From Ruminococcus sp. (GTDB lineage: Bacteria; Bacillota; Clostridia; Oscillospirales; Ruminococcaceae), in contig JAFTYF010000033.1 of NCBI GenBank assembly GCA_017461395.1, forward strand, positions 62,001-126,000: 64,000 nt of DNA, written 5' to 3'. Positions 1 through 64,000 of this stretch are shown piece after piece; the stretch's first letter is position 1, and every line of letters begins with the position of its first letter. Under the pieces are notes generated by a model that saw only the letters and a program-made list of their open reading frames with translations, was not told the origin of the DNA and made no database searches. Both the position numbers and the translations under genes were made by a program.

Positions 1-50
1 TTCTCAAAATTGCTGCCGACGCTTCACTTGATTCTTGACTGCACTGTACC

Positions 51-79
51 TTGACATTAAAAACGGAATGTTGTATAAT
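51..79 (+). promoter_or_regulatory. SigA-type promoter of smpB
   Basis: TTGACA at 51-56 and TATAAT at 74-79 are separated by 17 nt. Transcription would begin about 25 nt before the smpB start. Confidence 0.85.
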
Positions 80-113
80 TATTTCATGGCAAAGATGAAG
101 GGAGATGCATTCT

Positions 114-572
114 ATGCGTTCAAAGGGAACAAAAACGATCACAGATAACCGCAAGGCACGTCATGATTATTTCGTCCTCGAAACTTATGAGGCTGGCATT
201 GAGCTTGTCGGAACTGAAGTAAAATCTATCCGTCAGGGTACTGTCAATCTTAAAGATTCATGGTGTTCTATTGACAAAGGCGAACTGTGGATAAAAGGAA
301 TGCACATGTCTCCGTATGAAAAGGGAAACATTTTTAATCGTGATCCCTTGAGAGTGCGCAAACTCCTTATGCACCGCCGTGAAATAAACAAGCTTTTCGG
401 AACAGTCAAGCAGGACGGTCTTTCACTTATCCCTCTGAGCCTCTATTTCAAGGATTCAAAGGTAAAGGTCCAGCTTGGTCTTTGCAAGGGTAAAAAGCTC
501 TATGACAAGCGTGACGACGCTGCAAAAAGAGATGCAAAACGTGAAATCGAGCGCAGCATGAAATCCAGATAA
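114..572 (+). CDS. smpB: SsrA-binding protein SmpB
   Basis: SmpB binds tmRNA and delivers it to stalled ribosomes for trans-translation. The 152-residue product has the usual N-terminal pattern [18 protein letters not shown], followed by the [10 protein letters not shown] segment of the OB-fold, and ends in a basic tail ([15 protein letters not shown]) of the kind that folds in the decoding centre. The ATG at 114 is preferred over the in-frame ATG at 105, because the ribosome binding site AAGGGAG (98-104) touches the upstream ATG but lies 9 nt before 114. The gene has its own promoter and a strong terminator, so it is monocistronic. No tmRNA gene is visible in the window. Confidence 0.96.
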
Positions 573-576
573 TAAC

Positions 577-607
577 AGCGCCCCTCAGATGAGGGGCGCT
601 TTTGTTT
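577..607 (+). terminator. Terminator of smpB
   Basis: A perfect 10-bp stem AGCGCCCCTC/GAGGGGCGCT with a 4-nt loop is followed by TTTGTTT, just after the smpB stop. Confidence 0.92.
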
Positions 608-610
608 GTC

Positions 611-1348
611 TTATGAATTAATAATCATCATATACCTGTATTTCGCCGGAGTTGTTCCGGTATTTTTCCGGAATACCGCCGTAAACGCACTCTGCGTACA
701 GAAACCCAGCGATAAGGATATATCAAGTATCGAAAAATCAGAAAATCTCAGCATATTCTTTGCGGTATTGACCTTAGCCTGAGTAATATATTCCTTGACG
801 GTAAAGCCTGTTTCCTTCACGAAAAGCTTGGAAAAATAGCTTGTACTCAGCTTTTCACGCTCTGCAAGCTCCTTGAGCGTTATCGGCTCGTGAAGATGAT
901 CGTATATATAGTCGATAGCCCTCCTCACATGGAGCGATATCGCATTGACTTTTCTCAGTTCCTTCATTCGTGTGGCGAAATCTATCTGCATTTCCTCCAT
1001 AACATCGAGAACATCCTCTGCCTTTGTGCATTTATCAGCTCTTTTCACATAGATGTCTCCCAGAGTGTACGCAACATCGTGCTCCATTCCGGCATTTATG
1101 CACAAGCGTGATATCATTGCGGCACAGACTACAAGGTGATATATATTATTCCTGACGGGATCATCCGACAGAACGCCCTTTCCTTCGCCGAAATTCGCCT
1201 TTGCTTTTTTGAAGTTCTCCCGTACTTTTTCAACATCTCCGCTGCTTACTGTTGTATATCTGTCGTATTCAGTACGGATATCAGTCCGGATGAAATTAGT
1301 CTCTTTCTGAATGAAAAGCCTGTAGTTCAGATCACGGTTTGTATCCAT
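611..1348 (-). CDS. AraC family transcriptional regulator
   Basis: This is a 245-residue regulator. Its C-terminal ~105 residues are a double helix-turn-helix AraC domain: VRRAIDYIYDHLHEPI, then LKELAEREKLSTSYFSKLF, and a second helix-turn-helix ending in LGFCTQSAFTAVFRKNTG and TPAKYR. The N-terminal ~135 residues match no sensor domain I can name; they are helical and contain CAAMISRLCINAG. A GGAGGAGGTGT ribosome binding site precedes the ATG. A TG-extended -10 (TACAAT, complement of 1396-1401) may drive it. It is divergent from the MATE transporter at 1494 and may control that gene, but this is inferred from position only. Confidence 0.88.
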   Translation of the reverse strand: MDTNRDLNYRLFIQKETNFIRTDIRTEYDRYTTVSSGDVEKVRENFKKAKANFGEGKGVLSDDPVRNNIYHLVVCAAMISRLCINAGMEHDVAYTLGDIYVKRADKCTKAEDVLDVMEEMQIDFATRMKELRKVNAISLHVRRAIDYIYDHLHEPITLKELAEREKLSTSYFSKLFVKETGFTVKEYITQAKVNTAKNMLRFSDFSILDISLSLGFCTQSAFTAVFRKNTGTTPAKYRYMMIINS

Positions 1349-1456
1349 AAATACACCTCCTCCGCAAAGCCGTATACGTTTGATTTGTCAATGTAATTGT
1401 ATCACATTTATGATAAAAAAGCAACACTTTTGATATAAAAAAACTACCGCCTTAAC

Positions 1457-1477
1457 TATAATGTAAGTAACATTATA
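1457..1477. promoter_or_regulatory. Perfect 21-bp palindrome, candidate operator of the MATE gene
   Basis: TATAATGT (1457-1464) and ACATTATA (1470-1477) form a perfect inverted repeat around AAGTA. The left arm contains a TATAAT hexamer suitable as a -10 for the MATE gene 17 nt downstream of the palindrome, so a bound repressor would block the promoter. The symmetric site fits a dimeric MarR, TetR or GntR repressor better than an AraC protein, whose sites are usually direct repeats. Confidence 0.6.
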
Positions 1478-1493
1478 CAAGGAGGGATCCTCT

Positions 1494-2867
1494 GTGTCTA
1501 AAACATCAGATATGACTGAAGGAAAAGTAACAAGGCTGATACTTGCATTCTTTTTCCCGATGCTTGCTACAAATATGCTGCAACAGCTTTATTCGATCGC
1601 TGATACCGCCATTGTAGGAAAGGGACTCGGTGACGACGCTCTTGCTTCTGTCGGAAATATGTCCTCCCTGACCTTTCTCATAATCGGCTTTTCTCAGGGA
1701 CTTTCAACCGGATTTTCAGTCCTTATCGGTCAGAATTTCGGTGCAAGAGATTACGGCAGAATGCGCCGTACAACTGCCGCTTCCATTAAGCTTGCAGCAA
1801 TCATAACGCTCATCCTTACGGCGGTAAGCGTGATTTTCCTCCGTCCTGTCCTCGGACTGCTCAGAACAGACAGCAGCATCATGAAGGACAGTCTCACCTA
1901 CGGTTACATAATTTTCGGCGGACTTTTCGCCTCTATCGCATACAATATGTGCTCCGGAATCCTCCGTGCTCTCGGAGACAGCCGCACTCCACTGACAGCA
2001 ATCATAATATCTACTGTTATAAACATCGTTCTGGACTGGTTCTTTATCTTCGTGATGAAAACAGGCGTTGAAGGAGCCGCAATTGCTACCGTTTTAGCGC
2101 AGGTGATTTCCACTGCCGTGTGCTTCTCTAAGCTCCGCAAACTGGAAATCCTTCGTCTGAGCCGCAAGGATTTCACATCAGACCTTGCTCTCAGTGCCGG
2201 ACTTCTGAAAAACGGACTTCCTATGGCTCTCATGAATTCAATTACTGCCGTTGGCTGCATGGTTATCCAGTATTTCGTGAACGGTCTTGGAGTTGCCTAT
2301 ACATCGGCATTTTCCGCTTGCAGCCGTTTCATTAATATGTTCATTCAGCCTGCCTGCACTGCCGGATTTACAATGTCTGCTTTCACAAGCCAGAACTACG
2401 GCGCAGAAAAATATACCCGCATAAGAGACGGTCTTAAGGTCTGCCTGACTATCGCTTTCATCGCATACCTTATCTTCGGCTCAGTTATGACATTCTTCCC
2501 CCGTCAGATATCTGCGATCATGCTCAACGGACAGGAGCAGATATCCATTGCAGCTCAGTATATGCCTATATGCGGTACTATGCTGTTCCTCGTGGATTTC
2601 CTTTTCGTTTTCAGAAGCGGCGTTCAGGGCATGGGATATCCATTTATCCCGATGTGCTCCGGTATTCTTGAAATGGTCATGAGAATCGGTGTGATCGTGC
2701 TTTTCATCAACAGAATCGGCTTCACTGCCACTGCATGGGCTGACTGCGCTGCATGGCTTGCCGCACTACTGCTGAATGTTATCGGTTTTGTGGTGATACT
2801 TCACCGAAAAATAGACAGCGTAAAACCTAAAACGGCTTTCAGAAACAAAACCTGCAGCGTTCACTGA
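1494..2867 (+). CDS. MATE family multidrug/cation efflux transporter
   Basis: This 457-residue membrane protein has about twelve hydrophobic segments. Family landmarks are the N-terminal PMLATNMLQQLYSIADTAIVGKGLG, the QGLSTGFSVLIGQNFGA segment after helix 2, and the repeat-two equivalents in GFTMSAFTSQNYGA and FRSGVQGMGYPFIPM. MATE proteins export cationic drugs or metabolites using Na+ or H+ gradients. The start is GTG at 1494, 7 nt after GGAGGG (1481-1486). The gene is divergent from an AraC regulator, has a perfect palindrome at its promoter and ends in its own terminator. The substrate cannot be read from the sequence. Confidence 0.93.
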   Translation: MSKTSDMTEGKVTRLILAFFFPMLATNMLQQLYSIADTAIVGKGLGDDALASVGNMSSLTFLIIGFSQGLSTGFSVLIGQNFGARDYGRMRRTTAASIKLAAIITLILTAVSVIFLRPVLGLLRTDSSIMKDSLTYGYIIFGGLFASIAYNMCSGILRALGDSRTPLTAIIISTVINIVLDWFFIFVMKTGVEGAAIATVLAQVISTAVCFSKLRKLEILRLSRKDFTSDLALSAGLLKNGLPMALMNSITAVGCMVIQYFVNGLGVAYTSAFSACSRFINMFIQPACTAGFTMSAFTSQNYGAEKYTRIRDGLKVCLTIAFIAYLIFGSVMTFFPRQISAIMLNGQEQISIAAQYMPICGTMLFLVDFLFVFRSGVQGMGYPFIPMCSGILEMVMRIGVIVLFINRIGFTATAWADCAAWLAALLLNVIGFVVILHRKIDSVKPKTAFRNKTCSVH

Positions 2868-2895
2868 TAAATATAATATTTCAGATATTATTTGA

Positions 2896-2921
2896 GGGCG
2901 ACCCTTGCGGTCGTCCTTTTC
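2896..2921 (+). terminator. Terminator of the MATE gene
   Basis: GGGCGACC/GGTCGTCC (one G-T pair) with loop CTTGC is followed by TTTT. Confidence 0.75.
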
Positions 2922-2928
2922 AATAACG

Positions 2929-2964
2929 CATGGGAGCGTGAACAGGGTGCCGCTTCACGCTGCC
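2929..2964. repeat. Diverged copy of the GCAGCGTGACGCTGC repeat family
   Basis: The stretch beginning ATGGGAGCGTGAACAG and ending CTTCACGCTGCC matches, on the opposite strand, the family clustered at 61827-62024. It lies between the MATE terminator and the next promoter. Confidence 0.65.
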
Positions 2965-2967
2965 CTC

Positions 2968-2996
2968 TTGATTTTATTTTTATTTTGTGTTATAAT
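2968..2996 (+). promoter_or_regulatory. SigA-type promoter of the 3031 hydrolase
   Basis: TTGATT (2968-2973), 17 nt, TATAAT (2991-2996). It lies inside a longer open frame starting at TTG 2905, which argues against that upstream start. Confidence 0.8.
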
Positions 2997-3030
2997 GAGT
3001 TCATTATTGTTATGGAAGGAAAAGACAACT

Positions 3031-4008
3031 ATGCTTAATGCGGATAAAAGGGAATTTGAATTCCCCTCTGAATTCGATGAGCTTCTCATTTCGGCTGTAA
3101 TTGCAGTTCCTCCGGGAGAGGTAAACGGCGTTGTACAGATAATCCACGGCATGAACGAGCATAAGGAACGGTATTTCCCCTTTATGGATTACCTCGCCGA
3201 ACAGGGCTTCATCACTGTTATCCACGATTGCAGAGGACACGGAAAAAGCATCTGCACCGAGGATGATCTCGGCTTCATGTTCAAAAACGGAAGCAACGGC
3301 TTTATAAGCGATATTGCTCAGCTTAACGGCATTATCCGGAAGAATTATCCCTCTCTGCCGGTATTCATGATAGGCTGCGGTATCGGTGCCGACGGCGCAA
3401 GATGCTTTCTGAAAGAACACGACGACCAGATAAGCGGACTTATCCTCACGGGAACAGTGATAATTCCGCATTTTTCGCCGATAATCAGGAGCATAAACTC
3501 TGTTTCGCTGAAAAATCCCGGAAGCCGTTTCCGCAGCGAAAAAATTTACGATACGATAGATAATACGCTCGGCAGATTCTTTGAGCAGCCGGACAATTCA
3601 TGGCGGTGCAGCGATCCGGAGGTCGTTGCCGGATTCAATGAAGATCCGCTGTGCAATTTCAGATTCACGATGAACGGCTATGAGGAGATACTCAGCATAA
3701 TGCGTCAGGCGAATTCATCCGGCGGCTGGGCAGTGAAGAATCCCTCTCTTCCGGTGAGATTTATCTCCGGTAGGGACGATCCCTGCCTTGTATCTGAAAA
3801 GAAGTTCCTCAGAGCAGTGAAAAGGCTCGAAAAGAAAGGATATGAGAGTATCAGCCACCGCCTTTTTGACGGTATGCGCCATGAGGTTCTCAACGAAAAG
3901 AACAACGTGAATGTTTATAAGGATATTGCAAAAACGCTGTTTTCGTGGATAGACCGCATCAACGACGCACATCTGGCAGAGGAAGAAGCCACAGCACAGG
4001 AAGCATAA
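3031..4008 (+). CDS. Alpha/beta hydrolase (lysophospholipase-like) without a nucleophile serine
   Basis: This 325-residue protein resembles monoglyceride lipase/lysophospholipase enzymes. It has the oxyanion segment IIHGMNEHKERY, HDCRGHGKS, a charge-relay region SGRDDPCLVSEKKF, and a C-terminal catalytic-type histidine in DGMRHEVLNE. The nucleophile elbow, normally G-x-S-x-G, reads GCGIGA, so the serine is replaced by Gly117 with Cys116 beside it. The protein may be catalytically inactive or use another residue. ATG 3031 is chosen because GGAAGG lies just before it and a promoter lies at 2968-2996. The next gene, tex, follows after 27 nt, so the two are probably co-transcribed. Confidence 0.8.
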   Translation: MLNADKREFEFPSEFDELLISAVIAVPPGEVNGVVQIIHGMNEHKERYFPFMDYLAEQGFITVIHDCRGHGKSICTEDDLGFMFKNGSNGFISDIAQLNGIIRKNYPSLPVFMIGCGIGADGARCFLKEHDDQISGLILTGTVIIPHFSPIIRSINSVSLKNPGSRFRSEKIYDTIDNTLGRFFEQPDNSWRCSDPEVVAGFNEDPLCNFRFTMNGYEEILSIMRQANSSGGWAVKNPSLPVRFISGRDDPCLVSEKKFLRAVKRLEKKGYESISHRLFDGMRHEVLNEKNNVNVYKDIAKTLFSWIDRINDAHLAEEEATAQEA

Positions 4009-4035
4009 ATCACAGCAAAGAAAGGATATATCAGA

Positions 4036-6315
4036 ATGGATATAAATAAAACACTTGCAAAAGAATTCAGTCTAAAACAGGAACAGGTTGACAATACAGT
4101 TGCACTTATTGACGACGGAAAAACTATCCCGTTTATTGCACGTTACCGTAAGGAGCTTACAGGCTCGCTTGACGATCAGATTCTCCGTGATCTCAACGAC
4201 AGACTTGTATATCTGCGCAATCTTGAAAAGCGCAAGGAGGAGATCACCTCTGCTATCACGGAACAGGAGAAAATGACTCCTGAGATCGAAGCAGCTATCA
4301 GTGCAGCAGTTACTCTTGTTGAAGTCGAGGATATTTACCGTCCGTTCAAGCCAAAGAGAAAAACTCGTGCAAGCGTTGCCCGTGAAAAGGGACTTGAACC
4401 TCTCGCACAGCTTATCATGGAGCAGAACGGCAGTACAGATCCCGAAAAGGAGGCAGAAGCCTTTGTCAGCGAGGAAAAGGGAGTTTCTGATGTGCAGGCG
4501 GCAATTCAGGGCGCAATGGATATCATTGCTGAGGATATCTCCGACGACGCCGACATGAGAAAGAAGCTCAGAGCTCTTGCCGGCGAAAAGGGCGAGATCG
4601 TATCAAAGGCGGCAGATCCTGAGGCTGAAAGCGTTTACACAAATTATTATGAATACTCAGAGCCGGTGTCGAAAATCGCAAATCACCGTATTCTTGCCCT
4701 TGACAGAGGCGAAAAGGAAAACTTCCTCAAGGTTTCGGTAAATCTCGACGAAACAGCGGCTACAGATATAATTCTTTCAAAGTACATCAGGAGCAACAAT
4801 GCGTGCGGAGAACTTGTCCGTGCTGCAGCAGAGGACAGCTACAAGCGCCTTATTTTCCCCTCTATCGAGCGTGAGATACGTTCCGAAATGACTGCCGGAG
4901 CCGCTGAGGAATCCATAAAGGTATTTGCTTCAAATCTCCGTCAGCTTCTTCTCCAGCCGCCGCTTAAAAACAGCGTTATCCTCGGACTTGACCCGGGCTA
5001 CAGAACAGGCTGCAAGGTTGCTGTAATCGACGCAACAGGAAAGGTACTCGATACGGGCATAGTTTACTGCACACCCGGTCCCAAGACAAATATCGAAGCT
5101 TCAAAGCGTACAATAAAGAACCTCATCGAGAAGCACAATGTCACTACTATTTCTATCGGAAACGGTACTGCATCCCGCGAAACAGAGGCATTTACGGCAG
5201 AACTTCTCAAAGAAATCCCCCAGAAGGTCAGCTATATGGTAGTAAGCGAGGCGGGAGCTTCTGTATACTCTGCATCAAAGCTTGCCGCAGAGGAATTTCC
5301 GGAGTATGATGTTTCGCTCAGAAGTGCAGTTTCTATCGCACGCCGCCTGCAGGATCCTCTTGCAGAGCTTGTAAAGATCGAGCCAAAGGCTATCGGCGTA
5401 GGACAGTATCAGCATGATATGCCTCAGGCACGCATGAACGACGCTCTTTCCGGTGTTGTTGAGGACTGCGTAAACTCTGTCGGCGTTGATCTCAATACAG
5501 CTTCATACTCACTGCTTTCGTACATTGCCGGAATAAATTCCGCAGTTGCTAAAAATATCGTTGCATATCGTGAGGAAAACGGCAGATTTACTGACCGCAA
5601 GGAGCTTCTTAAAGTTCCGAAGCTCGGCAAAAAGGCATTTGAGCAGTGTGCCGGCTTCCTCAGAGTCCGTGACGGAAAGAATCCCCTTGACAATACAGCA
5701 GTTCATCCGGAAAGCTATGCGGCAGCGGCGTCACTTCTCAGCGAGTGCGGCTTCACTCTTGCCGATATCTCAAACGGCGGAACTCAGGGCATAAAGGAAA
5801 AGGCTGATCAGCTTGGCGTTGAAAATATCAGCAAATCCCTTGAAATAGGCGTTCCCACGCTGACAGACATCATCGGAGAGCTTAAAAAACCCGGCAGAGA
5901 TCTTCGTGACGAGCTTCCTCCTCCGCTCCTCAGAAGCGGCGATATCATGGAGATAAAGGATCTCAAGCCCGGCATGGAGCTTGTAGGAACAGTCCGCAAT
6001 ATCATAGATTTCGGCGTGTTCGTTGATATCGGCGTTCACGAGGACGGACTTGTGCATATTTCGCAGATAACAAGCCGTTATATAAAGCATCCGCTTGAAG
6101 CCGTAAAGGTCGGTGAGGTCGTAAAGGTAAGAGTGCTCGATGTTGATGTAAAGCGCAGCAGAATTTCTCTGACAATGCGTCTTAATCCCGAGGAGGAGAA
6201 GAAGCAGCAGCAAAGACCGGCAAAGTCTAATCAGAAAAAGCGTGAAAATAAAAAATCCGGCGGATTTGACGCAGGAAAAATCAGAAACAGCGCATTCAGA
6301 ATCAAGACAAAATAA
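4036..6315 (+). CDS. tex: Tex family transcription accessory protein (S1 RNA-binding)
   Basis: The 759-residue product is full length for Tex, a cytoplasmic nucleic-acid-binding protein of transcription and RNA metabolism. The N-terminal helical domain starts with KEFSLKQEQVDNTVALIDDG and IPFIARYRKELTG. A YqgF/RNase H-like domain (about 315-440) contains ILGLDPGYRTGCKVAVID. Helix-hairpin-helix motifs around 495-560 include YIAGINSAVAKNIVAYR. An S1 domain at about 645-715 (GMELVGTVRNIIDFGVFVDIG) is followed by a lysine-rich tail. The ribosome binding site is AAAGAAAGGA and a terminator follows at once. Confidence 0.96.
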   Translation: MDINKTLAKEFSLKQEQVDNTVALIDDGKTIPFIARYRKELTGSLDDQILRDLNDRLVYLRNLEKRKEEITSAITEQEKMTPEIEAAISAAVTLVEVEDIYRPFKPKRKTRASVAREKGLEPLAQLIMEQNGSTDPEKEAEAFVSEEKGVSDVQAAIQGAMDIIAEDISDDADMRKKLRALAGEKGEIVSKAADPEAESVYTNYYEYSEPVSKIANHRILALDRGEKENFLKVSVNLDETAATDIILSKYIRSNNACGELVRAAAEDSYKRLIFPSIEREIRSEMTAGAAEESIKVFASNLRQLLLQPPLKNSVILGLDPGYRTGCKVAVIDATGKVLDTGIVYCTPGPKTNIEASKRTIKNLIEKHNVTTISIGNGTASRETEAFTAELLKEIPQKVSYMVVSEAGASVYSASKLAAEEFPEYDVSLRSAVSIARRLQDPLAELVKIEPKAIGVGQYQHDMPQARMNDALSGVVEDCVNSVGVDLNTASYSLLSYIAGINSAVAKNIVAYREENGRFTDRKELLKVPKLGKKAFEQCAGFLRVRDGKNPLDNTAVHPESYAAAASLLSECGFTLADISNGGTQGIKEKADQLGVENISKSLEIGVPTLTDIIGELKKPGRDLRDELPPPLLRSGDIMEIKDLKPGMELVGTVRNIIDFGVFVDIGVHEDGLVHISQITSRYIKHPLEAVKVGEVVKVRVLDVDVKRSRISLTMRLNPEEEKKQQQRPAKSNQKKRENKKSGGFDAGKIRNSAFRIKTK

Positions 6316-6336
6316 GGCTGATACAGCCATTATTAT

Positions 6337-6369
6337 GGGCGAACCCATGTGTTCGCCCTTTTATTTTTC
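6337..6369 (+). terminator. Terminator of tex, GGGCGAAC hairpin
   Basis: GGGCGAAC (6337-6344), loop CCATGT, GTTCGCCC (6351-6358), then TTTTATTTTT. The stem is the same as that of the GTAG-headed repeats at 18278 and 50392, so a repeat may have been recruited as a terminator. Confidence 0.85.
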
Positions 6370-6438
6370 ATAGGATATATTACGTTACACGGACGTCAAA
6401 TGTGCGCCCATGCAACTGCATATTTCTGTAAATTACAA

Positions 6439-6470
6439 AGGCTTCCGGAATCAATCCGGAAGCCTGTTTT
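6439..6470 (-). terminator. Terminator of the yitT operon
   Basis: AGGCTTCCGGA pairs with TCCGGAAGCCT around a 4-nt loop. On the minus strand TTTGTAATTT follows, and the stop codon of the GIY-YIG gene lies inside the hairpin. On the plus strand TTTTTTCT follows, so it may work both ways. Confidence 0.8.
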
Positions 6471-6765
6471 TTCTGATATAATTTTCCGATTGCTCGCCGA
6501 TAATCTGCGAAAGATAGCCGTTATCCTCTATCAGCCGGAGTTTCTGCGCCTTTGTAAGCTGTTTTATCCTGTATTCCAGCTTTGAAGCAAGACTGCGGTT
6601 TTCGGTCTGCCAAAGGGCTTCAAGCTTTTCCGCCCTGTGTGATCTCGTATATTTTGCGCACTTTTCCGTCTGCCCGAAGTGCTCTGCCATACGTCTGCCT
6701 ATATCGGCGGCAATGCCCGTATACAGCGTATTTCCGGCGCATCTCAGGATATATACATAGTACAT
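6451..6765 (-). CDS. GIY-YIG superfamily nuclease-like protein (YhbQ/UPF0213 type)
   Basis: The 104-residue protein starts MYYVYILRC, with TLYTGIAADIGRRMAEH following. This is the GIY-YIG core of small single-domain proteins of the YhbQ group. The conserved arginine (RRM) and the C-terminal glutamate in SKLEYRIKQLTKAQK are present. The family is linked to DNA repair or processing, but the role of these stand-alone members is poorly known. Its ATG overlaps the ykgJ-like stop by one base (TAATG), which indicates translational coupling. The stop codon is buried in the terminator stem. Confidence 0.87.
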   Translation of the reverse strand: MYYVYILRCAGNTLYTGIAADIGRRMAEHFGQTEKCAKYTRSHRAEKLEALWQTENRSLASKLEYRIKQLTKAQKLRLIEDNGYLSQIIGEQSENYIRKNRLPD

Positions 6766-7241
6766 TATTTTTCAAACAAAAGTACCGGATATCCCTCGTC
6801 ATAGGGCTTTACTATTTCCGGATGTTCATCGGCATAGCTGAAAATCGTATCTGCCGTACCCTCTTTGAGAAATTCCACAAGCTGAGAGAGCGGACGATTG
6901 TAGATCTCGCTGCATATCGAAGCAACAGTTATCGCACGTCTGCCGCCGATCTCCATTATGCGGAACGGCCATATACGGCAGTCGAAAGGCTTGCTGTCGC
7001 CGAGCATACAGCCGTTTTCAGTGAGCGCCGGACATGAGATTATTTCTGTACCGCTTATTTCCTTTGTTCTGAGGATGTATCCGCTGCCGCATGGGATAAA
7101 TTCCGTATCCGGCAGAGATTTCCGGAGAATTTCCGCTGTTTCGCCGGAAAAAACGGGCATCTCCCATATATCTGAGCTGTCGAAAATGCAGCAGAGACGG
7201 CACTCTGCGCAGCTTTTCGGGGAAAGAATTTTTTTAAGCAT
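6765..7241 (-). CDS. YkgJ family cysteine cluster protein
   Basis: The 158-residue protein has an N-terminal cysteine cluster (SPKSCAECRLCCIFDSSDIW) and further cysteines near 85-115 (SCPALTENGCMLG, FDCRIWPFR, ASICSEIY). This is the arrangement of the YkgJ-type proteins annotated as putative zinc- or iron-binding; the true cofactor and role are unknown. The ATG at 7241 lies after GAGGTGATTACT, and the upstream in-frame extension lies inside yitT. The gap to yitT is 10 nt and the downstream overlap is 1 nt, so the three genes form one operon. Confidence 0.85.
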   Translation of the reverse strand: MLKKILSPKSCAECRLCCIFDSSDIWEMPVFSGETAEILRKSLPDTEFIPCGSGYILRTKEISGTEIISCPALTENGCMLGDSKPFDCRIWPFRIMEIGGRRAITVASICSEIYNRPLSQLVEFLKEGTADTIFSYADEHPEIVKPYDEGYPVLLFEK

Positions 7242-7251
7242 AGTAATCACC

Positions 7252-8139
7252 TCAATTATTGTGGTTAGCCGAGAATATATCCGCAACCTCGGTGAGGGTG
7301 ATATATGCAAGAGGATCGACCTTATGCACGATATCCTTCACCTTCATGACCTGAAAGCGGTTCACAACGAAATAGAGAATACTTCTGTCAGTGCCGGAGA
7401 AGCCGCCCTTAGCCTGAATTATAGTAACGCCGCAGCCGAATTCGTTCATCAGGCGGCTGCTTATCTTATCGGGCTTTGAAGTGACTATCATGGCCGCTTT
7501 TGAGCGCTGGAGACCGTCAACGATGAAGTCAACCGTTTTGAGTGCCGCAGCGTATGTAACAATGGAATAAAGCGGAAGAATCCAGCTGTTTATGGCGATT
7601 CCGCAGATTATGTAGAGTATTACGTTGTATATCATCACGAAGCTTCCGACAGACAGACCAAGCTTTTTTGCGAAGATAACAGCCATAACTTCGATTCCGT
7701 CCATTGCACCGCCGTATCTTATCGCAAGACCGCTGCCCATTCCGGAGATAACTCCGCCGAAAACGGCACACAGAAGCAGATCAGTTCCGGCGAGAGGCGA
7801 GGCAAGGCTTACATCAATGGGAAGAACATCGGTTATCAGCCACGAAGCCACAGAGTAGATAATAACGGTATACACAGCGCATATCGTGAAGGAAATGCCC
7901 TGCTTTTTCATACCGTACAAAAACAGAGGTACGTTGAGGATTATTAGGAATACCGACAGCGAAAGCCATTCCGGAGAATGTTGTGCAAGAAACATGGATG
8001 TGCCGGAAATCCCGCTGTCATAGAGCTTTACCGGCATGAGGAATATAGTTATTCCGAAAGCGTTTATTATTCCGGCGACAGTGAGCATAATGAAATGCAG
8101 CGGCGGAATTTCACGCAGAGCTTCAATAATTTTTTTCAA
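7252..8139 (-). CDS. YitT family membrane protein
   Basis: This 295-residue protein has five or six transmembrane segments. They begin with FIMLTVAGIINAFGITIF and include the glycine-rich FGGVISGMGSGLAIRYGGAMDG that characterises the YitT (DUF161) core. A soluble C-terminal domain of the DUF2179 type starts near 205 (RSKAAMIVTSKPDKIS) and contains GFSGTDRSILYFVVNR. Substrate and function of the family are unknown. The start is TTG at 8139, 7 nt after AAAGGGG; the longer frame runs through the hairpin at 8182-8216 and lacks a ribosome binding site. It is the first gene of the operon with ykgJ-like and GIY-YIG genes. Confidence 0.88.
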   Translation of the reverse strand: MKKIIEALREIPPLHFIMLTVAGIINAFGITIFLMPVKLYDSGISGTSMFLAQHSPEWLSLSVFLIILNVPLFLYGMKKQGISFTICAVYTVIIYSVASWLITDVLPIDVSLASPLAGTDLLLCAVFGGVISGMGSGLAIRYGGAMDGIEVMAVIFAKKLGLSVGSFVMIYNVILYIICGIAINSWILPLYSIVTYAAALKTVDFIVDGLQRSKAAMIVTSKPDKISSRLMNEFGCGVTIIQAKGGFSGTDRSILYFVVNRFQVMKVKDIVHKVDPLAYITLTEVADIFSANHNN

Positions 8140-8181
8140 GATATATCCCCTTTCATTCAAGGTTTTGTACGGTACTGTTTC

Positions 8182-8216
8182 AAAAATGAGGTGCTTTTTG
8201 AAGCACCTCATTTTTT
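8182..8216. terminator. Bidirectional terminator below the 64-residue gene
   Basis: TGAGGTGCTT (8187-8196) pairs with AAGCACCTCA (8201-8210). A T-run follows on both strands. It ends transcription of the gene at 8222 and isolates yitT. Confidence 0.85.
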
Positions 8217-8221
8217 CGCAA

Positions 8222-8416
8222 TTACTTCTTGAATTTGTCGATAACGTCGCCGAGCTTATCCTTAGCAGCGTCTACGACCTTGTCAACCTTATCCTCAGGA
8301 ATGTCGAGTCCTGTAAGACCTTCAACAGCCTTGATAGGATCCTTCTTGAGATCGTCCTGAAAATCCTTGTCCTTTACCTTGTCTGTAAGATCGCCGAGTT
8401 TTTCCTTGATGTCCAT
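8222..8416 (-). CDS. Small amphipathic protein of unknown function (64 aa)
   Basis: I cannot name this 64-residue protein. It is highly charged and helical, with repeated lysine and aspartate (DIKEKLGDLTDKVKDKDF), a middle KKDPIKAVEGLTGLDIPEDK and a lysine-ending helix. There is no signal peptide, cysteine or membrane segment. Similar short proteins with a KxxPxKAVExLxGxDxP centre are, to my memory, common in clostridia and loosely resemble Nif11/NHLP leader regions. No modification enzyme is nearby. The ribosome binding site AAAGGAGGAA is excellent, and the gene has its own consensus promoter and terminator, so it is probably well expressed. Confidence 0.8.
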   Translation of the reverse strand: MDIKEKLGDLTDKVKDKDFQDDLKKDPIKAVEGLTGLDIPEDKVDKVVDAAKDKLGDVIDKFKK

Positions 8417-8476
8417 TGCTGAAATTCCTCCTTTGTGATATTTGAGATAGTCTGATCGCTAATGATCATCAGCTGT

Positions 8477-8505
8477 ATTATACCACATATTGAACGGAAA
8501 ATCAA
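8477..8505 (-). promoter_or_regulatory. SigA-type promoter of the 64-residue gene
   Basis: On the minus strand TTGATT (8505-8500), 17 nt, TATAAT (8482-8477). Confidence 0.85.
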
Positions 8506-8575
8506 GACTTTCGGCAATAGAAATTGTAAATAACGCAATATAGCACAAAACTTGTACGGTGTTGCCTTAAAAATA

Positions 8576-8604
8576 TTGACATTGAATCTCTGCCGTGATA
8601 TAAT
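8576..8604 (+). promoter_or_regulatory. SigA-type promoter of the 8663 hydrolase
   Basis: TTGACA (8576-8581), 17 nt, TATAAT (8599-8604). It is divergent from the promoter at 8477-8505. Confidence 0.88.
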
Positions 8605-8662
8605 AAGTATGTATGTTATCATGCGGAAGCTGTATAACATATACTGATATAACAATAAATAC

Positions 8663-9451
8663 ATGGAGATAATGAAATTGATAAAAACAGTAAACGGTAT
8701 AAAGATAAACTACGAGGATAAGGGCAGCGGCGAACTTATCGTGCTTCTTCACGGCTGGGGAAGCAATATAAAGCTTTTTGCCAACCTCATAGAGCTTCTG
8801 TCACGAAAGTATCATGTCGTGGCTATGGATATGCCCGGTTTCGGCGAAAGTCAGGAGCCGCCGTCAGCGTGGTGCGTTGACGATTATGCAAACTTCGTTG
8901 TTGATTTTCTTAAAGATTACGAAGATAAGGAAGTCATGCTTCTCGGCCATTCATTCGGCGGACGAGTGATAATCAAGCTCAACAGCCGAAATAATCTTCC
9001 TTTCCGTGTCAGCAGAGTAATTCTTGTGGACAGCGCCGGAATCCTTCCGCCGAAAACTAACAAGAAAAGCTGGCGTACACGCAAATACAAGATGGGAAAG
9101 GCGATTCTTTCGACAAAGCTCATGCAGAAGCTTGCTCCGGACGCGCTTGAAAAGCTCCGTGTGAAGTACGGCAGTGCTGATTATGTTGCCGCTTCTCCGC
9201 TTATGAGACAGGTTCTTGTAAAAACCGTAAACGAAGATTTAGAGCCGCTTCTGCCGAATATCAAGTGTCCGGCGCTTCTTGTGTGGGGCGTGAACGATAC
9301 GGCAACTCCGCTTTCAGACGGCGAAAAAATGGAAAAGCTCATTCCCGACGCCGGTCTTGTAAAGCTTGAAAATGCCGGACATTATTCGTTCCTTGACCAG
9401 CAGTACACTTTCAACCGTGTAATGTGCTCTTTCCTGAAAATCGAGGAATAA
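8663..9451 (+). CDS. Alpha/beta fold hydrolase
   Basis: This protein of about 260 residues has a complete alpha/beta hydrolase triad. LLHGWGSNIKLF forms the oxyanion region, MLLGHSFGGRV carries the nucleophile serine, WGVNDTATPLSDG the acid region and ENAGHYSFLDQ the histidine. The substrate is unknown. The start is uncertain: ATG 8663, ATG 8672 and TTG 8678 are in frame, and the only GGAG (8665-8668) overlaps the first, is 3 nt from the second and 9 nt from the third. TTG 8678 therefore has the best spacing. It has its own promoter. Confidence 0.88.
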   Translation: MEIMKLIKTVNGIKINYEDKGSGELIVLLHGWGSNIKLFANLIELLSRKYHVVAMDMPGFGESQEPPSAWCVDDYANFVVDFLKDYEDKEVMLLGHSFGGRVIIKLNSRNNLPFRVSRVILVDSAGILPPKTNKKSWRTRKYKMGKAILSTKLMQKLAPDALEKLRVKYGSADYVAASPLMRQVLVKTVNEDLEPLLPNIKCPALLVWGVNDTATPLSDGEKMEKLIPDAGLVKLENAGHYSFLDQQYTFNRVMCSFLKIEE

Positions 9452-9489
9452 CACAGCGGATACAACGTATGCCGTCATATCTTAATTAA

Positions 9490-9509
9490 ACGGGACGCCG
9501 TCCCCTACA
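9490..9509. repeat. GTAG-headed hairpin repeat (minus orientation)
   Basis: Read on the minus strand this is GTAG followed by GGGACGGCGTCCC, a compact hairpin of the same family as those at 37827, 50442 and 62249. It lies between the 8663 hydrolase and the murF-like gene. Confidence 0.7.
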
Positions 9510-9530
9510 ATACATTTTTAGGAGAAATAC

Positions 9531-11117
9531 ATGAATATAGCAATTTTCTGCATATATACGGCGATAACCTTTGCCGCAATACTTTTCTCATCGCTCCGTG
9601 AGTTCCATATGCTTCAGCTGAACGGCTACAAAACACCGGAGCATTCATGGTGGATGAAGAAGAATTTCAAGAGATATATTCTTCCGGCTAAGCTTTTTGC
9701 AGTTCAGTTCATACTGCTTCTATTTTCTACGAAAACAGCAATGCGTATAATGATTATTGTACTGGCAGTCTTTAATATTTTCATAATCATAAAAAACAAG
9801 CCCGGTAAGAAATTTAAGAAGCCTCTTGTATACACCGCAAGAGTAAAGCGGATGATGACGACTTTCTGGATTCTTGCCGCACTTATAACAGGTGCCGGTA
9901 TACTGATATCCGGCGGAAAGCCTGATTCTCCGTGGATGTATATTTACATCGGCTCTGCACTCTACCTCACACCGATTCTTGTACCGCTTTCAAACATCTG
10001 CAACAAGCCGATCGAAAAGGCAGTACAGAACTGGTACATCAACGATGCAAAGCGTATTTTAAGCGAAATGCCGTCGCTCCACAAGGTCGGAATCACCGGA
10101 AGCTACGGCAAGACATCCATGAAATTCTACCTCAGCGAGCTTCTCGGCTCTCAGTATGATACGCTGAAAACTCCCGAAAGCTTCAATACACCTATGGGCG
10201 TTACGATAACGATACGCCGTGACCTCAGACCTACAAATGAATATTTCATCTGCGAAATGGGCGCAAGACGTGTCCGTGAAATCAACGAGCTCTGCGAAAT
10301 AGCTCATCCTCATGACGGTATCATCACATCCGTCGGACCTCAGCATCTTGAGACTTTCGGTTCTGTCGAGAACGTACTCAATACGAAATTCGAGCTTGCC
10401 GACAGCGTTCAGGCGGCTGGCGGAAAAATTTACCTCAACGGCGACAACGAGCTTATCAGAAGCCGTGCCCCTAAGTACAAGGGCGCAATCCTCTACGGAA
10501 CAACAGAGGGCTGTGATTACCGTGCGTCTGATGTCTCAGTTTCCGACAAGGGAACGGAATTCACAATGACTGCACCTGACGGCGAAAGCTGCCGCTTCAC
10601 AATGAAGCTTCTCGGTGAGCACAGCGTACAGAACGTAGTCGGAGCTATCGCATATGCTCACGGAACAGGAATTCCGCTTGAAAAGCTTGTTCTTCCCGTT
10701 AAGAGAATCGCCGCTGTTCCGCACAGATTACAGCTTCTTGACAAGGGCGGCGACATCACCTTCATCGACGACGCATATAATTCAAATCCGAGCGGATGCC
10801 GTGCGGCGCTCAATGTGCTTGGACTTTTCGACGCCTGCAAGATACTTGTCACTCCCGGAATGGTCGAGCTTGGCGCAAAGCAGGAAGAACTCAATTTTGA
10901 ATTCGGACAGGAAGCCGCCGCAGTCTGCGACTATATCGCTCTTGTCGGAAAAAATCAGACAGTGCCTATCTACAACGGCATAAAGGCTGCCGGCTATGAT
11001 ATGAACAAGGTGTTTGTTGCAGATTCACTCGGCGAAGCGCTTGACAACGTGCGCAGATATCAGACGGACAAGAAGAAGATAGTCCTTCTGGAAAACGATC
11101 TGCCCGATAATTACTGA
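9531..11117 (+). CDS. Membrane-anchored Mur ligase family protein (MurF-like)
   Basis: This 528-residue protein joins a membrane domain to a Mur ligase. About four or five hydrophobic segments fill residues 1-160 (FCIYTAITFAAILFSS, LFAVQFILLLF, MIIVLAVFNIFIII, FWILAALITGAGILI, WMYIYIGSALYLTPILV). The ATP-binding loop GITGSYGKTSMKFYL starts at residue 187, followed by TPESFNTPMGVT, FICEMGARRVREI and FIDDAYNSNPSGCRAAL, all MurF hallmarks. MurF adds D-Ala-D-Ala to the UDP-MurNAc-tripeptide. Classical MurF is soluble and starts with a substrate-binding domain, which is missing here. Ddl, which makes D-Ala-D-Ala, lies two genes downstream. The ribosome binding site is AGGAG. Confidence 0.88.
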   Translation: MNIAIFCIYTAITFAAILFSSLREFHMLQLNGYKTPEHSWWMKKNFKRYILPAKLFAVQFILLLFSTKTAMRIMIIVLAVFNIFIIIKNKPGKKFKKPLVYTARVKRMMTTFWILAALITGAGILISGGKPDSPWMYIYIGSALYLTPILVPLSNICNKPIEKAVQNWYINDAKRILSEMPSLHKVGITGSYGKTSMKFYLSELLGSQYDTLKTPESFNTPMGVTITIRRDLRPTNEYFICEMGARRVREINELCEIAHPHDGIITSVGPQHLETFGSVENVLNTKFELADSVQAAGGKIYLNGDNELIRSRAPKYKGAILYGTTEGCDYRASDVSVSDKGTEFTMTAPDGESCRFTMKLLGEHSVQNVVGAIAYAHGTGIPLEKLVLPVKRIAAVPHRLQLLDKGGDITFIDDAYNSNPSGCRAALNVLGLFDACKILVTPGMVELGAKQEELNFEFGQEAAAVCDYIALVGKNQTVPIYNGIKAAGYDMNKVFVADSLGEALDNVRRYQTDKKKIVLLENDLPDNY

Positions 11118-11167
11118 TGTACTAAGATAAAATTCGGCAAAACGATGTCGCTATAAAGGAGAAAATA

Positions 11168-11557
11168 ATGTACGAAAAAATCATGATATTAGTCGGTGCT
11201 GCCGGACTTATTGTCGGGATAGTTCTGTTTTTAGGAGCCAGACGTTCTGCAAAGGAATCCGAAAGTGTGGCGGCAGAGATCACTGAACTGCGAAAGAGTA
11301 AGTACGGTATTGTTCCTGTAGTTAAATATGAGAAAAACAACCGTGAATATAAAGCCGTTCATTTCCATCGCCCTATCTCACCGGATAAAAATTATTCTGT
11401 CGGCGATAAGGTCGTTGTGAATGTGGTCTCCGGCACTAAGAATGAATTCTATTTTACCGACGAGGAAGCATTATATTCTTCCTACGGACTGCAATTTGTT
11501 TTTGGCGGCGTTATGTGCCTTATTATCGGCATTATTCTGCATATTGCACTTGCTTGA
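11168..11557 (+). CDS. DUF3592-like membrane protein
   Basis: This 129-residue protein has an N-terminal membrane helix (IMILVGAAGLIVGIVLFLG) and a C-terminal one (FGGVMCLIIGIILHIAL). Between them is a beta-rich extracytoplasmic stretch (KYGIVPVVKYEKNNREY, YSVGDKVVVNVV, NEFYF). This is the architecture of DUF3592 proteins, whose function is unknown. The start follows AAAGGAG. It lies between the murF-like gene (gap 50 nt) and ddl (gap 38 nt) on the same strand, so it may take part in wall synthesis, but that is position only. Confidence 0.75.
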   Translation: MYEKIMILVGAAGLIVGIVLFLGARRSAKESESVAAEITELRKSKYGIVPVVKYEKNNREYKAVHFHRPISPDKNYSVGDKVVVNVVSGTKNEFYFTDEEALYSSYGLQFVFGGVMCLIIGIILHIALA

Positions 11558-11595
11558 TAGAGTACCAATAAATTTATATAAGGAGAGATACATAT

Positions 11596-12783
11596 ATGAA
11601 AATCAATCTTGCAGTTTTATTCGGCGGAAAGAGCGTTGAACATGAGGTTTCGGTAATTTCCGCAGTTCAGGCTATGGCAAGCATGAATAAGGAAAAATAC
11701 AATATCATTCCCGTTTACATGACAAAGGGAAATGAGTTCTATACAGGCGAAAAGCTCATGGATATCAATTCATTCAAGGACATTCCGGCGCTCCTGAAGG
11801 AATCTACAGAGTGTGTTTTCGTGAGAAGCGAGGGGAAAGTCCAGCTTATCCGCCAGAAGATGAAGAAGTTCGGCTCTAACGTTATTTCAGACGTTGACGT
11901 TGCATTCCCTATCGTTCACGGTACAAACGTTGAGGACGGCGCACTTCAGGGATATCTCCAGACTCTCGACCTCCCCTACGTCGGCTGTGATGTACTTTCA
12001 TCCGCAGTGGGAATGGACAAATTCGTGATGAAGATACTTCTTAAAGACGCAGGATTTCCCGTACTCGACTGCTGCCGTTTCTCCTCATACGATATGGACA
12101 AAATAGAGGAACTTATCGCTCAGGTTGAGGGAAAATTCAGCTATCCCGTTATTGTAAAGCCTATAAATCTTGGTTCAAGCGTAGGAATTTCCAAAGCGTC
12201 CGACCGCAGAGGACTTGAAAAGTCTATCGAGGAAGCATTTGAGTTCGCAGACAGAATTCTCGTTGAGCCGGCTGTAGTTCAGCTTAAGGAAATCAACTGC
12301 TCCGTATGCGGCGACAGCGAATCAGCAGAAGCCTCTGTATGCGAAGAACCTGTACAGCAGGATGAAATTCTCAGCTACAAGGATAAGTATGTCGGCGGCG
12401 GAAAATCCGGCGGCAGCAAGGGTATGGCTACGCTGAAAAGAAAGATTCCGGCTGAAATTACTCCCGAACAGGAGGAAACGGTGCGCAGGACAGCCGTTGA
12501 AGCATTCCGTTACCTCGGATGCTCCGGTGTTGCAAGAATCGACTTCATGCTTGACAAGGCAACTCAGAAAATATACATTAACGAGATAAATACAATTCCC
12601 GGTTCGCTTTCATTCTATCTTTGGGAACCTAAGGGAGTTAAATATACAGAACTTCTTGAGCGCATGATACAGCTTGCTCTCAAACGCCACAGACAGGCAG
12701 CAAAGATAAGCTACACATTTGAAACGAACATCCTCTCAATGGGCGGAAGCTTCGGTTCAAAAGGCTGCAAGGGCAAGGCATAA
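11596..12783 (+). CDS. ddl: D-alanine--D-alanine ligase
   Basis: The 395-residue ATP-grasp enzyme joins two D-alanines in the cytoplasm. It shows LFGGKSVEHEVSVISAVQAM, the HGTNVEDGALQGYLQTL motif, VGCDVLSSAVGMDK, the ATP-binding VIVKPINLGSSVGISKA, and the metal-binding INEINTIPGSLSFY. Between about 235 and 285 it has an acidic, cysteine-containing stretch (CSVCGDSESAEASVCEEP) before the loop YVGGGKSGGSKGMA. I expect this to be longer than in the E. coli enzymes. The ribosome binding site is AGGAGA. Together with the upstream MurF-like ligase it covers synthesis and attachment of the terminal dipeptide of the wall precursor. Confidence 0.94.
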   Translation: MKINLAVLFGGKSVEHEVSVISAVQAMASMNKEKYNIIPVYMTKGNEFYTGEKLMDINSFKDIPALLKESTECVFVRSEGKVQLIRQKMKKFGSNVISDVDVAFPIVHGTNVEDGALQGYLQTLDLPYVGCDVLSSAVGMDKFVMKILLKDAGFPVLDCCRFSSYDMDKIEELIAQVEGKFSYPVIVKPINLGSSVGISKASDRRGLEKSIEEAFEFADRILVEPAVVQLKEINCSVCGDSESAEASVCEEPVQQDEILSYKDKYVGGGKSGGSKGMATLKRKIPAEITPEQEETVRRTAVEAFRYLGCSGVARIDFMLDKATQKIYINEINTIPGSLSFYLWEPKGVKYTELLERMIQLALKRHRQAAKISYTFETNILSMGGSFGSKGCKGKA

Positions 12784-12820
12784 AATATACTCACAGGATA
12801 ATCAGAAGGAGGGTTAAAAA

Positions 12821-13393
12821 ATGACCGAAAAGGAAAAACAGCAGGCAGGCGAGCTTTACAACGGCAACGACAGAGAGCTTGTCGCAGAAAGAATCAACGC
12901 AAAAAAACTCTGCATGGAGTATAATGCTATCACCTACAACGACTTCCAGAAAAGAGAAAGACTTCTCACCAGACTTGTTGCTCTTAAAGGCGAAAATACC
13001 GTTATTGAACCGGATTTTTTCTGCGATTACGGCTATAATATTATAATCGGAGACAATTTTTATGCAAATCATAACTGCGTTATTCTCGACTGCGCAGAGG
13101 TTATTTTCGGCGATAACGTGTTTATCGGTCCGAACTGCGGTTTTTACACAGCCGGTCATCCCCTTGACCCAGAAACAAGAAATGCCGGTCTTGAATTCGC
13201 AAAACCTATCAAGGTCGGAAGCAATGTATGGATAGGCGGAAATGTCTGCGTAATGCCGGGCGTTACTATCGGTGACGGTGCGGTTATCGGCGGCGGAAGC
13301 GTCGTTGTAAATGATATTCCTGCCGGATGCGTGGCTGTGGGAAATCCCTGCAAGCCCGTCCATAATATTGATGAAAAATCCAAGAAAGACTGA
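12821..13393 (+). CDS. Maltose/galactoside O-acetyltransferase-like protein
   Basis: This 190-residue protein is a left-handed beta-helix acetyltransferase of the LacA/Maa/NodL group, which transfers acetyl from acetyl-CoA to a sugar hydroxyl. It has the N-terminal cap (EKEKQQAGELYNGNDRELVAER, then YNDFQKRERLL) and the core FFCDYGYNIIIGDNFYANHN. The catalytic-region histidine lies in FYTAGHPLDPETR, and hexapeptide repeats follow (VWIGGNVCVMPGVTIGDGAV). AAGGAGGG precedes the ATG. The sugar accepted is unknown. It follows ddl after 37 nt and may share its transcript. Confidence 0.92.
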   Translation: MTEKEKQQAGELYNGNDRELVAERINAKKLCMEYNAITYNDFQKRERLLTRLVALKGENTVIEPDFFCDYGYNIIIGDNFYANHNCVILDCAEVIFGDNVFIGPNCGFYTAGHPLDPETRNAGLEFAKPIKVGSNVWIGGNVCVMPGVTIGDGAVIGGGSVVVNDIPAGCVAVGNPCKPVHNIDEKSKKD

Positions 13394-13467
13394 TTGAATT
13401 TACATTTTGTATATCAGGAATGTGATCAATGGCGCTCATTATTCCTTAAATTATCGAGGTAGTATCA

Positions 13468-14310
13468 ATGTTTGAAATACTTGAAAAGAGAAGTCTTAAT
13501 CCGACTGTTACTCTTATGAAAATCCATGCTCCCAGAGTTGCCGCAAAGGCAGAACCGGGACAGTTTATAATTCTCAGAACTGACAGCGAGAGCGAGAGAA
13601 TTCCGCTGACTATCGCTGATTACGACAGAAATGCCGGAACAGTTACGATAATTTTCCAGATCGTGGGTTCTATAACTGAAAAGCTCAATCACCTCAGTGT
13701 GGGCGGGTGTCTCCACGATTTTGTAGGACCTCTCGGACGTCCTACAGAAACAGAGGGACTTAAAAAAGTCGCCGTAGTCGGCGGCGGCGTGGGATGCGCT
13801 ATAGCTTATCCCGTTGCAAAGAAGCTCCACGAGCTTGGCGTTGAAGTTCATGCTGTTGTTGGATTCAGAAGCAGCGATCTCGTTATTCTTGAGGACGAAT
13901 TCAGATCGGCTTCGTCAAGATTTATACTTATGTCCGATGACGGCTCAGCCGGCGAAAAGGGACTTGTTACCGACGCTCTCAGAAAACTCATCGAAAGCGG
14001 CGAGAAATACGACAGAGTTATCACTATCGGACCGCTTATCATGATGAAATTCGTCTGCGGTCTTACAAAGGAATTCGGAGTGCCTACCGTTGCCTCCATG
14101 AATCCTATCATGATTGACGGAACAGGAATGTGCGGATGCTGTCGTCTTACTGTCGGCGGAGAAACTAAATTCGCCTGCGTTGACGGTCCGGAATTCGACG
14201 GTCATCTTATAGATTTCGACGAGGCTATGGCAAGAAGTGCAATGTACAAGCCATTTGAACGCAAGGCTCACGAGGAGACCTGCAATCTTTTCAGTCAGGA
14301 GGTAAAGTAA
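13468..14310 (+). CDS. nfnA: NfnA: small subunit of NADH-dependent ferredoxin:NADP+ oxidoreductase
   Basis: The 280-residue flavoprotein belongs to the ferredoxin-NADP reductase/PyrK group. It has the FAD-binding GQFIILRTDSESERIPLTI, the NAD-binding VAVVGGGVGCAIAYPVA, and a C-terminal [2Fe-2S] site with cysteines in DGTGMCGCCRLTVGG and FACVDGPEFDGH. Paired with the next gene it forms NfnAB, a cytoplasmic flavin-based bifurcating transhydrogenase linking NADH, NADPH and reduced ferredoxin in anaerobes. GAGGTAG precedes the ATG. Only one base separates its stop from the nfnB ATG. In isolation it could be taken for PyrK or SudB; the partner decides. Confidence 0.9.
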   Translation: MFEILEKRSLNPTVTLMKIHAPRVAAKAEPGQFIILRTDSESERIPLTIADYDRNAGTVTIIFQIVGSITEKLNHLSVGGCLHDFVGPLGRPTETEGLKKVAVVGGGVGCAIAYPVAKKLHELGVEVHAVVGFRSSDLVILEDEFRSASSRFILMSDDGSAGEKGLVTDALRKLIESGEKYDRVITIGPLIMMKFVCGLTKEFGVPTVASMNPIMIDGTGMCGCCRLTVGGETKFACVDGPEFDGHLIDFDEAMARSAMYKPFERKAHEETCNLFSQEVK

Positions 14311-14311
14311 A

Positions 14312-15697
14312 ATGCCTGATATGTCACTGAAGAAAAATGAAATGCAGGTTCAGCAGCCGGATGTGAGAAATAAAAATTTCTCGGAGGTTGCTCTTGGCTA
14401 TACAAAGGAACAGGCAATCAGCGAGGCTAAACGCTGTCTTAACTGCAAGCACAAGCCCTGTACCAGCGGATGTCCCGTACAGATAGACATTCCGGCGTTT
14501 ATCGCTCAGGTCGCTGAGGGAAATTTCGCTGAAGCTTACAAAATTATCACAAAATCAAGCTCGCTTCCGGCTGTATGCGGCAGAGTATGCCCTCAGGAAA
14601 ATCAGTGCGAAAGCAAGTGCGTGAGAGGAATCAAGGGCGAGCCTGTAGCTATCGGACGACTTGAACGCTTCGTGGCTGACTGGCACAACGCACAGCCTGA
14701 AGCTCCGGCAGAAAAACCGGCTTCAAATGGTCATAAAGCGGCTGTTATCGGCTCCGGACCTTCCGGTCTTGCGTGCGCCGGAGATCTTGCTAAAAAAGGC
14801 TATGATGTAACCATTTTCGAAGCTCTCCACGTTGCCGGCGGAGTTCTTTCCTACGGAATTCCTGAATTCAGACTTCCTAAGTCGATAGTTCAGAAGGAAA
14901 TCGACGGTCTTAAGGCTCTTGGCGTAAAGATAGAGACTAACACCGTTGTCGGAAAAACTATCTCCATAGACGAACTTATGCACGACGAGGGCTTTGAAAC
15001 TGTATTTATCGGAACCGGCGCAGGTCTGCCGAGATTCATGAATATTCCCGGCGAAAACCTCAACGGCGTCTATTCGGCTAACGAATTTCTCACAAGAATC
15101 AACCTTATGAAGGCTTACAGAGAAAACAGCTCTACCCCTATCAAGGCTGGAACTAAGGCTGTTATTGTCGGCGGCGGAAACGTCGCTATGGATGCTGCAA
15201 GATGCGCAAAAAGACTCGGCGCAGATGTCCATATCGTCTACAGACGTACCGAAAATGAGCTTCCTGCAAGAGCAGAGGAAGTTGAACACGCTAAGGAGGA
15301 GGGAATTCTCTTTAATTTCCTCACTAATCCCATCGAAATAAAATCTGATGAAAACGGCTGGGCAAAAAGCGTTGTCTGCCAGCAAATGAAACTTTCTGAG
15401 CCTGACGCTTCCGGCAGAGCAAAGCCTGTTCCGATTGAGGGAGCTTTCTTTGAAATCGAGGCTGACTGCGTTATTATGTCTATCGGTACTTCCCCTAATC
15501 CTCTTATAAAATCTACAACAAGTGGTCTTGATACTCAAAAATGGGGCGGTATTATCGCAGACGAAAACGGTCTTACCTCCAAAAATGGCGTATATGCCGG
15601 CGGCGATGCCGTTACTGGAGCAGCTACTGTTATCCTCGCTATGGGTGCCGGTAAAAAAGCCGCCGCCGCTATGGATGACTATATGAAGAATAAGTAA
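14312..15697 (+). CDS. nfnB: NfnB: large subunit, NADPH-dependent glutamate synthase-like
   Basis: The 461-residue protein resembles the small (GltD) chain of glutamate synthase. It has N-terminal [4Fe-4S] cysteine groups (CLNCKHKPCTSGCPVQIDIP and CGRVCPQENQCESKCVRG), a FAD site (AAVIGSGPSGLACAGDLA) and an NADPH site (AVIVGGGNVAMDAARCAKRLG). The end is GDAVTGAATVILAMGAG, as in this superfamily. No glutamate synthase large subunit is present and nfnA is immediately upstream, so the bifurcating NfnAB complex is the better call. In fermentative ruminococci it would balance NADPH against ferredoxin and NADH. Confidence 0.92.
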   Translation: MPDMSLKKNEMQVQQPDVRNKNFSEVALGYTKEQAISEAKRCLNCKHKPCTSGCPVQIDIPAFIAQVAEGNFAEAYKIITKSSSLPAVCGRVCPQENQCESKCVRGIKGEPVAIGRLERFVADWHNAQPEAPAEKPASNGHKAAVIGSGPSGLACAGDLAKKGYDVTIFEALHVAGGVLSYGIPEFRLPKSIVQKEIDGLKALGVKIETNTVVGKTISIDELMHDEGFETVFIGTGAGLPRFMNIPGENLNGVYSANEFLTRINLMKAYRENSSTPIKAGTKAVIVGGGNVAMDAARCAKRLGADVHIVYRRTENELPARAEEVEHAKEEGILFNFLTNPIEIKSDENGWAKSVVCQQMKLSEPDASGRAKPVPIEGAFFEIEADCVIMSIGTSPNPLIKSTTSGLDTQKWGGIIADENGLTSKNGVYAGGDAVTGAATVILAMGAGKKAAAAMDDYMKNK

Positions 15698-15743
15698 CTT
15701 CGGTTTTATGGTTATACTTCTATAGGAGTTTTTATGTGCATAA

Positions 15744-15950
15744 TTGAGGAAAACCCTTTTGAAAAAGGGTTGTTCCTCAAACTCCTTTCCTAAAACTTTC
15801 AGTATTAAATTTCCGCCTGATACAGCACACTAAGAGAAAAATCAAAGTATCTTATTTATTTCATTCGTGTGCTGTATCAGGCGGAAATTAGTATTAAAAG
15901 TCTTTGGAAGGGGGTTCGGGGGAGAACCTTTCCTCAGAAAGGTTTCCCCC
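15744..15950. repeat. MITE-like long inverted repeat with terminal hairpins
   Basis: This 207-bp element fills most of the 386-bp gap between nfnB and ppk1. Its centre is a perfect 21-bp inverted repeat (15810-15830 and 15867-15887) around a 36-nt loop. The arms continue outward as an imperfect inverted repeat (ACTTTCAGTATTAAAT against ATTAGTATTAAAAGT). Each end carries its own hairpin: 15744-15780 (TTGAGGA/TCCTCAA with an AACCCTTT/AAAGGGTT stem) and 15918-15950 (GGGGGA/TCCCCC with AACCTTTC/GAAAGGTT). ATAAT flanks it at 15740-15744 and 15952-15956, a possible target duplication. There is no coding content. It may also terminate nfnAB. Confidence 0.8.
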
Positions 15951-16020
15951 GATAATACATACAAGATTCTACAGAAGCAAAGCCGTAAAGCCGGAGTTAT
16001 TTATTTTTGCATCATTCATC

Positions 16021-16049
16021 TTGACAATGTAACAAAAAAGATGTATAAT
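16021..16049 (+). promoter_or_regulatory. SigA-type promoter of ppk1
   Basis: TTGACA (16021-16026), 17 nt, TATAAT (16044-16049), about 35 nt before the ATG. Confidence 0.9.
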
Positions 16050-16083
16050 TAGTTTATAAAAATAGACAGATAGGAGAATAAAT

Positions 16084-18210
16084 ATGGAGTTTATGGAAAA
16101 CCGTGAACTTTCATGGCTCAAATTCAACAAAAGGGTTCTTGAAGAAGCAACAGACGCAAGCAATCCGCTTCTTGAAAGAATTTCATTTTCTGCGATATAC
16201 CAGAGCAATCTGGATGAATTTTTCATGGTTCGAGTTGGTTCGCTGACCGACACAGCCAAGACCGACAAGAACAAAAAAGACAGCCGTACCGGAATGACTG
16301 CCGCTCAGCAGCTTGACGCTGTATTTACTGCTGTCAGACGTCAGCAGCCGGGCGTAGAGGAAGCCTACAGAAAAAATCTGGAGGAGCTTTCTGAATTCGG
16401 CTTTGAACAGGTAACTATGGAGACTGCAACCGACGATGAACGCACATTTTTGGAGCTTTACTTCAAGCGTGAAATTAAACCGTTCATTTCCGGAATTGTT
16501 GTAAATGACGCACTGCCATTCCCGTTCCTCAAAAACAAGGCTATCTATGCGATAGTACAGCTCAGCTCCAAAAAGGATATATCAATCGGAATCATTCCCA
16601 CAGTCTACGACCACGGCGAGAGGATGATCCCTCTCGGAAACGGCGGCAAACGCTTTATCCTCACGGAGGACGTGATTCTGCATTTTGCACACCTTATGTT
16701 CAAGAATTACAAGGTCATTGACCGTGCTCTAATAAGAATAACAAGAAATGCCGATATCATGGCGACCGGCAAGGGCGAGGAGTTCCGCCGCAATATGGAG
16801 GAGCTTGTTGCAAAACGCACGAAGCTTGAACCGGTAAGACTTGAAATTTCCGATGATTTCTCCAACGACGCTCTTGATTATATCTGCAAAAAGCTGAAAA
16901 TAAAGAATTCAAGAGTATTTACGTCACGAATGCCGCTGGATGTCTCGTTCCTTTTCGCTTTGCAGGAGCTTGACGAAAGCGAGAAGCTTCATTATACGAA
17001 GCGTTCTCCAAGAGTTCCGGCGGCGATCTCGGACAAAAAATCCATGTTTGCGCAGATAAAGGCAAAGGATATCCTTCTAAGCTATCCTTTTGAGTCGATG
17101 ACGGCTTCATTTATCAGGCTTCTTCAGGAATCCGCCGCTGATCCTAAGGTAACATCAATAAAAATTACGCTGTATCGCCTTGCACGCAACAGCAAGGTCA
17201 TTGACGCTCTCTGCACTGCCGCCGAAAACGGCAAGGAAGTTCTTGTTATGATAGAGCTTCGTGCGAGATTTGACGAGGCGAATAATATTGAGTGGTCGAA
17301 GATTCTTCAGGAAGCCGGTGTCAAGGTTATCTACGGCCCGAGAGATTACAAGGCACACTCGAAGCTTCTTCTCATCACGAGAAAGGCTGCCGGCGGCGAA
17401 TTTGACTACGTTACGCAGATAGGCACCGGAAATTATAACGAAAAAACTTCTGCGATATACACCGACCTCATGCTTCTGACCGCAGACAGGGAAATTGCCG
17501 CCGATGCAGAAGCAGTTTTCAGCGGACTTTTAAACGGTACGTTTGTTGAAAAAACGAACAAGCTTCTTGTATCGCCGCTCGCTCTCAGACCGCAGGTTCT
17601 TGCCATGATGGATGAGCAGATAGCCATTGCGAAAAGCGGCGGAAAAGGCTATATTGCGGCGAAAGTGAACTCTCTCTGCGACAAGGTTATTATAACAAAG
17701 CTTGCAGAGGCTTCTCAGGCAGGCGTGAAAATTGAGCTTATTGTCAGGGGAATCTGCTGTATAATTCCCGGCATTGAGGGATATACTGAGAACATCACCG
17801 TCCGCAGTATTGTGGGAAGATTCCTTGAACACAGCCGAATCTTTATTTTCGGCAAGGCTGGAAAGGAACAGAAGATATACATCGGCTCGGCTGACTACAT
17901 GAGCAGAAATACTATCCGCCGTGTTGAGGTTGCCGCTCCCGTTGAGGATGAAAGGCTGAAAAAGCGCATCCGTGATATGTTCGCCGTGATGATGAAGGAT
18001 AATGTAAAGGCTCGTATTATGCAGAATGACGGTACTTATATCCACGCTGAACGCAAAGACGGCGAGGAAATACTCAACTCGCAGGAGTATTTCTTCGATG
18101 AAGCATACAAGCGCCTTGAGGATAAAAAGGCTCGTCAGGAACAGATGCGTATTAACCGCAGTAAGAGAAAACCGGCAAAAAAACGCAGAGCTGCGAAAAA
18201 TAAAAAGTAA
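16084..18210 (+). CDS. ppk1: Polyphosphate kinase 1
   Basis: The 708-residue enzyme reversibly polymerises the terminal phosphate of ATP into polyphosphate. The N-terminal domain begins ENRELSWLKFNKRVLEEA and NPLLERISFSAIYQSNLDEFFMVRV. The two phospholipase-D-like catalytic domains follow. His425 in YKAHSKLLLITR matches the autophosphorylated histidine (H435 in E. coli). The position of E. coli H454 is Gln445 (YVTQIGTGNYNEKT), and the second-domain histidine is His583 (FLEHSRIFIFG). The C-terminus is strongly basic. AGGAG precedes the ATG and the gene is monocistronic. A pst/phoU/phoB/phoR operon lies 4 kb downstream, so phosphate storage and uptake genes are near each other. Confidence 0.96.
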   Translation: MEFMENRELSWLKFNKRVLEEATDASNPLLERISFSAIYQSNLDEFFMVRVGSLTDTAKTDKNKKDSRTGMTAAQQLDAVFTAVRRQQPGVEEAYRKNLEELSEFGFEQVTMETATDDERTFLELYFKREIKPFISGIVVNDALPFPFLKNKAIYAIVQLSSKKDISIGIIPTVYDHGERMIPLGNGGKRFILTEDVILHFAHLMFKNYKVIDRALIRITRNADIMATGKGEEFRRNMEELVAKRTKLEPVRLEISDDFSNDALDYICKKLKIKNSRVFTSRMPLDVSFLFALQELDESEKLHYTKRSPRVPAAISDKKSMFAQIKAKDILLSYPFESMTASFIRLLQESAADPKVTSIKITLYRLARNSKVIDALCTAAENGKEVLVMIELRARFDEANNIEWSKILQEAGVKVIYGPRDYKAHSKLLLITRKAAGGEFDYVTQIGTGNYNEKTSAIYTDLMLLTADREIAADAEAVFSGLLNGTFVEKTNKLLVSPLALRPQVLAMMDEQIAIAKSGGKGYIAAKVNSLCDKVIITKLAEASQAGVKIELIVRGICCIIPGIEGYTENITVRSIVGRFLEHSRIFIFGKAGKEQKIYIGSADYMSRNTIRRVEVAAPVEDERLKKRIRDMFAVMMKDNVKARIMQNDGTYIHAERKDGEEILNSQEYFFDEAYKRLEDKKARQEQMRINRSKRKPAKKRRAAKNKK

Positions 18211-18223
18211 ATAAAAACAATAT

Positions 18224-18260
18224 CGGGATTCCAAAGGGCTGATAATCATTTGGAATCCCG
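18224..18260 (+). terminator. Terminator of ppk1
   Basis: CGGGATTCCAAA (18224-18235) pairs perfectly with TTTGGAATCCCG (18249-18260). The T-run is weak (TAATTGTTTG), so efficiency is uncertain. Confidence 0.65.
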
Positions 18261-18277
18261 TAATTGTTTGTTTATAT

Positions 18278-18300
18278 TGTAGAGGCGAACTGTGTTCGCC
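18278..18300. repeat. GTAG-headed hairpin repeat (plus orientation)
   Basis: TGTAGAGGCGAAC, a 3-nt loop and GTTCGCC make a GTAG-headed hairpin with the same stem as 50392-50418. It lies in the gap between the convergent ppk1 and 18312 genes. Confidence 0.7.
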
Positions 18301-18311
18301 CGTTGTTTTGC

Positions 18312-18587
18312 TCATTCAATTCTTTCATCCGTATGCACTATCACGATATCATCCAGCAGAATGAAATCGCTTCTTTTCACACGAGGTCTCTGCGGAACAT
18401 TATCGGGCGGTAATTCGTACACCTGCATATCCTCCGCCGGAGCTGTCCGTGCGATAGGAGCCGCCGCAGAACCGTTCTTTTCACGGGCTCTTTTCTCCAC
18501 GAAAATTATGATGCTCCACATTATTATATTTATCAGGACGAATGCCGCTGCTGCTGCGACTATAACCATTATTTCATATTTAGTCAT
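18312..18587 (-). CDS. Small single-pass membrane protein of unknown function (91 aa)
   Basis: I do not recognise a family. The 91-residue protein has an N-terminal membrane helix (IMVIVAAAAAFVLINIIMW), a basic segment (EKRAREK), a linker rich in alanine and proline (GSAAAPIARTAPAED), and a short conserved-looking end (KRSDFILLDDIVIVHTDERIE). It lies 16 nt downstream of the PP2C phosphatase on the same strand, so the two are very likely co-transcribed. It may be a membrane partner or substrate of the phosphatase, which is inferred from position alone. Confidence 0.72.
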   Translation of the reverse strand: MTKYEIMVIVAAAAAFVLINIIMWSIIIFVEKRAREKNGSAAAPIARTAPAEDMQVYELPPDNVPQRPRVKRSDFILLDDIVIVHTDERIE

Positions 18588-18603
18588 TGCTGCTCCTCTG
18601 ATC

Positions 18604-19371
18604 TCAATATTCTGCTCTGAACATCACAGCAGAAATATTGTCTGTTTCCTTTCTGCTCTTTACGGTCTCGATAAGCTCACGAAGCCGTGCCTGCATAGAG
18701 CTTTTTGTGGTGATACGTTTAGGTGAAAGTCCGTCGAAAATCTCATCCTCCGTGATAACATGGCGGAAGCCGTCGGAGCATATCAGATAATTCGTACCGT
18801 TTTCAATACTGCCGAATTTAATTTCCGGAGTGATATCTCCGGAAACGCCGATACACTGCGTAAGAGCGTTGCGGCGAGGATCAGTTTTTGCCTGTTCTTC
18901 GGTCATTGTTCCCTTTTTCATCTCACGGTTCACAAAAGTATGATCTTCTGTAAGCTGTTTTATCTGATACGAAAGCTTGTAGATACGGCTGTCGCCCACA
19001 TGGAAGGTCATCATCTGATTGTTTACGGCAAGAATTCCCGTTGTGGTAGTTCCAAGCTGAGTGCCGTTGATTCTGCCGTAGTTGATTATTCTGGAATTGA
19101 GCGACATCAGCCTTCTGAGAACGCTCTGACCGGCGTCACGCCAACTCCATTTTTCGAGCTCATAGGCAAGCTCGTAGTCGAACCAGTCAGAGAAGCTCCT
19201 CACGACCTCGGCGCTGGCAAGCTCACCGCTGGAAAGTCCGCCCATACCGTCGCATATCATTACAAGAGCAGCCTTACCCTGCTTTGTTTCGGCGTTTTTC
19301 ACGCATATGCTGTCCTGATTGACTTTTTTTGAAATGCCGATATCCGTTTCGGCAGCAACTATATATTTCAT
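18604..19371 (-). CDS. PP2C-type serine/threonine protein phosphatase
   Basis: The 255-residue cytoplasmic phosphatase carries the metal-binding PP2C motifs: KKVNQDSICV, the central ICDGMGGLSSGELAS, FHVGDSRIYKL, LICSDGFRHVI, and the final TDNISAVMF aspartate. Such enzymes oppose Hanks-type kinases, but none is found in this window. PrpC of the prpC-prkC pair normally adjoins its kinase; here the only partner is the 91-residue membrane protein. The ribosome binding site GAGGTAA precedes the ATG and a consensus promoter lies at 19503-19531. Confidence 0.93.
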   Translation of the reverse strand: MKYIVAAETDIGISKKVNQDSICVKNAETKQGKAALVMICDGMGGLSSGELASAEVVRSFSDWFDYELAYELEKWSWRDAGQSVLRRLMSLNSRIINYGRINGTQLGTTTTGILAVNNQMMTFHVGDSRIYKLSYQIKQLTEDHTFVNREMKKGTMTEEQAKTDPRRNALTQCIGVSGDITPEIKFGSIENGTNYLICSDGFRHVITEDEIFDGLSPKRITTKSSMQARLRELIETVKSRKETDNISAVMFRAEY

Positions 19372-19502
19372 TAAAATTACCTCTGGAAATCAAATTCCGC
19401 CGCTGCTGAGCATAATTACAGTCAATGGCGGGGCAGCCGTCAGCTTCATGAGAAAAACCGCCTGTTTTCTGGTCAGACGTTTCGGCAATCAAATTTATAT
19501 TT

Positions 19503-19531
19503 ATTATACAATATATGCAGGTGAAAGTCAA
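19503..19531 (-). promoter_or_regulatory. SigA-type promoter of the PP2C operon
   Basis: On the minus strand TTGACT (19531-19526), 17 nt, TATAAT (19508-19503). The 5' untranslated region is about 125 nt and I see no known riboswitch in it. Confidence 0.82.
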
Positions 19532-19644
19532 GGGGCACAGGTTGTCTGATCATCACAGCAAGGGACGAATTCATGTGCGCGCCCGTGTTGTTTTCATGAA
19601 TTATTTATCATGCGGACTCCCATTTATATTTCATCGGTAATTTG

Positions 19645-19672
19645 CGGGATATCGAGACGCCGTCCTCTACAA
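19645..19672. repeat. GTAG-headed hairpin repeat (minus orientation), diverged
   Basis: Read on the minus strand: GTAGAGGACGGCGTC, TC, GATATCCCGC. It matches the 37827 and 62249 copies with changes in the 3' arm. A short AT-rich repeat (ATTATGAATTATGAAT) follows, as beside other copies. The rest of the gap 19532-19756 shows nothing else. Confidence 0.65.
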
Positions 19673-19756
19673 TTATGAATTATGAATCAAATAAACGTGA
19701 GGTTTCCGCCGTGATTTGTCATTGTTCACATATATCGGAAAATCTTCTGAATCCCC

Positions 19757-19785
19757 TTGACAAATCCGCAATTATGGTGTATAAT
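19757..19785 (+). promoter_or_regulatory. SigA-type promoter of the ylxM-ffh operon
   Basis: TTGACA (19757-19762), 17 nt, TATAAT (19780-19785). Confidence 0.9.
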
Positions 19786-19826
19786 GTGTAAAGTATTTTT
19801 AGATTACACTAGCGAGGCTCGTGATT

Positions 19827-20162
19827 ATGGCTAAGGAACTTCAATTCGTTCTGCTCCTCGACTGCTACGGCGATCTTCTTACAGATCATCAGCGCAACGT
19901 TATGGAGCTCTACTACTGTGAGGATCTGTCGCTCGCAGAGATCGGTACCCCTATGGGTATCACACGTCAGGCGGTTCTCAGCCTTATCAAACGCACTGAG
20001 GGAATTCTTCTCAACTATGAGGAAAAGCTCGGCTTTGCCCGAAGGCTGGGTAAAATGAGAGAATGTTTCGGCAATATCGCAGCTCTTGCAGAAAATATAG
20101 AAAATCTACAGCTCCGCCAGAATCTCATTGAGGAGATAAACAACGGAATGGAGCTTCTTTAA
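19827..20162 (+). CDS. ylxM: YlxM family DNA-binding protein (UPF0122)
   Basis: This 111-residue protein has a sigma-region-4-like helix-turn-helix: LLLDCYGDLLTDHQRNVMELYY, then CEDLSLAEIGTPMGITRQAV and LIKRTEGILLNYEEKLG. YlxM is the conserved companion of ffh in Firmicutes and is thought to affect signal recognition particle assembly or activity. The ATG at 19827 is preferred to GTG 19821, because GAGG (19813-19816) is 10 nt from the former and only 4 nt from the latter. The gap to ffh is 15 nt. Confidence 0.93.
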   Translation: MAKELQFVLLLDCYGDLLTDHQRNVMELYYCEDLSLAEIGTPMGITRQAVLSLIKRTEGILLNYEEKLGFARRLGKMRECFGNIAALAENIENLQLRQNLIEEINNGMELL

Positions 20163-20177
20163 AAGGGGAGATACAGC

Positions 20178-21563
20178 ATGGCATTTGAAGGACTTTCTGA
20201 AAAGCTCAACGGCGTTTTTAAAAAACTGAAATCAAGAGGAAAACTTAACGAAAACGATGTTAAGGAGGCTATGCGTGAAGTACGTCTCGCCCTCCTTGAG
20301 GCTGATGTAAGCTACAAAGTAGTCAAGGATTTTGTAAAGAAAGTTACTGAACGTGCTGTCGGTGAGGAGGTTCTTTCAAGCCTTACTCCGGCTCAGCAGG
20401 TTATTAAAATAGTTAACGAGGAACTCTGCTCCCTCATGGGAGAAAGCAACGCAAGAATCAATTTCTCGTCCAAGCCCCCTACGGTCATCATGATGTGCGG
20501 ACTTCAGGGTTCGGGTAAGACTACTCATTCTGCAAAGCTTGCAAAGCTCCTTAAAAAAGAAGGTCACCGCCCTCTCCTCGCAGCCTGCGATATCTACCGT
20601 CCTGCGGCTATAAATCAGCTTCAGGTCGTAGGTCAGAAGGCAGATGTGCCCGTCTTTGAAATGGGACAGATAGATCCCGTAATCATCGCTAAACAGGCTC
20701 TTGCTCATGCTAAGGACTACGGTCACGATATCCTTATCATTGACACCGCCGGACGTCTTCATATTGACGAAAAGCTTATGGATGAGCTTGTGAATATAAA
20801 GGAACTCACTCAGCCCGATGAAATTATGCTCGTTGTTGACGCTATGACCGGTCAGGACGCCGTTAACGTAGCTAAGGCTTTCGATGAATCCGTCGGAATC
20901 ACCAGCGTTCTTATGTCGAAGCTTGACTCCGATACACGAGGCGGTGCGGCTCTGTCAGTTCTCTCCGTTACCGGAAAGCCTATCAAATACGTCGGAATGG
21001 GCGAAAAACTCGACGATTTCGAGCAGTTCCACCCTGAGCGTATGGCTTCAAGAATCCTCGGTATGGGCGATGTTCTTACCCTTATCGAAAAGGCTGAGAA
21101 CGTTATGTCTCAGAAGGAAGCTGAAAAGCTTACCAAGAAATTCAAGGAGAACAAGTTCGATATGGACGATCTCCTTAACCAGATGAAGCAGATAAAGAGA
21201 CTCGGCTCTATGAAGTCTATCCTCGGAATGCTTCCCGGCGTCGGCGATAAGATCAAGGATGCCGATATCGACGAAAAACAGCTCGACAGAATTGAGGCTA
21301 TCATCACTTCAATGACAAAGGCGGAACGTGCTAAGCCGTCAATTATCAATCCCTCACGCAAAAAGCGTATCGCAAAGGGTTCAGGTACAAAGGTCGAGGA
21401 TGTCAACAGACTTCTCAAGCAGTTCGACCAGATGCAGCAGATGATGAAGAAGTTTACCGGCAAAAACAGCAAAATGTCTCTGCGTAAAGCAAGAAAACAG
21501 CTCGCCGGCATGAATTTCGACAAGCTTCAGGGCAAGGGCGGCGGAAATCTTCCGCAGTTCTGA
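20178..21563 (+). CDS. ffh: Signal recognition particle protein Ffh
   Basis: Ffh is the 461-residue GTPase that binds signal sequences of membrane and secreted proteins and, with the SRP RNA (38054-38195 here), brings ribosomes to FtsY. The N domain starts AFEGLSEKLNGVFKKLKSRGKL. The G domain has the P-loop MMCGLQGSGKTTHSAKLA, then ACDIYRPAAINQL, DTAGRLHID and SKLDSDTRGGAAL. The methionine-rich M domain (about 300-445) includes DLLNQMKQIKRLGSM, MLPG and the RNA-binding SRKKRIAKGSG. It ends with MNFDKLQGKGGGNLPQF. AAGGGGAG precedes the ATG. Confidence 0.98.
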   Translation: MAFEGLSEKLNGVFKKLKSRGKLNENDVKEAMREVRLALLEADVSYKVVKDFVKKVTERAVGEEVLSSLTPAQQVIKIVNEELCSLMGESNARINFSSKPPTVIMMCGLQGSGKTTHSAKLAKLLKKEGHRPLLAACDIYRPAAINQLQVVGQKADVPVFEMGQIDPVIIAKQALAHAKDYGHDILIIDTAGRLHIDEKLMDELVNIKELTQPDEIMLVVDAMTGQDAVNVAKAFDESVGITSVLMSKLDSDTRGGAALSVLSVTGKPIKYVGMGEKLDDFEQFHPERMASRILGMGDVLTLIEKAENVMSQKEAEKLTKKFKENKFDMDDLLNQMKQIKRLGSMKSILGMLPGVGDKIKDADIDEKQLDRIEAIITSMTKAERAKPSIINPSRKKRIAKGSGTKVEDVNRLLKQFDQMQQMMKKFTGKNSKMSLRKARKQLAGMNFDKLQGKGGGNLPQF

Positions 21564-21582
21564 TTGACGGAAATATAGTATT

Positions 21583-21789
21583 ATGGAAATATTTTTTGCA
21601 ATTATCATGATTGCCGCCGGTGCTTTTTCACTCGCCGGTGCAATCTGCAACTGGGACTGGTTCATGAATAACTACAAGGCAAGACCTTTCATGACTCTTT
21701 TCGGAAGAACCGGTACAAGAATAATCTACGGATTTATCGGCGTTTTCATTATCGCTATCGCCGTTGCTTTTCTCGTAGTTAACTACTGA
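21583..21789 (+). CDS. Immunity-17-like small membrane protein (68 aa)
   Basis: The 68-residue protein has two membrane helices ([19 protein letters not shown] and [20 protein letters not shown]) joined by a short polar loop, [24 protein letters not shown]. That loop strongly recalls the Imm17 family pattern NWDWF-KAR-FGR-GAR. Imm17 proteins were predicted as toxin immunity proteins, but many, like this one, sit among housekeeping genes with no toxin nearby. It lies 19 nt after ffh and before rpsP, interrupting the usual ffh-rpsP order. No clear ribosome binding site is seen, so it may depend on coupling to ffh. Confidence 0.72.
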
Positions 21790-21856
21790 ATTACGGTTCA
21801 ACGCAGCTTTCACTGCTTTGATATACAAGAAATTTTTATACGGAGGTGAATTTAAA

Positions 21857-22099
21857 ATGGCAGTTAAAATCAGACTCAGAAGAATGGGCGCTAAGAAGGC
21901 TCCTTTCTATCGTATTGTAGTTGCTGATTCCAGATACCCCAGAGACGGAAGATTCGTTGAGGAGATCGGTTACTATGATCCCACAAAGAACCCTTCAGTT
22001 GTTAAGGTTGACGCTGATAAGGCTAAGGAATGGATCGCTAAGGGTGCACAGCCTACAGATACTGTAAAGGGCATCCTCAAGAATGAAGGCGTTCTTTAA
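21857..22099 (+). CDS. rpsP: 30S ribosomal protein S16
   Basis: The 80-residue protein is a standard S16: [30 protein letters not shown], then [10 protein letters not shown] and an end close to [18 protein letters not shown]. The ATG at 21857 follows CGGAGGTG; the in-frame upstream extension to 21818 contains the ribosome binding site and is not coding. It is followed by khpA after 72 nt. Confidence 0.97.
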
Positions 22100-22171
22100 T
22101 CATTGCTCTACGGAAGAGGAGAGACAACAATAGTCTCTGCCTCTGTTCCGAAGGCTCTACGGAGGTTTCAA

Positions 22172-22405
22172 ATGAAGGATTTACTTTACGCTATTGCAGC
22201 AGGACTCGTTGAAGATAAGTCTGCTATCAGAATTATCGAGGACGAACCCGATGAAGAAGGAGTAATCGTTTTTCATCTTACCGTCGCTCCTGATGATATG
22301 GGACGTGTTATCGGTAAGCAGGGAAGGATCGCAAAGGCTCTCCGCACAATTATGCGTGCCGGTGCAGCTAAGAAGGATCTTAAGGTTTCTGTAAATATTG
22401 AATAA
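22172..22405 (+). CDS. khpA: KH domain RNA-binding protein KhpA (YlqC)
   Basis: The 77-residue KH-domain protein starts MKDLLYAIAAGLVEDKSAIRI and has the KH loop VAPDDMGRVIGKQGRIAKALRTIMRAGA. KhpA binds RNA with KhpB and influences cell division and wall growth in Gram-positive bacteria. CGGAGG lies just before the ATG at 22172; a longer frame from 22103 lacks a site. In many Firmicutes rimM, trmD and rplS follow, but here a terminator ends the operon. Confidence 0.95.
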   Translation: MKDLLYAIAAGLVEDKSAIRIIEDEPDEEGVIVFHLTVAPDDMGRVIGKQGRIAKALRTIMRAGAAKKDLKVSVNIE

Positions 22406-22468
22406 TAGAAAAAAATCCCCCTGATTTGAGGGGCGGGCGATAAAGAAGTTTTATCGTATGTACCGAAA

Positions 22469-22508
22469 GGCTGCGTAGCAATAAGCTATGCAGCCTTTTT
22501 CTTTTTCT
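22469..22508 (+). terminator. Terminator of the ffh-rpsP-khpA operon
   Basis: GGCTGCGTAGC (22469-22479) pairs with GCTATGCAGCC (22485-22495, one G-T pair), then TTTTTCTTTTTC. Confidence 0.92.
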
Positions 22509-22563
22509 TCGGATTTGTAATTGACTGCCACTCCAGATAAAACGCCTTATTCTCCTTCTATCA

Positions 22564-22594
22564 CAAAAAGCGACCGAAGTATTCTCGGTCGCTT
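22564..22594 (-). terminator. Terminator of the pst-pho operon
   Basis: AAGCGACCGA (22568-22577) pairs with TCGGTCGCTT (22585-22594). On the minus strand it is followed by TTTTTG just after the phoR stop. Confidence 0.88.
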
Positions 22595-22598
22595 GAAT

Positions 22599-24257
22599 TT
22601 ATTCGCTTTTCGGCAATACCACTGTAACAGCAGTACCTTTATTCTCCTCGCTATGAATCGAAATTTTTCCTCCGTGATACTGGACGGAGTGCTTTACAAT
22701 GGAAAGTCCTAAACCTGTTCCGCCCGATTTTTTGGAGTGGCTTTTATCTACACGATAAAATCGTTCAAAAATCCTCGGCAGGTGTTCGGGAGCAACACCT
22801 ATTCCGTTATCCGAAACTGTTAAAGTTACTTCCTTTTCAGTTTCTGAAATATCAACCTCAACCTTGCCGCCGTCAGGAGTATACTTAATTCCGTTGTCGC
22901 AAAGATTATAGATGACTTCAAAAAGCAGATGCTTTACTCCGTAAACTTTCCCGCTGTCACCCGATACAGAAAGCGTAATATCCTTTTTATCTGCACTGTC
23001 ACGAAGAACTCCGCAGGCTTCGTTTACTATTTCGTAAAGTGAAACATTTTCCTTTGGAAGCTCCGTCTGCTCATCAAGCTGTGAAAGCCTGATAATATCC
23101 TCCACAAGCGTTACAAGGCGTGTCGCTTCTTCACGGATATGGCCTACAAAACGCGGCATATCCTCCGGTTTTACAAGTCCGTTTTCGATAAGCTCCGCAC
23201 TGCCCGTGATAGTCTGGAGCGGAGTTTTAAGCTCGTGGGAAACATTTGCTGTGAACTCTCTGCGGAGCCTTTCAGCATCCGCCTGCTCTGTTATATCAAA
23301 TGCAAGAACAACTGCGCCAACTGTTTCGCCGTCCGTTTCAATACGGCTTATATCAAACTGATATTCCTTTTCACCCAGCTTGGCACGAATTTCAGCGTGT
23401 CCGCCTGTAAGTGCCTTTTCGATTGCAGAGGTTATTTCGTGTCTGCGGTTTATCGTCAGAAATTCATTGCCCACGCACTTTTCATTTGTACCGAAAATCG
23501 TCATTGCCGCCGAATTTATAGTCAGAATATTTCTGTTCTTATCAAGCAGCAAGAGTCCCTCACGCATATTTTTCGTGATAAGCTCAAACTCATCTTTTCT
23601 GCGGTTAAGCTCCGCTGCTTTACGTTCAATCTTCATATTCTGCTTATGAATACGGCTGAGTAACGGTGCGATTTCCTCATAGGCGTCATTCTCCGTCGGA
23701 TTGTCAAGATCAAGTTTATTGAGAGGATCAATTATTTTTCTTGACATTTTATGTGCCAGCACCGCCGAAAATACTACCGCCAGAATTATTACGATCACAA
23801 CTGGATGAAGCATACCAAGAAGAAGTATAAACCCGCTTGTTCTGCTGATAGAGATTCTGAGAACTGTTCCGTCAGACAACAGTACAGCTTCATAGAGCGT
23901 TTTTCGGGTAAGCGTTTTTGAACGGCGTGAGCTGCTGCCTTTTCCTGTTTCAAGAGCTTCGGATATTTCTTCACGGTCAATGTGATTATCCATTGTTTTT
24001 TTATCAGCCTGTGAATCAAAAAGTACCGTACCGTCATCAGCTACCCACGTCAGACGGAAATTATCATTTTTTACATTTTTAAGATATTCTTCACCGGATA
24101 TTTCTGTTCCGGCAGAAGCGATTGAAAGTTCATCTTTAAGCTGATTTACTTGAATATCGGTAAAATAATCATACAGAAAGCTTGTTATAATCACAAGTGT
24201 TGCTGCTAAAACGGCGAGCGCAGTAATAAAAATGGAGCGAAAAATTTTACTTGTCAT
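22599..24257 (-). CDS. phoR: Phosphate-sensing histidine kinase PhoR
   Basis: This 552-residue membrane kinase would phosphorylate PhoB when phosphate is short. Two membrane helices (about 7-27, SIFITALAVLAATLVIITSF, and about 150-172, LGMLHPVVIVIILAVVFSAVL) flank an outer sensor region. A PAS domain near 230-330, the HisKA motif with His in FTANVSHELKTPLQ, and the ATPase boxes NLCDNGIKYTPDGG, VSDNGIGVAPEHLPRIFERFY and GTGLGLSIVKHSVQYHGG follow. The ATG at 24257 lies after GGAGGCGG and overlaps the phoB end by 11 nt; the longer frame only runs antiparallel through phoB. Confidence 0.94.
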   Translation of the reverse strand: MTSKIFRSIFITALAVLAATLVIITSFLYDYFTDIQVNQLKDELSIASAGTEISGEEYLKNVKNDNFRLTWVADDGTVLFDSQADKKTMDNHIDREEISEALETGKGSSSRRSKTLTRKTLYEAVLLSDGTVLRISISRTSGFILLLGMLHPVVIVIILAVVFSAVLAHKMSRKIIDPLNKLDLDNPTENDAYEEIAPLLSRIHKQNMKIERKAAELNRRKDEFELITKNMREGLLLLDKNRNILTINSAAMTIFGTNEKCVGNEFLTINRRHEITSAIEKALTGGHAEIRAKLGEKEYQFDISRIETDGETVGAVVLAFDITEQADAERLRREFTANVSHELKTPLQTITGSAELIENGLVKPEDMPRFVGHIREEATRLVTLVEDIIRLSQLDEQTELPKENVSLYEIVNEACGVLRDSADKKDITLSVSGDSGKVYGVKHLLFEVIYNLCDNGIKYTPDGGKVEVDISETEKEVTLTVSDNGIGVAPEHLPRIFERFYRVDKSHSKKSGGTGLGLSIVKHSVQYHGGKISIHSEENKGTAVTVVLPKSE

Positions 24258-24927
24258 TGCCGCCTCCGAACTTATACCCAACATGACGGACAGTTTCGAT
24301 TTTTTCACCGTATTCGCCAAGCTTCTGACGAAGCGTTCTGATGTGCATATCGACGGTTCTTGTTTCGCCGACAAAATCAGATCCCCATATCTCGTTGTAG
24401 AGCGTGTCCCTTGAAAAGACAAGTCCCACGTTTTTCATAAAAAGCGAAAGCAGTTCAAATTCCTTATAGGTAAGAGAAACTTTTTCGCCGTTTACGGTAA
24501 CGGTACGTTCATCAAGATTAAGGGAGAGTCCGTCTGCCTGTAAAATACGGCTTACAGTTTTAGGCTTGCATCGTCGCAAAACTGCCTTTACTCTCGAAAT
24601 CATTTCCATCATGCCGAATGGCTTTACAAGATAGTCGTCAGCGCCCAGATCAAGCCCCTGAACCTTGTCAAATTCAGCACCCTTTGCGGTAGCCATAATA
24701 ACGGGAATATCCACATACTCCGCCGTGCTTTTAAGAATTTTAAGCAACTCGACGCCGTCTTTTCCGGGAAGCATTACATCAAGAATAACAAGGTCGGGAA
24801 GCTCAGTTTTAAGAGCAGACAGAAAGCTGTCGCCGTCCTCAAAGCCTTTTGCCTCCAGTCCTGTTGACTGTAAAGCATAGACCTCTATATCACGGATACT
24901 TGCGTCATCCTCAACGCACCATATCAT
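24247..24927 (-). CDS. phoB: Phosphate regulon response regulator PhoB/PhoP
   Basis: The 226-residue OmpR-type regulator has an N-terminal receiver domain with VEDDASIRD, the phospho-acceptor Asp in LVILDVMLPGKDGVE and MATAKGAEF. Its winged-helix domain contains KVSLTYKEFELLSLFMKN, SRDTLYNEIWG and RTVDMHIRTLRQKLG. Phosphorylated PhoB would bind the Pho-box-like repeats before pstS. The ATG at 24927 is 10 nt from AAAGGAG; the upstream TTG at 24936 is too close. It is followed by phoR with overlap. Confidence 0.95.
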   Translation of the reverse strand: MIWCVEDDASIRDIEVYALQSTGLEAKGFEDGDSFLSALKTELPDLVILDVMLPGKDGVELLKILKSTAEYVDIPVIMATAKGAEFDKVQGLDLGADDYLVKPFGMMEMISRVKAVLRRCKPKTVSRILQADGLSLNLDERTVTVNGEKVSLTYKEFELLSLFMKNVGLVFSRDTLYNEIWGSDFVGETRTVDMHIRTLRQKLGEYGEKIETVRHVGYKFGGGNDK

Positions 24928-24941
24928 ATAAATCAACTCCT

Positions 24942-25586
24942 TTATGAGTTTTTATGTGCACCTGTCACGGAGAAAATCACCCACTCAGCGATATTCGTTG
25001 CATGGTCGCCGATACGTTCAAAATATTTCGCAATCATAAGCAGGTCAAGAGCATATTCGCCGTTTTCAGGATTTTCCGCAATCATTTTTATAAGACTGCC
25101 CTTAATCTTGTCGAAATACTCGTCAACCTTGTCATCGTGGACAATAACCGATTTTGCAAGCTCGATATCTTTTTTTACATAGGCGTCAACGCTGTCTGTT
25201 ACCATTGAAATTGTTTCAGCCGCCATATCACGGATATGCACGGTTTCTTCGGCTGTTCTGCCCTCAAGATAGGTGATTATCTCTGCAATATCCTCCGCCT
25301 GGTCGCCGATACGCTCCATATCGGTTATCATTTTAAGTGCGGCGGAAATCTGCCTTAAATCTTTTGCAACAGGCTGCTGCTGTAAAAGCAATTTCATACA
25401 GCGTGCTTCGATATCACGTTCCTTCTGGTCGATGTCCGAGGATATCGGTATAACCTTCTCTGCAAGCGTGATATCTCCGGTAGTAAGCGCCTTCGATGCA
25501 AGAGCGATAGCCTCCTCGCAGAGTGCACCCATTTCTATCATTTCTGTGTTGAGTATGCTCAACTGCTCATCAAATCTGCTTCTCAT
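24942..25586 (-). CDS. phoU: Phosphate transport regulator PhoU
   Basis: The 214-residue all-helical protein is a PhoU dimer subunit. It has two copies of the three-helix motif, each with the metal-binding E/DxxxD pattern (ISAALKMITDMERIGDQAEDIAE and LLMIAKYFERIGDHATNIAEWV). PhoU dampens PhoR and limits uptake by PstSCAB when phosphate is plentiful. Its ATG overlaps the pstB stop by one base, so translation is coupled. Confidence 0.97.
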   Translation of the reverse strand: MRSRFDEQLSILNTEMIEMGALCEEAIALASKALTTGDITLAEKVIPISSDIDQKERDIEARCMKLLLQQQPVAKDLRQISAALKMITDMERIGDQAEDIAEIITYLEGRTAEETVHIRDMAAETISMVTDSVDAYVKKDIELAKSVIVHDDKVDEYFDKIKGSLIKMIAENPENGEYALDLLMIAKYFERIGDHATNIAEWVIFSVTGAHKNS

Positions 25587-26341
25587 TATCCAAACCTTCC
25601 TGTAATATAGTCTTCGGTACGCTTATCAACGGGCTGTGAAAAAAGCTTTTCAGTTTCGCCGTATTCAATAAGCTCACCCAGTAAAAAGAACGCCGTGTTG
25701 TCGGAAATCCGGACTGCCTGCTGCATATTGTGAGTCACTATAACAATAGTATAACTCTTTTTCAGCTCGATTGCAAGTTCTTCTATTCTTGAAGTTGAGA
25801 TAGGATCAAGTGCAGAGGTCGGCTCATCCATAAGAAGAATTTTCGGCTTTACGGCAAGCGCTCTTGCTATACATAATCTCTGCTGCTGACCGCCCGACAT
25901 TCCGAGGGCATTTTTCTTTAGTCTGTCTTTTACTTCATCCCAGATAGCAGCGTCACGGAGGGACTGTTCCACAATCTCGTCAAGCTTCACCTTTGACTTA
26001 ATACCGTGTGTTCTAGGACCGTAGGCAATGTTGTCGTAAATGCTCATCGGAAACGGATTGGGCTTCTGGAACACCATTCCAATCTCACGGCGAAGCTCGT
26101 TTACATCAACTGAGCTGTCATAGATATTCTGTCCATTATAGCAGACCTCACCCGTTATCTTAACCGTAGGAATAAGGTCGTTCATACGGTTTAAGGTCTT
26201 GAGAAATGTTGATTTTCCACAGCCCGACGGTCCGATAAAAGCAGTAATGCTCTTTTCAGGAATTGTAATATTCACGTTTTTGAGAGCCTGCGTCTGGTCA
26301 TACCATAAATTCAGGTCTTTCGCTGTCATTATATCACTCAT
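25586..26341 (-). CDS. pstB: Phosphate ABC transporter ATP-binding protein PstB
   Basis: The 251-residue ATPase drives phosphate import. Walker A is [21 protein letters not shown], the signature is [18 protein letters not shown], Walker B is [15 protein letters not shown], and the switch histidine is in [28 protein letters not shown] is specific to PstB. AAAGGA precedes the ATG. It lies between pstA and phoU in the standard order. Confidence 0.98.
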
Positions 26342-26358
26342 TGTATCATTCCTTTCGG

Positions 26359-27210
26359 TTAAAGCTCACGCTTTTTTGCAAAATATCTGCTGACAAGAGT
26401 TGCAGATAAATTTATCAGAAACGTTAATATCATAAGTATTGCGGCTACTGCAAAGGCAACTCCGAACTCACCCTGTTCCTTTGCATAAACATAAAGTGCA
26501 ACGGTAAGAGAAGCACCTGGGGATGTAAGTCCCTCAAAAATACCGTTCAGAGCGTGGGCAAAGCCTGCTGTAAAGAGAAGTGCCGCAGACTCGCCTAAAA
26601 TTCGTCCTATAGATAGGATACAGCCTGTTATTACTCCGTCAACACAGCCGGGAAGTACCACAGTTCTTATTACTCTCCATTTCCCTGCTCCAAGTCCGAA
26701 TGCACCGTCACGATAGCTCTGAGGTACGGTTTTAAGACTCTCCTGAGTTGTACGCATTACGGTCGGAAGATTCATAATTACAAGCGTCAGCGAACCTGCT
26801 AAAAGAGAGGTTTTGAAGCCTAAAAACTGACAGAAAAACAGCATACCTACAAGTCCATAAATGATAGACGGAATACCCGAAAGTGTTTCTGCTGCATATT
26901 CAATCATTCCCACAAGCTTTTTGTTTTTTGCGTATTCTGTAAGATAAATAGCTGCACCGACTCCGAGAGGAATGACTAAGATAAGCGTTGCAAGGACAAT
27001 ATAAAGCGTGTTGAGGATATCGGGGAGAATGCCTATTCTGCCGCTTATGTAGCTCGGCTTTGTGGACAAAAGCTCCCACGAGATATGCGGTATGCCCTTG
27101 ACGAAAACATACGCCACAAGGAAGATTACGAGCGCCGCAGTAAGTCCTGTTGAAATATACATAGCAGCTTTCATAGCGCCGATATAGGCTTTTCTTTTTT
27201 TACTAAGCAT
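26359..27210 (-). CDS. pstA: Phosphate ABC transporter permease PstA
   Basis: This 283-residue membrane protein has six helices and the PstA motif [15 protein letters not shown]. The cytoplasmic EAA-type loop is [24 protein letters not shown]. It pairs with PstC to form the phosphate channel. Its ATG overlaps the pstC stop by one base. Confidence 0.96.
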
Positions 27211-28073
27211 CAGTCTTTCTCCTTTTTAAGAAAGAAATTTAAAGTTGCATTTATAAGCATTATAAAGAGGAACAGCACAAGCGCGATTGAGAAAAGCGCC
27301 TGCTGCTGTAAACCGCTTGAATAGGACATTTCACTTGCAACTGCTGTTGTAAGGAAACGCACACTCTGGAAAAGCGACGGCATATTCGGAACATTTCCTG
27401 ATACCATCATAACCGCCATTGCTTCGCCTATCGCACGTCCGACTCCAAGCACAACAGCTGCCGCAATACCGCTTTTTGCCGCAGGTACGGAAACTTTGAA
27501 ATAAGTCTCAACAGGAGTTGCACCGAGAGCTAACGATGCGTCCTCGTATTCCTTTGGAACAGCTTCAAGTGCCGTCATTGATACCTTTATAATCGACGGC
27601 AGAATCATAATTGCAAGGACTATTATAGCTGAAAACAGGCTTGCACCGTCGGGGATGTCAAAAATTTCACGCACTGCAGGTACAAGTACAAGCATACCTA
27701 CCAGACCGTACACAACTGACGGAATACCCGCAAGCAGGCTGACTGCTCCCTCCATAAAGGCTTTTACCTTGGGATTTGCAAGCTTTGAGAGGTAAACCGC
27801 CGCAAAGAATCCTATGGGTACACCAATGAGAATTGCTCCTGCTGTTCCGTAAACACTTGTTAAAATAAAGGGAAGTATTCCGTAGCTTGGCTCAGCGGCT
27901 GTTGACGCCCACTCTGTGCCGAAAAGGAAGTTGAAAAGTCCTATCTCCGTTATTGCAGGTATGCCCGAAATCACAAGATAAATCGTGATAAGCAACACAC
28001 AGCCGACGGTAAGCAGTCCAAGTATAAGAAATACGCCGTGAATTGCTCTTTCAATCATTATATTTTTTTTCAT
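27210..28073 (-). CDS. pstC: Phosphate ABC transporter permease PstC
   Basis: This 287-residue membrane protein has six helices, a PstC-specific outer region (FNFLFGTEWASTAAEPSYGILPFI), GIPSVVYGLVGMLVLV, and the EAA-type loop EYEDASLALGATPVETYFKVSVP. It follows pstS after 25 nt. Confidence 0.96.
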   Translation of the reverse strand: MKKNIMIERAIHGVFLILGLLTVGCVLLITIYLVISGIPAITEIGLFNFLFGTEWASTAAEPSYGILPFILTSVYGTAGAILIGVPIGFFAAVYLSKLANPKVKAFMEGAVSLLAGIPSVVYGLVGMLVLVPAVREIFDIPDGASLFSAIIVLAIMILPSIIKVSMTALEAVPKEYEDASLALGATPVETYFKVSVPAAKSGIAAAVVLGVGRAIGEAMAVMMVSGNVPNMPSLFQSVRFLTTAVASEMSYSSGLQQQALFSIALVLFLFIMLINATLNFFLKKEKD

Positions 28074-28098
28074 AAGTTGGCTCCGAATTTAAATTGCA

Positions 28099-28899
28099 TC
28101 AATTAGCCGCAACAACACCTGCGGAAGCGATTGCTTCTCTTGCGTTCTCAGAAGTAATGTAGTCGAAGAATTTCTGTGCGCTCTCTGAAAGCTTTGTATC
28201 GGTCTTTGTTACAAGGATAAACGGTCGCTGAACAACATAACTGCCGTCCTCGATTGTTTCTTCACTAGGAGCAACACCGCCTACCGTAACCATTTTGACG
28301 CTGTCCTTTACGGACGCTACCGAAGCGTAGCCGATTGCTGCAGGATTGCCAGCAACAGTTGTGATAACGTCGCCTGTAGAGGTAAGCTCCTGACGGTATT
28401 TGCAGTTATCCTCTGTGTCTGTGATAGACTCAAAGCCGTCACGAGTACCGCTTCCGGCTTCTCTGCCGATAAGTACGATTTCGCTGTTATTACCGCCGAT
28501 TTCGTTCCAGTTTGTGATTTCGCCTGTGTAGATTTTAGCGATTGTCTCAACATCAAGGTCAGAAACGGGATTTTCAGGGTTTACGATGATTGCAATTCCG
28601 TCATAAGCGAGAACTGTCGCTTCAAGTCCCTGTGCCTTTTCTTCGTCCTTTAAGTCACGGCTTGAAAGTCCGATATCGCAGGTTCCTGCGGCAACAGCCT
28701 TGATGCCCGAGCCTGAGCCTGTTGGGTTATATGTAACTGTAATTCCTGTGTCGTTTTCAAAGGTTTCTCCAAGAACGCCGATAACCTTTTCCATTGATGT
28801 TGAACCGTCTGTTGCTACTGATTCTTTTTCAGAGGAGCAGCCTGCGAATGTACTGCACATAATAAGTGCTGCGGCAAAAATACTGATAATCTTTTTCAT
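28099..28899 (-). CDS. pstS: Phosphate-binding lipoprotein PstS
   Basis: The 266-residue lipoprotein has the signal MKKIISIFAAALIMCSTF and a lipobox AGC, so it is anchored to the outer face of the membrane. Phosphate-binding residues are recognisable in TDGSTSMEKVIG, NPTGSGSGIKAVAAGTCDIGLSSRDL and LIGREAGSGTRDGFES. It is first in the operon pstSCAB-phoU-phoB-phoR, preceded by Pho-box-like repeats. GAAAGGAC precedes the ATG. Confidence 0.97.
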   Translation of the reverse strand: MKKIISIFAAALIMCSTFAGCSSEKESVATDGSTSMEKVIGVLGETFENDTGITVTYNPTGSGSGIKAVAAGTCDIGLSSRDLKDEEKAQGLEATVLAYDGIAIIVNPENPVSDLDVETIAKIYTGEITNWNEIGGNNSEIVLIGREAGSGTRDGFESITDTEDNCKYRQELTSTGDVITTVAGNPAAIGYASVASVKDSVKMVTVGGVAPSEETIEDGSYVVQRPFILVTKTDTKLSESAQKFFDYITSENAREAIASAGVVAAN

Positions 28900-28912
28900 A
28901 ATAACAAGTCCT

Positions 28913-28953
28913 TTCAGATGTAAATTTATTTGCGTTTTTTGTTTACATCTGAA
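28913..28953. promoter_or_regulatory. 12-bp inverted repeat overlapping the pstS transcription start
   Basis: TTCAGATGTAAA (28913-28924) and TTTACATCTGAA (28942-28953) form a perfect 12-bp inverted repeat around 17 nt. The right arm touches the predicted -10 and includes the predicted +1, and the left arm reaches the ribosome binding site. It could be a DNA operator. As RNA only part of the outer arm would be transcribed. Confidence 0.65.
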
Positions 28954-29007
28954 TTATACAGCTTCAATGTAAAGTCGGAAAGAGGAGTTTTGTAAAATCT
29001 GTGTCAA
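28953..29007 (-). promoter_or_regulatory. Pho-box-like repeats and -10 of the pst operon
   Basis: On the minus strand TTGACA (29007-29002), TTTACA (28996-28991) and TTTACA (28973-28968) lie about 11 and 23 nt apart, roughly one and two helical turns. TATAAT (28958-28953) is the -10. There is no -35 at 17 nt, which fits activation by PhoB/PhoP bound to TTHACA repeats. The rest of 29008-29050 shows nothing further. Confidence 0.65.
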
Positions 29008-29049
29008 ATTTTAACTGGATTACAATTTGCCTTTTGTTTGTAATTGAAG

Positions 29050-29089
29050 CAAAAGAAAAAGCAGTATCGCTTGATTTTGCGATACTGCT
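29050..29089 (-). terminator. Terminator of the hrcA-grpE-dnaK-dnaJ operon
   Basis: AGCAGTATCGC (29060-29070) and GCGATACTGCT (29079-29089) form an 11-bp stem; TTTTTCTTTT follows on the minus strand. It lies about 115 nt after dnaJ, and the spacer holds a GTAG-headed repeat. Confidence 0.9.
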
Positions 29090-29182
29090 CTGTTCATTTT
29101 TGCATAGTCACCGATTGTCATAGAGTATTTGGTAAAAACTATTCTATGGCTACCGACCTTCCGGTCAGGTGATCTTTTGTAA

Positions 29183-29205
29183 GGACCACCATTGGGCGTC
29201 CCTAC
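29183..29205. repeat. GTAG-headed hairpin repeat (minus orientation)
   Basis: Read on the minus strand: GTAGGGACGCCCAATGGTGGTCC. It matches the 37782, 48460 and 50494 copies. It directly abuts the dnaJ stop. Confidence 0.68.
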
Positions 29206-29206
29206 A

Positions 29207-30361
29207 TTAAATATCAAACTTTTTCTTCAATTTCTCGAAAAAGCTCTGTCTCTTGGCATAATTCTTCTCATTCAGCGAATCCTCAAACGTTTTCAGCAGT
29301 TCCTTCTGCTTTTTTGTCAGATTCTTCGGAACTTCAACGTTTATCTTGACATACTGGTTTCCCCTGTCGGTCTTGTAGACCTTCTGTATGCCCTTGCCTT
29401 TGAGTCTGAATACAGTACCTGTCTGAGTTCCCTCGCTGATGTTGTATTTCACATCGCCGTCAATGGTAGGTACGATTATTTCCGCACCGAGAACAGCCTC
29501 CGCATAGGTAACGGGTATCTCGCAGTGGATATCGTATCCCTCTCTCCTGAACAGATTATGGCTCTTTACATTGACGTTTATAAGGAGATCGCCCGAAGGA
29601 CCGCCGTTTACGCCGCAGTCACCCTGACCGCCAAGACGGATAGTCTGCTGATCTGCGATTCCAGCCGGAATATCAACAGAAACAGTTTTCTGCGATCTCA
29701 CTCTGCCTATGCCGCGGCAGTTCGGGCAGGGATCCTTGATAATCTTTCCCTTGCCGCTGCAGTGCGGACACACCTTGCTTGAAGAAATTGCACCAAACGG
29801 AGTTCTCTGTGTTGTTTTTACAGAGCCGCGTCCGTGACAGTCTGGGCAGATATCAGCTGTTGTTCCCTCGTGAGCGCCGCTTCCCTTACAGCTGTCGCAG
29901 GTACACATACGGTTGATCTTCATTTCCTTTTTAACGCCCTTGCAGGCATCCATAAAGCTGATAGTAATGGATTCCTGAATATCAGCGCCTCTTTTCGGAG
30001 CATTTGCAGAAGCCGCAGCTCCGCGGCTTGAACCGCCGCCGAATCCAAAGCCGCCGAAGATACTTTCGAGGATATCGCCCATATCACCGAAGCCGCCGAA
30101 GCCGCCTGCGCCGTCAGCTCCGCCGTAATTCGGATCGACGCCGGCATGACCGAACTGATCATATCGTGATTTTTTGTCGGGATCGTTAAGTACCTCAAAT
30201 GCCTCGTTGATTTCCTTCATCTTCTCCTCGCAGGTAGGATCATCGGGGTGAAGATCGGGGTGATATTCCCTTGCCTTTTTCTTGTAGGCTTTTTTTATTT
30301 CATCCTCGGAGGCTCCTTTCTGGACACCGAGCAGCTCATAATAATCTCTTTTTTCAGCCAT
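29207..30361 (-). CDS. dnaJ: Chaperone protein DnaJ
   Basis: The 384-residue co-chaperone stimulates DnaK ATPase activity and presents substrates. The J domain (KRDYYELLGVQKGASEDEIKKAY) contains HPD in REYHPDLHPDD. A Gly/Phe-rich segment (GGADGAGGFGGFGDMGD) follows. Four CxxCxGxG-type zinc motifs (CDSCKGSG, CPDCHGRG, CPHCSGKG, CPNCRGIG) and the substrate-binding C-terminal domains complete a type I DnaJ. It is the last gene of the heat-shock operon. Confidence 0.98.
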   Translation of the reverse strand: MAEKRDYYELLGVQKGASEDEIKKAYKKKAREYHPDLHPDDPTCEEKMKEINEAFEVLNDPDKKSRYDQFGHAGVDPNYGGADGAGGFGGFGDMGDILESIFGGFGFGGGSSRGAAASANAPKRGADIQESITISFMDACKGVKKEMKINRMCTCDSCKGSGAHEGTTADICPDCHGRGSVKTTQRTPFGAISSSKVCPHCSGKGKIIKDPCPNCRGIGRVRSQKTVSVDIPAGIADQQTIRLGGQGDCGVNGGPSGDLLINVNVKSHNLFRREGYDIHCEIPVTYAEAVLGAEIIVPTIDGDVKYNISEGTQTGTVFRLKGKGIQKVYKTDRGNQYVKINVEVPKNLTKKQKELLKTFEDSLNEKNYAKRQSFFEKLKKKFDI

Positions 30362-30419
30362 TTATTTCTCCGTTCTGCGGCGAAATCAGTGCCGCAATTA
30401 AATTCCTCTAACGCACCTC

Positions 30420-30445
30420 AAGGGCGAAAGAATTTTTTCGCCCTT
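30420..30445 (-). promoter_or_regulatory. Intercistronic hairpin between dnaK and dnaJ
   Basis: AAGGGCGAAA (30420-30429) and TTTCGCCCTT (30436-30445) form a perfect 10-bp stem. No T-run follows on the minus strand, so it is more likely an mRNA stability or processing element than a full terminator. Confidence 0.6.
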
Positions 30446-30462
30446 GATCGTTTATATGCCGA

Positions 30463-32316
30463 TTAAACTTCTGTAAAGTCTGCGTCAACAACGCCGTCGT
30501 CGTTTCCGCCGTCTGCCTGACCGCCAGCCATATCAGCGAACTGAGAAGGATCAATTCCGCCCTGAGCGCCGTTGGGGTTAGCCTGCTGGTAGAGCTTTGC
30601 AGAGAGATCATAGAATGCCTTCTGGAGATCCTCCTTCTGAGCCTTAATCTCATCGAAATTGTCAGCCTCGACAGCAGATTTGAGAGCTGCGCACTTAGCC
30701 TCGATAGCAGCCTTTTCGTCAGCAGAAACCTTATCGCCGAAGTCGCCGAGAGCCTTTTCGCACTGGAAGATAAGATTTTCAGCGTCGTTCTTTGTATCAA
30801 CCTGTTCACGGCGCTTCTTGTCCTCAGCTGCATACTGCTCAGCTTCCTTAACAGCCTTGTCGATATCTTCCTTTGACATATTTGTGGAAGAAGTGATGGT
30901 GATATTCTGCTCCTTGCCTGTGCCGAGATCCTTAGCGGAAACATGAACGATACCGTTTCCGTCGATATCGAATGTTACTTCGATCTGGGGGATTCCTCTC
31001 GGAGCGGGAGCGATTCCGTCGAGAAGGAATGTTCCGAGCATCTTATTATCCTTAGCAAACTCACGCTCACCCTGAAGAACCTTGATGTCAACAGCAGGCT
31101 GATTATCGGAGTATGTTGAGAATACCTGAGACTTCTTTGTAGGGATAGTTGTATTTCTTTCGATCATTCTTGTGCAGATTCCGCCGGCTGTCTCGATACC
31201 GAGAGAAAGGGGAGTTACATCAAGGAGGAGGAGACCGTTTTCAACTTCTCCGCCGAGGATACCGCCCTGATAAGCAGCTCCGAGAGCTACGCACTCATCG
31301 GGGTTGATTCCCTTGAAGGGATCCTTGCCGATAAGCTTTTTAACAGCTTCCTGAACAGCGGGGATTCTTGAAGAACCGCCGACCATAAGAACCTTGTCGA
31401 TCTCAGAGATTGCAAGTCCGCTGTCGCTGAGAGCCTGACGAACCGGACCCATTGTGCCTTCTACGAGATCAGCTGTAAGCTCATTGAACTTAGCCTGTGT
31501 GAGAGTAAGGTCAAGGTGCTTGGGAGTTCCTGTTGCGTCAACAGTGATAAAAGGAATGTTGATAGAGGTTGTTGTTCTTGAAGAAAGCTCGATCTTAGCC
31601 TTTTCAGCTGCGTCCTTAAGTCTCTGACCAGCCATTTTATCCTGTGAAAGGTCAATGCCTTCTGTTTTCTTGAATTCTTCAACGATCCAGTTGATGATAC
31701 GCTGATCGAAGTCATCACCGCCGAGACGGTTGTTTCCGGCTGTTGCAAGAACCTGCTGAACGTCCTCGCCCATTTCGATGATAGAAACGTCGAATGTACC
31801 GCCGCCGAGGTCATAAACCATAACTGTCTGATCTTCTTCCTTGTCGATACCGTAGGAAAGAGCAGCAGCAGTAGGCTCATTGATGATACGTCTTACATTA
31901 AGACCAGCGATCTGTCCTGCGTCCTTAGTAGCCTGTCTCTGTGAGTCAGTGAAGTAAGCCGGAACTGTGATAACAGCTTCTGTTACGGGTTCGCCGAGAT
32001 ATGCTTCTGCGTCAGCCTTGAGCTTCTGGAGAGTCATAGCAGAGATCTGCTGAGGAGTATAGTTTTTGCCGTCGATAGTTACCTTATAGTCAGAGCCCAT
32101 GTGTCTCTTGATAGAAGCAACAGTTCTGTCGTGGTTTGTGATAGCCTGTCTCTTAGCGACCTGACCTACAAGACGCTCACCGTTATTTGTGAATGCAACA
32201 ACGGAAGGAGTAGTTCTTGCGCCCTCGCTGTTGGGGATAACTACAGCGTTACCGCCCTCCATAACAGCTACGCATGAGTTTGTTGTACCAAGGTCAATAC
32301 CAATAATTTTTCCCAT
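30463..32316 (-). CDS. dnaK: Chaperone protein DnaK
   Basis: The 617-residue Hsp70 has the ATPase phosphate loops [38 protein letters not shown] and [14 protein letters not shown]. The interdomain linker [14 protein letters not shown] and the substrate-binding domain follow, ending in the acidic [10 protein letters not shown]. Like other Gram-positive DnaK proteins it lacks the extra ATPase loop of proteobacterial forms. AGGAGG precedes the ATG. A small palindrome (CAGCGGAA/TTTCCGCTG, near 32376-32393) lies between grpE and dnaK. Confidence 0.98.
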
Positions 32317-32403
32317 AATAAAACCTCCTGAAAATAAATCGTTTTATTTGCTTATATACTTATATTTATGTGTACAGCGGAAATTCCGCTGATGTTTTTG
32401 TGC

Positions 32404-33003
32404 TCAGACCGCAACAGCAACCATTGCCGGACGGATAAGCTTATCACCGAGCATATAGCCCTTCTGATAAACAGCGCACACATGACCGGATGCATAATCC
32501 GTACCCTCCTGCTGCTGGATAGCGTTGTGGAAGTTCGGATCAAATTCGCTTCCGAGAGCGTCAATAACAGTGACGTTCATTTTATCCAGAAATTCCTTTA
32601 TCTGACCGAAGATCATAGTCATTCCGTTCTTGAAGTTTTCGTCGGTGCACTCAGCTTCAAGTGATCTTTCAAAGCTGTCGATCATAGGGAGAAGCTGTTC
32701 TATGCACTTGACAGAAGCGTTCTGATAGGTTTCAGTTTTTTCTTTTGCTGTTCTTTTGCGGTAGTTGTCATACTCTGCGAAAAGCCTGAGGTATTTATCC
32801 TTTGATTCCTGAAGTTCTTCTTCAAGCTCTGCATACTGAGAAGCCGTATCGTTGTATTCGCTTACGGCGTCATCCTCGTCGGTTCTGCCGTCTGTACCGT
32901 CTGCCGAAGCTTCAAGGATCTTGTTTATAAGCTCCTCGTCGATCTCGACCTCAGGCTCTGCGGAAATTTCCTCAGCTTCATTTGTGAAGTTATTGTCTTC
33001 CAT
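32404..33003 (-). CDS. grpE: Nucleotide exchange factor GrpE
   Basis: The 199-residue protein has an acidic N-terminal tail, a long coiled coil (YAELEEELQESKDKYLRLFAEYDNYRKR) and the beta domain containing VIDALGSEFDPNFHNAIQQ and GYMLGDKLIRPAMVAVA. GrpE releases ADP from DnaK. It starts 14 nt after hrcA. Confidence 0.97.
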   Translation of the reverse strand: MEDNNFTNEAEEISAEPEVEIDEELINKILEASADGTDGRTDEDDAVSEYNDTASQYAELEEELQESKDKYLRLFAEYDNYRKRTAKEKTETYQNASVKCIEQLLPMIDSFERSLEAECTDENFKNGMTMIFGQIKEFLDKMNVTVIDALGSEFDPNFHNAIQQQEGTDYASGHVCAVYQKGYMLGDKLIRPAMVAVAV

Positions 33004-33017
33004 CGGTATGCTCCTTT

Positions 33018-34052
33018 CTACGAATTTTTTTCATCTGTATCATAATCGTCGCTGCCTGACATAATGCTTGATATTCTCTGCGTCAGGTAGTCAACATAAG
33101 GGATGATCTTTTTATAATCAACTCTCATCGGACCGATAACTCCGAGGGAACCGGCTTCTCTGCCGCCCTTTTTGTATTTTGATACGATAAGACTTGAATT
33201 TCCTATTGCAAAGCTTCCGGTTTCTGAGCCGAATTTCACCTGAATTCCGCTGAATGCGTCTTCTAAAAGATCGGTGAATTCATTTTTGTGCTCAATGAAC
33301 CTCACGACCTCCATTTTATCGAGATCATCGCATGAGAGAAGTTTTTCGCCGCCTCTCACTGTAAGTTCCTGATGACGGAGATCTTCAGAAAGCTCGCATA
33401 TTCCTTTCACCAGAGGCGAAAGTGAAACCATATATGTGCTGAGTGCCGCCACCATTTTGTCGAACATTTCATCTGAAAGCTCGCTGACGGAAACTCCATT
33501 GAGATTTTCTTCTATATAATGCCTGAAAAATTCAAGCTGTTCGTGGTTGAGGTCAAATTCCAGACGGCAAGCCTTGTTTTTGATGTTTCCGCTTGAAGTG
33601 ATAAGCAGGATAACGTAAAGTCTTTTTCCGGTGGGGATTACCTCTACTTTGGAAATTACCGAGAATTTCGGAGCTGTATTCACCGTGACAGCCGCACAAT
33701 GCGTAATTTCCGTGAGAGCCGCAGCGGCGTTCTGTACAAGAAGCTCCTCTGTGACATCGTCGCCGCCAAGCATTGCGTCAAGGCGTTGTTTTTCGTCGTC
33801 GGAGAGCTCCGGCAGAGTCATAAGCTCGTCTATATAAAGCCTGTATCCCATGAATGTAGGAACTCTGCCTGCCGATGTATGGGGCTGTTCAAGATAGCCC
33901 ATCTGTTCAAGAGCCGCCATATCGTTGCGGATAGTAGCTGCGGAAACCTTTATATGCTCCAGCTTTGATATTGCTTTGGAACCTACAGGCTCGCCGGTTC
34001 TGATATACTCGTCAACTACAGCAGCAAGAATTTTAAGCTTTCTGTCGTCCAC
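33018..34052 (-). CDS. hrcA: Heat-inducible transcription repressor HrcA
   Basis: The 344-residue repressor has an N-terminal winged helix (ILAAVVDEYIRTGEPVGSKAI, VSAATIRNDMAALEQMGYLEQPHTSAGRVPT) and a GAF-like middle domain. The end is the usual GVIGPMRVDYKKIIPYVDYL. It binds the CIRCE element at 34145-34171 and represses its own operon until heat stress titrates the chaperones. It is the first gene of the operon. Confidence 0.97.
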   Translation of the reverse strand: MDDRKLKILAAVVDEYIRTGEPVGSKAISKLEHIKVSAATIRNDMAALEQMGYLEQPHTSAGRVPTFMGYRLYIDELMTLPELSDDEKQRLDAMLGGDDVTEELLVQNAAAALTEITHCAAVTVNTAPKFSVISKVEVIPTGKRLYVILLITSSGNIKNKACRLEFDLNHEQLEFFRHYIEENLNGVSVSELSDEMFDKMVAALSTYMVSLSPLVKGICELSEDLRHQELTVRGGEKLLSCDDLDKMEVVRFIEHKNEFTDLLEDAFSGIQVKFGSETGSFAIGNSSLIVSKYKKGGREAGSLGVIGPMRVDYKKIIPYVDYLTQRISSIMSGSDDYDTDEKNS

Positions 34053-34122
34053 GAATCATCACAACCTTTCTTTATATTAATTCATAATTCGTAATTATGG
34101 TGAAAATAAATGTAACGGCATC

Positions 34123-34144
34123 TGTAGGGGCACCGCCGGCGCCC
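34123..34144. repeat. GTAG-headed hairpin repeat in the hrcA leader (plus orientation)
   Basis: TGTAGGGGCACCGCCGG and CGCCC make a hairpin (GGGCACC/GGCGCCC, one mismatch). It touches the CIRCE element and lies in the 5' untranslated region of hrcA. A short AT-rich repeat (TTCATAATTCGTAATT) adjoins it. Confidence 0.68.
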
Positions 34145-34171
34145 TTAGCACTCAAACACCACGAGTGCTAA
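34145..34171. promoter_or_regulatory. CIRCE operator
   Basis: TTAGCACTC (34145-34153), nine bases, GAGTGCTAA (34163-34171). This is the exact CIRCE consensus recognised by HrcA, placed just after the predicted transcription start. Confidence 0.98.
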
Positions 34172-34175
34172 ATAT

Positions 34176-34204
34176 AATTTATCATTATTATGACGCTTTG
34201 TCAA
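34176..34204 (-). promoter_or_regulatory. SigA-type promoter of the hrcA operon
   Basis: On the minus strand TTGACA (34204-34199), 17 nt, TAAATT (34181-34176), directly upstream of CIRCE. Confidence 0.82.
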
Positions 34205-34276
34205 GTGATTTATGCATTTTCAGCATTTTGCATTATTTTTGTAATTCCGGTTTGTGTCGTTTCGACAGTTTGACAA

Positions 34277-34298
34277 TAAAAAAGCAGCCGATGGCTGC
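34277..34298 (-). terminator. Terminator of the VanY-type gene
   Basis: GCAGCC (34284-34289), 3 nt, GGCTGC (34293-34298), followed by TTTTTTA on the minus strand. A second hairpin, GGGCGGCT/AGCCGCCC, lies at 34325-34345, nearer the gene. Confidence 0.75.
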
Positions 34299-34356
34299 CT
34301 GTAAAAATCTGTATTCATATGTTACGGGCGGCTATATAAGCCGCCCTCGCAGATAA

Positions 34357-35460
34357 TCACATCTCGTCTGAATTTTCATCGGTATTTTCGCCGGAACCAT
34401 CATCAGAATCATCAGGACTTTCCGTATCTACCTGATATTCCACCTCCGGAGCACCGTCGTGATACACGGTAACAATAAAGCCGTCGATGTTATTTCCCGA
34501 TACAGCATATTCCTTTCCGGCAGGAACAGGAACGGTTGTCTTTTCTGCGCCGTCATCGGATGCCACAAAATAGACCTCATAGCTTCTGTTTTCGTGATCC
34601 TTGAATTCAAGATGCTCACCCTCGTAGGTATACTTTTTGAGAAGTTCGATGTATTCCTCAAGGCAGAGATCGTTTTCCGTGATGTAGTAAGCATGAGGAA
34701 TTCCCACATAGCGGAAGTGCCACGGTTCAGCGGCTATCTTTGTGATATCGGTTTTTTCTTCAGTATAGCGGACGATAAATCCATATTTATAGCAGTTTTC
34801 GTTGATCCACGCATGATTGCCGGTACCCTGATAGTCATAGTTTACCGTTTCGCTGAAATCAAATGCATAGCCTGTTTCGTGCTCGCTGTAGCCCGGTTTT
34901 GCAGCAATTTCCGGACCTTTTTCATCAAGGATCTCCTGCTGACGCTCAGTACTTCTGTGAGCTCCGTAAATAATAAGCGTGCCGTCATAATAGAGATTGT
35001 AGTAATCCTCGATCATAATTTCCATAGGATCATAGACCGAAGCAAGAATCAGGTCGTCCTCATCGGAAGTATTAGGATCAGCAAGTGCAGAGAAGAACGA
35101 AATTCCCTTTTCGCTGTTCTTTTCGATAATGCTGACAAGCTCCTCATCGCCGCCGAAATACTGATGATCCTCATTGACGAGGATAAGATCGCCCTTATAT
35201 TTGTTCTTTGTATCCACCATGAGGGATTCATAGATCACCTTGTTGGGATCCGGAGCATCCTCCGGCGGAACGGTTGTCGGTTCTGTGACCTCAATAACAT
35301 TCGAGGTATTATCAGCCCTGTCGATAGTTTCAGAGCGGTTCATTGCGCCGTTGATCAGAAGCGCCGACGCACCGATAATACAGGCGCAGATAACAAGCTC
35401 CGTCATGCGCTTTGCACGCTGTATGCTTTTTTCTTTGCTTATCTTTTTCTTCTTAGCCAT
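34357..35460 (-). CDS. VanY-type D-alanyl-D-alanine carboxypeptidase (peptidase M15)
   Basis: The 367-residue protein has a basic start (MAKKKKISKEKSIQRAKR) and one membrane helix (ELVICACIIGASALLINGAM). Its outer region contains the M15B zinc motifs GYSEHETGYAFDF (SxHxxGxAxD) and AAEPWHFRYVG. Such enzymes trim terminal D-alanine from wall peptides. A linker (about 45-95) precedes the domain. After it comes a C-terminal extension of about 90 residues that ends in a strongly acidic tail (ESPDDSDDGSGENTDEN). The ATG at 35460, after GGAGT, is preferred to 35481. A TG-extended -10 lies at 35515-35523. No van resistance genes are nearby. Confidence 0.9.
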   Translation of the reverse strand: MAKKKKISKEKSIQRAKRMTELVICACIIGASALLINGAMNRSETIDRADNTSNVIEVTEPTTVPPEDAPDPNKVIYESLMVDTKNKYKGDLILVNEDHQYFGGDEELVSIIEKNSEKGISFFSALADPNTSDEDDLILASVYDPMEIMIEDYYNLYYDGTLIIYGAHRSTERQQEILDEKGPEIAAKPGYSEHETGYAFDFSETVNYDYQGTGNHAWINENCYKYGFIVRYTEEKTDITKIAAEPWHFRYVGIPHAYYITENDLCLEEYIELLKKYTYEGEHLEFKDHENRSYEVYFVASDDGAEKTTVPVPAGKEYAVSGNNIDGFIVTVYHDGAPEVEYQVDTESPDDSDDGSGENTDENSDEM

Positions 35461-35514
35461 TTTTTTACTCCATTCTGCCATATGGCGCAGATGTTTCTTT
35501 TGCTATACGTCAAT

Positions 35515-35523
35515 ATTATAACA
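35515..35523 (-). promoter_or_regulatory. Extended -10 of the VanY-type gene
   Basis: TGTTATAAT on the minus strand is a TGN-extended -10; no good -35 is seen. Confidence 0.55.
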
Positions 35524-35698
35524 CATCCTTTTGAAAAAATATAGTGTTTTCAGAGTATATTCGTGATTTTGCCGGATTTATCCTGATATACCGTGCCAAA
35601 AATGTACATTCTGCCCTACTCGCTTTTTGTGCTGTGTCTAATATGCACAATTTTTGTGACTGAAATCTCTCTTTTTATACAATGTTTTGTGAACCCTA

Positions 35699-35727
35699 TT
35701 GAAAATAATTGAATAGGATGTTATAAT
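35699..35727 (+). promoter_or_regulatory. SigA-type promoter of the 35773 gene
   Basis: TTGAAA (35699-35704), 17 nt, TATAAT (35722-35727). Confidence 0.83.
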
Positions 35728-35772
35728 TAGAGTGTATAAAATGCACCGTCTTTTTTAAAAAGGAGTGATATT

Positions 35773-37260
35773 ATGACGTGCCCTCAGTGCGGCAACGAGA
35801 ATCCGCCTAAACTTAAATTCTGCGTATCATGCGGAACCAATCTCGAAAATCCGCAGGAAGTAAATTACGAACAGGTGGACATGGGAAATTACCATTCCGA
35901 AGAAGAACAAAGCTCCGGCGGCTTCAGCATGAGTACCGGAACCTTTACTATCTGCGATAATACGCGATATTCCGAATCATCTTCCGATTTCTACACCGCT
36001 GACGAACTCAACAGTGATGAGGAAGAATTTGATTTCAGCAGCTATGATGAACCTTTCATTCCGAAGCTTGATGCCGACAGACTTTCCCTCCCCTCTATGG
36101 AAAGATCTGCGCCGCAGTCTGTTCCCCAGCCTGCACCTCAGCCGCAGGGAATGTACGGCTACCCTCAGCCGCAGCAGCCTTACGGTCAGCCTCCTATGGG
36201 CGGAATGTCTCAGCCAATGGGAGGTATGCCTCAGCCGCAGATAATCGGCTACGATCAGAACGGAATGCCGATATATGGTCAGGCACAGCCTATGATGTAT
36301 CCACAGCCGCAGATAATCGGCTATGATCAGAACGGAATGCCGATATACGGTCAGGCACAGCCTATGATGTACCCTCAGCCGCAGATAATCGGCTATGATC
36401 AGAACGGAATGCCGATATACGGTCAGGCACAGCCTATGATGTACCCTCAGCCGCAGCTGATCGGCTATGATCAGAACGGAATGCCGATATACAATCAGGC
36501 GCCTGTTATGATGTATCCTCAGCAGCCTGTTCAGCCTATGCAGGGCGATATGCCTGGTATGGCTCCTATGGGCGGAATGTACGGTATGCCTCCAATGGGA
36601 GGTATGCAGCAGCCTTATGGTCAGCCGCAGCAGCCTGTTCAGAACAGACCTGCAGGAAACGGCAGAGTTGAGGTTTCTGATGATTTCTGGAAATTTTTCG
36701 ACGGCGGAAAGGCTTCCGACCACAAGGACAGCGATGATTTCTTCGGCAAAAGCGATATGGGCGATGTGTCCGCTGATAATCTTGATGTCAGCCGTCTTAA
36801 GCGCTTTGAACGCAAAAAGAACGACTATATGAGCGATACTCCTCTCGTTGACGGCTCTCAGCTCGCTGCCAATACAGAAGCTAAGTACAACAAGCTCTAT
36901 ATGAAGCCGACTGAAACTGTAAACGCTGAAGAACTTCAGGCAAAAGAGAAAGAACATACACAGGATATAATGAGCGTTACAAAGGACGTTAACGCTGATA
37001 AAATTCAGGAATATAAGCATTATAAATCAAGAATTTCAATGGAAAATACTGAGGATGCCGACGCCGGCGAGCTTGAAGCATATACCCCTGAGCATACAGA
37101 GGCTATAATGGAACAGGCAGATCACGCTGTTGAGGCTCTGCCGAAGAAAAAAACTACATACGTTGACGAGATCGACGCAATAGAGCTTCCGGATTATATG
37201 CAGGCTAAAAAGACCGTCCACGAAGAAACTCCGCAGATACCTGATCTGCCGGAAGTATAA
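35773..37260 (+). CDS. Zinc-ribbon protein with tandem 24-residue repeats
   Basis: I cannot name this 495-residue protein. It starts with a zinc ribbon (CPQCGNENPPKLKFCVSCG). An acidic serine-rich region (30-110) and a Pro/Gln/Gly/Met-rich region (110-290) follow. The latter holds four near-identical 24-residue repeats, IIGYDQNGMPIYGQAQPM plus MYPQPQ, at residues 157-252, flanked by PQPQ and GGMPQ motifs. The C-terminal part has acidic helical segments with a repeated motif: VNAEELQAKEKEHTQDIM and ADAGELEAYTPEHTEAIM. There is no signal peptide or membrane helix. The ribosome binding site is AAAAAGGAG and the gene has its own promoter. The repeats suggest a multivalent scaffold, which is inference. 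Confidence 0.85.
   Translation: MTCPQCGNENPPKLKFCVSCGTNLENPQEVNYEQVDMGNYHSEEEQSSGGFSMSTGTFTICDNTRYSESSSDFYTADELNSDEEEFDFSSYDEPFIPKLDADRLSLPSMERSAPQSVPQPAPQPQGMYGYPQPQQPYGQPPMGGMSQPMGGMPQPQIIGYDQNGMPIYGQAQPMMYPQPQIIGYDQNGMPIYGQAQPMMYPQPQIIGYDQNGMPIYGQAQPMMYPQPQLIGYDQNGMPIYNQAPVMMYPQQPVQPMQGDMPGMAPMGGMYGMPPMGGMQQPYGQPQQPVQNRPAGNGRVEVSDDFWKFFDGGKASDHKDSDDFFGKSDMGDVSADNLDVSRLKRFERKKNDYMSDTPLVDGSQLAANTEAKYNKLYMKPTETVNAEELQAKEKEHTQDIMSVTKDVNADKIQEYKHYKSRISMENTEDADAGELEAYTPEHTEAIMEQADHAVEALPKKKTTYVDEIDAIELPDYMQAKKTVHEETPQIPDLPEV
36241..36528 (+). repeat. Four tandem 72-bp in-frame repeats
   Basis: Units begin at 36241, 36313, 36385 and 36457, each starting ATAATCGGCTAYGATC (fourth unit CTGATCGG). 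The first three differ by only a few third-position changes; the fourth diverges at its end. The period is an exact multiple of three. Confidence 0.95.
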
Positions 37261-37320
37261 AGCAATTAAGGATGCTGAAAAAAACATCCTTAAAATATAA
37301 AATAAAGGAGAGAAAAAGAA

Positions 37321-37719
37321 ATGAAGAAATTTCTGGAAGAATTCAAGACATTTGCACTTAAAGGCAATGTAATGGATATGGCTATTGGTGTTATCATCGG
37401 TGCTGCGTTTGGAAACATCGTTACCGCATTTACCGAGGACTTTATCAATCCGCTTATCGCTTGTATAGGCGGCACTGATGTCGGCGGAAGAATTGAAATA
37501 TTTAATACCGGACAGTACCTCAACTGGGGACACTTCATCACAGCTATTATCAACTTCCTTATCATGGCATTCTGCATTTTCCTCATGATGAAAGCTGTAA
37601 ATAAGCTTCTTACAATTGGAAAAAAGAAGGCAGAAGAAGCTCCTAAAGCTCCGCCGGAGCCTACTAAGGAAGAAGTTCTTCTCACTGAGATCAGAGATCT
37701 TCTCAAAGAAAAGAAATAA
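37321..37719 (+). CDS. mscL: Large-conductance mechanosensitive channel MscL
   Basis: This 132-residue channel releases solutes on sudden osmotic downshift. The N-terminal helix and TM1 read FLEEFKTFALKGNVMDMAIGVIIGAAFGNIV. The outer loop is about 45-65, TM2 is FITAIINFLIMAFCIFLMMKAV, and a charged C-terminal helix (EEVLLTEIRDLLKEKK) closes the pentamer. AAAGGAGAG precedes the ATG. It starts 60 nt after the zinc-ribbon gene and may be read through from it. Confidence 0.97.
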   Translation: MKKFLEEFKTFALKGNVMDMAIGVIIGAAFGNIVTAFTEDFINPLIACIGGTDVGGRIEIFNTGQYLNWGHFITAIINFLIMAFCIFLMMKAVNKLLTIGKKKAEEAPKAPPEPTKEEVLLTEIRDLLKEKK

Positions 37720-37730
37720 GATATTATTTT

Positions 37731-37757
37731 GGGCGGATGTTTGCATCCGTCCATTTT
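37731..37757 (+). terminator. Terminator of mscL, GGGCGGATG hairpin
   Basis: GGGCGGATG (37731-37739), TTTG, CATCCGTCC (37744-37752), then ATTTT. The stem equals that of the repeat at 62194, so a repeat hairpin may serve as the terminator. Confidence 0.75.
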
Positions 37758-37781
37758 AATGCGGAATTGTGGTGGTGTTTT

Positions 37782-37855
37782 TGTAGGGACGATCATTGGG
37801 CGTCCGTGATGATTTATTGATTATTTGTGGGATGTCGAGACGCCGTCCCCTACAA
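37782..37855. repeat. Two GTAG-headed hairpin repeats, one in each orientation
   Basis: The plus copy is TGTAGGGACGATCATTGG with CGTCCG (37782-37806). The minus copy, read in reverse, is GTAGGGGACGGCGTC, TC, GACATCCCAC (37827-37855). They are divergent, tail to tail. An AT-rich tandem (ATTCCGCATTCCGAATT) follows at 37891-37924. Confidence 0.75.
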
Positions 37856-37924
37856 TCGGTCATTTAAAATATCGCCCCGTCAGGGAAACCATAATTCCGC
37901 ATTCCGAATTCCGCATTCCGAATT

Positions 37925-37967
37925 AAAACAGCGCACGGGAACGTGAATTTGGTGCAGCGTCACGCTG
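37925..37967. repeat. Copy of the GCAGCGTGACGCTGC repeat family
   Basis: CGGGAACGTGAATTTGG followed by TGCAGCGTCACGCTGT matches the reverse complement of the 61827-61896 copies. It sits directly upstream of the SRP RNA promoter. Confidence 0.72.
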
Positions 37968-37978
37968 TAAAAAGGGTA

Positions 37979-38007
37979 TTGACAAATAGAAAAATATATG
38001 ATATAAT
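37979..38007 (+). promoter_or_regulatory. SigA-type promoter of the SRP RNA
   Basis: TTGACA (37979-37984), 17 nt, TATAAT (38002-38007). Confidence 0.88.
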
Positions 38008-38053
38008 GAATAGCAGAGCATAATTGTCGGCTCAATCAGGAGATTACAGACAG

Positions 38054-38195
38054 TAAATTCCGAAATATAGATGTGTGGGCCCTGTGCAACAAGACCCCGT
38101 GAACCATGTCAGGCGGGAGACCGAGCAGCATTAAGCGGTGCGTGTTGTGTGCCGCAGTAAGCCTGCACATCTATGTTCCGGAATTTTTTGTTATG
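38054..38195 (+). ncRNA. ffs: Bacterial signal recognition particle RNA
   Basis: The conserved SRP domain is present: GTGAACC at 38099-38105, ATGTCAGG, then GGGAGACCGAGCAGC. The apical hairpin carries these loops, and an outer stem pairs AAATTCCGAAATATAG with CTATGTTCCGGAATTT, ending in TTTTTT. The RNA binds Ffh (20178 here). It is about 140 nt, so a small-type SRP RNA without the Alu-like extension of Bacillus. The outer stem and T-run also act as terminator. The predicted promoter start is about 40 nt upstream, so a leader may be trimmed. It lies directly before dnaX, the usual Firmicutes location. Confidence 0.93.
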
Positions 38196-38228
38196 ATATG
38201 CGGAATAATGCGGATAGGGGGCATGGAA

Positions 38229-39830
38229 GTGTACAAGGCTTTATATCGTAAATGGAGACCAATGACCTTTGACGATGTCATTTCCCAGCAGCAAACTACC
38301 GAAACGCTGAAAAACCAGATAACAGGCAAAAAAACAGCTCATGCCTACCTTTTCACAGGTTCAAGGGGTACGGGAAAAACTACCTGCGCAAGAATTCTTG
38401 CAAAGGCTGTCAACTGCCGCTGCATGAAGGACGGAAACCCCTGCCTTGAATGTGATATCTGCCGTGACGCTGATACAGGCGCACTGACTGATATCATCGA
38501 GATCGACGCTGCTTCCAACAACGGCGTTGATGATATCCGCGATCTCCGTGACGGCGCTGTTTATATGCCGGAACGCGGAAAATACAAGGTTTATATCATC
38601 GACGAGGTGCATATGCTCTCACAGAGCGCCTTCAATGCACTGCTCAAAATCATGGAAGAACCGCCGGCATATGTGAAATTTATCCTTGCGACAACGGAAA
38701 TACACAAGGTTCCGGCAACTATAGCTTCACGCTGTCAGAGATACGATTTCAGAAGAATAAAGCCAGAGGATATCGCTTCACGTCTTAGCTACATCGCTGA
38801 GCAGGAAGATATAAACCTTACCGGCGACGGAGCTGATCTTATAGCACGTCTTGCAGACGGAGGAATGAGAGACGCAGTTTCGCTCCTAGATCAGTGCTCT
38901 GCCTGCGCCGATGTCATAAATGCCGAGGCAGTTTCAGCTTCTGCCGGAATTGCCGGACGTGACTACCTCTACAGCATACTTGAAGCAGTTGAGGATTCCG
39001 ACGCTTCAAAGGCTCTTTCAATAACGGGCGAGCTTTACGATATGTCGAAGGATCTCACACGGCTCTGCGACGAGATTATCACACAGCTGAGAAATATCAT
39101 GCTGCTTAAGGTATCACCGGAAACGGCTGAAAATCTTATCGCCTGCCTTCCGGATGAACTTGACAGACTTAAAGCTCTTTCCGGAAAAACTGAGCTTGAC
39201 GCAGTGATGAATCGCCTGACTTTGCTTCAGGAGTGCCGCGAACGTATGCAGCGTGCCATGAACAAACGTGTTGAGTTTGAAATGGCGCTGATTACCATGT
39301 GTTCCGGCGGAAATCGCAGAGAATCTATTGACAATTCTGAAATTTATGATAAAATAAAAAGGCTGGAAGAAAAAATCAGTCATGCCGCAAGTCAGCCGAA
39401 AATGACTCCGGCAAAAAAAGAACGTGAGGAGCTTACGGCTTCAAATCCCGTAACAGAGGCAGATCCGACACCGACAGTCGATCTTAAAAAGCTTCGTCCG
39501 GAGGATCTCCGCCCATGCACACGCTGGGATGAGGTCCTTGAGGAATTCAGAAACGTCTGTCCGGCAGTCGCAGGAAGTCTTGACGGTTCTTCTGCGGCAA
39601 CGGCTGGAAATGTTATCTTCATCACCTCGCAGAACCGCTTTTTCATCACACTTTTCAAGGTCAGAGAAAATGCTCTGGCTCTCGGAGAGACTATAAATCG
39701 TGTTCTCGGACAGAAATATCTCATCCGTGCACGGTGCGCAACAACGGTCGATCAGCAGAAAAGTATGGCGGAACAGCTTATAAAAAAGGCAATTGACAGC
39801 AATATTGAAACTGCTGTTGATAATTCGTAA
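38229..39830 (+). CDS. dnaX: DNA polymerase III subunits gamma and tau
   Basis: The 533-residue clamp-loader ATPase has YKALYRKWRPMTFDDVI, Walker A FTGSRGTGKTTCARILAKA, a zinc module with four cysteines (CRCMKDGNPCLECDICRD), the Walker B region YIIDEVHMLS and the sensor segment ASRCQRYDFRRI. Domain III follows and then a C-terminal tau-like region (about 390-530). The GTG at 38229 gives the usual start MYKALYRKWRP and is 7 nt after AGGGGG. ATG 38223 is too close to that site, and an upstream ATG at 38106 lies inside the SRP RNA. It is followed by ybaB and recR. Confidence 0.95.
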   Translation: MYKALYRKWRPMTFDDVISQQQTTETLKNQITGKKTAHAYLFTGSRGTGKTTCARILAKAVNCRCMKDGNPCLECDICRDADTGALTDIIEIDAASNNGVDDIRDLRDGAVYMPERGKYKVYIIDEVHMLSQSAFNALLKIMEEPPAYVKFILATTEIHKVPATIASRCQRYDFRRIKPEDIASRLSYIAEQEDINLTGDGADLIARLADGGMRDAVSLLDQCSACADVINAEAVSASAGIAGRDYLYSILEAVEDSDASKALSITGELYDMSKDLTRLCDEIITQLRNIMLLKVSPETAENLIACLPDELDRLKALSGKTELDAVMNRLTLLQECRERMQRAMNKRVEFEMALITMCSGGNRRESIDNSEIYDKIKRLEEKISHAASQPKMTPAKKEREELTASNPVTEADPTPTVDLKKLRPEDLRPCTRWDEVLEEFRNVCPAVAGSLDGSSAATAGNVIFITSQNRFFITLFKVRENALALGETINRVLGQKYLIRARCATTVDQQKSMAEQLIKKAIDSNIETAVDNS

Positions 39831-39888
39831 ATGCCAATATACAGGCGTTTGCATTAATATACCAATTAAAAATAAAGGAGAAATTGAA

Positions 39889-40236
39889 ATGAAAGCAAGA
39901 ATCCCCAGAAATATGGGCGGCGGCGCTCAGAACATGAATCAGATGATAAAGCAGGCTCAGAAAATGCAGGATCAGATCACTGAGCTTCAGGAAGATATCG
40001 AGGAGAGAGAATTCTCTGCAACATCCGGCGGCGGCGCTGTTGAAGTAACAGTTACCGGCAAAAAGACTATCAAGGCTCTTACAATCAAGCCTGAGGTCGT
40101 TGATCCCGAGGATATTGATATGCTTCAGGACCTCATCATCAGCGCAGTAAACGAGGCTATCAACAACGTTGAAACTACTACTGAGAGCGAAATGAGCAAG
40201 ATCACCGGAGGCGTTTCACTCCCCGGCCTGTTCTGA
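39889..40236 (+). CDS. YbaB/EbfC family nucleoid-associated protein
   Basis: The 115-residue protein begins ARIPRNMGGGAQNMNQMIKQAQKMQDQITELQ and continues to the conserved core FSATSGGGAVEVTVTGKK. YbaB proteins bind DNA as dimers and are nearly always between dnaX and recR. The ATG at 39889 follows AAAGGAG; a longer frame overlaps the dnaX end without a binding site. Confidence 0.96.
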   Translation: MKARIPRNMGGGAQNMNQMIKQAQKMQDQITELQEDIEEREFSATSGGGAVEVTVTGKKTIKALTIKPEVVDPEDIDMLQDLIISAVNEAINNVETTTESEMSKITGGVSLPGLF

Positions 40237-40240
40237 TTTA

Positions 40241-40843
40241 ATGGCAGATCATAACGCACTTCCGCTTGTAATTCTTGCGGAAAAATTTGCATCCCTGCCC
40301 GGAATCGGCATGAAATCCGCACAGAGACTCGCCTATCACGTTATGTCTATGGACGAGGAATCTGTAAAAGACTTCGCACAGGCGCTTATCGACGCAAAAA
40401 AGAACGTTCATAGCTGCAAATGCTGTCAGAATCTGACGGAAAAGGAGTTTTGCCCCATATGCAGCGACGACGAGCGTGAAAGACGTGTTATATGCGTTGT
40501 TGAGGGACCAAAGGATGTTACGGCTTTTGAGCGGACAAGGGAATATAACGGCGTTTACCACGTTCTTCACGGTTTGCTTTCCCCTATGGACGGAATTACT
40601 CCGGATAAGCTCAGGATAAGAGAGCTTCTTGCGAGGATATCCGCAGGCGGCGTTGAGGAAGTTATCATGGCGACGAATCCTACAGTAGAGGGCGACGCAA
40701 CAGCAATGTATGTTGCCGGACTTCTCAAACCTATGGGTATAAAGGTGACAAGACTTGCATTCGGACTTCCCGTCGGCGGAATTCTTGAATATGCGGACGA
40801 AATCACGCTGTTTAAAGCGCTCGAAAACAGAAATGATATGTAA
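40241..40843 (+). CDS. recR: Recombination protein RecR
   Basis: The 200-residue protein acts with RecF and RecO to load RecA at gaps. It has an N-terminal helix-hairpin-helix (LVILAEKFASLPGIGMKSAQRLAYHVM), a four-cysteine zinc finger (CKCCQNLTEKEFCPIC), a Toprim domain (VICVVEGPKDVTAFERT, IMATNPTVEGDATAMYV) and the C-terminal VTRLAFGLPVGGILEYADEITL. It starts 4 nt after the ybaB stop with no visible ribosome binding site, so translation probably depends on coupling. Confidence 0.97.
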   Translation: MADHNALPLVILAEKFASLPGIGMKSAQRLAYHVMSMDEESVKDFAQALIDAKKNVHSCKCCQNLTEKEFCPICSDDERERRVICVVEGPKDVTAFERTREYNGVYHVLHGLLSPMDGITPDKLRIRELLARISAGGVEEVIMATNPTVEGDATAMYVAGLLKPMGIKVTRLAFGLPVGGILEYADEITLFKALENRNDM

Positions 40844-40851
40844 TACAAAAA

Positions 40852-40882
40852 AACCGGACGGCAATTGCTGTCCGGTTTTTTA
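40852..40882 (+). terminator. Terminator of the dnaX-ybaB-recR operon
   Basis: AACCGGAC (40852-40859) and GTCCGGTT (40870-40877), followed by TTTT; the stem extends inward with imperfect pairs. Confidence 0.9.
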
Positions 40883-40973
40883 TGCAGGAAGTTATGCTCG
40901 CACCTTAAAATTTTCCGGCACCATAACTATTTATCCGGCATATAATAATGCATAAATGAATCTGGAGGTAGTC

Positions 40974-43019
40974 ATGGTGGAGCATCTTGTGGCTTTGGCT
41001 GGAAACCCGAATGTGGGAAAATCAACGGTTTTCAATGAACTTACTGGCATGAAGCAGCATACCGGAAACTGGGCGGGAAAGACCGTTTCAACGGCGGAAG
41101 GACGCTTTGAGCACAACGGAATGAGCTTTATTCTTGCGGATATTCCAGGTGCATATTCTCTCCGCGCCAACTCTGCGGAGGAAGCCGCTGCAAGGGATTT
41201 TATATGCTTCGGAGGTGCGGAGGCAGTCGTTGTTGTGTGCGACGCTACCTGCCTTGAACGTAATCTCAATCTTGTGCTTCAGATAATAGAAGCCGCACCA
41301 AGAACGCTGGTTTGTGTGAATCTTCTTGACGAGGCGGAGAAAAAGGGAATCCGGCTTGATATCGGGCTTCTGGAGGAGCTTCTGGGAGTTCCTGTTGCAG
41401 GAGTTACGGCACGAAGCGGAAAGGGTATCCGTGAGATGTGCAGCCGTCTGTGTGCTCTTGTGAGCGGATCGCCGGAAAATTCTGCCGTACATACGCCGCT
41501 TCCGGACGAAATAGAAAAAGCCGCCGGAATTATCGCAGAAAAGCTTGATAATATCCGGAAGCTCTCAAAAAGAGCCGCTGCACTGAGGATTCTTTCCGGC
41601 GATGAGGAATATCTCCGGAAAGCGGCAGAATACGAGGGGACGGAAATTACCGCAGACAGCGAAATATCGCAGATAATTGAAGATCTTGCGCAAAAAGGCT
41701 ACACACAGGAAAAAATCGCCGACTGTATAATTACAGCCGATGTAGAGCGCAGCCGTGAGATTTCCCGACGTGTTTCGGTAAATACGAAAGGCTCGCCGTA
41801 CAGACGTGACAGGCGTCTTGACAGGATATTTCTCAGCCGCCGCTTCGGAATCCCCGTGATGCTTTTTCTTCTTGCGCTTGTGATGTGGATAACGGTTGCC
41901 GGAGCAAATTATCCGTCTGAGATTCTCGGTGACGCTCTTTTTGCACTCGGAGACAGGATGTCCGAGGGAATGATATCTGCCGGAGCGCCCTCGTGGCTGG
42001 AGGGGGCGCTGATTCAGGGGATATATAAGGTTCTTGCGTGGGTTGTGTCGGTGATGCTTCCGCCAATGGCGATATTTTTCCCGATGTTCACGTTGCTGGA
42101 GGATTCCGGCTATTTACCGAGGGTTGCGTTCAACCTCGACCGATGCTTCCGGTGCTCAGGAGCGTGTGGAAAACAGGCAGTCACAATGGCAATGGGCTTC
42201 GGATGCAATGCGTGCGGAGTTACAGGATGCCGGATAATCGACTCAAAGCGTGAACGTCTCATAGCCATAATAACGAACAGCCTTGTGCCGTGTAACGGAC
42301 GTTTCCCCACAATTATAGCCATTATCACAATGTTTTTCGTGACGGCTTCGGGAGCAGTCTCGTCAGTTTTATCGGCACTGATGCTTCTTGCGGTGATACT
42401 TCTCGGCGTTATGATGACCTTTCTCGTGTCAAAGATATTATCAGCGACCGTTCTGAGAGGAGTTCCCTCATCGTTTACGCTGGAGCTTCCGCCGTATCGC
42501 CGTCCGCAGATAGGAAAAGTTCTAATCCGCTCGATTTTCGATAGAACACTTTTCGTTCTTGCAAGAGCGTGTACAGCAGCGGCTCCGTGCGGACTTATAA
42601 TCTGGATTCTTGCCAACGTTGAGGCAGGAGATAAGTCCTTGCTTGCCCATGCTTCGGAATTCCTCGATCCTTTCGGCAGCTTCATCGGACTGGACGGAGT
42701 AATACTTCTTGGCTTTATACTGGGATTTCCGGCGAATGAGATAGTCGTGCCGATAATTCTGATGACGTATCTTGCACAGGGGAGCCTTACCGAAATAGCG
42801 GACACAGCGGAGCTTCACCGGATACTCACGTCAAACGGCTGGGACATAAAAACGGCAGTTTGCATGGTAATTTTCACGCTGTTTCATTTTCCGTGCGCCA
42901 CGACGTGCATGACGATAAAAAAAGAAACCGGCAGCCTCAAGTGGACTGCCGTGAGTATCATTGTTCCTTTTGCTTTGGGAGTAATTCTGTGTGCTGTCGT
43001 AAATATACTTCCGGTATAA
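40974..43019 (+). CDS. feoB: Ferrous iron transport protein B
   Basis: This 681-residue inner-membrane protein imports Fe2+. The N-terminal G domain has G1 AGNPNVGKSTVFNELTG, G3 DIPGAYSL and a G4-like NLLDEAEKKG. The membrane part has the two gate regions, including PCNGRFPTIIAIITMFFV and DSGYLPRVAFNLDRCFRCSG, and further cysteines (ACGKQAVTMAMGFGCNACGVTGCRI). The ATG at 40974 follows GGAGGTAG. No feoA is adjacent and no FeoA domain is fused, which is less usual in Firmicutes. A TATAAT at 40941 lacks a good -35. No Fur box was recognised. Confidence 0.95.
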   Translation: MVEHLVALAGNPNVGKSTVFNELTGMKQHTGNWAGKTVSTAEGRFEHNGMSFILADIPGAYSLRANSAEEAAARDFICFGGAEAVVVVCDATCLERNLNLVLQIIEAAPRTLVCVNLLDEAEKKGIRLDIGLLEELLGVPVAGVTARSGKGIREMCSRLCALVSGSPENSAVHTPLPDEIEKAAGIIAEKLDNIRKLSKRAAALRILSGDEEYLRKAAEYEGTEITADSEISQIIEDLAQKGYTQEKIADCIITADVERSREISRRVSVNTKGSPYRRDRRLDRIFLSRRFGIPVMLFLLALVMWITVAGANYPSEILGDALFALGDRMSEGMISAGAPSWLEGALIQGIYKVLAWVVSVMLPPMAIFFPMFTLLEDSGYLPRVAFNLDRCFRCSGACGKQAVTMAMGFGCNACGVTGCRIIDSKRERLIAIITNSLVPCNGRFPTIIAIITMFFVTASGAVSSVLSALMLLAVILLGVMMTFLVSKILSATVLRGVPSSFTLELPPYRRPQIGKVLIRSIFDRTLFVLARACTAAAPCGLIIWILANVEAGDKSLLAHASEFLDPFGSFIGLDGVILLGFILGFPANEIVVPIILMTYLAQGSLTEIADTAELHRILTSNGWDIKTAVCMVIFTLFHFPCATTCMTIKKETGSLKWTAVSIIVPFALGVILCAVVNILPV

Positions 43020-43022
43020 TCA

Positions 43023-43274
43023 TTATTCGGCGACGAACCGGATTTTTTCCGTGCGTTTGCTGTCACCGGAGCTAAATGTACTGTAAGTCAGCTCAGCGAC
43101 AATAGTACTGAAAGTTTCATGCCACGAATCCGTGACGATTCTGCCGTTTTTGTAGAAATGCGAAACCTTCACCGGAATATCTCTGATAAAGAACGAAATT
43201 ATCAGCATATGCGCAGCTGAAACAAGCTGAACCGCCGGAATTATCCGGAGTGCACGTCTGATATGCTTACTCAT
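43023..43274 (-). CDS. Small membrane protein of unknown function (83 aa)
   Basis: No family is recognised. The 83-residue protein starts with a basic stretch (MSKHIRRALRII), has one hydrophobic helix (AVQLVSAAHMLIISFFI) and an outer or inner tail rich in Ser and Thr (FYKNGRIVTDSWHETFST). AAAGG lies 9 nt before the ATG. It begins 22 nt after the deoD stop, so it is probably the last gene of the cysE operon. It is convergent with feoB, three bases from its end. The coding call rests on the binding site and position only. Confidence 0.55.
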   Translation of the reverse strand: MSKHIRRALRIIPAVQLVSAAHMLIISFFIRDIPVKVSHFYKNGRIVTDSWHETFSTIVAELTYSTFSSGDSKRTEKIRFVAE

Positions 43275-43296
43275 AGCTTATACCTTTTGTATAGGA

Positions 43297-44010
43297 TTAT
43301 ACTTCTATTTTTATAGCCGCCTCCAGGGCAATTTCCATCATATCTCTGAAAGTCGTCTGACGTTCCTCAGCGGTAGTCGCAAGACCTCTGAGAGGGCAGT
43401 CCGAAACAGTAAGGATGCACAGAGCATTTTTTCCGGCTCTTGCGGCATTCATGTAGAGCGCAGCGGCTTCCATTTCGATGCCGAGAACGCCCATTTTCTG
43501 CCACTGAGCAAGGCTGCTGCTGTCGTCGTAGAAAGTGTCGCTGCTGAGGATATTTCCGGCATGGAAGGTACATCCCTTTTCTTCGGCGGCACTTACTGCG
43601 GCGGAAATAAGCTTCCATGACGCAGTAGGAGCATAGGTTCCCGGCAGACGGTACTGAGCCGCATAGTTTGAATTTGTGCTTGCGCTTACGCCGATGATAA
43701 CGTCACGGAGCTCAATATTATCAGCGACAGCGCCGGCTGTTCCGACGCGGATGATATTTTCAACGCCGTACTCGTTGAAAAGCTCCCACGAGTAGATGCC
43801 GATAGAGGGCATACCCATGCCGCTGCCCTGAACAGAAACGGGTACTCCCTTGTAGGTGCCTGTGTAACCGAGCATTCCCCTGACTTCGTTGTAGCAGACG
43901 GGATTTTCGAGATAATTTTCGGCAATGAACTTAGCTCTCAGCGGATCTCCCGGCATGAGGACTGTTTTTGCAATATCGCCCATTTTTGCGTTGTTGTGTG
44001 CTGTCGGCAT
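43297..44010 (-). CDS. deoD: Purine-nucleoside phosphorylase, DeoD type
   Basis: The 237-residue enzyme cleaves purine nucleosides with phosphate to base and ribose-1-phosphate. It has PTAHNNAKMGDIAKTVLMPGDPLRAKFIAENYL, the phosphate-binding RVGTAGAV, the purine site GVLGIEMEAAALYMNA and the acid residue in VSDCPLRGLATTAEERQTTF. This is the hexameric short type. AAGGAGGTC precedes the ATG. Confidence 0.97.
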   Translation of the reverse strand: MPTAHNNAKMGDIAKTVLMPGDPLRAKFIAENYLENPVCYNEVRGMLGYTGTYKGVPVSVQGSGMGMPSIGIYSWELFNEYGVENIIRVGTAGAVADNIELRDVIIGVSASTNSNYAAQYRLPGTYAPTASWKLISAAVSAAEEKGCTFHAGNILSSDTFYDDSSSLAQWQKMGVLGIEMEAAALYMNAARAGKNALCILTVSDCPLRGLATTAEERQTTFRDMMEIALEAAIKIEV

Positions 44011-44034
44011 AATATGACCTCCTTGTTTTTGGTT

Positions 44035-44847
44035 TTATTTTTTTAGCAGATTAGCTTCACCGGAGTTGAGACTGATAATCTCGCCGTTTGGAAGCTCAAC
44101 CATGAGACTAGCGTTTCTGTCTATTCCTACTGCCGTGCCGCTGAGGATTTTTCCGCCGGATTCAGCAGTTATGCGCTTTCCTGTCAGGAATTCGCGCTGA
44201 CGGTATTCGGTGATATAGCTGCGATTTTCGATTTTTTCGAGCCATATATCGAGGTTTTTCAGAACTGCGGCACAAAGAGCATTTTTGTCGGGGATATTTC
44301 CGGTTTCATCCTCAATTGAGGACGCACGGAGTTTGAGTTCGTCATCAAGCTCATCGTTTATGGATCGGATGTTTATTCCGATGCCGATAACGACGTAATC
44401 AAGGGATTTTCCGTTTGTACTTATGGCAGATTCCGTGAGGATTCCGCTGATTTTTTTTCCATTGAGATAAAGATCGTTCACCCATTTTATCTGTACCTCG
44501 CAGCCGCAGAGTTCCTCAACTGCAATAGCTGCTGCCACTGCGGCGGCAGAGGTTATCATCGGTGCAAATTTTATATCGAATTCCGGACGGACGATCACGC
44601 TCATGTAAAGACCTTTTCCCGCCGGAGAAACAAATCTGCGGTCAAATCTTCCCCTGCCGGATGTCTGGGAATCAGCGATAACTGCGGTTCCGTGAGGAGC
44701 CCCCTCTGCGGCGAGCTTTTTTGCTTCATTATTGGTGGAATCGGTTTCATCGAGGACGATGATTTTTCTTTCCTGATTTTCTCCGGAAAGTCCTGAGAGA
44801 ATAGCTTTTGCTGAAATTTTTTCAGAATTTTCATCATTAAGACTCAT
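44035..44847 (-). CDS. birA: Biotin--[acetyl-CoA-carboxylase] ligase
   Basis: The 270-residue ligase attaches biotin to carboxylase carrier proteins. It has LDETDSTNNEAKKLA, the biotinyl-AMP loop SGRGRFDRRFVSPAGKGLYMSV, IKWVNDLYLNGKKISGILTE, VIGIGINI and the SH3-like end GTAVGIDRNASLMVELPNG. The segment before the catalytic domain is only about 30 residues and has no helix-turn-helix. The protein is therefore a monofunctional (class I) ligase, not a DNA-binding repressor. It follows rlmH after 14 nt. Confidence 0.95.
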   Translation of the reverse strand: MSLNDENSEKISAKAILSGLSGENQERKIIVLDETDSTNNEAKKLAAEGAPHGTAVIADSQTSGRGRFDRRFVSPAGKGLYMSVIVRPEFDIKFAPMITSAAAVAAAIAVEELCGCEVQIKWVNDLYLNGKKISGILTESAISTNGKSLDYVVIGIGINIRSINDELDDELKLRASSIEDETGNIPDKNALCAAVLKNLDIWLEKIENRSYITEYRQREFLTGKRITAESGGKILSGTAVGIDRNASLMVELPNGEIISLNSGEANLLKK

Positions 44848-44861
44848 TGTAACACCTCCTG

Positions 44862-45335
44862 TTATTTATGATATTTACCTCCTTCGGCGATCTGGAATGA
44901 GCGATAGATCTGTTCCAGAAGCATAACTCTTGCCAGCTGATGCGGAAAGGTCATAGGCGACATGGAAAGGCGCAGACTGCCCATTTGCTTGATCTCGCTG
45001 TCGAGACCGAAGGAGCTGCCAATGATAAACGTAATTGTGCTGTGTCCGCTTACAGCTGCTTCGGATATTTTTGCCGAAAGCTGCGGACTGGAAAGCATTT
45101 TTCCCTCGATGCACATAGGGATAATAAAGCCCTTTGCGAATCGTTTTATCTGTTCGCCCTCTTTTTTTAGGGCGGAAAGAATTTCCTTTTCAGACGGCGA
45201 ATCACCAAGACGGCACTCGTCAAGCTCATGAAGCTCGAAAGTGCAGTAGCGTGAGAGCCGTTTTATATATTCTGCACAGGCATTTCTGAGATAATCCTCT
45301 TTAAGCTTGCCTATCACGATAAGATTAATTGTCAT
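44862..45335 (-). CDS. rlmH: 23S rRNA (pseudouridine1915-N3)-methyltransferase RlmH
   Basis: The 157-residue SPOUT methyltransferase starts TINLIVIGKLKEDYLRNACAEYIKRLSRY. It has the knot region ITFIIGSSFGLDSEIKQMGSLRLSMSPMTFPHQLARVMLLEQIYRSFQI and ends GGKYHK. It methylates the pseudouridine in helix 69. Its ATG overlaps the yycJ-like stop by one base (TGATG). Confidence 0.97.
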   Translation of the reverse strand: MTINLIVIGKLKEDYLRNACAEYIKRLSRYCTFELHELDECRLGDSPSEKEILSALKKEGEQIKRFAKGFIIPMCIEGKMLSSPQLSAKISEAAVSGHSTITFIIGSSFGLDSEIKQMGSLRLSMSPMTFPHQLARVMLLEQIYRSFQIAEGGKYHK

Positions 45336-46120
45336 CAGAAAATCACCGTTCCTCCGCTGCTTTTTACGGGAGCCACACCCAGCAGATAATCCTTGAAGAA
45401 TTTATACTGGGACAGGCTGTTTTTCACTGTATTTTCGGCTATATCGGGACGGTTGTTGTCCTGACTGAGATGTCCGAGGATAAAATGCGTCGTACCTCTT
45501 TCGATAAGTCTTCCGATCTGAGCGGCGCAGTCGTTGTTGGAAAGATGACCGTTCTGCGAGAGTATACGTTCCTTGAGATAGAGCGGATAAGGCCCTGTAC
45601 GGAGCATATTTTCGTCGTAATTTGCTTCTATGAGCACAAGACGGCAGCCGGTAAGTGCCTGATCGACCTCCGGAGTAACATGGCCGAGATCTGTACATAC
45701 AGCGCAGTATTTGTCGTCGGCTGTATGTATCCTGTAGCCGCAGCTCTGAATTGTATCATGCGGCGTGTTGAAGCAGGAAAGTTCCGAGCCTCCGCAGGCG
45801 ATAGTGATGCCGTTCATGTCGATAATATTGGATGCAGGAGCGATCTTTCCGGCTTCGTATAGTCTCTGGAGAGTACGCTTCTGACCGTATACAGGCATTC
45901 CCGTCTTTTTAGTCAGCATAGCAAGACCAGCAGTATGATCGCTGTGTTCGTGGGTAATGAATACCGCACGGATCGCAGCAAGCGGAATATTATTGACTGC
46001 AAGAGCCTCTGAAAGCTGCCGGAAGCTCGCACCGCAGTCGATGAGAACGCCTTCTTTTTCTGTTCCGATGAACGTGGAATTTCCTTTGCTGGAGCTGAAC
46101 AGGGGATAAATTCGTGCCAT
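45335..46120 (-). CDS. MBL-fold metallo-hydrolase, YycJ/WalJ-like
   Basis: The 261-residue metallo-beta-lactamase-fold enzyme begins YPLFSSSKGNSTFIGTEKEGVLIDCGASFRQL. It has the metal motif FITHEHSDHTAGLAML and later histidines in TPHDTIQSCGY, SNNDC and LGHLSQDN. This matches YycJ/WalJ, a predicted 5'-3' DNA exonuclease that in Firmicutes lies near rlmH and the walRK operon. Here rlmH is adjacent but walRK is not seen. Confidence 0.92.
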   Translation of the reverse strand: MARIYPLFSSSKGNSTFIGTEKEGVLIDCGASFRQLSEALAVNNIPLAAIRAVFITHEHSDHTAGLAMLTKKTGMPVYGQKRTLQRLYEAGKIAPASNIIDMNGITIACGGSELSCFNTPHDTIQSCGYRIHTADDKYCAVCTDLGHVTPEVDQALTGCRLVLIEANYDENMLRTGPYPLYLKERILSQNGHLSNNDCAAQIGRLIERGTTHFILGHLSQDNNRPDIAENTVKNSLSQYKFFKDYLLGVAPVKSSGGTVIF

Positions 46121-46165
46121 GCTGTTAAAAATCTCTCTTTCGTAGAACGATATATTTTTGAAGAA

Positions 46166-47581
46166 TTATTTTTTAGTCAGAACTGTACCCTGACGTGTTT
46201 CCTTGACCTCGTAGCCGAGAGCCTCGATCTTTGCACGGATCTCGTCTGCAAGAGCGAAATTCTTGTCCTTACGGGCAGCCTTTCTTTCTTCAACAAGAGC
46301 CATGACATCTTCGGGGATATCGTCTGTGTTGTCCTCAGATTCTGCTGCCTTTGCAGCATTTTCGATAAGATCAAGACCAAGAACCTTGTCAAATTCCTTT
46401 ATAAGCGCAAGCTTTACTGCGGCATTTGCGCCGGATTTGAGGACATCATAAAGAGCCGTAATTGCAAGCGATGTATTGAGATCGTTGTCAAGAGCGTCAG
46501 TGAAAAGCTTCATCAGGCGGTCGTATTCAACCTTGTCGATATCACCGCCCTGTTCCTTTGTGAGCGGAGCTATCTTTGCGATGAGCTTGTTGTATGAAAC
46601 AACGGCATTGTCGAGGTTTTCCCATGAGAAAACGAGTGACTTTCTGTAGTGAGAAAGCAGACAGAAGAAGCGGTAAACTACCGGCAGATAGCCCTTTTCT
46701 TCGAGGAGCGAAACCGTCAGGAACTCTCCGCTTGACTTGCTCATCTTGCCGCTGTTTGTATTCAGGTGATGAACGTGGAACCAGTAATTGCACCATTCAT
46801 GTCCGAGATAAGCCTCGCTCTGAGCAATTTCGTTAGTGTGGTGCGGGAAAGCATTGTCGATTCCGCCGCAGTGAAGATCGAGATATTCACCGAGATTCTT
46901 CATGCTTATGCAGGAGCACTCAATGTGCCAGCCGGGATATCCGACGCCCCACGGAGAATCCCATTTAAGCTCCTGATCGTCGAACTTGGAGCGTGTGAAC
47001 CAGAGAACGAAGTCAGCCTTATTGCGCTTGTATTCGTCGTTTTCAACGCCGTCACGGACGCCTACTGCGAGATCTTCCTCCTTGAAGTCATTGAAAACGT
47101 AGTATTTGTCGAGCTTGGAAGTATCAAAGTAGATATTTCCGCCAGCCTGATATGCGTAGCCTTTTTCGAGGAGTGAGGAAATCACCTTGATAAACTCGTC
47201 GATATAGCTTGTAGCCGGAACAACAACATCCGGAGTTTTTATGTTAAGCTTTTTGCAGTCGTTAAAGAAAGCATTTGTGTAGAATTCAGCGATTTCCATG
47301 ACAGTCTTGTGCTCACGCTTTGCGCCCTTGAGCATTTTGTCGTCGCCGGTATCGCCGTCGGATGTAAGATGTCCGACATCGGTGATATTCATTACACGCT
47401 TTACGTCAAGACCTGTGAAGCGGAGATATTTTTCGAGGATATCCTCCATGATATAGCTTCTGAGGTTTCCGATGTGAGCGAAGTGATAAACCGTAGGGCC
47501 GCAGGTGTACATACTCACCTTGCCCTCAAAGCGTGGGATGAAATCTTCCTTTTTATGTGAAAGTGAATTATAAAGCTGCAT
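46166..47581 (-). CDS. cysS: Cysteinyl-tRNA synthetase
   Basis: The 471-residue class I synthetase has the first zinc cysteine in YTCGPTVYHFAHIGNLRSYI with the HIGN signature. Further zinc ligands are in WHIECSCISM and GGIDNAFPHHTNEIAQSEA. The KMSKS loop is NTNSGKMSKSSGEFLTV, and the C-terminal helical anticodon domain ends with RQGTVLTKK. It follows cysE after 23 nt, so cysteine synthesis and charging share a transcript. Confidence 0.97.
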   Translation of the reverse strand: MQLYNSLSHKKEDFIPRFEGKVSMYTCGPTVYHFAHIGNLRSYIMEDILEKYLRFTGLDVKRVMNITDVGHLTSDGDTGDDKMLKGAKREHKTVMEIAEFYTNAFFNDCKKLNIKTPDVVVPATSYIDEFIKVISSLLEKGYAYQAGGNIYFDTSKLDKYYVFNDFKEEDLAVGVRDGVENDEYKRNKADFVLWFTRSKFDDQELKWDSPWGVGYPGWHIECSCISMKNLGEYLDLHCGGIDNAFPHHTNEIAQSEAYLGHEWCNYWFHVHHLNTNSGKMSKSSGEFLTVSLLEEKGYLPVVYRFFCLLSHYRKSLVFSWENLDNAVVSYNKLIAKIAPLTKEQGGDIDKVEYDRLMKLFTDALDNDLNTSLAITALYDVLKSGANAAVKLALIKEFDKVLGLDLIENAAKAAESEDNTDDIPEDVMALVEERKAARKDKNFALADEIRAKIEALGYEVKETRQGTVLTKK

Positions 47582-47604
47582 ATTTATCTGTCCTTTCTGG
47601 AATG

Positions 47605-48261
47605 TCAGTTTTTATCTGTATTATCAAGCTGTTTTTTTATATGTTCAATTTCCGCACGCATACGGCAGAGTTCCTGTGAAACGGGATCGGGAATGTGAAT
47701 CTGGTCGATATCCTGAGTAACTGTATGTCCTTTGATCCTTGCGCCGTTTTTCTTTACTACTCTTGCCGGAACTCCGACAGCAGTACAGTTATCGGGAATC
47801 TCATTGAGAACAACGGCATTTGCGGCGATTTTAACGTTGTTTCCGACCTTGAACGGGCCGAGGACCTTAGCTCCGGCGCCGACAAGAACGTTATTGCCGA
47901 GAGTAGGGTGACGCTTGCCCTTATCCTTACCGGTACCGCCGAGAGTTGCTCCCTGATAGATGAGACAATTGTCGCCGATAATGGTAGTTTCACCGATAAC
48001 CACGCCCATTCCGTGATCTATGAAAAGTCCCTTGCCTATCTGAGCGCCGGGATGAATTTCAATGCCGGTACGTCTGCGGGCATTCTGTGAAATTATGCGA
48101 GCTGTGGTGAACATTCCGTGCTTGTAGAACCAGTGAGCAATGCGATAACTTCTGATAGCAACAAGGCTTGGATAAGTCATGAGAATTTCAAAGGCATTTC
48201 GTGCTGCCGGATCTCTTTCTTTTATGAGCCGGATATCACGGCGTATATTTTTAAAAAGCAT
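47605..48261 (-). CDS. cysE: Serine O-acetyltransferase
   Basis: The 218-residue protein makes O-acetylserine, the cysteine precursor. The N-terminal helical part contains ARNAFEILMTYPSLVAIRSYRIAHWFYKH. The left-handed beta helix has IEIHPGAQIGKGLFIDHGMGVVIGETTIIGDN, the catalytic LGGTGKDKGKRHPTLGNNV and the coenzyme A segment IPDNCTAVGVPARVV. It is the first gene of the run cysE-cysS-yycJ-rlmH-birA-deoD. AAGGAG precedes the ATG. The 5' leader is about 50 nt, too short for a T-box. Confidence 0.96.
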   Translation of the reverse strand: MLFKNIRRDIRLIKERDPAARNAFEILMTYPSLVAIRSYRIAHWFYKHGMFTTARIISQNARRRTGIEIHPGAQIGKGLFIDHGMGVVIGETTIIGDNCLIYQGATLGGTGKDKGKRHPTLGNNVLVGAGAKVLGPFKVGNNVKIAANAVVLNEIPDNCTAVGVPARVVKKNGARIKGHTVTQDIDQIHIPDPVSQELCRMRAEIEHIKKQLDNTDKN

Positions 48262-48315
48262 ATATTGAATAATACTCCTTATATCAGAATAAAACGCACA
48301 TAATGCGTCACTTAT

Positions 48316-48344
48316 ATTATATACAATTTGATGAATTATGTCAA
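48316..48344 (-). promoter_or_regulatory. SigA-type promoter of the cysE operon
   Basis: On the minus strand TTGACA (48344-48339), 17 nt, TATAAT (48321-48316). Confidence 0.88.
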
Positions 48345-48459
48345 GAAAAATAAAATATCCCGACGTCCCGCAATGATTTTAATTCGGATTTCTGAATGCG
48401 TAATTCGTAATTATGATGTCGGCATTCGCCGGCGGATTAAAAAAATTCCGGAAACAATT

Positions 48460-48532
48460 GCAGGGACGCCCATTGGGTGTCCGCAGAGAAAACAATTCAT
48501 GAAATTTACACGGGCGCACACATGGGTGCACC
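48460..48532. repeat. Two hairpin repeats of the GTAG-type family (variant heads)
   Basis: GCAGGGACGCCCATTGGG with TGTCCGC (48460-48484) has head GCAG instead of GTAG. GGGCGCACACATGGGTGC with ACC (48512-48532) has no head. AT-rich repeat GTAATTCGTAATTATG lies nearby (48401-48416). They fill the divergent gap between cysE and the CE2 gene; no gene is seen there. Confidence 0.6.
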
Positions 48533-48573
48533 TTGCTGATTGTAAATAAACGATGAAATTTTCCCTGTAATAC

Positions 48574-48602
48574 TTGAAAAAAACTCCATAATGATGTATA
48601 AT
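48574..48602 (+). promoter_or_regulatory. SigA-type promoter of the CE2 esterase
   Basis: TTGAAA (48574-48579), 17 nt, TATAAT (48597-48602). Confidence 0.82.
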
Positions 48603-48633
48603 TAATATATATTTTTTGTCAGGAGATGAAAAC

Positions 48634-50334
48634 ATGAAAAATAAAAAAATTGCTGCTTCGGCAGGCTGTATTCTTGCCTGCACGGCACTGACGGTAGGCA
48701 GCGTTTCCTCCGCACAGAGAACGACAGATGACCTCGTTCATCTCAGAAATGCTCTGCTCCGTGAGGGAGAAATGACAAAGGACGATGATATTGACGGTGA
48801 CGGTGTTGTTGATATTTTCGACATGGTACAGCTCAGACAGCAGCTTGCACAGACCGGTGAACAGAATACAGGCGATTTTGCGGCGGTTGCAAAGAATGTA
48901 AAGCTTGTCGGACGTACCCTCAGAGAAGGCGATATCACATGGCTCGTGCAGAGCGGCTCAGCAGTGAAATTCACTGTTTCAGCAAGCGAAGCAACGGTTA
49001 CTCTTGCGGGAGACAGCTCCATAGGCAACGACAGGGATTTCCGTTCACGTTATGCTGTTCTCGTTGACGGCGAAGTTCTTGTGGACGACGTTATGAGCGA
49101 GGAAGAAAAGAATATCACCATTTTCAGCGGAAATACAATGAAAACTGCTGAGATTACTGTTATCCACCTTTCAGAGGCAAATAACGGCGCTGTCGGCGTA
49201 AAGAACATCAATGTGAAGTCCTCAGCGGCAAAGCCTGTCGTACCTGTTCCGGAAAAGGATATAAAAATAGAGTTTATAGGCGACTCTATCACCTGCGCAT
49301 ACGGCGTTGAAGGACAGTCCTCGGGAGAATCCTTCAAGACAACTACTGAGAACTTCATGAAATCATACGCATACCTTACTGCACAGCTTCTTGATGCGGA
49401 TTACAGCGCTGTTTCGTACAGCGGTCACGGAATAATTTCCGGCTATACATCCGGCGAAAAGAATACAGACCAGCTTGTTCCGGACTTCTATGAGAGTATC
49501 GGAAAGTGGCAGTACGAAAAGCCGTGGGATTTCTCATCCGCTGAAAACGACGTTGTTGTGATAAATCTCGGCACAAACGACAACAGCTACCTCCAGAACA
49601 AGCCGGAGGGCGGCGACGCTGACTTTATCAAGGGATATATTGAGTTCCTCGGCATGGTGCGCAAGCACAATCCTAATGCGCATATCATCTGTACAATGGG
49701 AACTATGGGCGGAAACGACGTCGTATATCCCCTTATCGAGGAAGCAGTGAAGCAGTTCGGTGATGAAAAGGTGACGTGCTATGAATCAGTTACGCAGAAT
49801 ATCCAGATGGACGGCATAGGCTCTGACTGGCATCCATCGGCTGTAACTCAGCAGAACAGTGCATATGTTCTTGCTGACAAGATCTGTCAGGCTCTTGGAA
49901 TTGAGTCCTCACAGATAGGTCTTGACGTTGCCGTTGATTCTGAGTACAAGCTTGTTACTGATCCTGATCTCGGCGGAAACTGCTATGCATATCTCAACGA
50001 TTACGATAAATCCTTCTGGCTGACGAACTACTCAGGCGGAAGCGCTCCGGAGGCTCTTGAAGCTGTTATTGCTCCTGTCGGACTCAAAAAAGACGGTGTA
50101 TATCAGCTTAAATTCGACTGGACAGCCGGTGCGGAATCCGAAGTTCCTCTTATTGTGAGAAGCGGCGGAAAGGTTATCTATGAAGATACGATAAGCTGCG
50201 GCGCAGAGACTATCCACTATGAGAAGGAATTTACCTGCCCTGAGGCTTGTGAGGCTGAGGTTGTATTCCAGATAGGCGGCTATGACAGCGGAAGATTTAC
50301 AATACAGAACTTCAAGCTTGTCAAGACAAAATGA
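48634..50334 (+). CDS. Secreted CE2-family SGNH esterase with an N-terminal half dockerin
   Basis: This 566-residue secreted enzyme has a signal peptide (MKNKKIAASAGCILACTALTV). Residues 30-71 follow, with one calcium loop (D52-I-D-G-D-G-V-V-D-I-F-D63) after a helix DDLVHLRNALLR. This looks like the last helix of a first dockerin repeat plus a full second repeat. A jelly-roll domain (about 85-205) and an SGNH domain come next, with nucleophile Ser218 in FIGDSITCAYG, VVINLGTNDNSY and His400 in GSDWHPSAVT. That is the CE2 layout of deacetylases acting on xylan or glucomannan. The last ~130 residues resemble a carbohydrate-binding beta domain. AGGAG precedes the ATG at 48634. Confidence 0.88.
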   Translation: MKNKKIAASAGCILACTALTVGSVSSAQRTTDDLVHLRNALLREGEMTKDDDIDGDGVVDIFDMVQLRQQLAQTGEQNTGDFAAVAKNVKLVGRTLREGDITWLVQSGSAVKFTVSASEATVTLAGDSSIGNDRDFRSRYAVLVDGEVLVDDVMSEEEKNITIFSGNTMKTAEITVIHLSEANNGAVGVKNINVKSSAAKPVVPVPEKDIKIEFIGDSITCAYGVEGQSSGESFKTTTENFMKSYAYLTAQLLDADYSAVSYSGHGIISGYTSGEKNTDQLVPDFYESIGKWQYEKPWDFSSAENDVVVINLGTNDNSYLQNKPEGGDADFIKGYIEFLGMVRKHNPNAHIICTMGTMGGNDVVYPLIEEAVKQFGDEKVTCYESVTQNIQMDGIGSDWHPSAVTQQNSAYVLADKICQALGIESSQIGLDVAVDSEYKLVTDPDLGGNCYAYLNDYDKSFWLTNYSGGSAPEALEAVIAPVGLKKDGVYQLKFDWTAGAESEVPLIVRSGGKVIYEDTISCGAETIHYEKEFTCPEACEAEVVFQIGGYDSGRFTIQNFKLVKTK

Positions 50335-50346
50335 GCGCTGCTTAAT

Positions 50347-50418
50347 GCGGACAAATGGGCATCCGCAGCGTGTCGGTAAACATAATTTTTTGCGGGCGAA
50401 CATAGTTCGCCCCTACAT
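50347..50418. repeat. Hairpin repeats, one GTAG-headed
   Basis: GCGGACAAATGGGCATCCGC (50347-50366) has no GTAG head. The copy at 50392-50418 reads on the minus strand GTAGGGGCGAAC, loop, GTTCGCCCGC and is a strong hairpin. They follow the CE2 stop and may serve as terminators. Confidence 0.68.
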
Positions 50419-50441
50419 TTATAATGCGTAAAATAGCCATC

Positions 50442-50516
50442 TGTAGGGGACGGCGTCTTCGACGTCCCACAAAACAGAGGTTTTTGGAAAGTCTGGGGAC
50501 GCCCATTGGGCGTCCG
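50442..50516. repeat. Two more hairpin repeats before the P-loop kinase gene
   Basis: TGTAGGGGACGGCGTC, TTC, GACGTCCCAC (50442-50470) is a plus-strand GTAG copy. TGGGGACGCCCATTGGGC with GTCCG (50494-50516) keeps the stem but has lost the GTAG head. The second ends 22 nt before the next ATG. Confidence 0.7.
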
Positions 50517-50537
50517 TATGTTTATGGAGGAAAAATT

Positions 50538-51026
50538 ATGGCTGATGTTGTACTTATCTGCGGCAGGATATGCAGCGGAAAATCGTTCTATGCCAAAAAT
50601 CTTGCGGAGAAAATGAGTGCTGTAACGCTCTCGTGCGACGAGGTTTCCGCCGATATCTTCCACCACAGCGAAGGCGAGAATTTCGACACAATAGCCGCCG
50701 ATATCAAGAGGTATCTCCATAAAATAGCCGCAAGAATTGTGAAAGCCGGAGGAAAAGTTGTCCTTGACTGGGGATTCTGGACAAAAAATGAGCGCCGTGA
50801 GGTCTCGGAGTATTACGCCGACCTTGGGATTCCCTTCGAATGGCATTATATAAGCATACCGGCTGACGAGTGGCAGAGAAATATCGAACTCCGGAATTCC
50901 TCGGTTCTTGCCGGAGAAACTACGGATTTCTATGTGGATGAGGGGCTTATGCAGAAGCTTCTTGCCGGCTTTGAGGATCCTGAGCGTGACGAAATAGATG
51001 TCTGGCACGAGTTTAAAAGATTATAA
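50538..51026 (+). CDS. P-loop kinase-like ATPase (AAA_33/zeta-toxin-like fold)
   Basis: The 162-residue protein has a Walker A motif VLICGRICSGKSFYAKNLA, a Walker B-like KVVLDWGFWTKNERREV, and a lid region with WQRNIELRNSS. It resembles small stand-alone kinases of the AAA_33 group, related to polynucleotide, chloramphenicol and zeta-toxin-type kinases. The substrate is unknown and no antitoxin is adjacent. The ATG at 50538 follows TGGAGGAAA; the frame upstream to 50424 is made of repeat sequence. It lies between two cellulosomal genes on the same strand, probably by chance. Confidence 0.82.
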   Translation: MADVVLICGRICSGKSFYAKNLAEKMSAVTLSCDEVSADIFHHSEGENFDTIAADIKRYLHKIAARIVKAGGKVVLDWGFWTKNERREVSEYYADLGIPFEWHYISIPADEWQRNIELRNSSVLAGETTDFYVDEGLMQKLLAGFEDPERDEIDVWHEFKRL

Positions 51027-51148
51027 TATTTATATAATTCATTTACAGTTTACTTTGGATAAGATCGTGTGTTCAATTATTGCGCAAAATCACCAAAAAT
51101 TGCGATGAAAATTGTACATCAAAAATCGGTAATATTAAACAGAATCTA

Positions 51149-51177
51149 TTGACAAATTTTGTGGGTTCTGCTAAAAT
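51149..51177 (+). promoter_or_regulatory. SigA-type promoter of the GH5 endoglucanase
   Basis: TTGACA (51149-51154), 17 nt, TAAAAT (51172-51177). The 5' untranslated region is about 95 nt, AT-rich, with no recognised riboswitch. Confidence 0.82.
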
Positions 51178-51282
51178 TAAAGCATGGAAACAGTTACGGA
51201 TCTCCTGCACTGGGTCACGGACTGAGAAAATGTGAAAAATTACAAAAGAAAAAATTAACATCAAAAAATGGAGGGTAAAACA

Positions 51283-53466
51283 ATGTTTGACACATCTAAG
51301 GGCATCAAGCGTGTTGTCAGCATTTCTGCTGCTGCACTCTGTATGCTTACATCAATCAGAATTGCTCCCATGACTGCTCCGGAGGCAGACGCTGCTGACG
51401 ATATCATGACAGCATGGGAAATCACCGAAAATATGCAGTTCGGCTGGAACCTCGGTAACAGCCTTGATGCACATGTGACTTTACCATCAGGTGAACGTCC
51501 TGAGAACGTAGGTCTTGAATCAGAAACAAGCTGGGGCAACCCTAAGACAACACAGGCACTTATTGACGCTGTTAAGGCAAAGGGCTTCAGCACAATCCGT
51601 GTACCTGTAACCTGGTTCCAGCACGTTGATAAGGCAAACGGCTTCAAGATTGACGCTGAATGGCTTGCACGTGTTAAGGAAGTTGTAGATATGTGCTACA
51701 ACAGCGGTCTTTACGTTATCCTTAATATGCACCACGAGGAAGGCTGGGCTAACCGTTCTGACCTCGCAACAGCATATGATGAAATTCAGCCATACTTCAC
51801 AAGCGTTTGGACTCAGATCGCTGAGACTTTCGCAGACTACGATCAGCACCTCATATTCGAGGTTATGAATGAGCCAAGAGCAGTAGGTACACCGCATGAG
51901 TGGTGGGCTGCAACAGCTCCTCAGGCTGAGTGTGACGTAATCAACAAGATTAATGCTGAAGTTGTTGATATTATCAGAAACAGCGATTCAGATTACGCTG
52001 AGACACGTCTTATCATGCTCCCCAGCTATTGTGCATCAAGTGAAGCTCACTTCATGGCAGCAAACGTTATTCCTGAGGGAGACGATTACATCGCTGCTTC
52101 AGTTCACGCTTATTCACCATATAACTTCACAATGAACGCTGAGATTGAAGATCATTCAGTATTCACTAAGGCATACAAGAATGAGCTTATCACTATCCTT
52201 ACAAACGTTAAGGAAGTTTTCCTTGACAAGAATGTTCCTGTAGTTATCGGTGAGTTTGGTTCATCAAACTATGATAACATTCAGGCTCGTCTTGACTGGG
52301 CAACAACATACGCAGAAACAGCTAAGGCTTACGGAATTCCGCTTGTTCTCTGGGACAACAACGTTGAAAAGAACAACGGCGGTGAGGCTCACGGCTATAT
52401 TAACAGAGATGACAACACATGGTACGAGGCTTCTGTACCTGTAGTTGACAAGATTCTTGAAATCTTCAATGATCCCACAACAAACTGGGGCGAAGAACCA
52501 CCTAAGCCTGAAATTGACCACGCTGATATCAGCACTGGTGAAGTTATTATAAAGGGACCATTCGACCTTGACAAGTCAAAGGCAGATACTTACGAAGACA
52601 GTAAGGGCATTGAATATGCATGGGATCTTGATGGTAAGGATCTTGCTGTCAAGTACACAGGCGATAAGCTTGCGGTAGCTGTTTCTGACGCTGACTGGAA
52701 TGGCTGGACAGAAATCAACGCTTATGATATTGACGAAGAAAAAGGTATCGCTTACTTCTCAATGGATGAGCTTCTTGAGATGTGGGGCGATGATGCAGCT
52801 AATATCGGTCATCTCTCAGTAAAAACATTAGGTGTTTCAACAGTTGAAACTGTTGTTGCTATCGAGGCAGCAGCACATGAGGATACTGATAAAACAAAGA
52901 AGTACAGAATCAATCTTTCTGACAGAACTGCTGATGATAAGTTCGTTGAAATCACATTTGAAGGTGCTGCCGGTTCAGCAATTGAAGGCTGTATCGGTTA
53001 TATGGGCGCAGAATGGGTAAACATCGAATACAAGGGAACAATCGGCGAGGACGGAAAGTACATCGTTAAGGTTGCTCTTGGCGACGGCGAAAACGCTATC
53101 CCTGCAAACATAAAAGAAGCACAGGCACAGATCTGGTGGTGCGACGACGAAAACGGCGAAATGACAGGCTATAAGCTCGTTGCTGATGGTGAAACTCCTG
53201 GTCCTGCACCTGAGGTAAAATACGGTGACGCTAACTGTGACGGTGATATTTCACTTTCAGACGCTATCCTTATCATGCAGTATATCGGCAACCCTGACGC
53301 TTACGGCGTTGGCGGAACTGAGGCATCTGCTATGACAGAGCAGGGCTTAGCAAACAGCGATTGCTGTGATAACGGCGACGGAGTTACAAATAAGGATGCT
53401 CTCGCAGTTCAGAGCTACCTCCTTAAGCTTGTAACAACACTTCCTATGGTATCATCTGCTGAATAA
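51283..53466 (+). CDS. Cellulosomal GH5 endoglucanase with two accessory modules and a dockerin
   Basis: This 727-residue secreted enzyme has a signal peptide (to about 37, ending APEADAADD). The GH5 barrel (about 42-395) has GWNLGNSLDAH, FSTIRVPVTWFQHV, ILNMHHEEGW, the acid/base Glu197 in FEVMNEPR and the nucleophile Glu324 in VVIGEFGSSN. Two beta-rich modules (about 412-520 and 525-635) contain tryptophan-bearing segments (DADWNGWTEINAY; GYMGAEWVNIEYKG, AQIWWCDDENG) and may bind carbohydrate. A C-terminal dockerin (about 645-725) has loops DANCDGDISLSD and NGDGVTNKD in the ruminococcal style. The ATG at 51283 follows GGAGGG. Codon use (many ACA, GCA, TCA) differs from flanking genes, perhaps reflecting high expression. 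Confidence 0.95.
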   Translation: MFDTSKGIKRVVSISAAALCMLTSIRIAPMTAPEADAADDIMTAWEITENMQFGWNLGNSLDAHVTLPSGERPENVGLESETSWGNPKTTQALIDAVKAKGFSTIRVPVTWFQHVDKANGFKIDAEWLARVKEVVDMCYNSGLYVILNMHHEEGWANRSDLATAYDEIQPYFTSVWTQIAETFADYDQHLIFEVMNEPRAVGTPHEWWAATAPQAECDVINKINAEVVDIIRNSDSDYAETRLIMLPSYCASSEAHFMAANVIPEGDDYIAASVHAYSPYNFTMNAEIEDHSVFTKAYKNELITILTNVKEVFLDKNVPVVIGEFGSSNYDNIQARLDWATTYAETAKAYGIPLVLWDNNVEKNNGGEAHGYINRDDNTWYEASVPVVDKILEIFNDPTTNWGEEPPKPEIDHADISTGEVIIKGPFDLDKSKADTYEDSKGIEYAWDLDGKDLAVKYTGDKLAVAVSDADWNGWTEINAYDIDEEKGIAYFSMDELLEMWGDDAANIGHLSVKTLGVSTVETVVAIEAAAHEDTDKTKKYRINLSDRTADDKFVEITFEGAAGSAIEGCIGYMGAEWVNIEYKGTIGEDGKYIVKVALGDGENAIPANIKEAQAQIWWCDDENGEMTGYKLVADGETPGPAPEVKYGDANCDGDISLSDAILIMQYIGNPDAYGVGGTEASAMTEQGLANSDCCDNGDGVTNKDALAVQSYLLKLVTTLPMVSSAE

Positions 53467-53480
53467 TCAGCTATAATTTG

Positions 53481-53511
53481 GCGGCGGATCGAAAGATCTG
53501 CCGCTTTTTTC
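53481..53511 (+). terminator. Terminator of the GH5 gene
   Basis: GCGGCGGATC (53481-53490), GAAA tetraloop, GATCTGCCGC (53495-53504, one G-T pair), then TTTTTT. Confidence 0.93.
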
Positions 53512-53595
53512 ATGCTAAAAGTGTCCGTCACTGACGTACAAGCGTATTCACCAAAAATACACGAAATAATCCCCGTTTTTTCTACTTTCTATCAA

Positions 53596-53624
53596 TTGAT
53601 TTTCCCGATAAAATAGAATATAAT
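53596..53624 (+). promoter_or_regulatory. SigA-type promoter of the aspartate kinase gene
   Basis: TTGATT (53596-53601), 17 nt, TATAAT (53619-53624). No lysine riboswitch fits in the roughly 45-nt leader. Confidence 0.82.
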
Positions 53625-53674
53625 ATTTAATGTGATAATTTTGTCAATAAATCTGTTATAAAGGAATGAGTATA

Positions 53675-55009
53675 ATGGCTAATAAGGTCGTAAAATTCGG
53701 CGGAAGCAGTCTCGCAGACGCTAATCAGTTCAGAAAGGTCGCTGCTATCATCAAGAGCGACGATAAGAGAAAGTATGTTGTTCCCTCTGCACCGGGAAAA
53801 AGATTTTCTGATGATATAAAAATTACGGATATGCTCTATAAGTGCTGCGACCTCGCAGGCAGCGGCGTTGATTTCTCCGAACCTTTCGGAATTATAAAAG
53901 AACGCTACAACGGCATTATTTCTGAGCTTGGAATTGATATGTCTCTTGATGAGGATTTCGACATTATCGCTCATGAACTGAAAAGCCGTCCTGCAAGAGA
54001 TTTCGCCGCAAGCCGTGGTGAATACCTCAACGGCAAGGTTCTTGCAAACTTCCTCGGCTTCAATTTCGTTGACGCTGCTGATGTAATCATTTTCGATACA
54101 AAGGGCGTTCTTCTCCTTGACGAGACAGTAAAGGCTGTCCGTGAAAAGCTCAATGGTCTTGACAACGCTGTTATCCCCGGATTCTACGGAAAAACTACAG
54201 AGGGTGTGATCAAGACATTCTCAAGAGGCGGCTCTGATGTTACAGGCTCAATCATCGCAAACGCTGTAAAGGCTGATATCTACGAGAACTGGACTGACGT
54301 TTCCGGCTTCCTTATCGCTGATCCGAGAATCGTTGACAATCCCGATGTTATCGAGGTTATCACCTACAGAGAGCTTCGTGAGCTTGCATATATGGGCGCA
54401 TCTGTTCTTCATGAGGACGCAATTTTCCCCGTAAGATCGGCAGGAATTCCGATCAATATCAGAAATACAAACCGTCCGGAAGATTCCGGAACAATGATCG
54501 TTTCCGACGATTACGACTTCAGCGGCGAGAGCCTCAGATATACTATCACCGGAATCGCCGGCAAGAAGGGCTTCAGCACTATCAACATTGAAAAGGCAAT
54601 GATGAACAACGAGACAGGCTTCGGAATGAAGATTCTTAAGGCGCTCTATGATAACGGGCTTTCATTTGAGCATATGCCTTCCGGTATTGATACAATGAGT
54701 ATTACTCTGAGTACAGAAGCGCTTGCACCTGTTCGTGAAAAGGTGATTGCAGATATCCGTAAGGCTGTAAATCCTGATCACATTGACATTGAGGACGGAA
54801 TTTCAATTCTTGCTGTTGTAGGAAGAAGAATGAAGAACACAAGAGGTACAGTTGCCCGAATTTTCGCAGCTCTTGCCCATGCAAGAATCAATGTAAAGCT
54901 GATAGATCAGGGGTCCAGCGAGCTTAATGTTATCGTTGGCGTAAACGAGCATGAGCTTCCGGAAGCTATCAGAAAAATATACGATATGTTTATTAATTCA
55001 GAGAAATAA
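53675..55009 (+). CDS. Aspartate kinase
   Basis: The 444-residue enzyme phosphorylates aspartate, the first step to lysine, methionine and threonine. The kinase domain has VVKFGGSSLADANQFRKVAAII, the catalytic-region FSRGGSDVTGSIIANAV and ENWTDVSGFLIADPRIV. Two C-terminal ACT domains (about 300-444) contain ITGIAGKKGFSTINIEKAMM and ILAVVGRRMKNTRGTVARIFAALAHARINVKLI, so feedback by an amino acid is likely. The ATG at 53675 is 9 nt after AAAGGA; ATG 53666 touches that site. It is monocistronic between its own promoter and terminator. Confidence 0.95.
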   Translation: MANKVVKFGGSSLADANQFRKVAAIIKSDDKRKYVVPSAPGKRFSDDIKITDMLYKCCDLAGSGVDFSEPFGIIKERYNGIISELGIDMSLDEDFDIIAHELKSRPARDFAASRGEYLNGKVLANFLGFNFVDAADVIIFDTKGVLLLDETVKAVREKLNGLDNAVIPGFYGKTTEGVIKTFSRGGSDVTGSIIANAVKADIYENWTDVSGFLIADPRIVDNPDVIEVITYRELRELAYMGASVLHEDAIFPVRSAGIPINIRNTNRPEDSGTMIVSDDYDFSGESLRYTITGIAGKKGFSTINIEKAMMNNETGFGMKILKALYDNGLSFEHMPSGIDTMSITLSTEALAPVREKVIADIRKAVNPDHIDIEDGISILAVVGRRMKNTRGTVARIFAALAHARINVKLIDQGSSELNVIVGVNEHELPEAIRKIYDMFINSEK

Positions 55010-55010
55010 G

Positions 55011-55044
55011 AAAAAAAGCAGTCCTTAAAGGGCTGCCTTTTTTT
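55011..55044. terminator. Bidirectional terminator between aspartate kinase and udk
   Basis: GCAGTCC (55018-55024) and GGGCTGC (55030-55036) are flanked by seven A on the left and seven T on the right, so it serves both convergent genes. Confidence 0.9.
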
Positions 55045-55045
55045 A

Positions 55046-55960
55046 TCAATAGCTGAAAATTCCGCCGCCTATGAATTCACGGACAAGTGATTCTGCCGGA
55101 ACAAATTCATCATCAAGCGGAGTTACATTTTCCATAATAGATAGGAGTTCTCTTATTTCCGGAACATCGGTCATTTCTCTGAGACCGTCCATTAGAAAAT
55201 CCCTATATACCGCTGGTTCATAAGCCATAAACGTATCAATATCGTAATCTGAGCGATACTTATACGGCATGATGTATTTATTTTCCCCTGCCTCAACGCT
55301 GTGAAACATTTTCATTGTTTCACGGAGAGTACGCTGTCTGAAATTTCTGTCACGGATCATTCTGCGCATAAGTCTTATTCTGGAGGGATGAAGAACCGTA
55401 TTTCCGTCGGTAATTCTCGTTCTCACGCTGACATAAATCTTGCTGACATGGCTGTCCGGAACAGTAATTACAGCCGGATTAAGTGCGTGTATCCCCTCGA
55501 AAATTACGAGTTCGCCATTATTTTTTCTGAATTTTTCTCCGGCTTCTCTTGCAGAGGTCACGAAATTATACTTAGGAAGCTCAACTTCCTCGCCGTCTCT
55601 TATTGCTTCTATCTGACTGCTGAGAAGCTCAGCGTCAACACGGTCAGGCGATTCAAGATCCATTTTTCCCTCTGCAGCAAGAATTTTTTCCTCAGCCGTC
55701 AGAGATTTGAAGTAGTTATCCATGGAAAGCGTATGCATTACAATGCCCGATTCTGCGAGGATACGGCTTATCATCATTGCAGAGGTAGTCTTTCCGGAAC
55801 CCGAAGGTCCGGAAAGAAGAATTATTGGTCTTTCATCACTGTTTTCAGCGATTTCCGCGGCTATTTTCCGCAGCTTGTACTGATATTCCTCATTGACTGT
55901 GCGTACGAATTCCTCCGGCGATGAAATTCCCTGATTAAGTCTGGTTACTTCTATATTCAT
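55046..55960 (-). CDS. Uridine kinase/phosphoribulokinase family protein
   Basis: The 304-residue protein has Walker A IILLSGPSGSGKTTSAMMISRIL near residue 50 and the uridine-kinase motif HTLSMDNYFKSL. SPDRVDAELL, LPKYNFVTSARE and VIFEGIHALNP follow, then the lid segment RRMIRDRNFRQRTLRETMKMF. The ~45-residue N-terminal extension is not part of the kinase core. It likely phosphorylates uridine/cytidine or a related nucleoside. It begins 8 nt after thrS with only a weak binding site, so it depends on the thrS transcript, and T-box control would affect it too. Confidence 0.88.
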   Translation of the reverse strand: MNIEVTRLNQGISSPEEFVRTVNEEYQYKLRKIAAEIAENSDERPIILLSGPSGSGKTTSAMMISRILAESGIVMHTLSMDNYFKSLTAEEKILAAEGKMDLESPDRVDAELLSSQIEAIRDGEEVELPKYNFVTSAREAGEKFRKNNGELVIFEGIHALNPAVITVPDSHVSKIYVSVRTRITDGNTVLHPSRIRLMRRMIRDRNFRQRTLRETMKMFHSVEAGENKYIMPYKYRSDYDIDTFMAYEPAVYRDFLMDGLREMTDVPEIRELLSIMENVTPLDDEFVPAESLVREFIGGGIFSY

Positions 55961-55968
55961 AAGCCGGA

Positions 55969-57915
55969 TTATCTTACTTTCTTAGCAATATCGTCGATAA
56001 GCTTTGCAAGGAGATCGTTCTGTGTCATTGAGCCGAGATCGCCCTCACGTCTTGAACGGACGGAAACTGTTCCCTCCTCGACTTCCTTATCGCCGATTGT
56101 GAGCATTACAGGAAGCTTTTCCATTGTTGCGCTGCGTATCTTCCAGCCAACCTTTTCAGCACGATCGTCGATAGAAGCACGGATTCCTGCTGCGCTGAGC
56201 TTTTCAAGAACTTCTCTGCCGTAGTCAAGATGACGGTCAGCAACGGGAATGATACGAACCTGTTCGGGAGACATCCAGAGCGGAAGTGCTCCTGCGTACT
56301 TTTCGATGAGGTAAGCAAGAGTTCTTTCATAGCAGCCGAGTGATGTTCTGTGGATGATGTAAGGTCTGCGCTTTGAGCCGTCAACGTCAACGTACTCCAT
56401 GCCGAACTTTTCAGCAAGAAGCATATCAATCTGGATTGTAACGATAGTATCTTCCTTGCCGAATACGTTTTTATACTGAATGTCAAGCTTAGGACCGTAG
56501 AATGCGGCTTCGTCAATACCGATAGTATAGTTTACGCCGAGATTGTCAAGAATCTTTGCCATGATTCCCTGAGCTTCTTCCCACTGTTCAGCAGTTCCCT
56601 CGTACTTGTTCTTCGGGTTTGCGGGATCCCACTGTGAGAAGCGGAATGTACAGTCCTCAAGCATTCCGACTGTGTCAAGAACATACTTTGCAAGCTCCAG
56701 ACAGCCCTTGAATTCTTCTTCAAGCTGCTCAGGACGGAGAATGAGATGTCCCTCAGAAATTGTGAACTGACGTACACGGATAAGACCATGCATTTCGCCG
56801 GAATCCTCATTTCTGAAAAGTGTGGATGTTTCGCCGAGACGCATAGGAAGATCACGGTATGAACGCTGTCTGTTCAGGAAAACCTGATACTGGAAAGGAC
56901 AGGTCATCGGACGGAGCGCAAAACATTCCTTTGTTTCATCGTGGGGATCGCCGAGAACAAACATACCGTCTAGGTAGTGATCCCAGTGACCGGAAATCTT
57001 ATAAAGCTCTCTCTTAGCCATGAGCGGAGTTTTTGTGAGAAGATAGCCTCTCTTCTGCTCCTCATCCTCAATCCAGCGCTGAAGAACCTGAATTGTTCTT
57101 GAACCCTTGGGGAGAAGGATCGGAAGTCCCTGACCTATGCAGTCAACTGTTGTGAAATATTCAAGCTCACGTCCGAGCTTGTTGTGGTCACGGAGCTTTG
57201 CTTCCTCACGCTGCTTGATATCAGCTTCAAGGTCAGCAGCCTTGGGATATGCTGTTGCATATACACGGGAAAGCATCTTGTTCTTCTCTGAACCTCTCCA
57301 GTATGCGCCTGTGCATGAGAGAAGTTTGAATGCCTTTACGGGAGCTGTTGTCATAAGGTGCGGACCTGCGCAGAGATCAACAAACTCGCCCTGCTTGTAG
57401 AATGAGATCGGCTCGCCGTTGTCTGCGTGTTCCTGACAGAGTTCAACCTTGTAAGGCTCGCCCATTTCCTCAAGCTTTGCGATAGCTTCAGCCGGAGAAA
57501 GCTCGAACTGCTCCAGAGCAATTCCTTCCTTGACGATCTTCTTCATTTCAGCCTCGATTTTTTCAAGTTCCTCGGGAGAGAAAGGCTTTTCAAGGTCGAA
57601 ATCGTAGTAGAAACCGTTGTCGATAGCCGGTCCGATAGCAAGCTTAGCTTCGGGGTAAAGACGCTTTACAGCCTGTGCAAGAATGTGTGACGCTGTGTGC
57701 CAGAATGTCTTTTTGCCCTCGATTGAATCGAATGTGCATACCTCGAATTCGCAGTCACTATCGATTACTGTGCGGAGATCCTTTACCTCTCCGTTGATTT
57801 TTACGCAGCATGAAGCCTTGTAAAGTCCCATACCGATGCCCTTGATTATTTCGCTTGCGGGCATAGCAGCTTCGATTTCACGGATGCTGCCGTCTTTAAG
57901 TGTTAATTTGATCAT
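55969..57915 (-). CDS. thrS: Threonyl-tRNA synthetase
   Basis: The 648-residue class II synthetase has an N-terminal TGS domain (IKLTLKDGSIREIEAAMPASEIIKGI) and an editing domain with HTASHILAQAVKRLYP and the zinc-type FVDLCAGPHLMTT. The catalytic core has the zinc cysteine in FALRPMTCPFQYQVF, motif 2 LPMRLGETSTLFRNEDSGEMHGLIRVRQF and motif 3 GCYERTLAYLIEKYAGALPLWMSPEQ, followed by the anticodon domain. The ATG at 57915 follows AAAGGAG. A T-box lies about 290 nt upstream, separated by a transposase relic. Confidence 0.97.
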   Translation of the reverse strand: MIKLTLKDGSIREIEAAMPASEIIKGIGMGLYKASCCVKINGEVKDLRTVIDSDCEFEVCTFDSIEGKKTFWHTASHILAQAVKRLYPEAKLAIGPAIDNGFYYDFDLEKPFSPEELEKIEAEMKKIVKEGIALEQFELSPAEAIAKLEEMGEPYKVELCQEHADNGEPISFYKQGEFVDLCAGPHLMTTAPVKAFKLLSCTGAYWRGSEKNKMLSRVYATAYPKAADLEADIKQREEAKLRDHNKLGRELEYFTTVDCIGQGLPILLPKGSRTIQVLQRWIEDEEQKRGYLLTKTPLMAKRELYKISGHWDHYLDGMFVLGDPHDETKECFALRPMTCPFQYQVFLNRQRSYRDLPMRLGETSTLFRNEDSGEMHGLIRVRQFTISEGHLILRPEQLEEEFKGCLELAKYVLDTVGMLEDCTFRFSQWDPANPKNKYEGTAEQWEEAQGIMAKILDNLGVNYTIGIDEAAFYGPKLDIQYKNVFGKEDTIVTIQIDMLLAEKFGMEYVDVDGSKRRPYIIHRTSLGCYERTLAYLIEKYAGALPLWMSPEQVRIIPVADRHLDYGREVLEKLSAAGIRASIDDRAEKVGWKIRSATMEKLPVMLTIGDKEVEEGTVSVRSRREGDLGSMTQNDLLAKLIDDIAKKVR

Positions 57916-57947
57916 GATATTTTTCTCCTTTATAAATTTTTTTATAA

Positions 57948-58189
57948 TTATTCCGGAAAATAACAGGACAAATCGTCGTTTTCCCAATTTGCCGGATTTT
58001 CTTCTATGTATCGCCAATATGCCGCATATTCATTTTCATTGCGGATGATGCAGGCATTGCCCCTACATATTTTGTATAATCCCAAAAATAATGTTGTTTA
58101 TTCTTGATACAAACGGTCACGAAATACGCGCCATTCCTGCTGTAATCGTATCCATGAAGCCGGATTGATTTCTGTACAGGCACATTCAT
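57948..58189 (-). pseudogene. Internally deleted REP-associated tyrosine transposase (RAYT/Y1) relic
   Basis: An N-terminal piece starting at 58189 encodes KSIRLHGYDYSRNGAYFVTVCIKNKQHYF, the typical start of REP-associated (IS200-like) transposases. A C-terminal piece in another frame, ending at the TAA at 57948-57950, encodes ACIIRNENEYAAYWRYIEENP and ANWENDDLSCYFPE, the typical end. The middle, including the HUH histidines and catalytic tyrosine, is missing. The pieces meet near 58053-58066 at GTAGGGGCAATGCC, which carries the same GTAGGGGC head as the dispersed hairpins. It is non-functional and lies inside the thrS leader. Confidence 0.82.
58053..58066 (-). repeat. GTAGGGGC motif at the RAYT deletion junction
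   Basis: On the minus strand GTAGGGGCAATGCC lies where the N- and C-terminal transposase pieces meet. It shares the head of the dispersed hairpin repeats but has only a minimal stem (GGC/GCC). Confidence 0.5.
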
Positions 58190-58208
58190 ATTATCACTCA
58201 CAAAAACA

Positions 58209-58443
58209 AAAAATCGCCCCTCATGCCCATAAAAAGGCTCAAGGGACGATAATTTACCGTGATTCCACCCTGATTCACACGGAGACAAAGACTCCGTATC
58301 TCATTGGCTCTGTAACGGGAGCTGCCGGCGTGTATTGGACGCACTCAGAGAGGGTGTGCATATTTTCTGCTTTGCAGCCTCGCACCAGCCGGCTGCTCTC
58401 TGAAAAAAGCGCTGAAAACTGCCTTTCTCATCAACGATTTATG
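58209..58443 (-). promoter_or_regulatory. T-box riboswitch (threonine) of thrS
   Basis: On the minus strand a stem I starts near 58443. It has the conserved CAGAGAGC and GGCTGGTGCGAGGC segments. Arms GCAGTTTTCAGCGCTTT and AAAGCAGAAAATATGC pair, followed by ACACCC (complement of 58352-58357), which holds the threonine codons ACA and ACC as specifier candidates. A stem ACGGAG/CTCCGT follows. The T-box sequence AGGGTGGAATCACGG is at 58271-58257. The terminator pairs ATCGTCCCTTGAGCC with GGCATGAGGGGCGAT before TTTTTTG (58250-58209). Uncharged tRNA-Thr would stabilise the antiterminator. Confidence 0.9.
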
Positions 58444-58458
58444 ATATGTTCAATTATG

Positions 58459-58487
58459 ATGATACCACAACTGACCTTATTTGTCAA
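58459..58487 (-). promoter_or_regulatory. SigA-type promoter of the T-box/thrS transcript
   Basis: On the minus strand TTGACA (58487-58482), 17 nt, TATCAT (58464-58459), 8 nt after the murA stop codon. Confidence 0.85.
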
Positions 58488-58495
58488 GTGTTTTT

Positions 58496-59797
58496 TCAGA
58501 CTGCTGCTCTGGAATTATCAGTTTCGGCTGTCTTATTATCGGGAACGCTTATCTTTTCGATATCAGCGCCGAGTGCACGAAGCTTTCCTTCCATGCAGTC
58601 GTAGCCTCTTTCGATATGGAAGATATCCTCGATTTCGGTGATTCCGTTAGCAGCAAGACCAGCTATGATAAGAGCTGCTCCGGCTCTGAGGTCGCAAGCC
58701 TTTACAGGAGCGCCCATAAGCTTTCCGGTACCCTCGATAAGAGCAACCTTGCCATTTACGGTAATATCTGCGCCCATACGTCTGAGCTCGTCCACATAGC
58801 GGAAGCGCTGTTCCCAGACGCCCTCAGTAACGATACTTGTTCCCTCAGCGAGGATAAGCAGCGTAGCTATCTGCGGCTGCATATCTGTCGGGAAACCGGG
58901 GTGAGGAGTAGTCTTGACATTTGCCTTTACGAGAGGTCCGTCAACCCATACTCTCATGCTGTCGTCGTACTGTTCGATATTTACGCCGATTTTTTCAAGC
59001 TTTTTTGTAATTGATTCAAGATGCTTAGGGATAATATTTTCAACAATGATATCACCCTTTGTTGCTGCGGCAGCGATCATGAAAGTTCCTGCCTCGATCT
59101 GGTCGGGGATAACAGAGTAAGTTGTACCGTGGAGCTGTTTTACGCCTCTGATCTTGATAACATCAGTTCCGGCGCCCATAATATTTGCGCCCATAGAGTT
59201 GAGAAAATTCGCAAGATCAACGATATGAGGCTCTTTAGCCGCATTTTCGATAACGGTAAGTCCTTCTGCCTTTACAGCTGCGAGCATTGCATTCATTGTA
59301 GCTCCTACTGTAACGACGTCGAAGAATATCTGGTTTCCTCTGAGCTTGTCTGCCTTGAGGTCAATCATTCCCTGACTGAGAGTATACTCAGCGCCAAGTG
59401 CAGAGAAAGCCTTAAGGTGCTGGTCGATCGGACGGTCACCGAGAGGACATCCTCCGGGCATTGATACTCTTGCCTTATTGAATTTTCCTAAAAGTGCTCC
59501 GAGGAAATAGTATGAAGCACGCATTTTTCTTGCCGTTTCATATGGAACGCATACCTTGTTAATGCCGGTAGGATCAATTCTGTAAATATCCTTGCCGAGA
59601 TTTTCAACCTCTGCGCCCATTTCTCTGAGTATTTTAAGGCAAATATTGACGTCGCTTATATTGGGAACGTTCTCAATGATACACGGCTCATCAGACAGGA
59701 TTACAGCAGGAAGAATAGCCACAGCCGCATTTTTTGCTCCGCTGATAACGACATTGCCGGTAAGACGTCTGCCGCCCTTTATTACAAACTTATCCAA
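58496..59797 (-). CDS. murA: UDP-N-acetylglucosamine 1-carboxyvinyltransferase MurA
   Basis: The 433-residue enzyme makes the first committed peptidoglycan precursor. It starts LDKFVIKGGRRLTGNVVISGAKNAAVAILPA. The catalytic, fosfomycin-sensitive cysteine is in MPGGCPLGDRPIDQHLKAF, and PTDMQPQIATLL and EGVWEQRFRYVDELRRMGA follow. The start is TTG at 59797, 9 nt after AAGGAG; the longer frame lacks a site and overlaps the cyclophilin gene. It lies about 60 nt downstream of the cyclophilin lipoprotein gene and may be co-transcribed with it. No hairpin terminator separates it from the thrS promoter. Confidence 0.96.
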   Translation of the reverse strand: MDKFVIKGGRRLTGNVVISGAKNAAVAILPAVILSDEPCIIENVPNISDVNICLKILREMGAEVENLGKDIYRIDPTGINKVCVPYETARKMRASYYFLGALLGKFNKARVSMPGGCPLGDRPIDQHLKAFSALGAEYTLSQGMIDLKADKLRGNQIFFDVVTVGATMNAMLAAVKAEGLTVIENAAKEPHIVDLANFLNSMGANIMGAGTDVIKIRGVKQLHGTTYSVIPDQIEAGTFMIAAAATKGDIIVENIIPKHLESITKKLEKIGVNIEQYDDSMRVWVDGPLVKANVKTTPHPGFPTDMQPQIATLLILAEGTSIVTEGVWEQRFRYVDELRRMGADITVNGKVALIEGTGKLMGAPVKACDLRAGAALIIAGLAANGITEIEDIFHIERGYDCMEGKLRALGADIEKISVPDNKTAETDNSRAAV

Positions 59798-59858
59798 ACA
59801 AATTCTCTCCTTAATTGCCGGAATATATAATTCCGATCTTTTTTCTTTTATTCTACTT

Positions 59859-60815
59859 TCAGTTTTCATCAGAAGCTTCTGTCTTTTTTTCTGTATCTGA
59901 AGCTCCGTCCATGTAATCAGCGATGAACCATTTAAGCTCCTCGCCCTCATATTTTCCTACTTTCACATATTCAAGAACAACAGGCTTAGCAGGAGTGCTC
60001 ACCTCTGCGCTGAACGCATTGCCCTGATATACCTCTACGTCCTGAACTGCAAAAATTATATCAAGTCCTTCATAAACCTGACCGAAAACGGTATATCCGC
60101 CGTCAAGCCACGGTGCACCGCCGGCTGTTGCAAGAACTTTCTTGATATCGTCGGAGAATGAATATCCGTTTGCTTCAAGCATTCCGAGATATTCGTCATC
60201 ATAAACTTCTCCGGTAACGATGTAGAACTGACTTCCGTTTGTTGAAGTTGCTCCGCTGTTTGCGTATGCGATAGTTCCTGCGGCGTGAGTAAGCTTATCG
60301 GAAACACCGCCGTCAAACTTTTCGCCCCAGATAGATTCGCCGCCGGTACCTGTACCGAGAGGATCACCGCCCTGAATCATGAAATCAGCCATAATTCTGT
60401 GGAATGTAAGTCCATCGTAGTATCCTTTTTCAGCAAGACCAACGAAATTTTCAACGCCAAGCTCAGCGTATTCAGGGAAAAGTCTGATCTTTACTTCGCC
60501 CTCATAGTCCTTGAATTTCATAATGATGATATCATCGCCGACCTCTGGAGCTGTGAAATTCTTGATCGAAGCGTTTTCAAGATCAATATCCGGAACTGAT
60601 CTGTCAGCAAATCTCGAAAGATCTATAGTGCCGTCTGCCGCAGAAACCGCAGTATTTCCGGCTGCAGCTGGAGAAGTTTCATCCTCTTTGTTCTCAGCTG
60701 CCTCCTCAGACGAACTGCTGCTCTTATCGTCGGTGTCGATATCCTTTCCGCATGAAGTAACTGCCGCTGCCGTCATAACTGTACAGAGCAGTGCAGCTAA
60801 TATTCTTTTAAACAT
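59859..60815 (-). CDS. Cyclophilin-type peptidyl-prolyl isomerase lipoprotein
   Basis: The 318-residue protein is a lipoprotein (FKRILAALLCTVMTAAAVTSC with the lipobox cysteine). A low-complexity acidic and serine linker (about 22-65) leads to a cyclophilin domain (about 95-275). The catalytic-site pattern is intact: GLTFHRIMADFMIQGGDPLGTGTGG with the arginine, then AYANSGATSTNGSQFYIV. It would assist folding of exported proteins at the membrane face. ATG 60815 lies 8 nt after AAGGAG; GTG 60824 overlaps that site. Confidence 0.92.
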   Translation of the reverse strand: MFKRILAALLCTVMTAAAVTSCGKDIDTDDKSSSSSEEAAENKEDETSPAAAGNTAVSAADGTIDLSRFADRSVPDIDLENASIKNFTAPEVGDDIIIMKFKDYEGEVKIRLFPEYAELGVENFVGLAEKGYYDGLTFHRIMADFMIQGGDPLGTGTGGESIWGEKFDGGVSDKLTHAAGTIAYANSGATSTNGSQFYIVTGEVYDDEYLGMLEANGYSFSDDIKKVLATAGGAPWLDGGYTVFGQVYEGLDIIFAVQDVEVYQGNAFSAEVSTPAKPVVLEYVKVGKYEGEELKWFIADYMDGASDTEKKTEASDEN

Positions 60816-60871
60816 AAATTTCACTCCTTAATTTTTCGTGAAACAAGAAATCGCTGTATCTCAACCTGTTT

Positions 60872-60900
60872 ATTATACTACAATATTTCTGATTTGTAAA
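60872..60900 (-). promoter_or_regulatory. SigA-type promoter of the cyclophilin lipoprotein gene
   Basis: On the minus strand TTTACA (60900-60895), 17 nt, TATAAT (60877-60872). Confidence 0.82.
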
Positions 60901-60971
60901 TAGTTTCCGCTTAAATTTGTAGGAATCAGTCAAACTGCCGGTGAAACTCACGGAATATTCGTAAAGCGTGA

Positions 60972-61766
60972 CTATTTTTCCGCATTTTCTTCTGATGAAT
61001 ACTCTTCTATTCTGACAGAGCGTATCTTTACATCAGCCGTAGGAGTACAGAATTTTCCCGTATCCTTTCCCTCCAGTGCGGAAAGCTTTTCGATAACCTC
61101 AAAGCCCTCGTATGTTTGTCCGATAATCGTCATCTGCTGTGAGAAATTAGGTATTCCGCCCTTTTCGATAAAAGCGTCGGCAAGCTCTGCGCTGGCTGAG
61201 CTTTCCTTTAAATCGCTGATAATATCTTCTGTGAATTCAATCGAATTGAGAATATAGAAGCGGCTTCCGTTATAGTATGTTCCGCCGCCGAGAACTTTTT
61301 CCTTGAAAGTACGGACATAGTCGGTCTGGACCATGCAGACTGCGCCTCTGAAAGGCCATAGATCCTGATGAAGCTCACGCTCGATATGTTCGTTTGTAGT
61401 TTTTCCGACAGAGCCGTTTTTCGCCGGAGTTCCGCCGCCGAAGTATTTTCCTTCCCGCGACTCAAAAACGTAGGTATCATCATAATAGCCGGATTTTGCA
61501 AGCTCCATGAAATTTCTGACAGCCTCCGGTGAACGTTCAGGATAAAGCACCATGCGGATTTCGCCCTCTGTCGTATCTATCACAGCTATCGGATCGCCGT
61601 CCTTTGGCTTTTCAAGCTGAACAAGCTCCATTGTATCCGGATTTACAACGATGTATATGTTATTTTTTTCTCGCTGTCCTGCCGCATACAGAAGTGCTAT
61701 CGTAAGCGTTCCCATTACAAGCGTCAGAATAAGAATAACCTTGAGCAGTCTTTTTCCCTCGTTCAT
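60972..61766 (-). CDS. Membrane-anchored cyclophilin-like protein with a degenerate active site
   Basis: The 264-residue protein has an N-terminal membrane anchor (LLKVILILTLVMGTLTIALLYAAG) and an outer cyclophilin fold (VIDTTEGEIRMVLYPERSPEAVRNFMELAKSGYYDD). The canonical FHRxxxxFMxQGGD stretch reads YVFESREGKYFGGGTPAKNG, so the catalytic Arg-Phe/Gln arrangement is not conserved. GSRFYILNSIEF replaces the usual NGSQFFI segment. It probably evolved into a binding or scaffold protein, or a weak isomerase. It has its own promoter and lies directly upstream of its intact paralogue. Confidence 0.87.
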   Translation of the reverse strand: MNEGKRLLKVILILTLVMGTLTIALLYAAGQREKNNIYIVVNPDTMELVQLEKPKDGDPIAVIDTTEGEIRMVLYPERSPEAVRNFMELAKSGYYDDTYVFESREGKYFGGGTPAKNGSVGKTTNEHIERELHQDLWPFRGAVCMVQTDYVRTFKEKVLGGGTYYNGSRFYILNSIEFTEDIISDLKESSASAELADAFIEKGGIPNFSQQMTIIGQTYEGFEVIEKLSALEGKDTGKFCTPTADVKIRSVRIEEYSSEENAEK

Positions 61767-61797
61767 ATTTATACCTCTTTATCTGTATTCTTATTCA

Positions 61798-61826
61798 ATT
61801 ATACCCTTTATTCCAACATTTGTCAA
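61798..61826 (-). promoter_or_regulatory. SigA-type promoter of the degenerate cyclophilin gene
   Basis: On the minus strand TTGACA (61826-61821), 17 nt, TATAAT (61803-61798). The -35 directly abuts a GCAGCGTGACGCTGC repeat. Confidence 0.88.
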
Positions 61827-62024
61827 GCAGCGTGACGCTGCACCCAGTTCACGTTCCCATGGCAGCGTGACGCTGCACCCAACTCACGTTCCCGTGCGCA
61901 TACGCACTCACTCTGTACAAGGCGGCAGTCTGCTATCGCATACGTAAGAAATCAAAGGCACCAGCGGTGCCCTCGTCCCACGTTTCCGTGGAAGCGTGAC
62001 GCTGCACCCAGTTCACGTTCCCAT
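61827..62024. repeat. Cluster of three GCAGCGTGACGCTGC repeats
   Basis: Copies at 61827-61859, 61862-61895 and 61993-62024 share the near-palindrome GCAGCGTGACGCTGC, then ACCCAGTTCACGTTCCC. The first two are direct neighbours. A fragment (GCGTGACGCT) recurs near 62106. Between them lie small palindromes (TGCGCATACGCA, GGCACCAGCGGTGCC). No gene is seen in 61830-62190. Confidence 0.85.
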
Positions 62025-62193
62025 GTGCGTTCCGCACATTCCTCTGTACGTTGCTGAACTTGCCATTCGCTCGTGGGAACAAATTTTATGCCGTTAATTT
62101 TTAAATGCGTGACGCTACAGTATGTGTAAAAAATATATAGGCAATGTAAGGTGCGATGCCCACATCTCACCGCAGAAAAATTACGTTCATAAC

Positions 62194-62220
62194 GGGCGGA
62201 TGCAAGCATCCGCCCCTACA
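62194..62220. repeat. GTAG-headed hairpin repeat (minus orientation), perfect stem
   Basis: Read on the minus strand: TGTAGGGGCGGATGC, TT, GCATCCGCCC. The 10-bp stem is perfect. Confidence 0.78.
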
Positions 62221-62248
62221 CAATGATACCAAAATTCAAATGACCGAT

Positions 62249-62325
62249 TGTAGGGGACGGCGTCTCGACGTCCCACATGATTCCGATGAAATTTCAAGTG
62301 CGTACACATGAGTTCGCCACTACAG
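62249..62325. repeat. Two further GTAG-headed repeats
   Basis: TGTAGGGGACGGCGTC, TC, GACGTCCCAC (62249-62276) is on the plus strand. The minus-strand copy at 62299-62325 reads GTAGTGGCGAACTC, then ATGTGTACGCAC, and is diverged. An AT-rich tandem (GCATTACGCATTACGAATT) follows at 62355-62380. Confidence 0.75.
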
Positions 62326-62394
62326 AACAATTTTCAATCTGTTGCAAATGCCGACGCATTACGCATTACGAATTACGCATAAAAAAGGTTCGCC

Positions 62395-64000
62395 TTAACT
62401 TGCAAATATTTTTTCAAGAATAATCAAAGCCGTATCACCGACCTTATCGGAATTGATTATTTCCAATGCAAGATCAGGGCGGTCTGTAATTATATTATCC
62501 ACACCAAGCGTCAGCATACGTTTTATATCCGATTTCCGGTTGACTGTCCACACAAAAACGAGCTTTCCGTTCTGATGTGCCGCCTCGACAACGCTTTTGT
62601 TTACGAAAATATGATTCAGGCTCACAGCGTCGATATCCGTCAGATCTGAATATCTCACTGATGCCGCAAGATTAGCTATAAGACCTGTTTTTATTTTAGG
62701 CTCCTGAGCCTTTACTCTCTGGAGCGCCTTGTACGAAAACGACGTGATATAGCATGATTTCGTGACACCGTACTCCTTGACAAGCTCAACCGTCTTGTCA
62801 ACTGTCAGATCAGCGTTTCCGGTGTCCTTTATCTCGATATTAAGCATACAGTCCTTGTCAACAAGCTCCAGAACCTCGGACAGAAGCATGATTTTTGCAT
62901 CCTCATATTCAGCGGAGTACCATGCACCGGCTGAAAGTTCCGACAGTTCCTCGTAGGTTCGGCGGTCTACACGTCCTCTGCCGTTGGTAGTCCGGCTGAG
63001 CGTATCATCGTGTATCACCACGACCTGCTCATCCTTTGTAAGCTGAACGTCAAGCTCGATGTAATCCGCTTTGCAGTCAATCGCGGCTTCAAAGGCATAT
63101 TTTGTATTTTCCGGTGCTGTTCGGGAAAATCCTCTGTGCGCCGTGACCTGAGTGCCGGATATCCGGGCATTTACTCTGATATTTCCTCTGTAAACGCCGA
63201 CAAAGTATGATATATTAAGTCCGATTCCTACAGCCGTTATAACTGCAATTAATGCGGCATTTTTCTTTTTTTCTTTTATTGGTCTTCCGCAGTCGGGCAG
63301 AGTGATCTCCTCATCTTCTCTTAAATCAGCCATGAATTTTCCTGTGAGCCAGCACATTATCGCCGGAGCCGAGAAAAATGCAGAGACTGCTCCGAATACC
63401 TTGATGGCATAAGTAAGGACATGAAGTGCGCTTCTGAAAGCGTTTGCCGACAGGGTAAAGCCTTTGATGATAAATATGATTATAACGCTTATTCCGAAAG
63501 TTGCCGCCGCTGTAATTCCGAGTATAACGAGAGTCCACAGCAGGAACTGCAATGCCATGCGGAATCTTTTATGGTTTATTTTTTCAAGGCTCTTTCTGCT
63601 GCATTCACCAAAGCTTTTTTCCGTAAGAACGAGATAATGCAGACAATAGCTTCGTCCGACGATCAGCAGAATTACCGCACTCTGTATTACAAGATACACG
63701 ATAACGGCGATACGGTTATCGAAATTCTGAAAAATACGACGCAGAACCGGCATTATTGAGCCAATAAAAGTACCCGATGACAGCGTAAATTCCGCAAACG
63801 GCATAAAGAGAAGAAATCTCATAAATCTCAGAATCCCAAGTCCTCTGAATGCCTGTGCAAAGCTTTTCAGACCTGCTTTCAGCATTCCTCCGACGGAGAC
63901 AGGTTCTTTTTTTGCGGCACATGAAAAACACGCCGCCAGTGCCGAAAGTTCGACAAATGCAAAGAACCCGACTGCAAAGAGGATAAGCAGAAGGAACAGC
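62395..64000 (-). CDS. Glycerophosphodiester phosphodiesterase with membrane domain (5' end outside window)
   Basis: At least 535 residues are present. The reading frame stays open to the window edge, so the start lies beyond 64000, and the internal ATG at 63885 is not the start. The N-terminal half is a multi-helix membrane domain of the GDPD membrane type. The C-terminal GDPD domain has the catalytic VTAHRGFSRTAPENTKYAFEAAI, the metal-binding YIELDVQLTKDEQVVVIHDD, and LNIEIKD. It would cleave glycerophosphodiesters, such as lipoteichoic or phospholipid-derived head groups, to glycerol-3-phosphate. The catalytic region is complete. Confidence 0.93.
   Translation of the reverse strand, partial: LFLLLILFAVGFFAFVELSALAACFSCAAKKEPVSVGGMLKAGLKSFAQAFRGLGILRFMRFLLFMPFAEFTLSSGTFIGSIMPVLRRIFQNFDNRIAVIVYLVIQSAVILLIVGRSYCLHYLVLTEKSFGECSRKSLEKINHKRFRMALQFLLWTLVILGITAAATFGISVIIIFIIKGFTLSANAFRSALHVLTYAIKVFGAVSAFFSAPAIMCWLTGKFMADLREDEEITLPDCGRPIKEKKKNAALIAVITAVGIGLNISYFVGVYRGNIRVNARISGTQVTAHRGFSRTAPENTKYAFEAAIDCKADYIELDVQLTKDEQVVVIHDDTLSRTTNGRGRVDRRTYEELSELSAGAWYSAEYEDAKIMLLSEVLELVDKDCMLNIEIKDTGNADLTVDKTVELVKEYGVTKSCYITSFSYKALQRVKAQEPKIKTGLIANLAASVRYSDLTDIDAVSLNHIFVNKSVVEAAHQNGKLVFVWTVNRKSDIKRMLTLGVDNIITDRPDLALEIINSDKVGDTALIILEKIFAS

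Follow-up and report, generated by a model that had tools for sequence, protein, structure and literature searches.

REP transposases and their repeats both diversify and yet remain matched, which poses a general question; it is raised here by a window of 64,000 nt (the whole stretch of DNA that we read) from the gut bacterium Ruminococcus sp. (GCA_017461395.1, contig JAFTYF010000033.1, positions 62,001 to 126,000). A sequence-only reading of this window had listed 16 places with dispersed short hairpins, and we inspected all of them. The observation was confirmed: GTAG-headed hairpins or clear derivatives lie at 12 of the 16 places (9490, 18278, 19645, 29183, 34123, 37782, 37827, 50392, 50442, 62194, 62249, and 62299), and the remaining four (48460, 48512, 50347, and 50494) are the headless or variant-head relatives that had been proposed. 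Many of the hairpins are on the minus strand, so that the start position first reported for them is the tail of the hairpin.

Several stems occur behind the shared head. The GACGGCG stem is present in REPs at 19645 to 19671 (minus strand, head GTAGAGG), 37829 to 37854 (minus), 50442 to 50468 (plus), and 62249 to 62274 (plus), and in a form that reads as shortened at 9490 to 9509 (minus). The stem GCGAAC/GTTCGC is found at 18278 to 18302 (plus, head GTAGAGG), where its core is the same as that of the RAYT gene L081, and at 50392 to 50417 (minus); GGATGC/GCATCC is found at 62194 to 62220 (minus) and GCACCGCCGGCGCC at 34123 to 34144 (plus). CATTGG-type stems occur in REPs at 29183 to 29206 (minus) and 37782 to 37806 (plus), in a variant-head relative at 48460 to 48483 (plus), and in a headless REP-like copy at 50494 to 50516 (plus). 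A degenerate REP with the head GTAGTGG lies at 62299 to 62324 (minus), and a headless REP-like stem (48512 to 48532) and a degenerate one (50347 to 50367) have no strand assigned. REPs of this genome are arranged in pairs, both convergent (37782 to 37806 with 37829 to 37854) and divergent (50392 to 50417 with 50442 to 50468, and 62194 to 62220 with 62249 to 62274). One further headless REP stem, GGGCGAACCCATGTGTTCGCCC followed by a T run, has the appearance of a terminator behind tex (6337 to 6358, plus; Tex identified by Pfam), in agreement with the earlier claim that the tex terminator shares these stems. At least five stem sequences had been claimed for the window; across the genome we recognize at least six types, namely, GACGGCG/CGACGTC, GCGAAC/GTTCGC, GGATGC/GCATCC, GACGCCC or GACGACC with CATTGG, GCGCACCC, and GCACCGCCGGCGCC.

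The hairpins are more frequent than chance would provide, contrary to the case that the sequence-only reading had named against itself. A strict scan for GTAGRG followed by a stem scoring at least 6, which overlooks decayed copies, found 4 in the window, compared to a mean of 0.2 (maximum, 2) in 40 whole-window dinucleotide shuffles and a mean of 0.5 (maximum, 3) in 40 shuffles within 1-kb blocks. Dozens to hundreds of copies had been expected genome-wide, and dozens were recovered: the pattern GTAGGGGN{10,20}CCC returned 42 rows versus 3 for the reversed pattern (two of the 42 overlap and three are not REP-like), and TGTAGGGRCG occurred 25 times versus 4 in the control, with several of the 25 not being hairpins. 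Removing three of the 42 rows (two overlapping rows of C8, and C61:43226) and adding seven copies from other scans gave a set of 46 REPs. These are palindromes of 20 to 40 bp with an unpaired GTAG at one end, as in GTAG-type REPs, and they are present in many dispersed copies; an Rfam scan placed no family on REP hairpins.

Full-length RAYT genes with same-head hairpins are present in congeners, and their absence from related genomes was the other outcome named as adverse. The encoded proteins have an HUH motif, a single catalytic Tyr helix, and TnpA_REP homology; their alignment contains the motifs MP[ND]H[IVL]H and YI..NP, and the solved structure nearest to them in sequence is 4er8 (E = 2.2e-10). 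The REP stems had been predicted to match hairpins flanking RAYT genes, and here the match stood but the location did not: in this genus the hairpins lie inside the reading frames and rarely in the flanks, as an inverted REP pair that brackets the HUH motif. Both were found in 28 of 30 HUH-bearing ORFs (32 genus loci); at class level the nominal count was 47 of 58 ORFs (70 loci), where about five picks are not real REPs. For the stem comparisons that follow, hairpins were picked by their head, because a strict hairpin scorer, which recovered the complete pair in 55 of 89 genes, misses the bulged GACGGCG stem, and L251 was removed from the 44 distinct genes because its right-side pick fell in ThrRS. 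Across the 43 genes retained the positions are fixed, with the left hairpin in phase 0 in 42 and the right in phase 2 in 40; left and right are identical over 22 nt in 29 of the 43, and compensatory changes occur at stem pairs 5 to 8 (28/43 genes, of one length class), and some genes have nonidentical stems (L071/L075 and L068/L085).

Each congener RAYT carries one matched stem pair, which is unlike the pairs of other RAYTs, including RAYTs of the same genome. Where a genome had two or three RAYTs (ten genomes), stem identity within a gene's own pair averaged 0.91 (0.77 to 1.00; 21 comparisons) versus 0.54 across pairs (at most 0.73; 24 comparisons), with no overlap. The same holds among genes at a single address: RAYTs sit at fixed addresses, either between a T-box leader and thrS or before gyrB, and own-pair identity was 0.917 versus 0.597 for other pairs at thrS (22 genes) and 0.936 versus 0.616 at gyrB (15 genes), a difference reached in 0 of 5,000 permutations at each. 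A T-box lies upstream on the same strand in all 20 thrS-address loci scanned (of 23).

Among genes at one address, stem type goes with the protein sequence between the left hairpin and the WQ motif, and at most weakly with the N- and C-terminal arms. Stem similarity had a rank correlation of 0.67 (thrS) and 0.78 (gyrB) with the middle segment and of 0.72 and 0.63 with the stretch from the middle segment on to WQ (0 of 2,000 in Mantel tests for both), compared to -0.10 and 0.19 for the N arm and 0.17 and -0.02 for the C arm. The arm correlations are not all nil (55/2,000 for the N arm at gyrB and 118/2,000 for the C arm at thrS), and L257 (thrS) and L052 (gyrB) failed the length filter of these tests. 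Among 1,378 pairs in a table that also drew on protein-only rows, which were used nowhere else, both arms were at least 0.8 similar in 23; the middle was at most 0.55 in 7 of these and at least 0.8 in 12, and the 7 overlap, some rows being near-copies of others. Nucleotide mosaics at both addresses (L254/L074, L230, P0001/P0007, and P0003/P0015) show that the segment from hairpin to WQ has been replaced as a unit, and to judge from these mosaics the hairpin pair and the putative catalytic core were swapped together as a cassette. The right border of the swap falls about 60 nt past the right hairpin, so that the hairpins do not form both of its ends. One apparent break exactly at GTAG (L051) was dropped, as the sequence upstream of it belongs to a decayed gene that contains stops, and partial profile matches breaking near hairpins were left unused, several being at contig ends or split by insertions.

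Of the 46 REPs in this genome, 14 agree letter for letter with an in-gene hairpin of a congener, and these matches cover three stem types. Among 39 genomes of our own choosing, the REP count for three stems exceeded two in 27 of 28 with a RAYT match (this genome included, by its relic) versus 2 of 11 without (p = 2.4e-6), and most sampled genomes without a RAYT also lack the repeats; two such genomes hold a few (G006, 6; G015, 7), and in G086, which has a RAYT, the one REP counted is probably its in-gene copy. With hand-made cognate lists, stems A and B were more common alongside a matching RAYT (p = 0.002 and 0.003), and stem C was not clearly so in the 39 genomes (p = 0.07). A single stem can reach 122 copies in a relative, counting both strands. 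In G098, 36 of the 38 stem-B copies listed (54 were counted; one is the in-gene copy) carry the loop of that genome's own in-gene left hairpin. In some genomes many REPs share a stem for which no RAYT to match was found, as with 56 of stem A in G118; this may mean that the enzymes are promiscuous or that REPs outlive them.

In the window itself, the RAYT relic that had been claimed is real. It lies at 57948 to 58189 (minus) and consists of the N arm, a remnant left hairpin (GTAG at 58066), and the C arm, without the segment bearing the HUH motif and the right hairpin. Its position is the thrS address, downstream of a T-box leader (RF00230, 97.8 bits; 58239 to 58443, minus) and upstream of thrS, encoding threonyl-tRNA synthetase (55969 to 57915, minus). 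The relic was found with a clade profile and is the only RAYT sequence found in this 93% complete genome; PF01797 alone gave 0 matches here and under-detects RAYTs, and its genus count (40/120) was left out of the association above. Because the gyrB address holds no RAYT and the relic at thrS lacks the cassette, the REPs of this genome look like orphans.

The proposal of a REP population linked to RAYTs fits these results, because there are dozens of copies, a relic in the window, and congener RAYTs with same-head, partly letter-identical hairpins. Variable stems had been thought unusual for REPs; the variability is real, and its likely cause is that several RAYTs carry hairpin cassettes that differ and can be exchanged. 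We consider it probable that the hairpins are GTAG-type REPs left by several RAYTs with differing stem preferences, each related RAYT gene holding an inverted pair of one particular stem.

An alternative is that ordinary REPs entered permissive loops of the transposase and became the in-gene hairpins, which general gene conversion between the REP copies of a genome keeps alike and which have no role in recognition. In-frame entry of REPs into genes is known (PMC3733652), Quentin et al. viewed in-gene REPs as probably neutral loop insertions (PMC6006769), and the peptides that the hairpins encode are predicted to lie in loops of the RAYT protein. We nevertheless find this unlikely: genome-wide homogenization would blur the different matched pairs that two or three RAYTs keep within one genome, stem type goes with the middle of the protein and at most weakly with its arms, and position and phase are fixed. 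A canonical REPtron, in which REPs flank the RAYT and the in-gene copies are incidental, is very improbable here. A more distant RAYT type of the genus (L234) does have GTAG hairpins outside the conserved coding part, and a REP-like hairpin lies within 600 nt outside the ORF in 20 of the 89 genes scanned, all at class loci outside the genus. Against this, GTAGGG hairpins are absent from the 600 nt to the left and right of 41 of the 43 distinct genus genes (two heads in 51.6 kb); these genes were picked for having both heads, so that the density inside them follows from the selection and only their empty flanks carry information. That the hairpins are only transcription terminators or RNA stabilizers converged on GC-rich stems is scarcely credible, despite the stem before a T run behind tex, given a GTAG head that is constant and on one side, the 14 copies letter-identical to RAYT-gene hairpins of other genomes, the near absence of the repeats from sampled RAYT-less genomes, and the paired arrangement of copies.

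For the RAYT-derived REPs favored here, we lean slightly toward a mechanism in which core and paired target hairpins form a swappable identity cassette in one frame, exchanged together at thrS or gyrB. RAYTs at thrS would be transcribed under T-box control, and each enzyme would cut REPs of its own stem and spread them; the GTAG head may be read by constant C-arm residues (WQ...DH..R), and stem and loop by the swapped cassette. Swaps would arise from recombination between RAYT alleles, each relabeling enzyme and repeats and switching which repeats are spread, so that a genome would build up successive REP generations with a constant head and changing stems. If target and enzyme core are one physical cassette, as they appear to be, new specificities could travel as intact units, and the mixed REP populations of gut clostridia would have an explanation. 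Natural swaps on constant arms also make REP recognition testable, and, to go by the T-box/thrS and gyrB addresses, expression of the RAYTs may respond to amino acid supply or supercoiling.

Parts of this system have precedents. The GTAG REP superfamily (Di Nocera et al. 2013, PMC3733652) likewise comprises palindromes of 20 to 40 bp that end on one side in an unpaired GTAG; they are mostly intergenic, frequently occur in pairs, and form several families per genome. Clostridia and Ruminococcus are unmentioned in the searched text of that paper, and the stem diversity here, unlike that described there, maps to cassettes in RAYT genes. The chemistry is likely the same as in the REPtrons of Escherichia coli and Stenotrophomonas (Corneloup et al. 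2021, PMC8266576), with single-strand REP recognition via GTAG and a loop or bulge; there the RAYT genes are REP-flanked, and an in-gene pair or cassette exchange was not found in the text consulted. There is also a likeness to subclass 2.4 of tnpA_REP genes, in which Quentin et al. 2018 (PMC6006769) reported in-frame REPs and the motifs NH[IFV]H, WQ, and YIxNNP, so that in-gene REPs as such are already known. The Ruminococcus RAYTs, candidate members of this subclass, likewise have WQ and motifs like YIxNNP, long GTAG REPs whose stems start with three basal G-C pairs, and in-frame in-gene REPs; many have DH instead of NH. According to the parts of that study consulted, in-gene REPs generally lie between HuH and Y, are probably neutral, and accompany flanking REPs, whereas the Ruminococcus genes have one hairpin before and one after HUH, as a matched inverted pair that changes with the core, and nearly REP-free flanks. 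The matched pair, its exchange as a cassette, and the addresses were not found described in the open-access literature searched and seem unreported there. For IS200/IS605 mobile elements, which move as a unit with ends outside the gene, the relevant observation here is the fixed addresses of the RAYTs, which may or may not be mobile in that way. By analogy, the RAYT cassette would work like type I restriction hsdS domain shuffling, in which a recognition module is swapped between the conserved arms of one gene. RAYTs are not members of the hsdS family, and unlike the hsdS module, the RAYT module would also hold the enzyme's own DNA targets.

The GTAG-headed hairpins (REPs) that the sequence-only reading proposed as a REP-like population were readily recovered: all sixteen of the places it listed were located on reading the 64-kb window (16/16), 4 GTAG-headed hairpins were observed there against shuffle means of 0.2 and 0.5, and a search of the whole genome (2.08 Mb in 80 contigs, 93% complete) returned 42 rows, compared with 3 for the reversed pattern. 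Among the 46 REPs that we collected from this genome, the commonest stem is a bulged GACGGCGTC(C)TCGACGTCC type (20 copies). Eleven close pairs occur (37782-37854, 50392-50468, and 62194-62274 in the window, and eight places elsewhere), each consisting of one GACGGCG-type hairpin, which has the stem of the REP transposases (RAYTs, or TnpA_REP) found at gyrB in congeners, and one hairpin of a different type. This mixed pairing does not hold across the genus, because the relative G034 has like-with-like pairs of stem B, one of the three stem types (A, B, and C) that we counted across genomes. The REP pair at 50300-50560 looks near-identical in another relative (L056, around 4100-4250) although the neighboring cellulase protein is 66% identical, which suggests recent transfer or strong conservation.

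Several other features were observed. A further repeat family (GCAGCGTGACGCTGCACC...CACGTTCCCGTG) is present close to REPs at 37931-37967 and 61815-62028 and also upstream of gyrB at the empty gyrB site (L278), and low-complexity ATTCCGAATTCCG-like repeats (37885-37928 and 48377-48420) adjoin REPs. Tandem 72-nt repeats (36229-36516) fall within an open frame that has a zinc-ribbon start (35773-37257), and Rfam places a bacterial small SRP RNA at 38073-38171. Several contigs of the congener G098 (contig ends L242-L245) start with a common GC-rich stretch followed by REPs; this stretch may be part of a longer repeat at which the assembly breaks.

Congener RAYT genes carry such hairpins within their reading frame. 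The left GTAG hairpin lies between strand 1 and helix A and translates as VGADIIRP, VGANCVRP, VGAHSVRP, VGDGVLDVP, and others; its inverted partner, placed after the HUH strand, translates as GRIISAPT, GRTQFAPT, GRTECAPT, and GTSRTPSPT. The 32 genus loci yielded 30 HUH-bearing ORFs, of which 28 hold the complete pair and 2 just the right hairpin. For the 70 class loci, with 58 ORFs, the nominal figures are 47 with the pair, one with the left hairpin alone, seven with the right alone, and three with neither; about five of the 47 depend on a pick that is no REP. Among 43 distinct genus genes the left hairpin is read in phase 0 in 42 and the right in phase 2 in 40; the exceptions hold the same kind of hairpin translated in another frame, suggesting that the constraint is on the DNA. 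Across the 23-nt class (28 genes), stem pairs 5-8 show compensatory changes. Structure prediction (mean pLDDT 71) puts both hairpin peptides in loops, at residues 84-91 (low confidence) and 143-150.

The two hairpins of a gene match each other. Left-right identity was 0.917 within a gene versus 0.597 between genes at the thrS address (22 genes) and 0.936 versus 0.616 at the gyrB address (15 genes), with 0 of 5000 permutations in each case, and in ten genomes hand-picked for having two or three RAYTs the minimum own-pair identity was 0.77 and the maximum cross-pair identity 0.73. Left equals right over 22 nt in 29 of 43 genes, and exceptions with two differing stems are L071/L075 and L068/L085. 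Hairpins flanking RAYT genes had been named as the feature to look for; the 600-nt flanks of the 43 genus genes hold only 2 GTAG heads in 51.6 kb, and the hairpins were found inside the frames instead. Flanking REP-like hairpins occur at 20 of 89 genes of a wider set, every one outside the genus.

Stem similarity correlates with the protein segment that the hairpins enclose (their own peptides left out) and also with the stretch from there to the WQ motif, and at most weakly with the N- and C-terminal arms. Some protein pairs, for example P0001/P0007 and P0003/P0015, have near-identical arms and different middles. Between loci L254 and L074, nucleotide identity falls from 0.82-0.93 over the bulk of the N arm to 0.44-0.80 within the middle cassette, returns to 0.91-0.96 directly after WQ, and drops again farther on towards an unaligned spacer before thrS. 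L230 is a mosaic whose middle resembles L232 and whose end resembles L219, and it retains an older, decayed left hairpin next to the new one. The right border of the exchanged segment lies ~60 nt beyond the right hairpin, and ordinary recombination between RAYT alleles would therefore be the simplest route of exchange.

RAYTs of the genus occupy fixed chromosomal addresses: the neighbor after the RAYT is thrS in 23 of the 43 genus genes, gyrB in 16, argJ in 3, and none of these in 1. Many stem types alternate at a single address (12 at thrS and 4 at gyrB). An RNA-family scan placed a T-box upstream on the same strand, 45-777 nt away, at 20 of 20 scanned thrS-address loci (of 23), with 3 matches reaching the Rfam gathering score and 17 below it (E values no higher than 5.5e-14). 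A T-box likewise lies upstream of L165, which belongs to the class set but not to the genus and is located ahead of a ThrRS-like frame. L251 (G095:C107:5873-6397, minus strand) has a RAYT frame that continues into thrS without a stop, and the resulting 841-aa open frame suggests a fusion or a missing stop.

The RAYT relic proposed for the window was borne out at its thrS address. A Pfam Y1_Tnp search of the genome gave no match; congener RAYT proteins match 58189-57948 on the minus strand, between a T-box leader (58443-58239, Rfam) and thrS (57915-55969), all in series on that strand (58443-55969). The relic aligns with P0015 over residues 1-50 at 76% identity and over residues 150-187 at 87%, with no match between the two stretches, and its junction falls inside the left hairpin, where a short ATCCGC stretch, judging by eye from the sequence, may represent microhomology. 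No RAYT was found at the gyrB address of this genome, where many congeners have another one.

Several observations connect RAYTs with the dispersed repeats. Of the 46 REPs in this genome, 14 are letter-identical to congener in-gene hairpins. The count of REPs with stem A, B, or C exceeded two in 27 of 28 genomes with a RAYT match versus 2 of 11 without (P = 2.4e-6), in a sample of 39 hand-picked genus genomes where the relic of this genome counted as a RAYT match and in-gene copies were included in the REP counts. By hand-made cognate lists, genomes with a matching RAYT have more REPs of stem A (P = 0.002) and of stem B (P = 0.003), and for stem C the difference is not clear (P = 0.07). Loops can agree as well: in G098, 36 of 38 listed stem-B copies, one being the in-gene copy, share the loop of that genome's own in-gene left hairpin, and in G013 the loop of its own pair recurs in 15 of 19, two being in-gene copies. 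Counting against the link, several genomes have many REPs of a stem for which no matching RAYT was found, a pattern expected where REPs persist longer than their cassettes but also where the enzymes are promiscuous.

Our search of largely open-access main texts found no report of matched pairs, cassette exchange, or the T-box and gyrB addresses, and the matched pair may already be visible in figure S10 of PMC6006769, a paper that describes in-frame REPs inside subclass 2.4 tnpA_REP genes. According to PMC8266576, the TnpA_REP enzymes of E. coli and Stenotrophomonas cleave single-stranded REPs via GTAG plus loop or bulge features. The conserved WQ...DH..R of congener RAYTs aligns with the GTAG-contacting residues of the E. 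coli enzyme as listed in PMC6006769. By analogy with these two enzymes, recognition of the GTAG head would fall to the WQ...DH..R residues, and that of the stem and loop to the swapped cassette.
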